Shown here piece after piece: positions 1 through 64,000 of a stretch of DNA of 64,000 bases. Under the pieces are notes generated by a model. It did not search any database, was not told the origin of the DNA, and worked only from the letters and a program-made list of their open reading frames with translations. Source of the stretch: Labia minor (Eukaryota > Arthropoda > Insecta > Dermaptera > Spongiphoridae); contig OY720348.1 of NCBI GenBank assembly GCA_963082975.1, positions 60,549,461 to 60,613,460 on the forward strand, given 5' to 3'. The translations under genes were made by a program, and so were the position numbers. Numbering within the stretch: the first letter of the stretch is position 1; each line of letters starts with the position of its first letter.

Positions 1-66
1 CATGCAATCATAACATATTTATGGCACATATCCCACTCCACCCACTCACTAAATGTCAAATACTCT

Positions 67-109
67 AAAAGGGGTTTTATTTAATAAAAATGTTAATAAA
101 ACACCTTTT
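67..109. repeat. Imperfect inverted repeat at unit position 67-109
   Basis: A 15-base arm at 67-81 (AAAAGGGGTTTTATT) is mirrored at 95-109 with one mismatch, leaving a 13-base AT-only loop. It recurs in every unit at the same offset. It could extrude as a cruciform or be a relic of a small inverted-repeat element. No target-site duplication was identified. Confidence 0.6.
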
Positions 110-413
110 CCTAAACTAGTAGTCTAGTAAAATATTTATTACATATTATTTAAAATTGAAATAAAAATTACTTTATTTAATTGAATAAAAATTTAAAAAA
201 ATAATTTTTATTTTTTTTTTAAATATTGAAATGTAATAACAAAAATTATATCAATTTTGCCCTTATTAATTCAAATATCAAAAAACGAACTATTTGTCCC
301 ATAAAAAATAAAGGTGTTGAATTCTCACATTTGGTGGGCTGTTAATCAAGTCGAGGGTAGAAAAACATTTTTCCAAGTTGAAGATGAACCAAATTATCGC
401 CAGGACAAATGAT

Positions 414-425
414 GTTACATGTAAC
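414..425. repeat. Perfect 12-bp palindrome GTTACATGTAAC
   Basis: A perfect dyad followed directly by three AAAAC steps. It is present at the same offset in every unit. It could be a protein-binding site, but nothing in the sequence shows a function. Confidence 0.6.
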
Positions 426-518
426 AAAACAAAACAAAACCATACATAAGATTGATTTTTTTGAATAAATCACTAAAATTATTTTATAATATACTACTAG
501 ATAAATATAGATACTGAC

Positions 519-606
519 CTCGAAGTTTTAAATGGGGAGCCAACTCGCAGCCAGCCGATGGCCGAACTCGATGTCGTACTTATATCATCCGATTCTTTTC
601 AGCTCC
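519..606 (-). other. GC-richer island bounded by splice-like sites (minus strand)
   Basis: On the minus strand an 88-base GC-richer stretch follows an acceptor-like TTGTTTTCAG and is followed by a donor-like GTCAGT. All three forward reading frames meet stops, so if it is an exon it would be terminal or non-coding. Unit 2 carries a local difference here (gatgaggtac instead of gatgtcgtac). The call is only that the island and its boundaries exist; exon status is inference. Confidence 0.2.
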
Positions 607-970
607 CTGAAAACAATTGCTCTCATGAATGGGATAATTTCTATTTAACTAAATAATAAATATGAAAATATAACAATTATTATTTTAAATTTACAATACA
701 ATCCGGATTATAATTAATATCTATAGGAATGTTATTTTTTTTATTTATCCTTTCCAATATATTAAAATGAAAAAAACAATTTATAAAGTATCTATGTCCG
801 TAATGATTAAAAGTTTTTAAAATAATAATAATATTAAAATAAATTTGAAATTTGAACCTGCTGGGTTATTTTAATTTTTATCTGACATCGTTTAATAACA
901 GACTATCTCGTGATTTTAGAAGAAAATTGAAAAATTTGAATTGCCATAAATATCCATGAATAGGATTACA

Positions 971-1785
971 AATACGAGGGATTTATTTAGTTATTATATA
1001 TTAATTTATACCATTTTGGATTGTAATTAAGATTCAATTTGGATGTTTACGATATTTAAAAAGTTTCCTTGGAATATCAGGCATCGTCATTGAAAAAATA
1101 TGATTTTTTTCAATTTTTTGGGGATAATTCTACTTTTTTGAAATTCGAGGGATTTATTAAGTTATTATATATTAATTTTTACCATTTTGGATTCTAATTA
1201 AGATTTAATTTGGATATTTACGATATTTTAAATATTTCTTTGGAAATCAGGAATTGTCATTGAAAAAATATGATTTTTTTCAATTTTTTGGTGGAAAATT
1301 CTATATATTCATTTCTCCATTTTGGATTCTAAGTAAGATTCAATTTGTATGTTTACGATATTTTAAAAATTTCCTTAGAAATCAGGCATCGTCATTGAAA
1401 AAATATGATTTTTTTCAATTTTTTGGGGATAATTCTACTTTTTTGAAATTCGAGGGATTTATTAAGTTATTATATATTAATTTTTACCATTTTGGATTCT
1501 AATTAAGATTTAATTTGGATATTTACGATATTTTAAATATTTCTTTGGAAATCAGGAATTGTCATTGAAAAAATATGATTTTTTTCAATTTTTTTAGGGA
1601 AATTTCTACTTTTGGTAAATACAAGGGATTTTTTAACTTTTTATATATTAATTTATACCATTTTGGATTCTAATTAAGATTCAATTTGTATGTTTACGAT
1701 ATTTTAAAACTTTCCTTAGAAAATATGGATTGCGGTAGATAAAATATGATTTTTTTTTTCAATTTTTTACATATACAATACTTAC
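971..1785. repeat. Internal sub-repeat block (five degenerate copies)
   Basis: Five related segments carry the phrase aaaatatgatttttttcaat, preceded in the first four by gtcattg. These anchors sit at about 1086, 1256, 1391 and 1561, with a diverged fifth near 1741. Spacing is about 170, 135, 170 and 171 bases. The 170+135 pair forms a 305-base higher-order period that is itself duplicated (1086-1390 against 1391-1695). An 82-codon open frame at 1254-1502 spans this block, but it is TTG-initiated and simply encodes the repeated AT-rich phrase, so it is not called as a gene. The equivalent block is in every complete unit, shortened by one 305-base period in units 8 and 11. Confidence 0.9.
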
Positions 1786-1824
1786 AATGTATTGATTATT
1801 CAACAGTATCATCGTCTTCAATCC
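1786..1824 (-). other. 39-base exon-like island (minus strand)
   Basis: On the minus strand a 39-base segment lies between an acceptor-like TTGTTTTACAG and a donor-like GTAAGTATTG. Joined to the island at 2028-2148 in a unit with a 9-base G run, the frame reads an acidic tail (I-E-D-D-D-T-V-E) and stops. In 7-G units it stops almost at once, and in the 11-G unit it stays open through the segment. The frame dependence suggests either non-coding sequence or a decayed exon. Confidence 0.2.
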
Positions 1825-2027
1825 CTGTAAAACAAAGACTAATATGAAATAATGTTTTCCTGGAATAATTCATTTATTGGAAATCTACTCATCTTTTTGA
1901 TGAAACCGTAAAAGTGAAACAACAACATTGATCGAGGTTACATGAAAAACAAGAAAAATAAAAGACATATTTATTAAGATTGAAAATAGAGTAGAATAAT
2001 ATTTAAATATCTTAAACAAATACTTAC

Positions 2028-2148
2028 GGGGGGGGGTTTCACCCCCTTGCAATAGCCCGATGTATGTTGACGATGATCTGGAAGTCATTATGTTGTCAAT
2101 CTCTCTCTCTCTCTCTCTTGTTTATGCAATGGTGCACATCAATTAGGA
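2028..2148 (-). other. Exon-like island containing the G run and the (CT)9 tract (minus strand)
   Basis: The minus strand shows an acceptor-like TTAATTTTTTAG before 2148 and a consensus donor GTAAGTATTTG after 2028. Within it an ATG at 2088-2086 opens a frame beginning MTSRSSSTYIG, with a TAA stop seven codons upstream of the AG repeat. Read as a continuation of the island at 2316-2421, the frame instead runs into a TGA just after the AG repeat, and a change of one dinucleotide there would alter that. No homologue recognised. It is a candidate exon of a decayed or non-coding transcript. Confidence 0.22.
2101..2118. repeat. (CT)9 microsatellite
   Basis: Eighteen bases of CT. I count the same length in the units inspected closely (1, 2 and 3), and it looks the same in the others. 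The neighbouring homopolymer G run, about 75 bases away, varies between units. Confidence 0.85.
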
Positions 2149-2315
2149 CTAAAAAATTAACAAACCATTTCACTTAGTAATTTAATATACGCTTGTAGTA
2201 TCTTTATAAATTCATCAATGTAAAAAACTCTAGAAATATCTATACAAGAAATTAAACATTTTATATATCTGGATTTGATATTTTGAAACGATATTGTATT
2301 CATCATTCTACTCAC

Positions 2316-2421
2316 TGGTTGTGCATGCGCTTATTAGCTTCTTATTAGCTTCTTCCATCATTTCTTAGTGACCAGAGAGTAGAGTCAAGACAGAATCATC
2401 CACGGGTACGAACATCATCAT
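2316..2421 (-). other. Exon-like island (minus strand) with two direct CTAATAAG motifs
   Basis: Minus strand: acceptor-like CACCATTAG before 2421 and donor-like GTGAGTAG after 2316. An ATG pair starts a short frame MMEEANKKLISACTT that reaches the donor in phase 1 and continues for 17 codons into the island at 2028-2148 before a stop. A TAA lies two codons before this ATG, so it could only be a start or follow an internal acceptor (CACTAAG). On the plus strand the same bases contain a tandem ttattagcttc. Function unknown. Confidence 0.2.
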
Positions 2422-2591
2422 CTAATGGTGATAGATCAAACATATGATAATAATTTAAAATTTAATTAAAACTTGTTTTAAACTTAAAAAATTAATAATT
2501 GAAGAAGATGAAGAAGAATAGTCAAAGAATGTTTTTAATAAGTCTTTTTATTTATATCTTATCATTTTATAGAAATTTCTATAATCTATAG

Positions 2592-2891
2592 CAGGGGTTC
2601 TTAAACTGTGGGTCGCGACCCCCCTGGGGGGTCGCGAGACTACTGAAAGCGGGTCGCAAAGATCTGATACTTTTGAATCATTATAAATAAAATTTTAAAA
2701 TTATTAAATTATATATATGTGAAATGAATGGGTATGTATTCTTTAATCCTTATTTTATTTACATTGTATAATAGTGCGATATTACATCTACATCTACGGT
2801 TAATATATATTTCATTATATGGAGGAGGGGGTCGTTTAAAATTTCCTAAGCTTGAAGGGGGTCGCTATATAAAAAAGTTTAAGAAGCCCTG
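2592..2891. mobile_element. hAT-type MITE in unit 1 (300 bp)
   Basis: Non-autonomous DNA transposon. Terminal inverted repeats are CAGGGGTTCTTAAACT at the left and its complement with one mismatch at the right. Behind them are GGGTCGCGACCC-type inner motifs and a strong local inverted repeat. It is flanked on both sides by the 8-bp duplication ATCTATAG (2584-2591 and 2892-2899). TIRs opening CAGGG and 8-bp duplications are established hallmarks of the hAT superfamily, and the octamer fits the nTnnnnAn preference. It encodes no transposase, so mobilisation would need a transposase supplied from elsewhere. The same insertion is in every unit at the same place, so it predates amplification of the array. 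Confidence 0.92.
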
Positions 2892-3112
2892 ATCTATAGC
2901 ATCATTAATATTTTAAATTTAATTTAATTCAATGAATATTTATATTGAATATTATTTAATAGAAATTGGAGGATATCTACTATCATAGAAATAGGATTGA
3001 TTATACATAAAATTTTAGACAGTAAGCGTTCTTGTAGGTGATATTTTAAAAGTTAAAATAATATTTCAATATTAATTATTTAAATAGTAGAAAAAATAAA
3101 TAAAACTCTTAC

Positions 3113-3211
3113 CCATTGATTGAGTATTGTTTTTTTATTTTCCTTTTTAGTAACCTTCATCATATTAGGTATATGAAATCTTATGCTCGCTCCATTCCAT
3201 TCAATGTAAAT
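3113..3211 (-). other. 33-codon open exon-like island (minus strand)
   Basis: The best coding candidate in the unit. On the minus strand 99 bases (exactly 33 codons) lie between an acceptor-like TTTCTTGTTTTTAG and a donor-like GTAAGAG. The frame is open throughout and its opening, IYIEWNGASIRFHIP, looks protein-like; an in-frame TAG falls precisely at the acceptor. Against it: the neighbouring island at 3340-3422 does not join in phase 0 without a stop, and no family is recognised. The opposite-strand frame at 3116-3379 overlaps it and is TTG-initiated and AT-rich. I regard this as a possible decayed exon. Confidence 0.28.
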
Positions 3212-3339
3212 CTAAAAACAAGAAATAATAGATTCATAATTAGTTTTGTGATTTCATTTAAAAATTCTGAAATTTTAATTATTTTCAAACATATTGAAAT
3301 TATTTCATTAAATATTATAGAAATAAAATTTCAATTCAC

Positions 3340-3422
3340 CGTTGAGAAGCCTCGCCGTCATTATGAAGAGATGCGTTGAATCTCTGCCCCCACAAACCAA
3401 CCACCCGTTTCTTCTTGATGCT
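3340..3422 (-). other. GC-richer exon-like island (minus strand)
   Basis: Minus strand: a long pyrimidine tract ending TTTTGAAG precedes 3422, and a weaker donor GTGAAT follows 3340. Two of the three frames are open. Neither joins the island at 3113-3211 in its open frame: both give a stop within ten codons. No function recognised. Confidence 0.2.
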
Positions 3423-3622
3423 CTTCAAAATATGAAAAGAAAAAGAAATGTTCATAAATTATTATATAGTTGACTAAATGTATTATATTATTAATGAGAC
3501 TCTAACGTTTTAAGAATGTATGTAAACTATACAATGAAAATACTAACCGTGGAGACTGCTTGGTTACGCAATGATGTCTTCCCTAATCAATCTATTCTAT
3601 CCCAGACCTAATTCTATGGCTC

Positions 3623-3634
3623 AGATGGCCATCT
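3623..3634. repeat. 12-bp palindrome AGATGGCCATCT
   Basis: Perfect dyad in the GC-richer part of the unit, about 50 bases before the GATCGCGATC dyad. It is present in the other complete units. The clustering of two dyads in a less AT-rich stretch is compatible with protein-binding or promoter sequence, but this is inference. Confidence 0.45.
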
Positions 3635-3685
3635 AACAATTTTTTCTATCTTCTATCTTCACGAGACGCTCTCCTTGCTAGAAAA

Positions 3686-3695
3686 GATCGCGATC
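3686..3695. repeat. 10-bp palindrome GATCGCGATC
   Basis: Perfect dyad with extended CG alternation (atcgcgatcgcgg). CpG-rich in an otherwise CpG-poor unit. Unit 8 has a C-to-T change just after the dyad (gatcgtgg). Confidence 0.45.
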
Positions 3696-3976
3696 GCGGA
3701 AACGATGAAAAAAAAAAAAAAAAAATGAAAAGCACTACCGAAACGCGGTTAGACACAGTATGGTCTAAAATGTATTTTATTGTTCGAGGGAATGCGACGC
3801 TTAGAAGAAGAAGAAGAAAAAAAAAATTGGGAAAAGAAAATAGATTAATTGGGGAGGTGTTTGTGAGTTTCTGTGGATCAGCTGAGAGTGGTTTTGAATT
3901 TTTGGATTATGTCTGAACACCACATTTGAGGCAACCTGTAAGAGAAAACATCCTACCTAACTGGGGATTCATAGGC

Positions 3977-3994
3977 CCCGCCATAATGGGCGGG
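3977..3994. repeat. Short GC hairpin CCCGCC-n6-GGCGGG
   Basis: Perfect 6-bp GC stem with a 6-base loop, unusual in this AT-rich DNA and repeated in every complete unit (unit 4 is hidden by the gap). It lies just beyond the stop of the protein-like remnant on the minus strand. A role as an RNA structure cannot be shown. Confidence 0.4.
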
Positions 3995-4126
3995 TCACCC
4001 ATGAAAGAAAGTTAACCCTAGCGATAAGGCAGTCAATACATCCTTCGGGATATTCCCATTAAGGAACATTGTTGTACTACCTTCCCAAATGTCTGATCGA
4101 GAACATAGAGCCACATCAAAATCACT
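3995..4126 (-). pseudogene. Possible Penelope-like reverse transcriptase remnant (43 codons)
   Basis: A minus-strand frame runs 43 codons from AGT (4126) to a TGA (3997-3995), with a TAG immediately before it. Residues about 24-40 read NIPKDVLTALSLGLTF. From memory of the family, Penelope-like element proteins of arthropods often contain a stretch of the form N-x-x-x-x-IP-x-x-V-x-x-x-LSLG-x-x-F upstream of the polymerase core, and this resembles it. There is no YADD or other RT core in the unit and no further homologous frame, so at most it is a short relic. A second open frame (starting with an ATG around 4209, MCIVHELFP) overlaps in another phase. Alternatives are chance or an unrelated gene fragment. 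The same segment is present in the other units, at the distal end of each. Confidence 0.25.
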
Positions 4127-4206
4127 CTAAGAGATACACATAACTGTACACAAACCAGGGTATTGTCATCAATAGACGACTTGGGAAACAATTCATGCAC
4201 AATACA

Positions 4207-7200
4207 CATGCAATCATAACATATTTATGGCACATATCCCACTCCACCCACTCACTAAATGTCAAATACTCTAAAAGGGGTTTTATTTAATAAAAATGTT
4301 AATAAAACACCTTTTCCTAAACTAGTAGTCTAGTAAAATATTTATTACATATTATTTAAAATTGAAATAAAAATTACTTTATTTAATTGAATAAAAATTT
4401 AAAAAAATAATTTTTATTTTTTTTTTAAATATTGAAATGTAATAACAAAAATTATATCAATTTTGCCCTTATTAATTCAAATATCAAAAAACGAACTATT
4501 TGTGCCATAAAAAATAAAGGTGTTGAATTCTCACATTTGGTGGGCTGTTAATCAAGTCGAGGGTAGAAAAACATTTTTCCAAGTTGAAGATGAACCAAAT
4601 TATCGCCAGGACAAATGATGTTACATGTAACAAAACAAAACAAAACCATACATAAGATTGATTTTTTTGAATAAATCACTAAAATTATTTTATAATATAC
4701 TACTAGATAAATATAGATACTGACCTCGAAGTTTTAAATGGGGAGCCAACTCGCAGCCAGCCGATGGCCGAACTCGATGAGGTACTTATATCATCCGATT
4801 CTTTTCAGCTCCCTGAAAACAATTGCTCTCATGAATGGGATAATTTCTATTTAACTAAATAATAAATATGAAAATATAACAATTATTATTTTAAATTTAC
4901 AATACAATCCGGATTATAATTAATATCTATAGGAATGTTATTTTTTTTATTTATCCTTTCCAATATATTAAAATGAAAAAAACAATTTATAAAGTATCTA
5001 TGTCCGTAATGATTAAAAGTTTTTAAAATAATAATAATATTAAAATAAATTTGAAATTTGAACCTGCTGGGTTATTTTAATTTTTATCTGACATCGTTTA
5101 ATAACAGACTATCTCGTGATTTTAGAAGAAAATTGAAAAATTTGAATTGCCATAAATATCCATGAATAGGATTACAAATACGAGGGATTTATTTAGTTAT
5201 TATATATTAATTTATACCATTTTGGATTGTAATTAAGATTCAATTTGGATGTTTACGATATTTAAAAAGTTTCCTTGGAATATCAGGCATCGTCATTGAA
5301 AAAATATGATTTTTTTCAATTTTTTGGGGATAATTCTACTTTTTTGAAATTCGAGGGATTTATTAAGTTATTATATATTAATTTTTACCATTTTGGATTC
5401 TAATTAAGATTTAATTTGGATATTTACGATATTTTAAATATTTCTTTGGAAATCAGGAATTGTCATTGAAAAAATATGATTTTTTTCAATTTTTTGGTGG
5501 AAAATTCTATATATTCATTTCTCCATTTTGGATTGTAATTAAGATTCAATTTGTATGTTTACGATATTTTAAAAATTTCCTTAGAAATCAGGCATCGTCA
5601 TTGAAAAAATATGATTTTTTTCAATTTTTTGGGGATAATTCTACTTTTTTGAAATTCGAGGGATTTATTAAGTTATTATATATTAATTTTTACCATTTTG
5701 GATTCTAATTAAGATTTAATTTGGATATTTACGATATTTTAAATATTTCTTTGGAAATCAGGAATTGTCATTGAAAAAATATGATTTTTTTCAATTTTTT
5801 TAGGGAAATTTCTACTTTTGGTAAATACAAGGGATTTTTTAACTTTTTATATATTAATTTATACCATTTTGGATTCTAATTAAGATTCAATTTGTATGTT
5901 TACGATATTTTAAAACTTTCCTTAGAAAATATGGATTGCGGTAGATAAAATATGATTTTTTTTTTCAATTTTTTACATATACAATACTTACAATGTATTG
6001 ATTATTCAACAGTATCATCGTCTTCAATCCCTGTAAAACAAAGACTAATATGAAATAATGTTTTCCTGGAATAATTCATTTATTGGAAATCTACTCATCT
6101 TTTTGATGAAACCGTAAAAGTGAAACAACAACATTGATCGAGGTTACATGAAAAACAAGAAAAATAAAAGACATATTTATTAAGATTGAAAATAGAGTAG
6201 AATAATATTTAAATATCTTAAACAAATACTTACGGGGGGGGGTTTCACCCCCTTGCAATAGCCCGATGTATGTTGACGATGATCTGGAAGTCATTATGTT
6301 GTCAATCTCTCTCTCTCTCTCTCTTGTTTATGCAATGGTGCACATCAATTAGGACTAAAAAATTAACAAACCATTTCACTTAGTAATTTAATATACGCGT
6401 GTAGTATCTTTATAAATTCATCAATGTAAAAAACTCTAGAAATATCTATACAAGAAATTAAACATTTTATATATCTGGATATTTGATATTTTGAAACGAT
6501 ATTGTATTCATCATTCTACTCACTGGTTGTGCATGCGCTTATTAGCTTCTTATTAGCTTCTTCCATCATTTCTTAGTGACCAGAGAGTAGAGTCAAGACA
6601 GAATCATCCACGGGTACGAACATCATCATCTAATGGTGATAGATCAAACATATGATAATAATTTAAAATTTAATTAAAACTTGTTTTAAACTTAAAAAAT
6701 TAATAATTGAAGAAGATGAAGAAGAATAGTCAAAGAATGTTTTTAATAAGTCTTTTTATTTATATCTTATCATTTTATAGAAATTTCTATAATCTATAGC
6801 AGGGGTTCTTAAACTGTGGGTCGCGACCCCCCTGGGGGGTCGCGAGACTACTGAAAGCGGGTCGCAAAGATCTGATACTTTTGAATCATTATAAATAAAA
6901 TTTTAAAATTATTAAATTATATATATGTGAAATGAATGGGTATGTATTCTTTAATCCTTATTTTATTTACATTGTATAATAGTGCGATATTACATCTACA
7001 TCTACGGTTAATATATATTTCATTATATGGAGGAGGGGGTCGTTTAAAATTTCCTAAGCTTGAAGGGGGTCGCTATATAAAAAAGTTTAAGAAGCCCTGA
7101 TCTATAGCATCATTAATATTTTAAATTTAATTTAATTCAATGAATATTTATATTGAATATTATTTAATAGAAATTGGAGGATATCTACTATCATAGAAAT

Positions 7201-8415
7201 AGGATTGATTATACATAAAATTTTAGACAGTAAGCGTTCTTGTAGGTGATATTTTAAAAGTTAAAATAATATTTCAATATTAATTATTTAAATAGTAGAA
7301 AAAATAAATAAAACTCTTACCCATTGATTGAGTATTGTTTTTTTATTTTCCTTTTTAGTAACCTTCATCATATTAGGTATATGAAATCTTATGCTCGCTC
7401 CATTCCATTCAATGTAAATCTAAAAACAAGAAATAATAGATTCATAATTAGTTTTGTGATTTCATTTAAAAATTCTGAAATTTTAATTATTTTCAAACAT
7501 ATTGAAATTATTTCATTAAATATTATAGAAATAAAATTTCAATTCACCGTTGAGAAGCCTCGCCGTCATTATGAAGAGATGCGTTGAATCTCTGCCCCCA
7601 CAAACCAACCACCCGTTTCTTCTTGATGCTCTTCAAAATATGAAAAGAAAAAGAAATGTTCATAAATTATTATATAGTTGACTAAATGTATTATATTATT
7701 AATGAGACTCTAACGTTTTAAGAATGTATGTAAACTATACAATGAAAATACTAACCGTGGAGACTGCTTGGTTACGCAATGATGTCTTCCCTAATCAATC
7801 TATTCTATCCCAGACCTAATTCTATGGCTCAGATGGCCATCTAACAATTTTTCCTATCTTCTATCTTCACGAGACGCTCTCCTTGCTAGAAAAGATCGCG
7901 ATCGCGGAAACGATGAAAAAAAAAAAAAAAAAAATGAAAAGCACTACCGAAACGCGGTTAGACACAGTATGGTCTAAAATGTATTTTATTGTTCGAGGGA
8001 ATGCGACGCTTAGAAGAAGAAGAAGAAAAAAAAAATTGGGAAAAGAAAATAGATTAATTGGGGAGGTGTTTGTGAGTTTCTGTGGATCAGCTGAGAGTGG
8101 TTTTGAATTTTTGGATTATGTCTGAACACCACATTTGAGGCAACCTGTAAGAGAAAACATCCTACCTAACTGGGGATTCATAGGCCCCGCCATAATGGGC
8201 GGGTCACCCATGAAAGAAAGTTAACCCTAGCGATAAGGCAGTCAATACATCCTTCGGGATATTCCCATTAAGGAACATTGTTGTACTACCTTCCCAAATG
8301 TCTGATCGAGAACATAGAGCCACATCAAAATCACTCTAAGAGATACACATAACTGTACACAAACCAGGGTATTGTCATCAATAGACGACTTGGGAAACAA
8401 TTCATGCACAATACA
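4207..8415. repeat. Macrosatellite unit 2 (4209 bp)
   Basis: Carries gatgaggtac where other units have gatgtcgtac, a 2-base insertion (ctggatatttgat) after the atatatct stretch, a G run of 9, and the ttttagacag variant shared only with unit 1. Its sub-repeat block has the gtaattaag form. Confidence 0.97.
6800..7099. mobile_element. hAT MITE, unit 2 copy
   Basis: Full-length 300-bp copy. ATCTATAG is intact on both sides (left at 6792-6799). Confidence 0.9.
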
Positions 8416-11004
8416 CATGCAATCATAACATATTTATGGCACATATCCCACTCCACCCACTCACTAAATGTCAAATACTCTAAAAGGGGTTTTATTTAAT
8501 AAAAATGTTAATAAAACACCTTTTCCTAAACTAGTAGTCTAGTAAAATATTTATTACATATTATTTAAAATTGAAATAAAAATTACTTTATTTAATTGAA
8601 TAAAAATTTAAAAAAATAATTTTTATTTTTTTTTTAAATATTGAAATGTAATAACAAAAATTATATCAATTTTGCCCTTATTAATTCAAATATCAAAAAA
8701 CGAACTATTTGTGCCATAAAAAATAAAGGTGTTGAATTCTCACATTTGGTGGGCTGTTAATCAAGTCGAGGGTAGAAAAACATTTTTCCAAGTTGAAGAT
8801 GAACCAAATTATCGCCAGGACAAATGATGTTACATGTAACAAAACAAAACAAAACCATACATAAGATTGATTTTTTTGAATAAATCACTAAAATTATTTT
8901 ATAATATACTACTAGATAAATATAGATACTGACCTCGAAGTTTTAAATGGGGAGCCAACTCGCAGCCAGCCGATGGCCGAACTCGATGTCGTACTTATAT
9001 CATCCGATTCTTTTCAGCTCCCTGAAAACAATTGCTCTCATGAATGGGATAATTTCTATTTAACTAAATAATAAATATGAAAATATAACAATTATTATTT
9101 TAAATTTACAATACAATCCGGATTATAATTAATATCTATAGGAATGTTATTTTTTTTATTTATCCTTTCCAATATATTAAAATGAAAAAAACAATTTATA
9201 AAGTATCTATGTCCGTAATGATTAAAAGTTTTTAAAATAATAATAATATTAAAATAAATTTGAAATTTGAACCTGCTGGGTTATTTTAATTTTTATCTGA
9301 CATCGTTTAATAACAGACTATCTCGTGATTTTAGAAGAAAATTGAAAAATTTGAATTGCCATAAATATCCATGAATAGGATTACAAATACGAGGGATTTA
9401 TTTAGTTATTATATATTAATTTATACCATTTTGGATTGTAATTAAGATTCAATTTGGATGTTTACGATATTTAAAAAGTTTCCTTGGAATATCAGGCATC
9501 GTCATTGAAAAAATATGATTTTTTTCAATTTTTTGGGGATAATTCTACTTTTTTGAAATTCGAGGGATTTATTAAGTTATTATATATTAATTTTTACCAT
9601 TTTGGATTCTAATTAAGATTTAATTTGGATATTTACGATATTTTAAATATTTCTTTGGAAATCAGGAATTGTCATTGAAAAAATATGATTTTTTTCAATT
9701 TTTTGGTGGAAAATTCTATATATTCATTTCTCCATTTTGGATTGTAATTAAGATTCAATTTGTATGTTTACGATATTTTAAAAATTTCCTTAGAAATCAG
9801 GCATCGTCATTGAAAAAATATGATTTTTTTCAATTTTTTGGGGATAATTCTACTTTTTTGAAATTCGAGGGATTTATTAAGTTATTATATATTAATTTTT
9901 ACCATTTTGGATTCTAATTAAGATTTAATTTGGATATTTACGATATTTTAAATATTTCTTTGGAAATCAGGAATTGTCATTGAAAAAATATGATTTTTTT
10001 CAATTTTTTTAGGGAAATTTCTACTTTTGGTAAATACAAGGGATTTTTTAACTTTTTATATATTAATTTATACCATTTTGGATTCTAATTAAGATTCAAT
10101 TTGTATGTTTACGATATTTTAAAACTTTCCTTAGAAAATATGGATTGCGGTAGATAAAATATGATTTTTTTTTTCAATTTTTTACATATACAATACTTAC
10201 AATGTATTGATTATTCAACAGTATCATCGTCTTCAATCCCTGTAAAACAAAGACTAATATGAAATAATGTTTTCCTGGAATAATTCATTTATTGGAAATC
10301 TACTCATCTTTTTGATGAAACCGTAAAAGTGAAACAACAACATTGATCGAGGTTACATGAAAAACAAGAAAAATAAAAGACATATTTATTAAGATTGAAA
10401 ATAGAGTAGAATAATATTTAAATATCTTAAACAAATACTTACGGGGGGGTTTCACCCCCTTGCAATAGCCCGATGTATGTTGACGATGATCTGGAAGTCA
10501 TTATGTTGTCAATCTCTCTCTCTCTCTCTCTTGTTTATGCAATGGTGCACATCAATTAGGACTAAAAAATTAACAAACCATTTCACTTAGTAATTTAATA
10601 TACGCGTGTAGTATCTTTATAAATTCATCAATGTAAAAAACTCTAGAAATATCTATACAAGAAATTAAACATTTTATATATCTGGATTTGATATTTTGAA
10701 ACGATATTGTATTCATCATTCTACTCACTGGTTGTGCATGCGCTTATTAGCTTCTTATTAGCTTCTTCCATCATTTCTTAGTGACCAGAGAGTAGAGTCA
10801 AGACAGAATCATCCACGGGTACGAACATCATCATCTAATGGTGATAGATCAAACATATGATAATAATTTAAAATTTAATTAAAACTTGTTTTAAACTTAA
10901 AAAATTAATAATTGAAGAAGATGAAGAAGAATAGTCAAAGAATGTTTTTAATAAGTCTTTTTATTTATATCTTATCATTTTATAGAAATTTCTATAATCT
11001 ATAG

Positions 11005-11304
11005 CAGGGGTTCTTAAACTGTGGGTCGCGACCCCCCTGGGGGGTCGCGAGACTACTGAAAGCGGGTCGCAAAGATCTGATACTTTTGAATCATTATAAA
11101 TAAAATTTTAAAATTATTAAATTATATATATGTGAAATGAATGGGTATGTATTCTTTAATCCTTATTTTATTTACATTGTATAATAGTGCGATATTACAT
11201 CTACATCTACGGTTAATATATATTTCATTATATGGAGGAGGGGGTCGTTTAAAATTTCCTAAGCTTGAAGGGGGTCGCTATATAAAAAAGTTTAAGAAGC
11301 CCTG
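11005..11304. mobile_element. hAT MITE, unit 3 copy
   Basis: Full-length copy. Its right-hand duplicated octamer (11305-11312) was reused as the target of the next element. Confidence 0.9.
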
Positions 11305-11312
11305 ATCTATAG

Positions 11313-11567
11313 CAGGGGTGGCCAACTTCTTTATATATAGGATCGACTATTTTTCTTGAATATGTTTCGAGATCACCAAAGAAAAAAGTACGAAGTGTTC
11401 AAAACCTTAGTATAGAAAACTGTTGAGCTTTTATTGAAATTGAAAAAATTTAAGGGCCTTGATCGACCAAAAAACGCTTATTGATCAATCACAAAGCGGT
11501 TGGCGATCGACCGAAAGACGCTTCGGGATCGACCGGTCGATCGCGATCGACGTGTTGGCCGTACCTG
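11313..11567. mobile_element. Second hAT-like MITE, unique to unit 3 (255 bp)
   Basis: Begins CAGGGGTGGCCAACTT and ends GTGTTGGCCGTACCTG, an imperfect terminal inverted repeat. It is flanked by ATCTATAG at 11305-11312 and 11568-11575, so the octamer now occurs three times in a row around two elements. Its 3' half is rich in gatcgacc and gatcgcgatc motifs, unlike the surrounding AT-rich DNA. It has no open frame for a transposase. The different interior and subterminal sequence show that it is a different family from the 300-bp MITE. Absent from all other complete units, so it inserted after the array had amplified. Confidence 0.88.
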
Positions 11568-14500
11568 ATCTATAGCATCATTAATATTTTAAATTTAATT
11601 TAATTCAATGAATATTTATATTGAATATTATTTAATAGAAATTGGAGGATATCTACTATCATAGAAATAGGATTGATTATACATAAAATTTTGGACAGTA
11701 AGCGTTCTTGTAGGTGATATTTTAAAAGTTAAAATAATATTTCAATATTAATTATTTAAATAGTAGAAAAAATAAATAAAACTCTTACCCATTGATTGAG
11801 TATTGTTTTTTTATTTTCCTTTTTAGTAACCTTCATCATATTAGGTATATGAAATCTTATGCTCGCTCCATTCCATTCAATGTAAATCTAAAAACAAGAA
11901 ATAATAGATTCATAATTAGTTTTGTGATTTCATTTAAAAATTCTGAAATTTTAATTATTTTCAAACATATTGAAATTATTTCATTAAATATTATAGAAAT
12001 AAAATTTCAATTCACCGTTGAGAAGCCTCGCCGTCATTATGAAGAGATGCGTTGAATCTCTGCCCCCACAAACCAACCACCCGTTTCTTCTTGATGCTCT
12101 TCAAAATATGAAAAGAAAAAGAAATGTTCATAAATTATTATATAGTTGACTAAATGTATTATATTATTAATGAGACTCTAACGTTTTAAGAATGTATGTA
12201 AACTATACAATGAAAATACTAACCGTGGAGACTGCTTGGTTACGCAATGATGTCTTCCCTAATCAATCTATTCTATCCCAGACCTAATTCTATGGCTCAG
12301 ATGGCCATCTAACAATTTTTTCTATCTTCTATCTTCACGAGACGCTCTCCTTGCTAGAAAAGATCGCGATCGCGGAAACGATGAAAAAAAAAAAAAAAAA
12401 ATGAAAAGCACTACCGAAACGCGGTTAGACACAGTATGGTCTAAAATGTATTTTATTGTTCGAGGGAATGCGACGCTTAGAAGAAGAAGAAGAAAAAAAA
12501 AATTGGGAAAAGAAAATAGATTAATTGGGGAGGTGTTTGTGAGTTTCTGTGGATCAGCTGAGAGTGGTTTTGAATTTTTGGATTATGTCTGAACACCACA
12601 TTTGAGGCAACCTGTAAGAGAAAACATCCTACCTAACTGGGGATTCATAGGCCCCGCCATAATGGGCGGGTCACCCATGAAAGAAAGTTAACCCTAGCGA
12701 TAAGGCAGTCAATACATCCTTCGGGATATTCCCATTAAGGAACATTGTTGTACTACCTTCCCAAATGTCTGATCGAGAACATAGAGCCACATCAAAATCA
12801 CTCTAAGAGATACACATAACTGTACACAAACCAGGGTATTGTCATCAATAGACGACTTGGGAAACAATTCATGCACAATACACATGCAATCATAACATAT
12901 TTATGGCACATATCCCACTCCACCCACTCACTAAATGTCAAATACTCTAAAAGGGGTTTTATTTAATAAAAATGTTAATAAAACACCTTTTCCTAAACTA
13001 GTAGTCTAGTAAAATATTTATTACATATTATTTAAAATTGAAATAAAAATTACTTTATTTAATTGAATAAAAATTTAAAAAAATAATTTTTATTTTTTTT
13101 TTAAATATTGAAATGTAATAACAAAAATTATATCAATTTTGCCCTTATTAATTCAAATATCAAAAAACGAACTATTTGTGCCATAAAAAATAAAGGTGTT
13201 GAATTCTCACATTTGGTGGGCTGTTAATCAAGTCGAGGGTAGAAAAACATTTTTCCAAGTTGAAGATGAACCAAATTATCGCCAGGACAAATGATGTTAC
13301 ATGTAACAAAACAAAACAAAACCATACATAAGATTGATTTTTTTGAATAAATCACTAAAATTATTTTATAATATACTACTAGATAAATATAGATACTGAC
13401 CTCGAAGTTTTAAATGGGGAGCCAACTCGCAGCCAGCCGATGGCCGAACTCGATGTCGTACTTATATCATCCGATTCTTTTCAGCTCCCTGAAAACAATT
13501 GCTCTCATGAATGGGATAATTTCTATTTAACTAAATAATAAATATGAAAATATAACAATTATTATTTTAAATTTACAATACAATCCGGATTATAATTAAT
13601 ATCTATAGGAATGTTATTTTTTTTATTTATCCTTTCCAATATATTAAAATGAAAAAAACAATTTATAAAGTATCTATGTCCGTAATGATTAAAAGTTTTT
13701 AAAATAATAATAATATTAAAATAAATTTGAAATTTGAACCTGCTGGGTTATTTTAATTTTTATCTGACATCGTTTAATAACAGACTATCTCGTGATTTTA
13801 GAAGAAAATTGAAAAATTTGAATTGCCATAAATATCCATGAATAGGATTACAAATACGAGGGATTTATTTAGTTATTATATATTAATTTATACCATTTTG
13901 GATTGTAATTAAGATTCAATTTGGATGTTTACGATATTTAAAAAGTTTCCTTGGAATATCAGGCATCGTCATTGAAAAAATATGATTTTTTTCAATTTTT
14001 TGGGGATAATTCTACTTTTTTGAAATTCGAGGGATTTATTAAGTTATTATATATTAATTTTTACCATTTTGGATTCTAATTAAGATTTAATTTGGATATT
14101 TACGATATTTTAAATATTTCTTTGGAAATCAGGAATTGTCATTGAAAAAATATGATTTTTTTCAATTTTTTGGTGGAAAATTCTATATATTCATTTCTCC
14201 ATTTTGGATTGTAATTAAGATTCAATTTGTATGTTTACGATATTTTAAAAATTTCCTTAGAAATCAGGCATCGTCATTGAAAAAATATGATTTTTTTCAA
14301 TTTTTTGGGGATAATTCTACTTTTTTGAAATTCGAGGGATTTATTAAGTTATTATATATTAATTTTTACCATTTTGGATTCTAATTAAGATTTAATTTGG
14401 ATATTTACGATATTTTAAATATTTCTTTGGAAATCAGGAATTGTCATTGAAAAAATATGATTTTTTTCAATTTTTTTAGGGAAATTTCTACTTTTGGTAA

Positions 14501-15471
14501 ATACAAGGGATTTTTTAACTTTTTATATATTAATTTATACCATTTTGGATTCTAATTAAGATTCAATTTGTATGTTTACGATATTTTAAAACTTTCCTTA
14601 GAAAATATGGATTGCGGTAGATAAAATATGATTTTTTTTTTCAATTTTTTACATATACAATACTTACAATGTATTGATTATTCAACAGTATCATCGTCTT
14701 CAATCCCTGTAAAACAAAGACTAATATGAAATAATGTTTTCCTGGAATAATTCATTTATTGGAAATCTACTCATCTTTTTGATGAAACCGTAAAAGTGAA
14801 ACAACAACATTGATCGAGGTTACATGAAAAACAAGAAAAATAAAAGACATATTTATTAAGATTGAAAATAGAGTAGAATAATATTTAAATATCTTAAACA
14901 AATACTTACGGGGGGGTTTCACCCCCTTGCAATAGCCCGATGTATGTTGACGATGATCTGGAAGTCATTATGTTGTCAATCTCTCTCTCTCTCTCTCTTG
15001 TTTATGCAATGGTGCACATCAATTAGGACTAAAAAATTAACAAACCATTTCACTTAGTAATTTAATATACGCGTGTAGTATCTTTATAAATTCATCAATG
15101 TAAAAAACTCTAGAAATATCTATACAAGAAATTAAACATTTTATATATCTGGATTTGATATTTTGAAACGATATTGTATTCATCATTCTACTCACTGGTT
15201 GTGCATGCGCTTATTAGCTTCTTATTAGCTTCTTCCATCATTTCTTAGTGACCAGAGAGTAGAGTCAAGACAGAATCATCCACGGGTACGAACATCATCA
15301 TCTAATGGTGATAGATCAAACATATGATAATAATTTAAAATTTAATTAAAACTTGTTTTAAACTTAAAAAATTAATAATTGAAGAAGATGAAGAAGAATA
15401 GTCAAAGAATGTTTTTAATAAGTCTTTTTATTTATATCTTATCATTTTATAGAAATTTCTATAATCTATAG

Positions 15472-15558
15472 CAGGGGTTCTTAAACTGTGGGTCGCGACC
15501 CCCCTGGGGGGTCGCGAGACTACTGAAAGCGGGTCGCAAAGATCTGATACTTTTGAAT
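15472..15558. mobile_element. hAT MITE, unit 4 copy (left 87 bp only)
   Basis: Left terminus and GGGTCGCGACCC motif present. The remainder falls in the gap. Confidence 0.85.
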
Positions 15559-15758
15559 NNNNNNNNNNNNNNNNNNNNNNNNNNNNNNNNNNNNNNNNNN
15601 NNNNNNNNNNNNNNNNNNNNNNNNNNNNNNNNNNNNNNNNNNNNNNNNNNNNNNNNNNNNNNNNNNNNNNNNNNNNNNNNNNNNNNNNNNNNNNNNNNNN
15701 NNNNNNNNNNNNNNNNNNNNNNNNNNNNNNNNNNNNNNNNNNNNNNNNNNNNNNNNNN
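15559..15758. other. Assembly gap (200 N)
   Basis: Exactly 200 unknown bases, a conventional placeholder length. Alignment of both sides to neighbouring units predicts about 1.39 kb of hidden sequence if only one unit is interrupted. One or more whole units could also be missing, because the flanks would look the same. Confidence 0.97.
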
Positions 15759-15897
15759 ATTGTTGTACTACCTTCCCAAATGTCTGATCGAGAACATAGA
15801 GCCACATCAAAATCACTCTAAGAGATACACATAACTGTACACAAACCAGGGTATTGTCATCAATAGACGACTTGGGAAACAATTCATGCACAATACA

Positions 15898-18800
15898 CAT
15901 GCAATCATAACATATTTATGGCACATATCCCACTCCACCCACTCACTAAATGTCAAATACTCTAAAAGGGGTTTTATTTAATAAAAATGTTAATAAAACA
16001 CCTTTTCCTAAACTAGTAGTCTAGTAAAATATTTATTACATATTATTTAAAATTGAAATAAAAATTACTTTATTTAATTGAATAAAAATTTAAAAAAATA
16101 ATTTTTATTTTTTTTTTAAATATTGAAATGTAATAACAAAAATTATATCAATTTTGCCCTTATTAATTCAAATATCAAAAAACGAACTATTTGTGCCATA
16201 AAAAATAAAGGTGTTGAATTCTCACATTTGGTGGGCTGTTAATCAAGTCGAGGGTAGAAAAACATTTTTCCAAGTTGAAGATGAACCAAATTATCGCCAG
16301 GACAAATGATGTTACATGTAACAAAACAAAACAAAACCATACATAAGATTGATTTTTTTGAATAAATCACTAAAATTATTTTATAATATACTACTAGATA
16401 AATATAGATACTGACCTCGAAGTTTTAAATGGGGAGCCAACTCGCAGCCAGCCGATGGCCGAACTCGATGTCGTACTTATATCATCCGATTCTTTTCAGC
16501 TCCCTGAAAACAATTGCTCTCATGAATGGGATAATTTCTATTTAACTAAATAATAAATATGAAAATATAACAATTATTATTTTAAATTTACAATACAATC
16601 CGGATTATAATTAATATCTATAGGAATGTTATTTTTTTTATTTATCCAATATATTAAAATGAAAAAAACAATTTATAAAGTATCTATGTCCGTAATGATT
16701 AAAAGTTTTTAAAATAATAATAATATTAAAATAAATTTGAAATTTGAACCTGCTGGGTTATTTTAATTTTTATCTGACATCGTTTAATAACAGACTATCT
16801 CGTGATTTTAGAAGAAAATTGAAAAATTTGAATTGCCATAAATATCCATGAATAGGATTACAAATACGAGGGATTTATTTAGTTATTATATATTAATTTA
16901 TACCATTTTGGATTGTAATTAAGATTCAATTTGGATGTTTACGATATTTAAAAAGTTTCCTTGGAATATCAGGCATCGTCATTGAAAAAATATGATTTTT
17001 TTCAATTTTTTGGGGATAATTCTACTTTTTTGAAATTCGAGGGATTTATTAAGTTATTATATATTAATTTTTACCATTTTGGATTCTAATTAAGATTTAA
17101 TTTGGATATTTACGATATTTTAAATATTTCTTTGGAAATCAGGAATTGTCATTGAAAAAATATGATTTTTTTCAATTTTTTGGTGGAAAATTCTATATAT
17201 TCATTTCTCCATTTTGGATTGTAATTAAGATTCAATTTGTATGTTTACGATATTTTAAAAATTTCCTTAGAAATCAGGCATCGTCATTGAAAAAATATGA
17301 TTTTTTTCAATTTTTTGGGGATAATTCTACTTTTTTGAAATTCGAGGGATTTATTAAGTTATTATATATTAATTTTTACCATTTTGGATTCTAATTAAGA
17401 TTTAATTTGGATATTTACGATATTTTAAATATTTCTTTGGAAATCAGGAATTGTCATTGAAAAAATATGATTTTTTTCAATTTTTTTAGGGAAATTTCTA
17501 CTTTTGGTAAATACAAGGGATTTTTTAACTTTTTATATATTAATTTATACCATTTTGGATTCTAATTAAGATTCAATTTGTATGTTTACGATATTTTAAA
17601 ACTTTCCTTAGAAAATATGGATTGCGGTAGATAAAATATGATTTTTTTTTTCAATTTTTTACATATACAATACTTACAATGTATTGATTATTCAACAGTA
17701 TCATCGTCTTCAATCCCTGTAAAACAAAGACTAATATGAAATAATGTTTTCCTGGAATAATTCATTTATTGGAAATCTACTCATCTTTTTGATGAAACCG
17801 TAAAAGTGAAACAACAACATTGATCGAGGTTACATGAAAAACAAGAAAAATAAAAGACATATTTATTAAGATTGAAAATAGAGTAGAATAATATTTAAAT
17901 ATCTTAAACAAATACTTACGGGGGGGTTTCACCCCCTTGCAATAGCCCGATGTATGTTGACGATGATCTGGAAGTCATTATGTTGTCAATCTCTCTCTCT
18001 CTCTCTCTTGTTTATGCAATGGTGCACATCAATTAGGACTAAAAAATTAACAAACCATTTCACTTAGTAATTTAATATACGCGTGTAGTATCTTTATAAA
18101 TTCATCAATGTAAAAAACTCTAGAAATATCTATACAAGAAATTAAACATTTTATATATCTGGATTTGATATTTTGAAACGATATTGTATTCATCATTCTA
18201 CTCACTGGTTGTGCATGCGCTTATTAGCTTCTTATTAGCTTCTTCCATCATTTCTTAGTGACCAGAGAGTAGAGTCAAGACAGAATCATCCACGGGTACG
18301 AACATCATCATCTAATGGTGATAGATCAAACATATGATAATAATTTAAAATTTAATTAAAACTTGTTTTAAACTTAAAAAATTAATAATTGAAGAAGATG
18401 AAGAAGAATAGTCAAAGAATGTTTTTAATAAGTCTTTTTATTTATATCTTATCATTTTATAGAAATTTCTATAATCTATAGCAGGGGTTCTTAAACTGTG
18501 GGTCGCGACCCCCCTGGGGGGTCGCGAGACTACTGAAAGCGGGTCGCAAAGATCTGATACTTTTGAATCATTATAAATAAAATTTTAAAATTATTAAATT
18601 ATATATATGTGAAATGAATGGGTATGTATTCTTTAATCCTTATTTTATTTACATTGTATAATAGTGCGATATTACATCTACATCTACGGTTAATATATAT
18701 TTCATTATATGGAGGAGGGGGTCGTTTAAAATTTCCTAAGCTTGAAGGGGGTCGCTATATAAAAAAGTTTAAGAAGCCCTGATCTATAGCATCATTAATA

Positions 18801-20097
18801 TTTTAAATTTAATTTAATTCAATGAATATTTATATTGAATATTATTTAATAGAAATTGGAGGATATCTACTATCATAGAAATAGGATTGATTATACATAA
18901 AATTTTGGACAGTAAGCGTTCTTGTAGGTGATATTTTAAAAGTTAAAATAATATTTCAATATTAATTATTTAAATAGTAGAAAAAATAAATAAAACTCTT
19001 ACCCATTGATTGAGTATTGTTTTTTTATTTTCCTTTTTAGTAACCTTCATCATATTAGGTATATGAAATCTTATGCTCGCTCCATTCCATTCAATGTAAA
19101 TCTAAAAACAAGAAATAATAGATTCATAATTAGTTTTGTGATTTCATTTAAAAATTCTGAAATTTTAATTATTTTCAAACATATTGAAATTATTTCATTA
19201 AATATTATAGAAATAAAATTTCAATTCACCGTTGAGAAGCCTCGCCGTCATTATGAAGAGATGCGTTGAATCTCTGCCCCCACAAACCAACCACCCGTTT
19301 CTTCTTGATGCTCTTCAAAATATGAAAAGAAAAAGAAATGTTCATAAATTATTATATAGTTGACTAAATGTATTATATTATTAATGAGACTCTAACGTTT
19401 TAAGAATGTATGTAAACTATACAATGAAAATACTAACCGTGGAGACTGCTTGGTTACGCAATGATGTCTTCCCTAATCAATCTATTCTATCCCAGACCTA
19501 ATTCTATGGCTCAGATGGCCATCTAACAATTTTTTCTATCTTCTATCTTCACGAGACGCTCTCCTTGCTAGAAAAGATCGCGATCGCGGAAACGATGAAA
19601 AAAAAAAAAAAAAAAATGAAAAGCACTACCGAAACGCGGTTAGACACAGTATGGTCTAAAATGTATTTTATTGTTCGAGGGAATGCGACGCTTACAAGAA
19701 GAAGAAGAAAAAAAAAATTGGGAAAAGAAAATAGATTAATTGGGGAGGTGTTTGTGAGTTTCTGTGGATCAGCTGAGAGTGGTTTTGAATTTTTGGATTA
19801 TGTCTGAACACCACATTTGAGGCAACCTGTAAGAGAAAACATCCTACCTAACTGGGGATTCATAGGCCCCGCCATAATGGGCGGGTCACCCATGAAAGAA
19901 AGTTAACCCTAGCGATAAGGCAGTCAATACATCCTTCGGGATATTCCCATTAAGGAACATTGTTGTACTACCTTCCCAAATGTCTGATCGAGAACATAGA
20001 GCCACATCAAAATCACTCTAAGAGATACACATAACTGTACACAAACCAGGGTATTGTCATCAATAGACGACTTGGGAAACAATTCATGCACAATACA
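15898..20097. repeat. Macrosatellite unit 5 (4200 bp)
   Basis: Has a private 5-base deletion (tttatccaatat instead of tttatcctttccaatat near 16645). It shares cttacaagaag with unit 6 only. G run of 7. Confidence 0.97.
18482..18781. mobile_element. hAT MITE, unit 5 copy
   Basis: Full-length copy, both octamers intact. Confidence 0.9.
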
Positions 20098-23000
20098 CAT
20101 GCAATCATAACATATTTATGGCACATATCCCACTCCACCCACTCACTAAATGTCAAATACTCTAAAAGGGGTTTTATTTAATAAAAATGTTAATAAAACA
20201 CCTTTTCCTAAACTAGTAGTCTAGTAAAATATTTATTACATATTATTTAAAATTGAAATAAAAATTACTTTATTTAATTGAATAAAAATTTAAAAAAATA
20301 ATTTTTATTTTTTTTTAAAATATTGAAATGTAATAACAAAAATTATATCAATTTTGCCCTTATTAATTCAAATATCAAAAAACGAACTATTTGTGCCATA
20401 AAAAATAAAGGTGTTGAATTCTCACATTTGGTGGGCTGTTAATCAAGTCGAGGGTAGAAAAACATTTTTCCAAGTTGAAGATGAACCAAATTATCGCCAG
20501 GACAAATGATGTTACATGTAACAAAACAAAACAAAACCATACATAAGATTGATTTTTTTGAATAAATCACTAAAATTATTTTATAATATACTACTAGATA
20601 AATATAGATACTGACCTCGAAGTTTTAAATGGGGAGCCAACTCGCAGCCAGCCGATGGCCGAACTCGATGTCGTACTTATATCATCCGATTCTTTTCAGC
20701 TCCCTGAAAACAATTGCTCTCATGAATGGGATAATTTCTATTTAACTAAATAATAAATATGAAAATATAACAATTATTATTTTAAATTTACAATACAATC
20801 CGGATTATAATTAATATCTATAGGAATGTTATTTTTTTTATTTATCCTTTCCAATATATTAAAATGAAAAAAACAATTTATAAAGTATCTATGTCCGTAA
20901 TGATTAAAAGTTTTTAAAATAATAATAATATTAAAATAAATTTGAAATTTGAACCTGCTGGGTTATTTTAATTTTTATCTGACATCGTTTAATAACAGAC
21001 TATCTCGTGATTTTAGAAGAAAATTGAAAAATTTGAATTGCCATAAATATCCATGAATAGGATTACAAATACGAGGGATTTATTTAGTTATTATATATTA
21101 ATTTATACCATTTTGGATTGTAATTAAGATTCAATTTGGATGTTTACGATATTTAAAAAGTTTCCTTGGAATATCAGGCATCGTCATTGAAAAAATATGA
21201 TTTTTTTCAATTTTTTGGGGATAATTCTACTTTTTTGAAATTCGAGGGATTTATTAAGTTATTATATATTAATTTTTACCATTTTGGATTCTAATTAAGA
21301 TTTAATTTGGATATTTACGATATTTTAAATATTTCTTTGGAAATCAGGAATTGTCATTGAAAAAATATGATTTTTTTCAATTTTTTGGTGGAAAATTCTA
21401 TATATTCATTTCTCCATTTTGGATTGTAATTAAGATTCAATTTGTATGTTTACGATATTTTAAAAATTTCCTTAGAAATCAGGCATCGTCATTGAAAAAA
21501 TATGATTTTTTTCAATTTTTTGGGGATAATTCTACTTTTTTGAAATTCGAGGGATTTATTAAGTTATTATATATTAATTTTTACCATTTTGGATTCTAAT
21601 TAAGATTTAATTTGGATATTTACGATATTTTAAATATTTCTTTGGAAATCAGGAATTGTCATTGAAAAAATATGATTTTTTTCAATTTTTTTAGGGAAAT
21701 TTCTACTTTTGGTAAATACAAGGGATTTTTTAACTTTTTATATATTAATTTATACCATTTTGGATTCTAATTAAGATTCAATTTGTATGTTTACGATATT
21801 TTAAAACTTTCCTTAGAAAATATGGATTGCGGTAGATAAAATATGATTTTTTTTTTCAATTTTTTACATATACAATACTTACAATGTATTGATTATTCAA
21901 CAGTATCATCGTCTTCAATCCCTGTAAAACAAAGACTAATATGAAATAATGTTTTCCTGGAATAATTCATTTATTGGAAATCTACTCATCTTTTTGATGA
22001 AACCGTAAAAGTGAAACAACAACATTGATCGAGGTTACATGAAAAACAAGAAAAATAAAAGACATATTTATTAAGATTGAAAATAGAGTAGAATAATATT
22101 TAAATATCTTAAACAAATACTTACGGGGGGGGGGGTTTCACCCCCTTGCAATAGCCCGATGTATGTTGACGATGATCTGGAAGTCATTATGTTGTCAATC
22201 TCTCTCTCTCTCTCTCTTGTTTATGCAATGGTGCACATCAATTAGGACTAAAAAATTAACAAACCATTTCACTTAGTAATTTAATATACGCGTGTAGTAT
22301 CTTTATAAATTCATCAATGTAAAAAACTCTAGAAATATCTATACAAGAAATTAAACATTTTATATATCTGGATTTGATATTTTGAAACGATATTGTATTC
22401 ATCATTCTACTCACTGGTTGTGCATGCGCTTATTAGCTTCTTATTAGCTTCTTCCATCATTTCTTAGTGACCAGAGAGTAGAGTCAAGACAGAATCATCC
22501 ACGGGTACGAACATCATCATCTAATGGTGATAGATCAAACATATGATAATAATTTAAAATTTAATTAAAACTTGTTTTAAACTTAAAAAATTAATAATTG
22601 AAGAAGATGAAGAAGAATAGTCAAAGAATGTTTTTAATAAGTCTTTTTATTTATATCTTATCATTTTATAGAAATTTCTATAATCTATAGCAGGGGTTCT
22701 TAAACTGTGGGTCGCGACCCCCCTGGGGGGTCGCGAGACTACTGAAAGCGGGTCGCAAAGATCTGATACTTTTGAATCATTATAAATAAAATTTTAAAAT
22801 TATTAAATTATATATATGTGAAATGAATGGGTATGTATTCTTTAATCCTTATTTTATTTACATTGTATAATAGTGCGATATTACATCTACATCTACGGTT
22901 AATATATATTTCATTATATGGAGGAGGGGGTCGTTTAAAATTTCCTAAGCTTGAAGGGGGTCGCTATATAAAAAAGTTTAAGAAGCCCTGATCTATAGCA

Positions 23001-24305
23001 TCATTAATATTTTAAATTTAATTTAATTCAATGAATATTTATATTGAATATTATTTAAAGAAATTGGAGGATATCTACTATCATAGAAATAGGATTGATT
23101 ATACATAAAATTTTGGACAGTAAGCGTTCTTGTAGGTGATATTTTAAAAGTTAAAATAATATTTCAATATTAATTATTTAAATAGTAGAAAAAATAAATA
23201 AAACTCTTACCCATTGATTGAGTATTGTTTTTTTATTTTCCTTTTTAGTAACCTTCATCATATTAGGTATATGAAATCTTATGCTCGCTCCATTCCATTC
23301 AATGTAAATCTAAAAACAAGAAATAATAGATTCATAATTAGTTTTGTGATTTCATTTAAAAATTCTGAAATTTTAATTATTTTCAAACATATTGAAATTA
23401 TTTCATTAAATATTATAGAAATAAAATTTCAATTCACCGTTGAGAAGCCTCGCCGTCATTATGAAGAGATGCGTTGAATCTCTGCCCCCACAAACCAACC
23501 ACCCGTTTCTTCTTGATGCTCTTCAAAATATGAAAAGAAAAAGAAATGTTCATAAATTATTATATAGTTGACTAAATGTATTATATTATTAATGAGACTC
23601 TAACGTTTTAAGAATGTATGTAAACTATACAATGAAAATACTAACCGTGGAGACTGCTTGGTTACGCAATGATGTCTTCCCTAATCAATCTATTCTATCC
23701 CAGACCTAATTCTATGGCTCAGATGGCCATCTAACAATTTTTTCTATCTTCTATCTTCACGAGACGCTCTCCTTGCTAGAAAAGATCGCGATCGCGGAAA
23801 CGATGAAAAAAAAAAAAAAAAAAATGAAAAGCACTACCGAAACGCGGTTAGACACAGTATGGTCTAAAATGTATTTTATTGTTCGAGGGAATGCGACGCT
23901 TACAAGAAGAAGAAGAAAAAAAAAATTGGGAAAAGAAAATAGATTAATTGGGGAGGTGTTTGTGAGTTTCTGTGGATCAGCTGAGAGTGGTTTTGAATTT
24001 TTGGATTATGTCTGAACACCACATTTGAGGCAACCTGTAAGAGAAAACATCCTACCTAACTGGGGATTCATAGGCCCCGCCATAATGGGCGGGTCACCCA
24101 TGAAAGAAAGTTAACCCTAGCGATAAGGCAGTCAATACATCCTTCGGGATATTCCCATTAAGGAACATTGTTGTACTACCTTCCCAAATGTCTGATCGAG
24201 AACATAGAGCCACATCAAAATCACTCTAAGAGATACACATAACTGTACACAAACCAGGGTATTGTCATCAATAGACGACTTGGGAAACAATTCATGCACA
24301 ATACA
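20098..24305. repeat. Macrosatellite unit 6 (4208 bp)
   Basis: Longest G run in the array (11 bases, near 22125). It has a 1-base loss in tatttaaagaaa after the MITE and shares cttacaagaag with unit 5. Confidence 0.97.
22691..22990. mobile_element. hAT MITE, unit 6 copy
   Basis: Full-length copy, both octamers intact. Confidence 0.9.
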
Positions 24306-27300
24306 CATGCAATCATAACATATTTATGGCACATATCCCACTCCACCCACTCACTAAATGTCAAATACTCTAAAAGGGGTTTTATTTAATAAAAATGTTA
24401 ATAAAACACCTTTTCCTAAACTAGTAGTCTAGTAAAATATTTATTACATATTATTTAAAATTGAAATAAAAATTACTTTATTTAATTGAATAAAAATTTA
24501 AAAAAATAATTTTTATTTTTTTTTTAAATATTGAAATGTAATAACAAAAATTATATCAATTTTGCCCTTATTAATTCAAATATCAAAAAACGAACTATTT
24601 GTGCCATAAAAAATAAAGGTGTTGAATTCTCACATTTGGTGGGCTGTTAATCAAGTCGAGGGTAGAAAAACATTTTTCCAAGTTGAAGATGAACCAAATT
24701 ATCGCCAGGACAAATGATGTTACATGTAACAAAACAAAACAAAACCATACATAAGATTGATTTTTTTGAATAAATCACTAAAATTATTTTATAATATACT
24801 ACTAGATAAATATAGATACTGACCTCGAAGTTTTAAATGGGGAGCCAACTCGCAGCCAGCCGATGGCCGAACTCGATGTCGTACTTATATCATCCGATTC
24901 TTTTCAGCTCCCTGAAAACAATTGCTCTCATGAATGGGATAATTTCTATTTAACTAAATAATAAATATGAAAATATAACAATTATTATTTTAAATTTACA
25001 ATACAATCCGGATTATAATTAATATCTATAGGAATGTTATTTTTTTTATTTATCCTTTCCAATATATTAAAATGAAAAAAACAATTTATAAAGTGTCTAT
25101 GTCCGTAATGATTAAAAGTTTTTAAAATAATAATAATATTAAAATAAATTTGAAATTTGAACCTGCTGGGTTATTTTAATTTTTATCTGACATCGTTTAA
25201 TAACAGACTATCTCGTGATTTTAGAAGAAAATTGAAAAATTTGAATTGCCATAAATATCCATGAATAGGATTACAAATACGAGGGATTTATTTAGTTATT
25301 ATATATTAATTTATACCATTTTGGATTGTAATTAAGATTCAATTTGGATGTTTACGATATTTAAAAAGTTTCCTTGGAATATCAGGCATCGTCATTGAAA
25401 AAATATGATTTTTTTCAATTTTTTGGGGATAATTCTACTTTTTTGAAATTCGAGGGATTTATTAAGTTATTATATATTAATTTTTACCATTTTGGATTCT
25501 AATTAAGATTTAATTTGGATATTTACGATATTTTAAATATTTCTTTGGAAATCAGGAATTGTCATTGAAAAAATATGATTTTTTTCAATTTTTTGGTGGA
25601 AAATTCTATATATTCATTTCTCCATTTTGGATTGTAATTAAGATTCAATTTGTATGTTTACGATATTTTAAAAATTTCCTTAGAAATCAGGCATCGTCAT
25701 TGAAAAAATATGATTTTTTTCAATTTTTTGGGGATAATTCTACTTTTTTGAAATTCGAGGGATTTATTAAGTTATTATATATTAATTTTTACCATTTTGG
25801 ATTCTAATTAAGATTTAATTTGGATATTTACGATATTTTAAATATTTCTTTGGAAATCAGGAATTGTCATTGAAAAAATATGATTTTTTTCAATTTTTTT
25901 AGGGAAATTTCTACTTTTGGTAAATACAAGGGATTTTTTAACTTTTTATATATTAATTTATACCATTTTGGATTCTAATTAAGATTCAATTTGTATGTTT
26001 ACGATATTTTAAAACTTTCCTTAGAAAATATGGATTGCGGTAGATAAAATATGATTTTTTTTTTCAATTTTTTACATATAAAATACTTACAATGTATTGA
26101 TTATTCAACAGTATCATCGTCTTCAATCCCTGTAAAACAAAGACTAATATGAAATAATGTTTTCCTGGAATAATTCATTTATTGGAAATCTACTCATCTT
26201 TTTGATGAAACCGTAAAAGTGAAACAACAACATTGATCGAGGTTACATGAAAAACAAGAAAAATAAAACACATATTTATTAAGATTGAAAATAGAGTAGA
26301 ATAATATTTAAATATCTTAAACAAATACTTACGGGGGGGGGTTTCACCCCCTTGCAATAGCCCGATGTATGTTGACGATGATCTGGAAGTCATTATGTTG
26401 TCAATCTCTCTCTCTCTCTCTCTTGTTTATGCAATGGTGCACATCAATTAGGACTAAAAAATTAACAAACCATTTCACTTAGTAATTTAATATACGCGTG
26501 TAGTATCTTTATAAATTCATCAATGTAAAAAACTCTAGAAATATCTATACAAGAAATTAAACATTTTATATATCTGGATTTGATATTTTGAAACGATATT
26601 GTATTCATCATTCTACTCACTGGTTGTGCATGCGCTTATTAGCTTCTTATTAGCTTCTTCCATCATTTCTTAGTGACCAGAGAGTAGAGTCAAGACAGAA
26701 TCATCCACGGGTACGAACATCATCATCTAATGGTGATAGATCAAACATATGATAATAATTTAAAATTTAATTAAAACTTGTTTTAAACTTAAAAAATTAA
26801 TAATTGAAGAAGATGAAGAAGAATAGTCAAAGAATGTTTTTAATAAGTCTTTTTATTTATATCTTATCATTTTATAGAAATTTCTATAATCTATAGCAGG
26901 GGTTCTTAAACTGTGGGTCGCGACCCCCCTGGGGGGTCGCGAGACTACTGAAAGCGGGTCGCAAAGATCTGATACTTTTGAATCATTATAAATAAAATTT
27001 TAAAATTATTAAATTATATATATGTGAAATGAATGGGTATGTATTCTTTAATCCTTATTTTATTTACATTGTATAATAGTGCGATATTACATCTACATCT
27101 ACGGTTAATATATATTTCATTATATGGAGGAGGGGGTCGTTTAAAATTTCCTAAGCTTGAAGGGGGTCGCTATATAAAAAAGTTTAAGAAGCCCTGATCT
27201 ATAGCATCATTAATATTTTAAATTTAATTTAATTCAATGAATATTTATATTGAATATTATTTAATAGAAATTGGAGGATATCTACTATCATAGAAATAGG

Positions 27301-28512
27301 ATTGATTATACATAAAATTTTGGACAGTAAGCGTTCTTGTAGGTGATATTTTAAAAGTTAAAATAATATTTCAATATTAATTATTTAAATAGTAGAAAAA
27401 ATAAATAAAACTCTTACCCATTGATTGAGTATTGTTTTTTTATTTTCCTTTTTAGTAACCTTCATCATATTAGGTATATGAAATCTTATGCTCGCTCCAT
27501 TCCATTCAATGTAAATCTAAAAACAAGAAATAATAGATTCATAATTAGTTTTGTGATTTCATTTAAAAATTCTGAAATTTTAATTATTTTCAAACATATT
27601 GAAATTATTTCATTAAATATTATAGAAATAAAATTTCAATTCACCGTTGAGAAGCCTCGCCGTCATTATGAAGAGATGCGTTGAATCTCTGCCCCCACAA
27701 ACCAACCACCCGTTTCTTCTTGATGCTCTTCAAAATATGAAAAGAAAAAGAAATGTTCATAAATTATTATATAGTTGACTAAATGTATTATATTATTAAT
27801 GAGACTCTAACGTTTTAAGAATGTATGTAAACTATACAATGAAAATACTAACCGTGGAGACTGCTTGGTTACGCAATGATGTCTTCCCTAATCAATCTAT
27901 TCTATCCCAGACCTAATTCTATGGCTCAGATGGCCATCTAACAATTTTTTCTATCTTCTATCTTCACGAGACGCTCTCCTTGCTAGAAAAGATCGCGATC
28001 GCGGAAACGATGAAAAAAAAAAAAAAAAAAATGAAAAGCACTACCGAAACGCGGTTAGACACAGTATGGTCTAAAATGTATTTTATTGTTCGAGGGAATG
28101 CGACGCTTAGAAGAAGAAGAAGAAAAAAAAAATTGGGAAAAGAAAATAGATTAATTGGGGAGGTGTTTGTGAGTTTCTGTGGATCAGCTGAGAGTGGTTT
28201 TGAATTTTTGGATTATGTCTGAACACCACATTTGAGGCAACCTGTAAGAGAAAACATCCTACCTAACCGGGGATTCATAGGCCCCGCCATAATGGGCGGG
28301 TCACCCATGAAAGAAAGTTAACCCTAGCGATAAGGCAGTCAATACATCCTTCGGGATATTCCCATTAAGGAACATTGTTGTACTACCTTCCCAAATGTCT
28401 GATCGAGAACATAGAGCCACATCAAAATCACTCTAAGAGATACACATAACTGTACACAAACCAGGGTATTGTCATCAATAGACGACTTGGGAAACAATTC
28501 ATGCACAATACA
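24306..28512. repeat. Macrosatellite unit 7 (4207 bp)
   Basis: Shares aaaacacatatt with unit 15 only, and acatataaaatac with units 12 and 15. First unit with ctaaccgggg near its distal end, which predominates from unit 9 onward. It has a private A-to-G change in aaagtgtctatg near 25095. G run of 9. Confidence 0.97.
26897..27196. mobile_element. hAT MITE, unit 7 copy
   Basis: Full-length copy, both octamers intact. Confidence 0.9.
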
Positions 28513-31500
28513 CATGCAATCATAACATATTTATGGCACATATCCCACTCCACCCACTCACTAAATGTCAAATACTCTAAAAGGGGTTTTATTTAATAAA
28601 AATGTTAATAAAACACCTTTTCCTAAACTAGTAGTCTAGTAAAATATTTATTACATATTATTTAAAATTGAAATAAAAATTACTTTATTTAATTGAATAA
28701 AAATTTAAAAAAATAATTTTTATTTTTTTTTTAAATATTGAAATGTAATAACAAAAATTATATCAATTTTGCCCTTATTAATTCAAATATCAAAAAACGA
28801 ACTATTTGTGCCATAAAAAATAAAGGTGTTGAATTCTCACATTTGGTGGGCTGTTAATCAAGTCGAGGGTAGAAAAACATTTTTCCAAGTTGAAGATGAA
28901 CCAAATTATCGCCAGGACAAATGATGTTACATGTAACAAAACAAAACAAAACCATACATAAGATTGATTTTTTTGAATAAATCACTAAAATTATTTTATA
29001 ATATACTACTAGATAAATATAGATACTGACCTCGAAGTTTTAAATGGGGAGCCAACTCGCAGCTAGCCGATGGCCGAACTCGATGTCGTACTTATATCAT
29101 CCGATTCTTTTCAGCTCCCTGAAAACAATTGCTCTCATGAATGGGATAATTTCTATTTAACTAAATAATAAATATGAAAATATAACAATTATTATTTTAA
29201 ATTTACAATACAATCCGGATTATAATTAATATCTATAGGAATGTTATTTTTTTTATTTATCCTTTCAAATATATTAAAATGAAAAAAACAATTTATAAAG
29301 TATCTATGTCCGTAATGATTAAAAGTTTTTAAAATAATAATAATATTAAAATAAATTTGAAATTTGAACCTGCTGGGTTATTTTAATTTTTATCTGACAT
29401 CGTTTAATAACAGACTATCTTGTGATTTTAGAAGAAAATTGAAAAATTTGAATTGCCATAAATATCCATGAATAGGATTACAAATACGAGGGATTTATTT
29501 AGTTATTATATATTAATTTATACCATTTTGGATTGTAATTAAGATTCAATTTGGATGTTTACGATATTTAAAAAGTTTCCTTGGAATATCAGGCATCGTC
29601 ATTGAAAAAATATGATTTTTTTCAATTTTTTGGGGATAATTCTACTTTTTTGAAATTCGAGGGATTTATTAAGTTATTATATATTAATTTTTACCATTTT
29701 GGATTCTAATTAAGATTTAATTTGGATATTTACGATATTTTAAATATTTCTTTGGAAATCAGGAATTGTCATTGAAAAAATATGATTTTTTTCAATTTTT
29801 TTAGGGAAATTTCTACTTTTGGTAAATACAAGGGATTTTTTAACTTTTTATATATTAATTTATACCATTTTGGATTCTAATTAAGATTCAATTTGTATGT
29901 TTACGATATTTTAAAACTTTCCTTAGAAAATATGGATTGCGGTAGATAAAATATGATTTTTTTTTTCAATTTTTTACATATACAATACTTACAATGTATT
30001 GATTATTCAACAGTATCATCGTCTTCAATCCCTGTAAAACAAAGACTAATATGAAATAATGTTTTCCTGGAATAATTCATTTATTGGAAATCTACTCATC
30101 TTTTTGATGAAACCGTAAAAGTGAAACAACAACATTGATCGAGGTTACATGAAAAACAAGAAAAATAAAAGACATATTTATTAAGATTGAAAATAGAGTA
30201 GAATAATATTTAAATATCTTAAACAAATACTTACGGGGGGGTTTCACCCCCTTGCAATAGCCCGATGTATGTTGACGATGATCTGGAAGTCATTATGTTG
30301 TCAATCTCTCTCTCTCTCTCTCTTGTTTATGCAATGGTGCACATCAATTAGGACTAAAAAATTAACAAACCATTTCACTTAGTAATTTAATATACGCGTG
30401 TAGTATCTTTATAAATTCATCAATGTAAAAAACTCTAGAAATATCTATACAAGAAATTAAACATTTTATATATCTGGATTTGATATTTTGAAACGATATT
30501 GTATTCATCATTCTACTCACTGGTTGTGCATGCGCTTATTAGCTTCTTATTAGCTTCTTCCATCATTTCTTAGTGACCAGAGAGTAGAGTCAAGACAGAA
30601 TCATCCACGGGTACGAACATCATCATCTAATGGTGATAGATCAAACATATGATAATAATTTAAAATTTAATTAAAACTTGTTTTAAACTTAAAAAATTAA
30701 TAATTGAAGAAGATGAAGAAGAATAGTCAAAGAATGTTTTTAATAAGTCTTTTTATTTATATCTTATCATTTTATAGAAATTTCTATAATCTATAGCAGG
30801 GGTTCTTAAACTGTGGGTCGCGACCCCCCTGGGGGGTCGCGAGACTACTGAAAGCGGGTCGCAAAGATCTGATACTTTTGAATCATTATAAATAAAATTT
30901 TAAAATTATTAAATTATATATATGTGAAATGAATGGGTATGTATTCTTTAATCCTTATTTTATTTACATTGTATAATAGTGCGATATTACATCTACATCT
31001 ACGGTTAATATATATTTCATTATATGGAGGAGGGGGTCGTTTAAAATTTCCTAAGCTTGAAGGGGGTCGCTATATAAAAAAGTTTAAGAAGCCCTGATCT
31101 ATAGCATCATTAATATTTTAAATTTAATTTAATTCAATGAATATTTATATTGAATATTATTTAATAGAAATTGGAGGATATCTACTATCATAGAAATAGG
31201 ATTGATTATACATAAAATTTTGGACAGTAAGCGTTCTTGTAGGTGATATTTTAAAAGTTAAAATAATATTTCAATATTAATTATTTAAATAGTAGAAAAA
31301 ATAAATAAAACTCTTACCCATTGATTGAGTATTGTTTTTTTATTTTCCTTTTTAGTAACCTTCATCATATTAGGTATATGAAATCTTATGCTCGCTCCAT
31401 TCCATTCAATGTAAATCTAAAAACAAGAAATAATAGATTCATAATTAGTTTTGTGATTTCATTTAAAAATTCTGAAATTTTAATTATTTTCAAACATATT

Positions 31501-32412
31501 GAAATTATTTCATTAAATATTATAGAAATAAAATTTCAATTCACCGTTGAGAAGCCTCGCCGTCATTATGAAGAGATGCGTTGAATCTCTGCCCCCACAA
31601 ACCAACCACCCGTTTCTTCTTGATGCTCTTCAAAATATGAAAAGAAAAAGAAATGTTCATAAATTATTATATAGTTGACTAAATGTATTATATTATTAAT
31701 GAGACTCTAACGTTTTAAGAATGTATGTAAACTATACAATGAAAATACTAACCGTGGAGACTGCTTGGTTACGCAATGATGTCTTCCCTAATCAATCTAT
31801 TCTATCCCAGACCTAATTCTATGGCTCAGATGGCCATCTAACAATTTTTTCTATCTTCTATCTTCACGAGACGCTCTCCTTGCTAGAAAAGATCGCGATC
31901 GTGGAAACGATGAAAAAAAAAAAAAAAAAAATGAAAAGCACTACCGAAACGCGGTTAGACACAGTATGGTCTAAAATGTATTTTATTGTTCGAGGGAATG
32001 CGACGCTTAGAAGAAGAAGAAGAAAAAAAAAATTGGGAAAAGAAAATAGATTAATTGGGGAGGTGTTTGTGAGTTTCTGTGGATCAGCTGAGAGTGGTTT
32101 TGAATTTTTGGATTATGTCTGAACACCACATTTGAGGCAACCTGTAAGAGAAAACATCCTACCTAACTGGGGATTCATAGGCCCCGCCATAATGGGCGGG
32201 TCACCCATGAAAGAAAGTTAACCCTAGCGATAAGGCAGTCAATACATCCTTCGGGATATTCCCATTAAGGAACATTGTTGTACTACCTTCCCAAATGTCT
32301 GATCGAGAACATAGAGCCACATCAAAATCACTCTAAGAGATACACATAACTGTACACAAACCAGGGTATTGTCATCAATAGACGACTTGGGAAACAATTC
32401 ATGCACAATACA
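28513..32412. repeat. Macrosatellite unit 8 (3900 bp, sub-repeat deletion)
   Basis: One 305-base sub-repeat period is missing: the anchor at 29598 is followed 170 bases later by the anchor at 29768, which leads straight into the last sub-repeat. The proximal part shares three variants with units 14 and 15 only (cagctagccg, ctttcaaatat, tatcttgtg). The distal part has ctaactgggg like units 1-6. G run of 7. Confidence 0.97.
30797..31096. mobile_element. hAT MITE, unit 8 copy
   Basis: Full-length copy, both octamers intact. Confidence 0.9.
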
Positions 32413-35400
32413 CATGCAATCATAACATATTTATGGCACATATCCCACTCCACCCACTCACTAAATGTCAAATACTCTAAAAGGGGTTTTATTTAATAAA
32501 AATGTTAATAAAACACCTTTTCCTAAACTAGTAGTCTAGTAAAATATTTATTACATATTATTTAAAATTGAAATAAAAATTACTTTATTTAATTGAATAA
32601 AAATTTAAAAAAATAATTTTTATTTTTTTTTTAAATATTGAAATGTAATAACAAAAATTATATCAATTTTGCCCTTATTAATTCAAATATCAAAAAACGA
32701 ACTATTTGTGCCATAAAAAATAAAGGTGTTGAATTCTCACATTTGGTGGGCTGTTAATCAAGTCGAGGGTAGAAAAACATTTTTCCAAGTTGAAGATGAA
32801 CCAAATTATCGCCAGGACAAATGATGTTACATGTAACAAAACAAAACAAAACCATACATAAGATTGATTTTTTTGAATAAATCACTAAAATTATTTTATA
32901 ATATACTACTAGATAAATATAGATACTGACCTCGAAGTTTTAAATGGGGAGCCAACTCGCAGCCAGCCGATGGCCGAACTCGATGTCGTACTTATATCAT
33001 CCGATTCTTTTCAGCTCCCTGAAAACAATTGCTCTCATGAATGGGATAATTTCTATTTAACTAAATAATAAATATGAAAATATAACAATTATTATTTTAA
33101 ATTTACAATACAATCCGGATTATAATTAATATCTATAGGAATGTTATTTTTTTTATTTATCCTTTCCAATATATTAAAATGAAAAAAACAATTTATAAAG
33201 TATCTATGTCCGTAATGATTAAAAGTTTTTAAAATAATAATAATATTAAAATAAATTTGAAATTTGAACCTGCTGGGTTATTTTAATTTTTATCTGACAT
33301 CGTTTAATAACAGACTATCTCGTGATTTTAGAAGAAAATTGAAAAATTTGAATTGCCATAAATATCCATGAATAGGATTACAAATACGAGGGATTTATTT
33401 AGTTATTATATATTAATTTATACCATTTTGGATTGTAATTAAGATTCAATTTGGATGTTTACGATATTTAAAAAGTTTCCTTGGAATATCAGGCATCGTC
33501 ATTGAAAAAATATGATTTTTTTCAATTTTTTGGGGATAATTCTACTTTTTTGAAATTCGAGGGATTTATTAAGTTATTATATATTAATTTTTTCCATTTT
33601 GGATTCTAATTAAGATTTAATTTGGATATTTACGATATTTTAAATATTTCTTTGGAAATCAGGAATTGTCATTGAAAAAATATGATTTTTTTCAATTTTT
33701 TGGTGGAAAATTCTATATATTCATTTCTCCATTTTGGATTCTAAGTAAGATTCAATTTGTATGTTTACGATATTTTAAAAATTTCCTTAGAAATCAGGCA
33801 TCGTCATTGAAAAAATATGATTTTTTTCAATTTTTTGGGGATAATTCTACTTTTTTGAAATTCGAGGGATTTATTAAGTTATTATATATTAATTTTTACC
33901 ATTTTGGATTCTAATTAAGATTTAATTTGGATATTTACGATATTTTAAATATTTCTTTGGAAATCAGGAATTGTCATTGAAAAAATATGATTTTTTTCAA
34001 TTTTTTTAGGGAAATTTCTACTTTTGGTAAATACAAGGGATTTTTTAACTTTTTATATATTAATTTATACCATTTTGGATTCTAATTAAGATTCAATTTG
34101 TATGTTTACGATATTTTAAAACTTTCCTTAGAAAATATGGATTGCGGTAGATAAAATATGATTTTTTTTTTCAATTTTTTACATATACAATACTTACAAT
34201 GTATTGATTATTCAACAGTATCATCGTCTTCAATCCCTGTAAAACAAAGACTAATATGAAATAATGTTTTCCTGGAATAATTCATTTATTGGAAATCTAC
34301 TCATCTTTTTGATGAAACCGTAAAAGTGAAACAACAACATTGATCGAGGTTACATGAAAAACAAGAAAAATAAAAGACATATTTATTAAGATTGAAAATA
34401 GAGTAGAATAATATTTAAATATCTTAAACAAATACTTACGGGGGGGGGTTTCACCCCCTTGCAATAGCCCGATGTATGTTGACGATGATCTGGAAGTCAT
34501 TATGTTGTCAATCTCTCTCTCTCTCTCTCTTGTTTATGCAATGGTGCACATCAATTAGGACTAAAAAATTAACAAACCATTTCACTTAGTAATTTAATAT
34601 ACGCGTGTAGTATCTTTATAAATTCATCAATGTAAAAAACTCTAGAAATATCTATACAAGAAATTAAACATTTTATATATCTGGATTTGATATTTTGAAA
34701 CGATATTGTATTCATCATTCTACTCACTGGTTGTGCATGCGCTTATTAGCTTCTTATTAGCTTCTTCCATCATTTCTTAGTGACCAGAGAGTAGAGTCAA
34801 GACAGAATCATCCACGGGTACGAACATCATCATCTAATGGTGATAGATCAAACATATGATAATAATTTAAAATTTAATTAAAACTTGTTTTAAACTTAAA
34901 AAATTAATAATTGAAGAAGATGAAGAAGAATAGTCAAAGAATGTTTTTAATAAGTCTTTTTATTTATATCTTATCATTTTATAGAAATTTCTATAATCTA
35001 TAGCAGGGGTTCTTAAACTGTGGGTCGCGACCCCCCTGGGGGGTCGCGAGACTACTGAAAGCGGGTCGCAAAGATCTGATACTTTTGAATCATTATAAAT
35101 AAAATTTTAAAATTATTAAATTATATATATGTGAAATGAATGGGTATGTATTCTTTAATCCTTATTTTATTTACATTGTATAATAGTGCGATATTACATC
35201 TACATCTACGGTTAATATATATTTCATTATATGGAGGAGGGGGTCGTTTAAAATTTCCTAAGCTTGAAGGGGGTCGCTATATAAAAAAGTTTAAGAAGCC
35301 CTGATCTATAGCATCATTAATATTTTAAATTTAATTTAATTCAATGAATATTTATATTGAATATTATTTAATAGAAATTGGAGGATATCTACTATCATAG

Positions 35401-36620
35401 AAATAGGATTGATTATACATAAAATTTTGGACAGTAAGCGTTCTTGTAGGTGATATTTTAAAAGTTAAAATAATATTTCAATATTAATTATTTAAATAGT
35501 AGAAAAAATAAATAAAACTCTTACCCATTGATTGAGTATTGTTTTTTTATTTTCCTTTTTAGTAACCTTCATCATATTAGGTATATGAAATCTTATGCTC
35601 GCTCCATTCCATTCAATGTAAATCTAAAAACAAGAAATAATAGATTCATAATTAGTTTAGTGATTTCATTTAAAAATTCTGAAATTTTAATTATTTTCAA
35701 ACATATTGAAATTATTTCATTAAATATTATAGAAATAAAATTTCAATTCACCGTTGAGAAGCCTCGCCGTCATTATGAAGAGATGCGTTGAATCTCTGCC
35801 CCCACAAACCAACCACCCGTTTCTTCTTGATGCTCTTCAAAATATGAAAAGAAAAAGAAATGTTCATAAATTATTATATAGTTGACTAAATGTATTATAT
35901 TATTAATGAGACTCTAACGTTTTAAGAATGTATGTAAACTATACAATGAAAATACTAACCGTGGAGACTGCTTGGTTACGCAATGATGTCTTCCCTAATC
36001 AATCTATTCTATCCCAGACCTAATTCTATGGCTCAGATGGCCATCTAACAATTTTTTCTATCTTCTATCTTCACGAGACGCTCTCCTTGCTAGAAAAGAT
36101 CGCGATCGCGGAAACGATGAAAAAAAAAAAAAAAAAAAATGAAAAGCACTACCGAAACGCGGTTAGACACAGTATGGTCTAAAATGTATTTTATTGTTCG
36201 AGGGAATGCGACGCTTAGAAGAAGAAGAAGAAAAAAAAAATTGGGAAAAGAAAATAGATTAATTGGGGAGGTGTTTGTGAGTTTCTGTGGATCAGCTGAG
36301 AGTGGTTTTGAATTTTTGGATTATGTCTGAACACCACATTTGAGGCAACCTGTAAGAGAAAACATCCTACCTAACCGGGGATTCATAGGCCCCGCCATAA
36401 TGGGCGGGTCACCCATGAAAGAAAGTTAACCCTAGCGATAAGGCAGTCAATACATCCTTCGGGATATTCCCATTAAGGAACATTGTTGTACTACCTTCCC
36501 AAATGTCTGATCGAGAACATAGAGCCACATCAAAATCACTCTAAGAGATACACATAACTGTACACAAACCAGGGTATTGTCATCAATAGACGACTTGGGA
36601 AACAATTCATGCACAATACA
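32413..36620. repeat. Macrosatellite unit 9 (4208 bp)
   Basis: First unit with aattttttccatt in the sub-repeat block (shared with units 10 and 16) and with the ctaagtaag form otherwise seen in units 1, 10, 12 and 13. G run of 9. A T-to-A change (agtttagtg near 35658) is private. Confidence 0.97.
35004..35303. mobile_element. hAT MITE, unit 9 copy
   Basis: Full-length copy, both octamers intact. Confidence 0.9.
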
Positions 36621-39600
36621 CATGCAATCATAACATATTTATGGCACATATCCCACTCCACCCACTCACTAAATGTCAAATACTCTAAAAGGGGTTTTAT
36701 TTAATAAAAATGTTAATAAAACACCTTTTCCTAAACTAGTAGTCTAGTAAAATATTTATTACATATTATTTAAAATTGAAATAAAAATTACTTTATTTAA
36801 TTGAATAAAAATTTAAAAAAATAATTTTTATTTTTTTTTTAAATATTGAAATGTAATAACAAAAATTATATCAATTTTGCCCTTATTAATTCAAATATCA
36901 AAAAACGAACTATTTGTGCCATAAAAAATAAAGGTGTTGAATTCTCACATTTGGTGGGCTGTTAATCAAGTCGAGGGTAGAAAAACATTTTTCCAAGTTG
37001 AAGATGAACCAAATTATCGCCAGGACAAATGATGTTACATGTAACAAAACAAAACAAAACCATACATAAGATTGATTTTTTTGAATAAATCACTAAAATT
37101 ATTTTATAATATACTACTAGATAAATATAGATACTGACCTCGAAGTTTTAAATGGGGAGCCAACTCGCAGCCAGCCGATGGCCGAACTCGATGTCGTACT
37201 TATATCATCCGATTCTTTTCAGCTCCCTGAAAACAATTGCTCTCATGAATGGGATAATTTCTATTTAACTAAATAATAAATATGAAAATATAACAATTAT
37301 TATTTTAAATTTACAATACAATCCGGATTATAATTAATATCTATAGGAATGTTATTTTTTTTATTTATCCTTTCCAATATATTAAAATGAAAAAAACAAT
37401 TTATAAAGTATCTATGTCCGTAATGATTAAAAGTTTTTAAAATAATAATAATATTAAAATAAATTTGAAATTTGAACCTGCTGGGTTATTTTAATTTTTA
37501 TCTGACATCGTTTAATAACAGACTATCTCGTGATTTTAGAAGAAAATTGAAAAATTTGAATTGCCATAAATATCCATGAATAGGATTACAAATACGAGGG
37601 ATTTATTTAGTTATTATATATTAATTTATACCATTTTGGATTGTAATTAAGATTCAATTTGGATGTTTACGATATTTAAAAAGTTTCCTTGGAATATCAG
37701 GCATCGTCATTGAAAAAATATGATTTTTTTCAATTTTTTGGGGATAATTCTACTTTTTTGAAATTCGAGGGATTTATTAAGTTATTATATATTAATTTTT
37801 TCCATTTTGGATTCTAATTAAGATTTAATTTGGATATTTACGATATTTTAAATATTTCTTTGGAAATCAGGAATTGTCATTGAAAAAATATGATTTTTTT
37901 CAATTTTTTGGTGGAAAATTCTATATATTCATTTCTCCATTTTGGATTCTAAGTAAGATTCAATTTGTATGTTTACGATATTTTAAAAATTTCCTTAGAA
38001 ATCAGGCATCGTCATTGAAAAAATATGATTTTTTTCAATTTTTTGGGGATAATTCTACTTTTTTGAAATTCGAGGGATTTATTAAGTTATTATATATTAA
38101 TTTTTACCATTTTGGATTCTAATTAAGATTTAATTTGGATATTTACGATATTTTAAATATTTCTTTGGAAATCAGGAATTGTCATTGAAAAAATATGATT
38201 TTTTTCAATTTTTTTAGGGAAATTTCTACTTTTGGTAAATACAAGGGATTTTTTAACTTTTTATATATTAATTTATACCATTTTGGATTCTAATTAAGAT
38301 TCAATTTGTATGTTTACGATATTTTAAAACTTTCCTTAGAAAATATGGATTGCGGTAGATAAAATATGATTTTTTTTTTCAATTTTTTACATATACAATA
38401 CTTACAATGTATTGATTATTCAACAGTATCATCGTCTTCAATCCCTGTAAAACAAAGACTAATATGAAATAATGTTTTCCTGGAATAATTCATTTATTGG
38501 AAATCTACTCATCTTTTTGATGAAACCGTAAAAGTGAAACAACAACATTGATCGAGGTTACATGAAAAACAAGAAAAATAAAAGACATATTTATTAAGAT
38601 TGAAAATAGAGTAGAATAATATTTAAATATCTTAAACAAATACTTACGGGGGGGTTTCACCCCCTTGCAATAGCCCGATGTATGTTGACGATGATCTGGA
38701 AGTCATTATGTTGTCAATCTCTCTCTCTCTCTCTCTTGTTTATGCAATGGTGCACATCAATTAGGACTAAAAAATTAACAAACCATTTCACTTAGTAATT
38801 TAATATACGCGTGTAGTATCTTTATAAATTCATCAATGTAAAAAACTCTAGAAATATCTATACAAGAAATTAAACATTTTATATATCTGGATTTGATATT
38901 TTGAAACGATATTGTATTCATCATTCTACTCACTGGTTGTGCATGCGCTTATTAGCTTCTTATTAGCTTCTTCCATCATTTCTTAGTGACCAGAGAGTAG
39001 AGTCAAGACAGAATCATCCACGGGTACGAACATCATCATCTAATGGTGATAGATCAAACATATGATAATAATTTAAAATTTAATTAAAACTTGTTTTAAA
39101 CTTAAAAAATTAATAATTGAAGAAGATGAAGAAGAATAGTCAAAGAATGTTTTTAATAAGTCTTTTTATTTATATCTTATCATTTTATAGAAATTTCTAT
39201 AATCTATAGCAGGGGTTCTTAAACTGTGGGTCGCGACCCCCCTGGGGGGTCGCGAGACTACTGAAAGCGGGTCGCAAAGATCTGATACTTTTGAATCATT
39301 ATAAATAAAATTTTAAAATTATTAAATTATATATATGTGAAATGAATGGGTATGTATTCTTTAATCCTTATTTTATTTACATTGTATAATAGTGCGATAT
39401 TACATCTACATCTACGGTTAATATATATTTCATTATATGGAGGAGGGGGTCGTTTAAAATTTCCTAAGCTTGAAGGGGGTCGCTATATAAAAAAGTTTAA
39501 GAAGCCCTGATCTATAGCATCATTAATATTTTAAATTTAATTTAATTCAATGAATATTTATATTGAATATTATTTAATAGAAATTGGAGGATATCTACTA

Positions 39601-40825
39601 TCATAGAAATAGGATTGATTATACATAAAATTTTGGACAGTAAGCGTTCTTGTAGGTGATATTTTAAAAGTTAAAATAATATTTCAATATTAATTATTTA
39701 AATAGTAGAAAAAATAAATAAAACTCTTACCCATTGATTGAGTATTGTTTTTTTATTTTCCTTTTTAGTAACCTTCATCATATTAGGTATATGAAATCTT
39801 ATGCTCGCTCCATTCCATTCAATGTAAATCTAAAAACAAGAAATAATAGATTCATAATTAGTTTTGTGATTTCATTTAAAAATTCTGAAATTTTAATTAT
39901 TTTCAAACATATTGAAATTATTTCATTAAATATTATAGAAATAAAATTTCAATTCACCGTTGAGAAGCCTCGCCGTCATTATGAAGAGATGCGTTGAATC
40001 TCTGCCCCCACAAACCAACCACCCGTTTCTTCTTGATGCTCTTCAAAATATGAAAAGAAAAAGAAATGTTCATAAATTATTATATAGTTGACTAAATGTA
40101 TTATATTATTAATGAGACTCTAACGTTTTAAGAATGTATGTAAACTATACAATGAAAATACTAACCGTGGAGACTGCTTGGTTACGCAATGATGTCTTCC
40201 CTAATCAATCTATTCTATCCCAGACCTAATTCTATGGCTCAGATGGCCATCTAACAATTTTTTCTATCTTCTATCTTCACGAGACGCTCTCCTTGCTAGA
40301 AAAGATCGCGATCGCGGAAACGATGAAAAAAAAAAAAAAAAAAATGAAAAGCACTACCGAAACGCGGTTAGACACAGTATGGTCTAAAATGTATTTTATT
40401 GTTCGAGGGAATGCGACGCTTAGAAGAAGAAGAAGAAAAAAAAAATTGGGAAAAGAAAATAGATTAATTGGGGAGGTGTTTGTGAGTTTCTGTGGATCAG
40501 CTGAGAGTGGTTTTGAATTTTTGGATTATGTCTGAACACCACATTTGAGGCAACCTGTAAGAGAAAACATCCTACCTAACCGGGGATTCATAGGCCCCGC
40601 CATAATGGGCGGGTCACCCATGAAAGAAAGTTAACCCTAGCGATAAGGCAGTCAATACATCCTTCGGGATATTCCCATTAAGGAACATTGTTGTACTACC
40701 TTCCCAAATGTCTGATCGAGAACATAGAGCCACATCAAAATCACTCTAAGAGATACACATAACTGTACACAAACCAGGGTATTGTCATCAATAGACGACT
40801 TGGGAAACAATTCATGCACAATACA
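36621..40825. repeat. Macrosatellite unit 10 (4205 bp)
   Basis: Very close to unit 9 in its sub-repeat variants. G run of 7. Confidence 0.97.
39210..39509. mobile_element. hAT MITE, unit 10 copy
   Basis: Full-length copy, both octamers intact. Confidence 0.9.
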
Positions 40826-43800
40826 CATGCAATCATAACATATTTATGGCACATATCCCACTCCACCCACTCACTAAATGTCAAATACTCTAAAAGGGGT
40901 TTTATTTAATAAAAATGTTAATAAAACACCTTTTCCTAAACTAGTAGTCTAGTAAAATATTTATTACATATTATTTAAAATTGAAATAAAAATTACTTTA
41001 TTTAATTGAATAAAAATTTAAAAAAATAATTTTTATTTTTTTTTTAAATATTGAAATGTAATAACAAAAATTATATCAATTTTGCCCTTATTAATTCAAA
41101 TATCAAAAAACGAACTATTTGTGCCATAAAAAATAAAGGTGTTGAATTCTCACATTTGGTGGGCTGTTAATCAAGTCGAGGGTAGAAAAACATTTTTCCA
41201 AGTTGAAGATGAACCAAATTATCGCCAGGACAAATGATGTTACATGTAACAAAACAAAACAAAACCATACATAAGATTGATTTTTTTGAATAAATCACTA
41301 AAATTATTTTATAATATACTACTAGATAAATATAGATACTGACCTCGAAGTTTTAAATGGGGAGCCAACTCGCAGCCAGCCGATGGCCGAACTCGATGTC
41401 GTACTTATATCATCCGATTCTTTTCAGCTCCCTGAAAACAATTGCTCTCATGAATGGGATAATTTCTATTTAACTAAATAATAAATATGAAAATATAACA
41501 ATTATTATTTTAAATTTACAATACAATCCGGATTATAATTAATATCTATAGGAATGTTATTTTTTTTATTTATCCTTTCCAATATATTAAAATGAAAAAA
41601 ACAATTTATAAAGTATCTATGTCCGTAATGATTAAAAGTTTTTAAAATAATAATAAAATTAAAATAAATTTGAAATTTGAACCTGCTGGGTTATTTTAAT
41701 TTTTATCTGACATCGTTTAATAACAGACTATCTCGTGATTTTAGAAGAAAATTGAAAAATTTGAATTGCCATAAATATCCATGAATAGGATTACAAATAC
41801 GAGGGATTTATTTAGTTATTATATATTAATTTATACCATTTTGGATTGTAATTAAGATTCAATTTGGATGTTTACGATATTTAAAAAGTTTCCTTGGAAT
41901 ATCAGGCATCGTCATTGAAAAAATATGATTTTTTTCAATTTTTTGGGGATAATTCTACTTTTTTGAAATTCGAGGGATTTATTAAGTTATTATATATTAA
42001 TTTTTCCCATTTTGGATTCTAATTAAGATTTAATTTGGATATTTACGATATTTTAAATATTTCTTTGGAAATCAGGAATTGTCATTGAAAAAATATGATT
42101 TTTTTCAATTTTTTTAGGGAAATTTCTACTTTTGGTAAATACAAGGGATTTTTTAACTTTTTATATATTAATTTATACCATTTTGGATTCTAATTAAGAT
42201 TCAATTTGTATGTTTACGATATTTTAAAACTTTCCTTAGAAAATATGGATTGCGGTAGATAAAATATGATTTTTTTTTCAATTTTTTACATATACAATAC
42301 TTACAATGTATTGATTATTCAACAGTATCATCGTCTTCAATCCCTGTAAAACAAAGACTAATATGAAATAATGTTTTCCTGGAATAATTCATTTATTGGA
42401 AATCTACTCATCTTTTTGATGAAACCGTAAAAGTGAAACAACAACATTGATCGAGGTTACATGAAAAACAAGAAAAATAAAAGACATATTTATTAAGATT
42501 GAAAATAGAGTAGAATAATATTTAAATATCTTAAACAAATACTTACGGGGGGGTTTCACCCCCTTGCAATAGCCCGATGTATGTTGACGATGATCTGGAA
42601 GTCATTATGTTGTCAATCTCTCTCTCTCTCTCTCTTGTTTATGCAATGGTGCACATCAATTAGGACTAAAAAATTAACAAACCATTTCACTTAGTAATTT
42701 AATATACGCGTGTAGTATCTTTATAAATTCATCAATGTAAAAAACTCTAGAAATATCTATACAAGAAATTAAACATTTTATATATCTGGATTTGATATTT
42801 TGAAACGATATTGTATTCATCATTCTACTCACTGGTTGTGCATGCGCTTATTAGCTTCTTATTAGCTTCTTCCATCATTTCTTAGTGACCAGAGAGTAGA
42901 GTCAAGACAGAATCATCCACGGGTACGAACATCATCATCTAATGGTGATAGATCAAACATATGATAATAATTTAAAATTTAATTAAAACTTGTTTTAAAC
43001 TTAAAAAATTAATAATTGAAGAAGATGAAGAAGAATAGTCAAAGAATGTTTTTAATAAGTCTTTTTATTTATATCTTATCATTTTATAGAAATTTCTATA
43101 ATCTATAGCAGAGGTTCTTAAACTGTGGGTCGCGACCCCCCTGGGGGGTCGCGAGACTACTGAAAGCGGGTCGCAAAGATCTGATACTTTTGAATCATTA
43201 TAAATAAAATTTTAAAATTATTAAATTATATATATGTGAAATGAATGGGTATGTATTCTTTAATCCTTATTTTATTTACATTGTATAATAGTGCGATATT
43301 ACATCTACATCTACGGTTAATATATATTTCATTATATGGAGGAGGGGGTCGTTTAAAATTTCCTAAGCTTGAAGGGGGTCGCTATATAAAAAAGTTTAAG
43401 AAGCCCTGATCTATAGCATCATTAATATTTTAAATTTAATTTAATTCAATGAATATTTATATTGAATATTATTTAATAGAAATTGGAGGATATCTACTAT
43501 CATAGAAATAGGATTGATTATACATAAAATTTTGGACAGTAAGCGTTCTTGTAGGTGATATTTTAAAAGTTAAAATAATATTTCAATATTAATTATTTAA
43601 ATAGTAGAAAAAATAAATAAAACTCTTACCCATTGATTGAGTATTGTTTTTTTATTTTCCTTTTTAGTAACCTTCATCATATTAGGTATATGAAATCTTA
43701 TGCTCGCTCCATTCCATTCAATGTAAATCTAAAAACAAGAAATAATAGATTCATAATTAGTTTTGTGATTTCATTTAAAAATTCTGAAATTTTAATTATT

Positions 43801-44725
43801 TTCAAACATATTGAAATTATTTCATTAAATATTATAGAAATAAAATTTCAATTCACCGTTGAGAAGCCTCGCCGTCATTATGAAGAGATGCGTTGAATCT
43901 CTGCCCCCACAAACCAACCACCCGTTTCTTCTTGATGCTCTTCAAAATATGAAAAGAAAAAGAAATGTTCATAAATTATTATATAGTTGACTAAATGTAT
44001 TATATTATTAATGAGACTCTAACGTTTTAAGAATGTATGTAAACTATACAATGAAAATACTAACCGTGGAGACTGCTTGGTTACGCAATGATGTCTTCCC
44101 TAATCAATCTATTCTATCCCAGACCTAATTCTATGGCTCAGATGGCCATCTAACAATTTTTTCTATCTTCTATCTTCACGAGACGCTCTCCTTGCTAGAA
44201 AAGATCGCGATCGCGGAAACGATGAAAAAAAAAAAAAAAAAAAATGAAAAGCACTACCGAAACGCGATTAGACACAGTATGGTCTAAAATGTATTTTATT
44301 GTTCGAGGGAATGCGACGCTTAGAAGAAGAAGAAGAAAAAAAAAATTGGGAAAAGAAAATAGATTAATTGGGGAGGTGTTTGTGAGTTTCTGTGGATCAG
44401 CTGAGAGTGGTTTTGAATTTTTGGATTATGTCTGAACACCACATTTGAGGCAACCTGTAAGAGAAAACATCCTACCTAACCGGGGATTCATAGGCCCCGC
44501 CATAATGGGCGGGTCACCCATGAAAGAAAGTTAACCCTAGCGATAAGGCAGTCAATACATCCTTCGGGATATTCCCATTAAGGAACATTGTTGTACTACC
44601 TTCCCAAATGTCTGATCGAGAACATAGAGCCACATCAAAATCACTCTAAGAGATACACATAACTGTACACAAACCAGGGTATTGTCATCAATAGACGACT
44701 TGGGAAACAATTCATGCACAATACA
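40826..44725. repeat. Macrosatellite unit 11 (3900 bp, sub-repeat deletion)
   Basis: Lacks one 305-base sub-repeat period (anchors at 41911 and 42081). It begins a run of units with taataaaatta (11-13), tttttcccatt (11-15) and acgcgattag (11-14). G run of 7. Because its flanking variants are those of its neighbours and not of unit 8, the deletion probably arose separately from that of unit 8. Confidence 0.97.
43109..43408. mobile_element. hAT MITE, unit 11 copy (mutated left end)
   Basis: The left terminus reads CAGAGGTT instead of CAGGGGTT, a change inside the terminal inverted repeat. Otherwise full length with both octamers. Confidence 0.9.
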
Positions 44726-47700
44726 CATGCAATCATAACATATTTATGGCACATATCCCACTCCACCCACTCACTAAATGTCAAATACTCTAAAAGGGGT
44801 TTTATTTAATAAAAATGTTAATAAAACACCTTTTCCTAAACTAGTAGTCTAGTAAAATATTTATTACATATTATTTAAAATTGAAATAAAAATTACTTTA
44901 TTTAATTGAATAAAAATTTAAAAAAATAATTTTTATTTTTTTTTTAAATATTGAAATGTAATAACAAAAATTATATCAATTTTGCCCTTATTAATTCAAA
45001 TATCAAAAAACGAACTATTTGTGCCATAAAAAATAAAGGTGTTGAATTCTCACATTTGGTGGGCTGTTAATCAAGTCGAGGGTAGAAAAACATTTTTCCA
45101 AGTTGAAGATGAACCAAATTATCGCCAGGACAAATGATGTTACATGTAACAAAACAAAACAAAACCATACATAAGATTGATTTTTTTGAATAAATCACTA
45201 AAATTATTTTATAATATACTACTAGATAAATATAGATACTGACCTCGAAGTTTTAAATGGGGAGCCAACTCGCAGCCAGCCGATGGCCGAACTCGATGTC
45301 GTACTTATATCATCCGATTCTTTTCAGCTCCCTGAAAACAATTGCTCTCATGAATGGGATAATTTCTATTTAACTAAATAATAAATATGAAAATATAACA
45401 ATTATTATTTTAAATTTACAATACAATCCGGATTATAATTAATATCTATAGGAATGTTATTTTTTTTATTTATCCTTTCCAATATATTAAAATGAAAAAA
45501 ACAATTTATAAAGTATCTATGTCCGTAATGATTAAAAGTTTTTAAAATAATAATAAAATTAAAATAAATTTGAAATTTGAACCTGCTGGGTTATTTTAAT
45601 TTTTATCTGACATCGTTTAATAACAGACTATCTCGTGATTTTAGAAGAAAATTGAAAAATTTGAATTGCCATAAATATCCATGAATAGGATTACAAATAC
45701 GAGGGATTTATTTAGTTATTATATATTAATTTATACCATTTTGGATTGTAATTAAGATTCAATTTGGATGTTTACGATATTTAAAAAGTTTCCTTGGAAT
45801 ATCAGGCATCGTCATTGAAAAAATATGATTTTTTTCAATTTTTTGGGGATAATTCTACTTTTTTGAAATTCGAGGGATTTATTAAGTTATTATATATTAA
45901 TTTTTCCCATTTTGGATTCTAATTAAGATTTAATTTGGATATTTACGATATTTTAAATATTTCTTTGGAAATCAGGAATTGTCATTGAAAAAATATGATT
46001 TTTTTCAATTTTTTGGTGGAAAATTCTATATATTCATTTCTCCATTTTGGATTCTAAGTAAGATTCAATTTGTATGTTTACGATATTTTAAAAATTTCCT
46101 TAGAAATCAGGCATCGTCATTGAAAAAATATGATTTTTTTCAATTTTTTGGGGATAATTCTACTTTTTTGAAATTCGAGGGATTTATTAAGTTATTATAT
46201 ATTAATTTTTACCATTTTGGATTCTAATTAAGATTTAATTTGGATATTTACGATATTTTAAATATTTCTTTGGAAATCAGGAATTGTCATTGAAAAAATA
46301 TGATTTTTTTCAATTTTTTTAGGGAAATTTCTACTTTTGGTAAATACAAGGGATTTTTTAACTTTTTATATATTAATTTATACCATTTTGGATTCTAATT
46401 AAGATTCAATTTGTATGTTTACGATATTTTAAAACTTTCCTTAGAAAATATGGATTGCGGTAGATAAAATATGATTTTTTTTTTCAATTTTTTACATATA
46501 AAATACTTACAATGTATTGATTATTCAACAGTATCATCGTCTTCAATCCCTGTAAAACAAAGACTAATATGAAATAATGTTTTCCTGGAATAATTCATTT
46601 ATTGGAAATCTACTCATCTTTTTGATGAAACCGTAAAAGTGAAACAACATTGATCGAGGTTACATGAAAAACAAGAAAAATAAAAGACATATTTATTAAG
46701 ATTGAAAATAGAGTAGAATAATATTTAAATATCTTAAACAAATACTTACGGGGGGGTTTCACCCCCTTGCAATAGCCCGATGTATGTTGACGATGATCTG
46801 GAAGTCATTATGTTGTCAATCTCTCTCTCTCTCTCTCTTGTTTATGCAATGGTGCACATCAATTAGGACTAAAAAATTAACAAACCATTTCACTTAGTAA
46901 TTTAATATACGCGTGTAGTATCTTTATAAATTCATCAATGTAAAAAACTCTAGAAATATCTATACAAGAAATTAAACATTTTATATATCTGGATTTGATA
47001 TTTTGAAACGATATTGTATTCATCATTCTACTCACTGGTTGTGCATGCGCTTATTAGCTTCTTATTAGCTTCTTCCATCATTTCTTAGTGACCAGAGAGT
47101 AGAGTCAAGACAGAATCATCCACGGGTACGAACATCATCATCTAATGGTGATAGATCAAACATATGATAATAATTTAAAATTTAATTAAAACTTGTTTTA
47201 AACTTAAAAAATTAATAATTGAAGAAGATGAAGAAGAATAGTCAAAGAATGTTTTTAATAAGTCTTTTTATTTATATCTTATCATTTTATAGAAATTTCT
47301 ATAATCTATAGCAGGGGTTCTTAAACTGTGGGTCGCGACCCCCCTGGGGGGTCGCGAGACTACTGAAAGCGGGTCGCAAAGATCTGATACTTTTGAATCA
47401 TTATAAATAAAATTTTAAAATTATTAAATTATATATATGTGAAATGAATGGGTATGTATTCTTTAATCCTTATTTTATTTACATTGTATAATAGTGCGAT
47501 ATTACATCTACATCTACGGTTAATATATATTTCATTATATGGAGGAGGGGGTCGTTTAAAATTTCCTAAGCTTGAAGGGGGTCGCTATATAAAAAAGTTT
47601 AAGAAGCCCTGATCTATAGCATCATTAATATTTTAAATTTAATTTAATTCAATGAATATTTATATTGAATATTATTTAATAGAAATTGGAGGATATCTAC

Positions 47701-48928
47701 TATCATAGAAATAGGATTGATTATACATAAAATTTTGGACAGTAAGCGTTCTTGTAGGTGATATTTTAAAAGTTAAAATAATATTTCAATATTAATTATT
47801 TAAATAGTAGAAAAAATAAATAAAACTCTTACCCATTGATTGAGTATTGTTTTTTTATTTTCCTTTTTAGTAACCTTCATCATATTAGGTATATGAAATC
47901 TTATGCTCGCTCCATTCCATTCAATGTAAATCTAAAAACAAGAAATAATAGATTCATAATTAGTTTTGTGATTTCATTTAAAAATTCTGAAATTTTAATT
48001 ATTTTCAAACATATTGAAATTATTTCATTAAATATTATAGAAATAAAATTTCAATTCACCGTTGAGAAGCCTCGCCGTCATTATGAAGAGATGCGTTGAA
48101 TCTCTGCCCCCACAAACCAACCACCCGTTTCTTCTTGATGCTCTTCAAAATATGAAAAGAAAAAGAAATGTTCATAAATTATTATATAGTTGACTAAATG
48201 TATTATATTATTAATGAGACTCTAACGTTTTAAGAATGTATGTAAACTATACAATGAAAATACTAACCGTGGAGACTGCTTGGTTACGCAATGATGTCTT
48301 CCCTAATCAATCTATTCTATCCCAGACCTAATTCTATGGCTCAGATGGCCATCTAACAATTTTTTCTATCTTCTATCTTCACGAGACGCTCTCCTTGCTA
48401 GAAAAGATCGCGATCGCGGAAACGATGAAAAAAAAAAAAAAAAAAAATGAAAAGCACTACCGAAACGCGATTAGACACAGTATGGTCTAAAATGTATTTT
48501 ATTGTTCGAGGGAATGCGACGCTTAGAAGAAGAAGAAGAAAAAAAAAATTGGGAAAAGAAAATAGATTAATTGGGGAGGTGTTTGTGAGTTTCTGTGGAT
48601 CAGCTGAGAGTGGTTTTGAATTTTTGGATTATGTCTGAACACCACATTTGAGGCAACCTGTAAGAGAAAACATCCTACCTAACCGGGGATTCATAGGCCC
48701 CGCCATAATGGGCGGGTCACCCATGAAAGAAAGTTAACCCTAGCGATAAGGCAGTCAATACATCCTTCGGGATATTCCCATTAAGGAACATTGTTGTACT
48801 ACCTTCCCAAATGTCTGATCGAGAACATAGAGCCACATCAAAATCACTCTAAGAGATACACATAACTGTACACAAACCAGGGTATTGTCATCAATAGACG
48901 ACTTGGGAAACAATTCATGCACAATACA
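44726..48928. repeat. Macrosatellite unit 12 (4203 bp)
   Basis: Three bases shorter at gaaacaacattgatc (near 46644), shared with unit 13 only. It also has acatataaaatac, otherwise seen in units 7 and 15. G run of 7. Confidence 0.97.
47312..47611. mobile_element. hAT MITE, unit 12 copy
   Basis: Full-length copy, both octamers intact. Confidence 0.9.
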
Positions 48929-51900
48929 CATGCAATCATAACATATTTATGGCACATATCCCACTCCACCCACTCACTAAATGTCAAATACTCTAAAAGG
49001 GGTTTTATTTAATAAAAATGTTAATAAAACACCTTTTCCTAAACTAGTAGTCTAGTAAAATATTTATTACATATTATTTAAAATTGAAATAAAAATTACT
49101 TTATTTAATTGAATAAAAATTTAAAAAAATAATTTTTATTTTTTTTTTAAATATTGAAATGTAATAACAAAAATTATATCAATTTTGCCCTTATTAATTC
49201 AAATATCAAAAAACGAACTATTTGTGCCATAAAAAATAAAGGTGTTGAATTCTCACATTTGGTGGGCTGTTAATCAAGTCGAGGGTAGAAAAACATTTTT
49301 CCAAGTTGAAGATGAACCAAATTATCGCCAGGACAAATGATGTTACATGTAACAAAACAAAACAAAACCATACATAAGATTGATTTTTTTGAATAAATCA
49401 CTAAAATTATTTTATAATATACTACTAGATAAATATAGATACTGACCTCGAAGTTTTAAATGGGGAGCCAACTCGCAGCCAGCCGATGGCCGAACTCGAT
49501 GTCGTACTTATATCATCCGATTCTTTTCAGCTCCCTGAAAACAATTGCTCTCATGAATGGGATAATTTCTATTTAACTAAATAATAAATATGAAAATATA
49601 ACAATTATTATTTTAAATTTACAATACAATCCGGATTATAATTAATATCTATAGGAATGTTATTTTTTTTATTTATCCTTTCCAATATATTAAAATGAAA
49701 AAAACAATTTATAAAGTATCTATGTCCGTAATGATTAAAAGTTTTTAAAATAATAATAAAATTAAAATAAATTTGAAATTTGAACCTGCTGGGTTATTTT
49801 AATTTTTATCTGACATCGTTTAATAACAGACTATCTCGTGATTTTAGAAGAAAATTGAAAAATTTGAATTGCCATAAATATCCATGAATAGGATTACAAA
49901 TACGAGGGATTTATTTAGTTATTATATATTAATTTATACCATTTTGGATTGTAATTAAGATTCAATTTGGATGTTTACGATATTTAAAAAGTTTCCTTGG
50001 AATATCAGGCATCGTCATTGAAAAAATATGATTTTTTTCAATTTTTTGGGGATAATTCTACTTTTTTGAAATTCGAGGGATTTATTAAGTTATTATATAT
50101 TAATTTTTCCCATTTTGGATTCTAATTAAGATTTAATTTGGATATTTACGATATTTTAAATATTTCTTTGGAAATCAGGAATTGTCATTGAAAAAATATG
50201 ATTTTTTTCAATTTTTTGGTGGAAAATTCTATATATTCATTTCTCCATTTTGGATTCTAAGTAAGATTCAATTTGTATGTTTACGATATTTTAAAAATTT
50301 CCTTAGAAATCAGGCATCGTCATTGAAAAAATATGATTTTTTTCAATTTTTTGGGGATAATTCTACTTTTTTGAAATTCGAGGGATTTATTAAGTTATTA
50401 TATATTAATTTTTACCATTTTGGATTCTAATTAAGATTTAATTTGGATATTTACGATATTTTAAATATTTCTTTGGAAATCAGGAATTGTCATTGAAAAA
50501 ATATGATTTTTTTCAATTTTTTTAGGGAAATTTCTACTTTTGGTAAATACAAGGGATTTTTTAACTTTTTATATATTAATTTATACCATTTTGGATTCTA
50601 ATTAAGATTCAATTTGTATGTTTACGATATTTTAAAACTTTCCTTAGAAAATATGGATTGCGGTAGATAAAATATGATTTTTTTTTTCAATTTTTTACAT
50701 ATACAATACTTACAATGTATTGATTATTCAACAGTATCATCGTCTTCAATCCCTGTAAAACAAAGACTAATATGAAATAATGTTTTCCTGGAATAATTCA
50801 TTTATTGGAAATCTACTCATCTTTTTGATGAAACCGTAAAAGTGAAACAACATTGATCGAGGTTACATGAAAAACAAGAAAAATAAAAGACATATTTATT
50901 AAGATTGAAAATAGAGTAGAATAATATTTAAATATCTTAAACAAATACTTACGGGGGGGTTTCACCCCCTTGCAATAGCCCGATGTATGTTGACGATGAT
51001 CTGGAAGTCATTATGTTGTCAATCTCTCTCTCTCTCTCTCTTGTTTATGCAATGGTGCACATCAATTAGGACTAAAAAATTAACAAACCATTTCACTTAG
51101 TAATTTAATATACGCGTGTAGTATCTTTATAAATTCATCAATGTAAAAAACTCTAGAAATATCTATACAAGAAATTAAACATTTTATATATCTGGATTTG
51201 ATATTTTGAAACGATATTGTATTCATCATTCTACTCACTGGTTGTGCATGCGCTTATTAGCTTCTTATTAGCTTCTTCCATCATTTCTTAGTGACCAGAG
51301 AGTAGAGTCAAGACAGAATCATCCACGGGTACGAACATCATCATCTAATGGTGATAGATCAAACATATGATAATAATTTAAAATTTAATTAAAACTTGTT
51401 TTAAACTTAAAAAATTAATAATTGAAGAAGATGAAGAAGAATAGTCAAAGAATGTTTTTAATAAGTCTTTTTATTTATATCTTATCATTTTATAGAAATT
51501 TCTATAATCTATAGCAGGGGTTCTTAAACTGTGGGTCGCGACCCCCCTGGGGGGTCGCGAGACTACTGAAAGCGGGTCGCAAAGATCTGATACTTTTGAA
51601 TCATTATAAATAAAATTTTAAAATTATTAAATTATATATATGTGAAATGAATGGGTATGTATTCTTTAATCCTTATTTTATTTACATTGTATAATAGTGC
51701 GATATTACATCTACATCTACGGTTAATATATATTTCATTATATGGAGGAGGGGGTCGTTTAAAATTTCCTAAGCTTGAAGGGGGTCGCTATATAAAAAAG
51801 TTTAAGAAGCCCTGATCTATAGCATCATTAATATTTTAAATTTAATTTAATTCAATGAATATTTATATTGAATATTATTTAATAGAAATTGGAGGATATC

Positions 51901-53131
51901 TACTATCATAGAAATAGGATTGATTATACATAAAATTTTGGACAGTAAGCGTTCTTGTAGGTGATATTTTAAAAGTTAAAATAATATTTCAATATTAATT
52001 ATTTAAATAGTAGAAAAAATAAATAAAACTCTTACCCATTGATTGAGTATTGTTTTTTTATTTTCCTTTTTAGTAACCTTCATCATATTAGGTATATGAA
52101 ATCTTATGCTCGCTCCATTCCATTCAATGTAAATCTAAAAACAAGAAATAATAGATTCATAATTAGTTTTGTGATTTCATTTAAAAATTCTGAAATTTTA
52201 ATTATTTTCAAACATATTGAAATTATTTCATTAAATATTATAGAAATAAAATTTCAATTCACCGTTGAGAAGCCTCGCCGTCATTATGAAGAGATGCGTT
52301 GAATCTCTGCCCCCACAAACCAACCACCCGTTTCTTCTTGATGCTCTTCAAAATATGAAAAGAAAAAGAAATGTTCATAAATTATTATATAGTTGACTAA
52401 ATGTATTATATTATTAATGAGACTCTAACGTTTTAAGAATGTATGTAAACTATACAATGAAAATACTAACCGTGGAGACTGCTTGGTTACGCAATGATGT
52501 CTTCCCTAATCAATCTATTCTATCCCAGACCTAATTCTATGGCTCAGATGGCCATCTAACAATTTTTTCTATCTTCTATCTTCACGAGACGCTCTCCTTG
52601 CTAGAAAAGATCGCGATCGCGGAAACGATGAAAAAAAAAAAAAAAAAAAATGAAAAGCACTACCGAAACGCGATTAGACACAGTATGGTCTAAAATGTAT
52701 TTTATTGTTCGAGGGAATGCGACGCTTAGAAGAAGAAGAAGAAAAAAAAAATTGGGAAAAGAAAATAGATTAATTGGGGAGGTGTTTGTGAGTTTCTGTG
52801 GATCAGCTGAGAGTGGTTTTGAATTTTTGGATTATGTCTGAACACCACATTTGAGGCAACCTGTAAGAGAAAACATCCTACCTAACCGGGGATTCATAGG
52901 CCCCGCCATAATGGGCGGGTCACCCATGAAAGAAAGTTAACCCTAGCGATAAGGCAGTCAATACATCCTTCGGGATATTCCCATTAAGGAACATTGTTGT
53001 ACTACCTTCCCAAATGTCTGATCGAGAACATAGAGCCACATCAAAATCACTCTAAGAGATACACATAACTGTACACAAACCAGGGTATTGTCATCAATAG
53101 ACGACTTGGGAAACAATTCATGCACAATACA
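48929..53131. repeat. Macrosatellite unit 13 (4203 bp)
   Basis: Same length and nearly the same variants as unit 12, apart from acatatacaatac. Units 12 and 13 look like a recent duplication pair. G run of 7. Confidence 0.97.
51515..51814. mobile_element. hAT MITE, unit 13 copy
   Basis: Full-length copy, both octamers intact. Confidence 0.9.
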
Positions 53132-54832
53132 CATGCAATCATAACATATTTATGGCACATATCCCACTCCACCCACTCACTAAATGTCAAATACTCTAAA
53201 AGGGGTTTTATTTAATAAAAATGTTAATAAAACACCTTTTCCTAAACTAGTAGTCTAGTAAAATATTTATTACATATTATTTAAAATTGAAATAAAAATT
53301 ACTTTATTTAATTGAATAAAAATTTAAAAAAATAATTTTTATTTTTTTTTTAAATATTGAAATGTAATAACAAAAATTATATCAATTTTGCCCTTATTAA
53401 TTCAAATATCAAAAAACGAACTATTTGTGCCATAAAAAATAAAGGTGTTGAATTCTCACATTTGGTGGGCTGTTAATCAAGTCGAGGGTAGAAAAACATT
53501 TTTCCAAGTTGAAGATGAACCAAATTATCGCCAGGACAAATGATGTTACATGTAACAAAACAAAACAAAACCATACATAAGATTGATTTTTTTGAATAAA
53601 TCACTAAAATTATTTTATAATATACTACTAGATAAATATAGATACTGACCTCGAAGTTTTAAATGGGGAGCCAACTCGCAGCTAGCCGATGGCCGAACTC
53701 GATGTCGTACTTATATCATCCGATTCTTTTCAGCTCCCTGAAAACAATTGCTCTCATGAATGGGATAATTTCTATTTAACTAAATAATAAATATGAAAAT
53801 ATAACAATTATTATTTTAAATTTACAATACAATCCGGATTATAATTAATATCTATAGGAATGTTATTTTTTTTATTTATCCTTTCAAATATATTAAAATG
53901 AAAAAAACAATTTATAAAGTATCTATGTCCGTAATGATTAAAAGTTTTTAAAATAATAATAATATTAAAATAAATTTGAAATTTGAACCTGCTGGGTTAT
54001 TTTAATTTTTATCTGACATCGTTTAATAACAGACTATCTTGTGATTTTAGAAGAAAATTGAAAAATTTGAATTGCCATAAATATCCATGAATAGGATTAC
54101 AAATACGAGGGATTTATTTAGTTATTATATATTAATTTATACCATTTTGGATTGTAATTAAGATTCAATTTGGATGTTTACGATATTTAAAAAGTTTCCT
54201 TGGAATATCAGGCATCGTCATTGAAAAAATATGATTTTTTTCAATTTTTTGGGGATAATTCTACTTTTTTGAAATTCGAGGGATTTATTAAGTTATTATA
54301 TATTAATTTTTCCCATTTTGGATTCTAATTAAGATTTAATTTGGATATTTACGATATTTTAAATATTTCTTTGGAAATCAGGAATTGTCATTGAAAAAAT
54401 ATGATTTTTTTCAATTTTTTGGTGGAAAATTCTATATATTCATTTCTCCATTTTGGATTGTAATTAAGATTCAATTTGTATGTTTACGATATTTTAAAAA
54501 TTTCCTTAGAAATCAGGCATCGTCATTGAAAAAATATGATTTTTTTCAATTTTTTGGGGATAATTCTACTTTTTTGAAATTCGAGGGATTTATTAAGTTA
54601 TTATATATTAATTTTTACCATTTTGGATTCTAATTAAGATTTAATTTGGATATTTACGATATTTTAAATATTTCTTTGGAAATCAGGAATTGTCATTGAA
54701 AAAATATGATTTTTTTCAATTTTTTTAGGGAAATTTCTACTTTTGGTAAATACAAGGGATTTTTTAACTTTTTATATATTAATTTATACCATTTTGGATT
54801 CTAATTAAGATTCAATTTGTATGTTTACAATA

Positions 54833-54876
54833 TTTTAAAACTTTCCTTAGAAAATTTTAAAACTTTCCTTAGAAAA
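54833..54876. repeat. 22-bp tandem duplication unique to unit 14
   Basis: The phrase ttttaaaactttccttag plus four A occurs twice in immediate succession (54833-54854 and 54855-54876). All other complete units have it once. Confidence 0.92.
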
Positions 54877-55742
54877 TATGGATTGCGGTAGATAAAATAT
54901 GATTTTTTTTTTCAATTTTTTACATATACAATACTTACAATGTATTGATTATTCAACAGTATCATCGTCTTCAATCCCTGTAAAACAAAGACTAATATGA
55001 AATAATGTTTTCCTGGAATAATTCATTTATTGGAAATCTACTCATCTTTTTGATGAAACCGTAAAAGTGAAACAACAACATTGATCGAGGTTACATGAAA
55101 AACAAGAAAAATAAAAGACATATTTATTAAGATTGAAAATAGAGTAGAATAATATTTAAATATCTTAAACAAATACTTACGGGGGGGTTTCACCCCCTTG
55201 CAATAGCCCGATGTATGTTGACGATGATCTGGAAGTCATTATGTTGTCAATCTCTCTCTCTCTCTCTCTTGTTTATGCAATGGTGCACATCAATTAGGAC
55301 TAAAAAATTAACAAACCATTTCACTTAGTAATTTAATATACGCGTGTAGTATCTTTATAAATTCATCAATGTAAAAAACTCTAGAAATATCTATACAAGA
55401 AATTAAACATTTTATATATCTGGATTTGATATTTTGAAACGATATTGTATTCATCATTCTACTCACTGGTTGTGCATGCGCTTATTAGCTTCTTATTAGC
55501 TTCTTCCATCATTTCTTAGTGACCAGAGAGTAGAGTCAAGACAGAATCATCCACGGGTACGAACATCATCATCTAATGGTGATAGATCAAACATATGATA
55601 ATAATTTAAAATTTAATTAAAACTTGTTTTAAACTTAAAAAATTAATAATTGAAGAAGATGAAGAAGAATAGTCAAAGAATGTTTTTAATAAGTCTTTTT
55701 ATTTATATCTTATCATTTTATAGAAATTTCTATAATCTATAG

Positions 55743-56042
55743 CAGGGGTTCTTAAACTGTGGGTCGCGACCCCCCTGGGGGGTCGCGAGACTACTGAAAG
55801 CGGGTCGCAAAGATCTGATACTTTTGAATCATTATAAATAAAATTTTAAAATTATTAAATTATATATATGTGAAATGAATGGGTATGTATTCTTTAATCC
55901 TTATTTTATTTACATTGTATAATAGTGCGATATTACATCTACATCTACGGTTAATATATATTTCATTATATGGAGGAGGGGGTCGTTTAAAATTTCCTAA
56001 GCTTGAAGGGGGTCGCTATATAAAAAAGTTTAAGAAGCCCTG
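55743..56042. mobile_element. hAT MITE, unit 14 copy
   Basis: Full-length copy, both octamers intact. Confidence 0.9.
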
Positions 56043-57359
56043 ATCTATAGCATCATTAATATTTTAAATTTAATTTAATTCAATGAATATTTATATTGAA
56101 TATTATTTAATAGAAATTGGAGGATATCTACTATCATAGAAATAGGATTGATTATACATAAAATTTTGGACAGTAAGCGTTCTTGTAGGTGATATTTTAA
56201 AAGTTAAAATAATATTTCAATATTAATTATTTAAATAGTAGAAAAAATAAATAAAACTCTTACCCATTGATTGAGTATTGTTTTTTTATTTTCCTTTTTA
56301 GTAACCTTCATCATATTAGGTATATGAAATCTTATGCTCGCTCCATTCCATTCAATGTAAATCTAAAAACAAGAAATAATAGATTCATAATTAGTTTTGT
56401 GATTTCATTTAAAAATTCTGAAATTTTAATTATTTTCAAACATATTGAAATTATTTCATTAAATATTATAGAAATAAAATTTCAATTCACCGTTGAGAAG
56501 CCTCGCCGTCATTATGAAGAGATGCGTTGAATCTCTGCCCCCACAAACCAACCACCCGTTTCTTCTTGATGCTCTTCAAAATATGAAAAGAAAAAGAAAT
56601 GTTCATAAATTATTATATAGTTGACTAAATGTATTATATTATTAATGAGACTCTAACGTTTTAAGAATGTATGTAAACTATACAATGAAAATACTAACCG
56701 TGGAGACTGCTTGGTTACGCAATGATGTCTTCCCTAATCAATCTATTCTATCCCAGACCTAATTCTATGGCTCAGATGGCCATCTAACAATTTTTTCTAT
56801 CTTCTATCTTCACGAGACGCTCTCCTTGCTAGAAAAGATCGCGATCGCGGAAACGATGAAAAAAAAAAAAAAAAAAAATGAAAAGCACTACCGAAACGCG
56901 ATTAGACACAGTATGGTCTAAAATGTATTTTATTGTTCGAGGGAATGCGACGCTTAGAAGAAGAAGAAGAAAAAAAAAATTGGGAAAAGAAAATAGATTA
57001 ATTGGGGAGGTGTTTGTGAGTTTCTGTGGATCAGCTGAGAGTGGTTTTGAATTTTTGGATTATGTCTGAACACCACATTTGAGGCAACCTGTAAGAGAAA
57101 ACATCCTACCTAACCGGGGATTCATAGGCCCCGCCATAATGGGCGGGTCACCCATGAAAGAAAGTTAACCCTAGCGATAAGGCAGTCAATACATCCTTCG
57201 GGATATTCCCATTAAGGAACATTGTTGTACTACCTTCCCAAATGTCTGATCGAGAACATAGAGCCACATCAAAATCACTCTAAGAGATACACATAACTGT
57301 ACACAAACCAGGGTATTGTCATCAATAGACGACTTGGGAAACAATTCATGCACAATACA

Positions 57360-60300
57360 CATGCAATCATAACATATTTATGGCACATATCCCACTCCAC
57401 CCACTCACTAAATGTCAAATACTCTAAAAGGGGTTTTATTTAATAAAAATGTTAATAAAACACCTTTTCCTAAACTAGTAGTCTAGTAAAATATTTATTA
57501 CATATTATTTAAAATTGAAATAAAAATTACTTTATTTAATTGAATAAAAATTTAAAAAAATAATTTTTATTTTTTTTTTAAATATTGAAATGTAATAACA
57601 AAAATTATATCAATTTTGCCCTTATTAATTCAAATATCAAAAAACGAACTATTTGTGCCATAAAAAATAAAGGTGTTGAATTCTCACATTTGGTGGGCTG
57701 TTAATCAAGTCGAGGGTAGAAAAACATTTTTCCAAGTTGAAGATGAACCAAATTATCGCCAGGACAAATGATGTTACATGTAACAAAACAAAACAAAACC
57801 ATACATAAGATTGATTTTTTTGAATAAATCACTAAAATTATTTTATAATATACTACTAGATAAATATAGATACTGACCTCGAAGTTTTAAATGGGGAGCC
57901 AACTCGCAGCTAGCCGATGGCCGAACTCGATGTCGTACTTATATCATCCGATTCTTTTCAGCTCCCTGAAAACAATTGCTCTCATGAATGGGATAATTTC
58001 TATTTAACTAAATAATAAATATGAAAATATAACAATTATTATTTTAAATTTACAATACAATCCGGATTATAATTAATATCTATAGGAATGTTATTTTTTT
58101 TATTTATCCTTTCAAATATATTAAAATGAAAAAAACAATTTATAAAGTATCTATGTCCGTAATGATTAAAAGTTTTTAAAATAATAATAATATTAAAATA
58201 AATTTGAAATTTGAACCTGCTGGGTTATTTTAATTTTTATCTGACATCGTTTAATAACAGACTATCTTGTGATTTTAGAAGAAAATTGAAAAATTTGAAT
58301 TGCCATAAATATCCATGAATAGGATTACAAATACGAGGGATTTATTTAGTTATTATATATTAATTTATACCATTTTGGATTGTAATTAAGATTCAATTTG
58401 GATGTTTACGATATTTAAAAAGTTTCCTTGGAATATCAGGCATCGTCATTGAAAAAATATGATTTTTTTCAATTTTTTGGGGATAATTCTACTTTTTTGA
58501 AATTCGAGGGATTTATTAAGTTATTATATATTAATTTTTCCCATTTTGGATTCTAATTAAGATTTAATTTGGATATTTACGATATTTTAAATATTTCTTT
58601 GGAAATCAGGAATTGTCATTGAAAAAATATGATTTTTTTCAATTTTTTGGTGGAAAATTCTATATATTCATTTCTCCATTTTGGATTGTAATTAAGATTC
58701 AATTTGTATGTTTACGATATTTTAAAAATTTCCTTAGAAATCAGGCATCGTCATTGAAAAAATATGATTTTTTTCAATTTTTTGGGGATAATTCTACTTT
58801 TTTGAAATTCGAGGGATTTATTAAGTTATTATATATTAATTTTTACCATTTTGGATTCTAATTAAGATTTAATTTGGATATTTACGATATTTTAAATATT
58901 TCTTTGGAAATCAGGAATTGTCATTGAAAAAATATGATTTTTTTCAATTTTTTTAGGGAAATTTCTACTTTTGGTAAATACAAGGGATTTTTTAACTTTT
59001 TATATATTAATTTATACCATTTTGGATTTTAATTAAGATTCAATTTGTATGTTTACGATATTTTAAAACTTTCCTTAGAAAATATGCATTGCGGTAGATA
59101 AAATATGATTTTTTTTTTCAATTTTTTACATATAAAATACTTACAATGTATTGATTATTCAACAGTATCATCGTCTTCAATCCCTGTAAAACAAAGACTA
59201 ATATGAAATAATGTTTTCCTGGAATAATTCATTTATTGGAAATCTACTCATCTTTTTGATGAAACCGTAAAAGTGAAACAACAACATTGATCGAGGTTAC
59301 ATGAAAAACAAGAAAAATAAAACACATATTTATTAAGATTGAAAATAGAGTAGAATAATATTTAAATATCTTAAACAAATACTTACGGGGGGGGGTTTCA
59401 CCCCCTTGCAATAGCCCGATGTATGTTGACGATGATCTGGAAGTCATTATGTTGTCAATCTCTCTCTCTCTCTCTCTTGTTTATGCAATGGTGCACATCA
59501 ATTAGGACTAAAAAATTAACAAACCATTTCACTTAGTAATTTAATATACGCGTGTAGTATCTTTATAAATTCATCAATGTAAAAAACTCTAGAAATATCT
59601 ATACAAGAAATTAAACATTTTATATATCTGGATTTGATATTTTGAAACGATATTGTATTCATCATTCTACTCACTGGTTGTGCATGCGCTTATTAGCTTC
59701 TTATTAGCTTCTTCCATCATTTCTTAGTGACCAGAGAGTAGAGTCAAGACAGAATCATCCACGGGTACGAACATCATCATCTAATGGTGATAGATCAAAC
59801 ATATGATAATAATTTAAAATTTAATTAAAACTTGTTTTAAACTTAAAAAATTAATAATTGAAGAAGATGAAGAAGAATAGTCAAAGAATGTTTTTAATAA
59901 GTCTTTTTATTTATATCTTATCATTTTATAGAAATTTCTATAATCTATAGCAGGGGTTCTTAAACTGTGGGTCGCGACCCCCCTGGGGGGTCGCGAGACT
60001 ACTGAAAGCGGGTCGCAAAGATCTGATACTTTTGAATCATTATAAATAAAATTTTAAAATTATTAAATTATATATATGTGAAATGAATGGGTATGTATTC
60101 TTTAATCCTTATTTTATTTACATTGTATAATAGTGCGATATTACATCTACATCTACGGTTAATATATATTTCATTATATGGAGGAGGGGGTCGTTTAAAA
60201 TTTCCTAAGCTTGAAGGGGGTCGCTATATAAAAAAGTTTAAGAAGCCCTGATCTATAGCATCATTAATATTTTAAATTTAATTTAATTCAATGAATATTT

Positions 60301-61567
60301 ATATTGAATATTATTTAATAGAAATTGGAGGATATCTACTATCATAGAAATAGGATTGATTATACATAAAATTTTGGACAGTAAGCGTTCTTGTAGGTGA
60401 TATTTTAAAAGTTAAAATAATATTTCAATATTAATTATTTAAATAGTAGAAAAAATAAATAAAACTCTTACCCATTGATTGAGTATTGTTTTTTTATTTT
60501 CCTTTTTAGTAACCTTCATCATATTAGGTATATGAAATCTTATGCTCGCTCCATTCCATTCAATGTAAATCTAAAAACAAGAAATAATAGATTCATAATT
60601 AGTTTTGTGATTTCATTTAAAAATTCTGAAATTTTAATTATTTTCAAACATATTGAAATTATTTCATTAAATATTATAGAAATAAAATTTCAATTCACCG
60701 TTGAGAAGCCTCGCCGTCATTATGAAGAGATGCGTTGAATCTCTGCCCCCACAAACCAACCACCCGTTTCTTCTTGATGCTCTTCAAAATATGAAAAGAA
60801 AAAGAAATGTTCATAAATTATTATATAGTTGACTAAATGTATTATATTATTAATGAGACTCTAACGTTTTAAGAATGTATGTAAACTATACAATGAAAAT
60901 ACTAACCGTGGAGACTGCTTGGTTACGCAATGATGTCTTCCCTAATCAATCTATTCTATCCCAGACCTAATTCTATGGCTCAGATGGCCATCTAACAATT
61001 TTTTCTATCTTCTATCTTCACGAGACGCTCTCCTTGCTAGAAAAGATCGCGATCGCGGAAACGATGAAAAAAAAAAAAAAAAAAAATGAAATGCACTACC
61101 GAAACGCGGTTAGACACAGTATGGTCTAAAATGTATTTTATTGTTCGAGGGAATGCGACGCTTAGAAGAAGAAGAAGAAAAAAAAAATTGGGAAAAGAAA
61201 ATAGATTAATTGGGGAGGTGTTTGTGAGTTTCTGTGGATCAGCTGAGAGTGGTTTTGAATTTTTGGATTATGTCTGAACACCACATTTGAGGCAACCTGT
61301 AAGAGAAAACATCCTACCTAACCGGGGATTCATAGGCCCCGCCATAATGGGCGGGTCACCCATGAAAGAAAGTTAACCCTAGCGATAAGGCAGTCAATAC
61401 ATCCTTCGGGATATTCCCATTAAGGAACATTGTTGTACTACCTTCCCAAATGTCTGATCGAGAACATAGAGCCACATCAAAATCACTCTAAGAGATACAC
61501 ATAACTGTACACAAACCAGGGTATTGTCATCAATAGACGACTTGGGAAACAATTCATGCACAATACA
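57360..61567. repeat. Macrosatellite unit 15 (4208 bp)
   Basis: Last complete unit. The proximal variants match unit 14. The middle variants (aaaacacatatt, acatataaaatac) match unit 7, eight units away. It reverts to acgcggttag, unlike units 11-14. Private changes include gaaatgcac after the poly-A run and aatatgcattgcgg near 59085. G run of 9. Confidence 0.97.
59951..60250. mobile_element. hAT MITE, unit 15 copy
   Basis: Full-length copy, both octamers intact. Confidence 0.9.
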
Positions 61568-62773
61568 CATGCAATCATAACATATTTATGGCACATATCC
61601 CACTCCACCCACTCACTAAATGTCAAATACTCTAAAAGGGGTTTTATTTAATAAAAATGTTAATAAAACACCTTTTCCTAAACTAGTAGTCTAGTAAAAT
61701 ATTTATTACATATTATTTAAAATTGAAATAAAAATTACTTTATTTAATTGAATAAAAATTTAAAAAAATAATTTTTATTTTTTTTTTAAATATTGAAATG
61801 TAATAACAAAAATTATATCAATTTTGCCCTTATTAATTCAAATATCAAAAAACGAACTATTTGTGCCATAAAAAATAAAGGTGTTGAATTCTCACATTTG
61901 GTGGGCTGTTAATCAAGTCGAGGGTAGAAAAACATTTTTCCAAGTTGAAGATGAACCAAATTATCGCCAGGACAAATGATGTTACATGTAACAAAACAAA
62001 ACAAAACCATACATAAGATTGATTTTTTTGAATAAATCACTAAAATTATTTTATAATATACTACTAGATAAATATAGATACTGACCTCGAAGTTTTAAAT
62101 GGGGAGCCAACTCGCAGCCAGCCGATGGCCGAACTCGATGTCGTACTTATATCATCCGATTCTTTTCAGCTCCCTGAAAACAATTGCTCTCATGAATGGG
62201 ATAATTTCTATTTAACTAAATAATAAATATGAAAATATAACAATTATTATTTTAAATTTACAATACAATCCGGATTATAATTAATATCTATAGGAATGTT
62301 ATTTTTTTTATTTATCCTTTCCAATATATTAAAATGAAAAAAACAATTTATAAAGTATCTATGTCCGTAATGATTAAAAGTTTTTAAAATAATAATAATA
62401 TTAAAATAAATTTGAAATTTGAACCTGCTGGGTTATTTTAATTTTTATCTGACATCGTTTAATAACAGACTATCTCGTGATTTTAGAAGAAAATTGAAAA
62501 ATTTGAATTGCCATAAATATCCATGAATAGGATTACAAATACGAGGGATTTATTTAGTTATTATATATTAATTTATACCATTTTGGATTGTAATTAAGAT
62601 TCAATTTGGATGTTTACGATATTTAAAAAGTTTCCTTGGAATATCAGGCATCGTCATTGAAAAAATATGATTTTTTTCAATTTTTTGGGGATAATTCTAC
62701 TTTTTTGAAATTCGAGGGATTTATTAAGTTATTATATATTAATTTTTTCCATTTTGGATTCTAATTAAGATTC
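61568..62773. repeat. Truncated unit 16 at the array edge (about 1.2 kb)
   Basis: Follows the unit consensus from the arbitrary start into the first sub-repeat and stops matching within ctaattaagatt. Its variants (cagccagccg, ctttccaatat, aattttttccatt) match units 9 and 10 and differ from the adjacent units 14 and 15. The break falls inside the sub-repeat block, the same region that loses a period in units 8 and 11. Confidence 0.93.
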
Positions 62774-62796
62774 ATATAATATGATATTCGCCACTT

Positions 62797-62912
62797 AACT
62801 AAATAATAAATATTTAAATATAACAATTATTATTATAAATTTACACTACAATCTGGAGTAATAGTAATATCTATATGAATGTTATTTTATTTTTCCTTTT
62901 CAATATTATATA
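62797..62912. repeat. Diverged partial unit copy just outside the array
   Basis: After about 20 unrelated bases the sequence resumes similarity to unit-1 positions about 647-762 (landmarks: taactaaataataaatat, aacaattattatt, ttacactacaatc, taatatctata, gaatgttatttt). By eye roughly 85% of the bases match, with few indels, against near identity inside the array. It looks like an old, non-homogenised relic of the monomer. Similarity fades beyond 62912. Confidence 0.75.
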
Positions 62913-63397
62913 TTTTTTTTATTAAATTTTAATACTTTATTAAGTGCGTTCTAATATCTCTATATTTGCTATAATATAATAATCGTTCATTTATTTTATT
63001 TATTTATCAATTATTTTTTTATTACTTTTCTAATTTAAAACTATATAAATTTTTAGTAAAATTAAAATTTCTTGTTGAATATTAATATCTATACTCAGCA
63101 CGGTCGATTATCCCTACAATAGAATAATCTTTTTATTTCTTTCAAGATTCAATATTCCTCCCTTACTTTCTTCACTATTGGCAAGTACATATTCGTAAGC
63201 CCCGAACCTTTTAAATCAAAAAACTACAAATTATCAAATATTTAAATTTAAATAATATTAAAAATTATTTTTTTCAATTTTGATTCACATATTCTTTACA
63301 ATTATTAATTAAAATTATTTTTCCTGGGTTTTTCGGTCAATAAACACACACTTTGTAAATATTTTTATTAAAATATAATTGTTGCTTATATCGCAAA
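62913..63397. other. AT-rich flank, nothing recognised
   Basis: Long A/T runs with a small less AT-rich patch near 63090-63210. No open frame of note, no recognisable RNA and no clear match to the array unit. Probably intergenic or unclassified repeat DNA. Confidence 0.6.
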
Positions 63398-63417
63398 TAA
63401 ACCTAGCTAAACCTAGC
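63398..63417. repeat. Tandem 10-bp repeat TAAACCTAGC x2
   Basis: Two exact adjacent copies in AT-rich flank. Too short to assign to a family. Confidence 0.6.
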
Positions 63418-63529
63418 TCAATATCTTTTCTATATTTCTCGCCAGAGATAGTATAGCTATCACGCTAATTTTCGATGTTGAGATTTTGTTCTTTTTATAC
63501 GTTTTGAGGTTCCTTGAATTATTTTCAAT

Positions 63530-63740
63530 AAGGCTGAGAAAAATGTCCGTGCGTCTGTATGTGTGTATTTATGTAGACAAGATTACGCAAAAACGGTTTT
63601 AGCTAGAATCATGAAATTTGGCATACGGGCATTATTCAAAATTCGTAGTTTGCTATCAACTTTTGAGAAATGTAGCTCAACCGGAAGAGGGTCATTACCT
63701 ACAACGTTTTGAATTTTTTATCTCTAAAGTGACCGTAAAA
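63530..63740. mobile_element. Fragment resembling a dispersed arthropod repeat
   Basis: Contains a tgtccgtgcgtctgtatgtg stretch (63544-63563), then gcaaaaacgg, then atgaaatttggcatacggg (63611-63629). Strings of this type (a tcYgtctgt run, a cAaaaacgg, and atgaaatttggYa) recur in many insect and crustacean interspersed repeats that I recall, but I cannot name the family or find its ends. No coding sequence is seen. The remaining bases to the window end are AT-rich without recognised content. Confidence 0.4.
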
Positions 63741-64000
63741 ATAAAGATATATATTTGATAATTTTTCTGATAATTAAAAATTGTATAAAACTGCTATATA
63801 TAGAATTTCAGCTTGATTAAATAGCTGAAAGTACCAGAATTAATCTTTTAACACTGCAAATCTCACGCGCCAACACGTGAAGTGGTTCCATCAACAAAGA
63901 CCCAAACATGCGCTGGTTTAATAAATATTATTTATTAATTTTAATTTTTCATTTATAATTAATTAAATTTAATTTAAATATATAATATATTATGTTATTT

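What the first reader, a model, noticed from the sequence alone, without database searches (positions are those of the whole stretch)
1..62773. Long homogeneous macrosatellite with 4.2-kb units and a captured edge
Fifteen complete same-orientation units plus a partial one fill 62.8 kb. Units this large with no rDNA, histone or snRNA gene are unusual for a satellite. Conserved GC-richer islands inside an AT-rich unit raise the question whether something in it is transcribed or bound.
Basis: partly seen in the sequence, partly recalled or inferred. Interest (0 to 1): 0.7.

Follow-up and report, generated by a model that had tools for sequence, protein, structure and literature searches.

The report
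Earwig X-chromosome repeated noncoding-RNA gene array
A stretch of near-identical 4.2-kb repeats on an earwig X chromosome appears to hold, in nearly every repeat, a copy of an undescribed folded and spliced noncoding RNA that also occurs in other arrays and single copies across that genome; whether it is transcribed has not been tested.

Summary
The array is real: 15 complete same-strand units (3.9-4.47 kb; one cut by a 200-N gap; 99.7-100% identical) and two partial ones. The contig length equals that of the Labia minor (lesser earwig) X chromosome; the array continues left of the window to about 83.5 kb, about 20 units. The GC-rich islands belong to a repeat family: one core pattern has 284 matches in the genome, on all seven chromosomes, in tandem arrays (3.1-7 kb spacing) and as single copies. 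Across three subfamilies 20-25% apart, a ~610-nt core on the minus strand is conserved, keeps a long-range hairpin with compensatory changes and folds better than shuffled controls. Six splice-donor-like sites on that strand are conserved in one sequence of each subfamily. No Pfam match above cut-off, no Rfam match and no long spliced reading frame were found. Best reading: a macrosatellite whose unit is a copy of an undescribed structured, spliced noncoding RNA gene; RNU2 and DXZ4 are human analogues of the arrangement. Against: no RNA data; one donor-like site is lost in all 15 units; two of five covariation measures do not beat shuffles; four solo copies carry a transposon-type end, so a selfish noncoding element remains possible.

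The parts
1..62773 (-). Macrosatellite array: 15 complete units (one with an N gap) and two partial ones; drawn on the strand of the inferred transcript
   Evidence: continues left to C10:60528705
57894..62101 (-). Representative complete unit (u15, 4208 bp), used for the unit-level parts below
60938..61548 (-). Structured RNA-like core; closing helix 61548-61544 / 60942-60938
   Evidence: alignments A1, A3; consensus fold and nulls
61221..61515 (-). Long-range hairpin: arms 61515-61438 and 61295-61221, inner hairpins 61432-61395 and 61366-61329
   Evidence: single-sequence z -2.9 to -8.4 in the 13 of 20 sequences folded before the script stopped; z -4.4 on minus, -2.7 on plus for 61216-61520
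60894..61360 (.). Most conserved stretch between X arrays: 10 variable of 459 columns, against 185 of 1341 and 47 of 736 beside it
62086..62173 (-). Exon-like island g; conserved donor GTCAGT/GTTAGT at 62085
60907..61296 (-). Exon-like end of the core: acceptor-like TTACAG before 61296, conserved donor GTTAGT/GTAGGT at 60906
60699..60781 (-). Exon-like island d
   Evidence: seems fused with c by deletion in the C-type unit
60472..60570 (-). Exon-like island c
   Evidence: not found as such in the C type
59675..59780 (-). Exon-like island b; donor GTGAGT here (GTTAGT in the 8.2-Mb array), conserved as GT.AGT in three subfamilies
59387..59507 (-). Exon-like island a; donor GTAAGT conserved in three subfamilies
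59145..59183 (-). Exon-like island z (39 nt here, 70 and 66 in the other subfamilies); acceptor and donor conserved
58329..59115 (.). Minisatellite block with 135/171/305-bp periods
59951..60250 (.). hAT-like MITE, 8-bp target duplication ATCTATAG; empty site in the arrays at 8.2 and 66.2 Mb (2 of 3 checked)
15559..15758 (.). 200-N scaffold gap inside unit 4

Best explanation
Each unit is one copy of a multicopy noncoding RNA gene read from the minus strand. The primary transcript is spliced and contains a ~610-nt structured core, whose heart is a ~295-nt imperfect long-range hairpin with two inner hairpins. The array multiplies the gene and is kept uniform by unequal exchange or conversion. 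Shown here: tandem homogeneity; conservation of the core across three subfamilies; strand-biased folding with compensatory changes; strand-biased conservation of splice-donor-like sites; lack of a long reading frame and of known protein or RNA families in the units examined. Inferred: that it is transcribed, spliced and acts as RNA. Most likely mode: a trans-acting structured nuclear RNA whose dose is raised by the array. Less likely, the long hairpin is a precursor of small RNAs.
For: Core 10/459 variable columns against 185/1341 and 47/736 between X arrays. Three-way identity, one sequence per subfamily, is 0.70 in the core (617 of 666 columns ungapped) against 0.56 (489/1163) and 0.59 (1181/2061) beside it. 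RNAalifold on the minus strand gives -108.3 kcal/mol against a null of -71.8 +/- 6.5, 0 of 60 reaching it, with 14 double-change pairs against a null maximum of 11; the plus strand is weaker, z -3.8. With subfamily C added, 94.6% of cells pair against 37-42% when slid, covariation score 0.105 against 0.023-0.038. Of 33 pairs changed in C, 21 stay paired (64%; random 36%, maximum 58% of 200). The ~300-nt domain folds with z -2.9 to -8.4 in all 13 sequences folded, of 20 intended. Donor-like GT.[AG]GT conserved in A, B and C: 6 on the minus strand, 1 on the other, null mean 0.47, maximum 3 of 200. In the window unit 4 of 8 exon-like pieces (g, i-e, b, a) have stops in all three frames, and the eight joined (989 nt) hold no frame over 76 codons. 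Lengths in A/B/C differ out of frame in z (39/70/66) and a (119/95/108). No stop-to-stop frame of 80 codons in a C unit. 284 genome matches, reversed control 0.
Against: No RNA evidence of any kind. In a single unit, strong donors were 0 on both strands at my threshold. One conserved donor (island y) is lost (GT to AT) in 15 of 15 window units. Islands a, b and d vary as much as their surroundings between X arrays. Length differences are multiples of three in b (105/105/81) and y (46/55/52, counted from an arbitrary start), and pieces h, c, d and z have at least one open frame, so short coding pieces are not excluded. The window unit does have stop-to-stop frames of 97 and 91 codons on the + strand. 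Two of five covariation measures do not beat shuffles (pairs with a change on both sides 11 vs 9.1, 84 of 500; further pair types 43 vs 48.6). Of 33 changed pairs in subfamily C, 12 are broken; its 7 double changes lie within the random range (mean 3.1, maximum 10), and B and C share many changes, so C is not fully independent. Four of four solo B copies checked share a transposon-type right end, and one has both ends and a target duplication.
Confidence: 0.58

Rival explanations
1. A selfish noncoding element. The core is the RNA or DNA signal that an autonomous partner (reverse transcriptase or transposase) recognises; arrays form by recombination and the host gets nothing.
For: Dispersed B copies on all six autosomes. 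One B copy (L030) lies between CAGTGGCGCAACC-type inverted ends with a 7-bp duplication TAGTATG, and three others share the right end. No Pfam match in the loci read.
Against: The inverted ends are absent from the window, from 6 of 6 other A- or C-type loci and from 4 of 4 tandem B loci checked. No long terminal repeats bracket L030, L031 or L033 (L034 has internal duplications and is unclear). Conserved splice-donor-like sites plus a strand-biased fold are not typical of noncoding DNA transposons (recalled, established knowledge).
Confidence: 0.25
2. Small-RNA precursor. The long hairpin (spliced: ~153 nt with a short loop) feeds Dicer, or the array feeds piRNAs, in a sex-chromosome conflict like hpRNA/Dox or Su(Ste).
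For: The hairpin forms both unspliced and with the intron-like piece removed (z -3.3 to -7.0 in the 13 of 20 sequences folded). X enrichment of subfamily A: 49 of 53 exact core matches (A-type copies on chromosome 4 are missed by that pattern). X-linked hpRNA clusters and spliced hpRNA transcripts are described in Drosophila simulans (passages of PMC10317233).
Against: The hpRNA arms described there are near-perfect and match target genes; these arms are heavily bulged and no target was sought. The piece between the arms is itself strongly conserved, which a discarded intron would not need. The family as a whole is not X-limited.
Confidence: 0.12
3. Inert satellite. The core looks conserved only because of gene conversion between arrays.
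For: Strong homogenisation within arrays; a lost donor site in the window array.
Against: Conversion explains uniformity but not compensatory changes between subfamilies, the bias to one strand or the conserved donor-like sites.
Confidence: 0.05

Closest known systems
RNU2 macrosatellite (human 17q)
   Same: Kilobase-scale tandem units (6.1 kb), each with a structured noncoding RNA gene (passages of PMC3599962).
   Different: The RNA there is U2 snRNA; here no Rfam family matches in what was searched, exon-like parts are present, and copies lie on all chromosomes.
DXZ4 macrosatellite (human X)
   Same: X-linked kilobase-scale array thought to produce noncoding RNAs (passages of PMC3599962).
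   Different: No sequence comparison made; DXZ4 is treated there as one X array, this is a genome-wide family with several X arrays.
Drosophila hpRNA clusters and Su(Ste)
   Same: Multicopy, sex-linked, noncoding; hpRNA transcripts spliced with hairpins (passages of PMC10317233; Su(Ste) from search listing and recall only).
   Different: Bulged, conserved hairpin; no target gene known; no small-RNA data.

Membership tests
Macrosatellite | Tandem head-to-tail units longer than 500 bp (usage in PMC12692304, passage) | tested here: met
   15 complete units, 14 of them 3.9-4.47 kb and one with a gap
Known structured RNA family (Rfam 15) | Covariance-model match | tested here: not met
   0 matches at E<=1 in window 55-64 kb, at E<=0.5 in L030, L031 and L034, and at E<=1 in L035, L037, L038, L042 and L047
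Long noncoding RNA gene | No long conserved reading frame | tested here: met
   4 of 8 exon-like pieces stopped in all frames, joined chain at most 76 codons; no 80-codon frame in L047; longest frame on the gene strand of the core 76, 82 and 71 codons in three subfamilies. Length changes are out of frame in z and a but multiples of three in b and y
Long noncoding RNA gene | Conserved splice sites | tested here: met
   6 donor-like sites conserved in one sequence of each of three subfamilies, null maximum 3 of 200; the y site, one of the six, is lost in the window's own array
Long noncoding RNA gene | Transcription | not testable with these tools
   no reads held
hpRNA / small-RNA precursor | Dicer-dependent small RNAs and a complementary target | not testable with these tools
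   no small-RNA data; no target search made
LTR retrotransposon derivative (LARD/TRIM; names recalled) | Long terminal direct repeats | tested here: not met
   none in L030; in L033 only a 118-bp pair at 73%; in L031 a 62-bp pair at 77% and a 200-bp pair outside the element; L034 has internal duplications and is unclear
TIR DNA transposon | Terminal inverted repeats and target-site duplication | tested here: inconclusive
   1 solo B copy with both, 3 with the right end only; none in the window, in 6 other A/C loci or in 4 tandem B loci

The most novel reading that the evidence does not exclude
An undescribed, very high-copy structured and spliced noncoding RNA gene family of earwigs, with one subfamily amplified on the X in several arrays, that acts in a sex-linked process (X dosage compensation or X-Y conflict).
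Probability: 0.15. Interest if true: 0.9.

Novelty: new variant of a known kind. Interest (0 to 1): 0.62.

Why it matters
Arrays with kilobase units and no known gene are easily written off as satellite DNA. Here three subfamilies within one genome provide enough divergence to expose a conserved RNA-like fold and conserved splice-like sites without any expression data. If transcribed, it would be an RNA gene family with hundreds of copies in an insect, and the concentration of one subfamily on the X gives a direct test of sex-linked RNA function. In the two listings I saw no paper was about such arrays in earwigs.

Tried and rejected
Protein-coding gene on the minus strand, my first idea from the exon-like islands: 4 of 8 pieces have stops in all frames, the joined pieces hold at most 76 codons, and no Pfam match passed its cut-off. 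Short coding pieces are not excluded (h, c, d and z have an open frame).

Single-unit splice scoring was uninformative: 0 strong donors on both strands, expected 0.5; acceptors 7 on minus against 2.8 expected (shuffle maximum 8) and 1 on plus against 2.2.

Fold of a 487-nt piece of the core in one sequence is modest and nearly equal on both strands (z -2.6 and -2.5); the strand bias appears in the alignment and in the ~300-nt domain. A control stretch of the same unit gave z +0.3.

Telomerase RNA: considered because the telomere is TTCGG; no repeated CCGAA template seen by eye in the core, and hundreds of copies argue against it. LTR derivative: no bracketing terminal repeats in L030, L031 or L033. 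Family outside this genome: the 28-mer of the core has 0 exact matches in viral and prokaryote contigs, which is expected and says nothing about insects. Literature: Dermaptera + satellite DNA gave 12 papers (10 listed), earwig + long non-coding RNA 4; none in the listings is about such arrays. Splitting the 284 matches by subfamily genome-wide was not possible (the search did not complete); one search lists only the first 100 places.
Full report
OBSERVATION. The window holds 15 complete head-to-tail units with the same orientation and a partial unit at each end. Pairwise identity is 99.67-100%, with 27 SNP columns in all. One unit is interrupted by a 200-N gap at 15559-15758 and lacks ~1.4 kb. 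The whole array spans C10:60528705-60612233, about 83.5 kb. A 27-base core pattern occurs 19 times in it, and the gapped unit lacks it. Copy number is a best estimate, because mean HiFi read length is about 10 kb by my division of the published totals.

WHERE IT IS. C10 is 76,888,567 bases long and ends in a TTCGG telomere. [quoted passage not shown] the lengths of C1, C2, C4, C5, C6 and C9 match its autosomes 1-6. The genome note PMC11937785 (part 1 of 3 read) says the X was identified by half coverage in a male and that the expected Y is absent from the assembly.

A FAMILY, NOT ONE SATELLITE. A 1-kb piece had 434 first-look candidates; the 40 that were scored all lie on the X, in arrays at 8.0, 8.2, 23.9, 60.5-60.6 and 66.2 Mb and in copies near 76.5 Mb. 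Units of four of these arrays are 3.4-3.66 kb; one unit or piece from each of the seven places compared is 92-98% identical to the others, with two near pairs (8.0/8.2 and the two at 76.5 Mb) at 99.7-100%. They lack the 300-bp hAT-like MITE of the window, and two of three checked show its empty site. Genome-wide, the exact 27-base core pattern has 53 matches, 49 on the X, 3 on chromosome 3 and 1 on chromosome 6; forms with 2-3 changes lie on all six autosomes and in two more X regions, with 95 matches in all and 0 for the reversed control. A second core pattern has 284 matches (reversed control 0), many in arrays with 6-7 kb spacing on chromosomes 1, 3, 5 and X and one with 3.1 kb spacing on chromosome 4; the tool listed only the first 100 places. 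I call the forms A (window type), B (mostly dispersed) and C (6-7 kb arrays).

THE CONSERVED CORE. Between X arrays, window 60894-61360 has 10 variable columns of 459, against 185 of 1341 and 47 of 736 on its sides. Between A and B, and later A, B and C, the same ~610 nt aligns end to end with many invariant blocks (14 sequences; 20 sequences). With one sequence per subfamily, three-way identity is 0.70 with few gaps, against 0.56 and 0.59 with many gaps outside.

RNA FOLD. On the minus strand the consensus fold of 14 sequences is -108.3 kcal/mol with 151 pairs, 14 of them with changes on both sides. In 60 shuffles of columns of like conservation the mean was -71.8, the best -90.8, and the most double changes 11. 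The plus strand gave -84.5 against a null of -60.7, z -3.8, so the minus strand is favoured but not exclusive, as expected for hairpins. The structure from A and B, carried to 20 sequences including C, pairs 94.6% of cells against 37-42% when slid; cells with a double change 46 against 2-13 slid and 15 in shuffles; two of five measures do not beat the shuffles. Of 33 pairs that differ in C from the window, 21 stay paired and 12 do not; 7 are double changes, within the random range. The dominant element is a long-range hairpin, arms 61515-61438 and 61295-61221. Thirteen of 20 sequences were folded singly before a script error; all 13 gave z between -2.9 and -8.4 for the unspliced ~300-nt domain and between -3.3 and -7.0 with the intron-like piece removed. 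A control stretch of the unit gave z +0.3.

SPLICE-LIKE SITES. In a three-row alignment (A from the 8.2-Mb array, B from L028, C composed of two neighbouring units) six GT.[AG]GT donor-like sites are conserved on the minus strand and one on the other; local column shuffles give a mean of 0.47 and at most 3 in 200. The looser motif was chosen after looking at the sites; the strict GT[AG]AGT gives 3 on the minus strand and 1 on the other against a null maximum of 2 in 300. Results against: a single unit shows no strong donors, and the y donor is GT to AT in all 15 window units.

CODING AND KNOWN RNA. In the window unit, exon-like pieces g, i-e, b and a have stops in all frames, while h, c, d and z have an open frame; all eight joined give at most 76 codons. 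Lengths in A/B/C change out of frame in z (39/70/66) and a (119/95/108) but by multiples of three in b (105/105/81) and y (46/55/52). No stop-to-stop frame of 80 codons exists in a 6.4-kb C unit; the window unit has two on the + strand, 97 and 91 codons. No Pfam match above its cut-off in six frames of an A unit, a C unit and B locus L027, and in three frames of L030 and L034. No Rfam match in window 55-64 kb or in eight loci.

MOBILITY. B copies L030, L031, L033 and L034 share a right end like CCTGGTTGCGCCACTG (with changes in L033); L030 also has the left end and a 7-bp duplication. The motif is absent from the window, from 6 of 6 other A- or C-type loci and from 4 of 4 tandem B loci checked. 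Part of the family thus travels or travelled inside a DNA transposon; the arrays do not show it.

INTERPRETATION. The anatomy fits a macrosatellite with an RNA gene in each unit, like RNU2 (6.1-kb units with U2) or the X-linked DXZ4 (passages of PMC3599962), but with an RNA that Rfam does not name. Function is inferred, not shown. I rank a functional multicopy structured RNA first, a selfish noncoding element second, a small-RNA precursor third, an inert satellite last.

Noticed in passing
11301-11563: Unit 3 alone carries a 263-bp insert starting beside the ATCTATAG duplication of the shared MITE and with CAGGGG...CCTG-type ends: probably a second hAT-like MITE at the same site, usable as a marker of a single unit.
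   Followed up: partly
63420-64000: The right flank holds a ~560-bp dispersed repeat found again in L010 (three more times), L009, L027 and L033 (83-90% identity).
   Followed up: partly
L029 and C10:61686335-61795118: A further X array of this family with ~3.55-kb spacing has its two halves in opposite orientation, a large inverted arrangement.
   Followed up: no
C1:126200510, C4:86424057, C6:70673708, C9:59874283, C1:223016, C9:287563: Single or few copies lie within ~20-290 kb of assembled chromosome ends (contig lengths).
   Followed up: no
L034:2252-2907 and 3654-4306: A 656-bp direct duplication at 98.6% identity inside a dispersed copy on chromosome 6.
   Followed up: no
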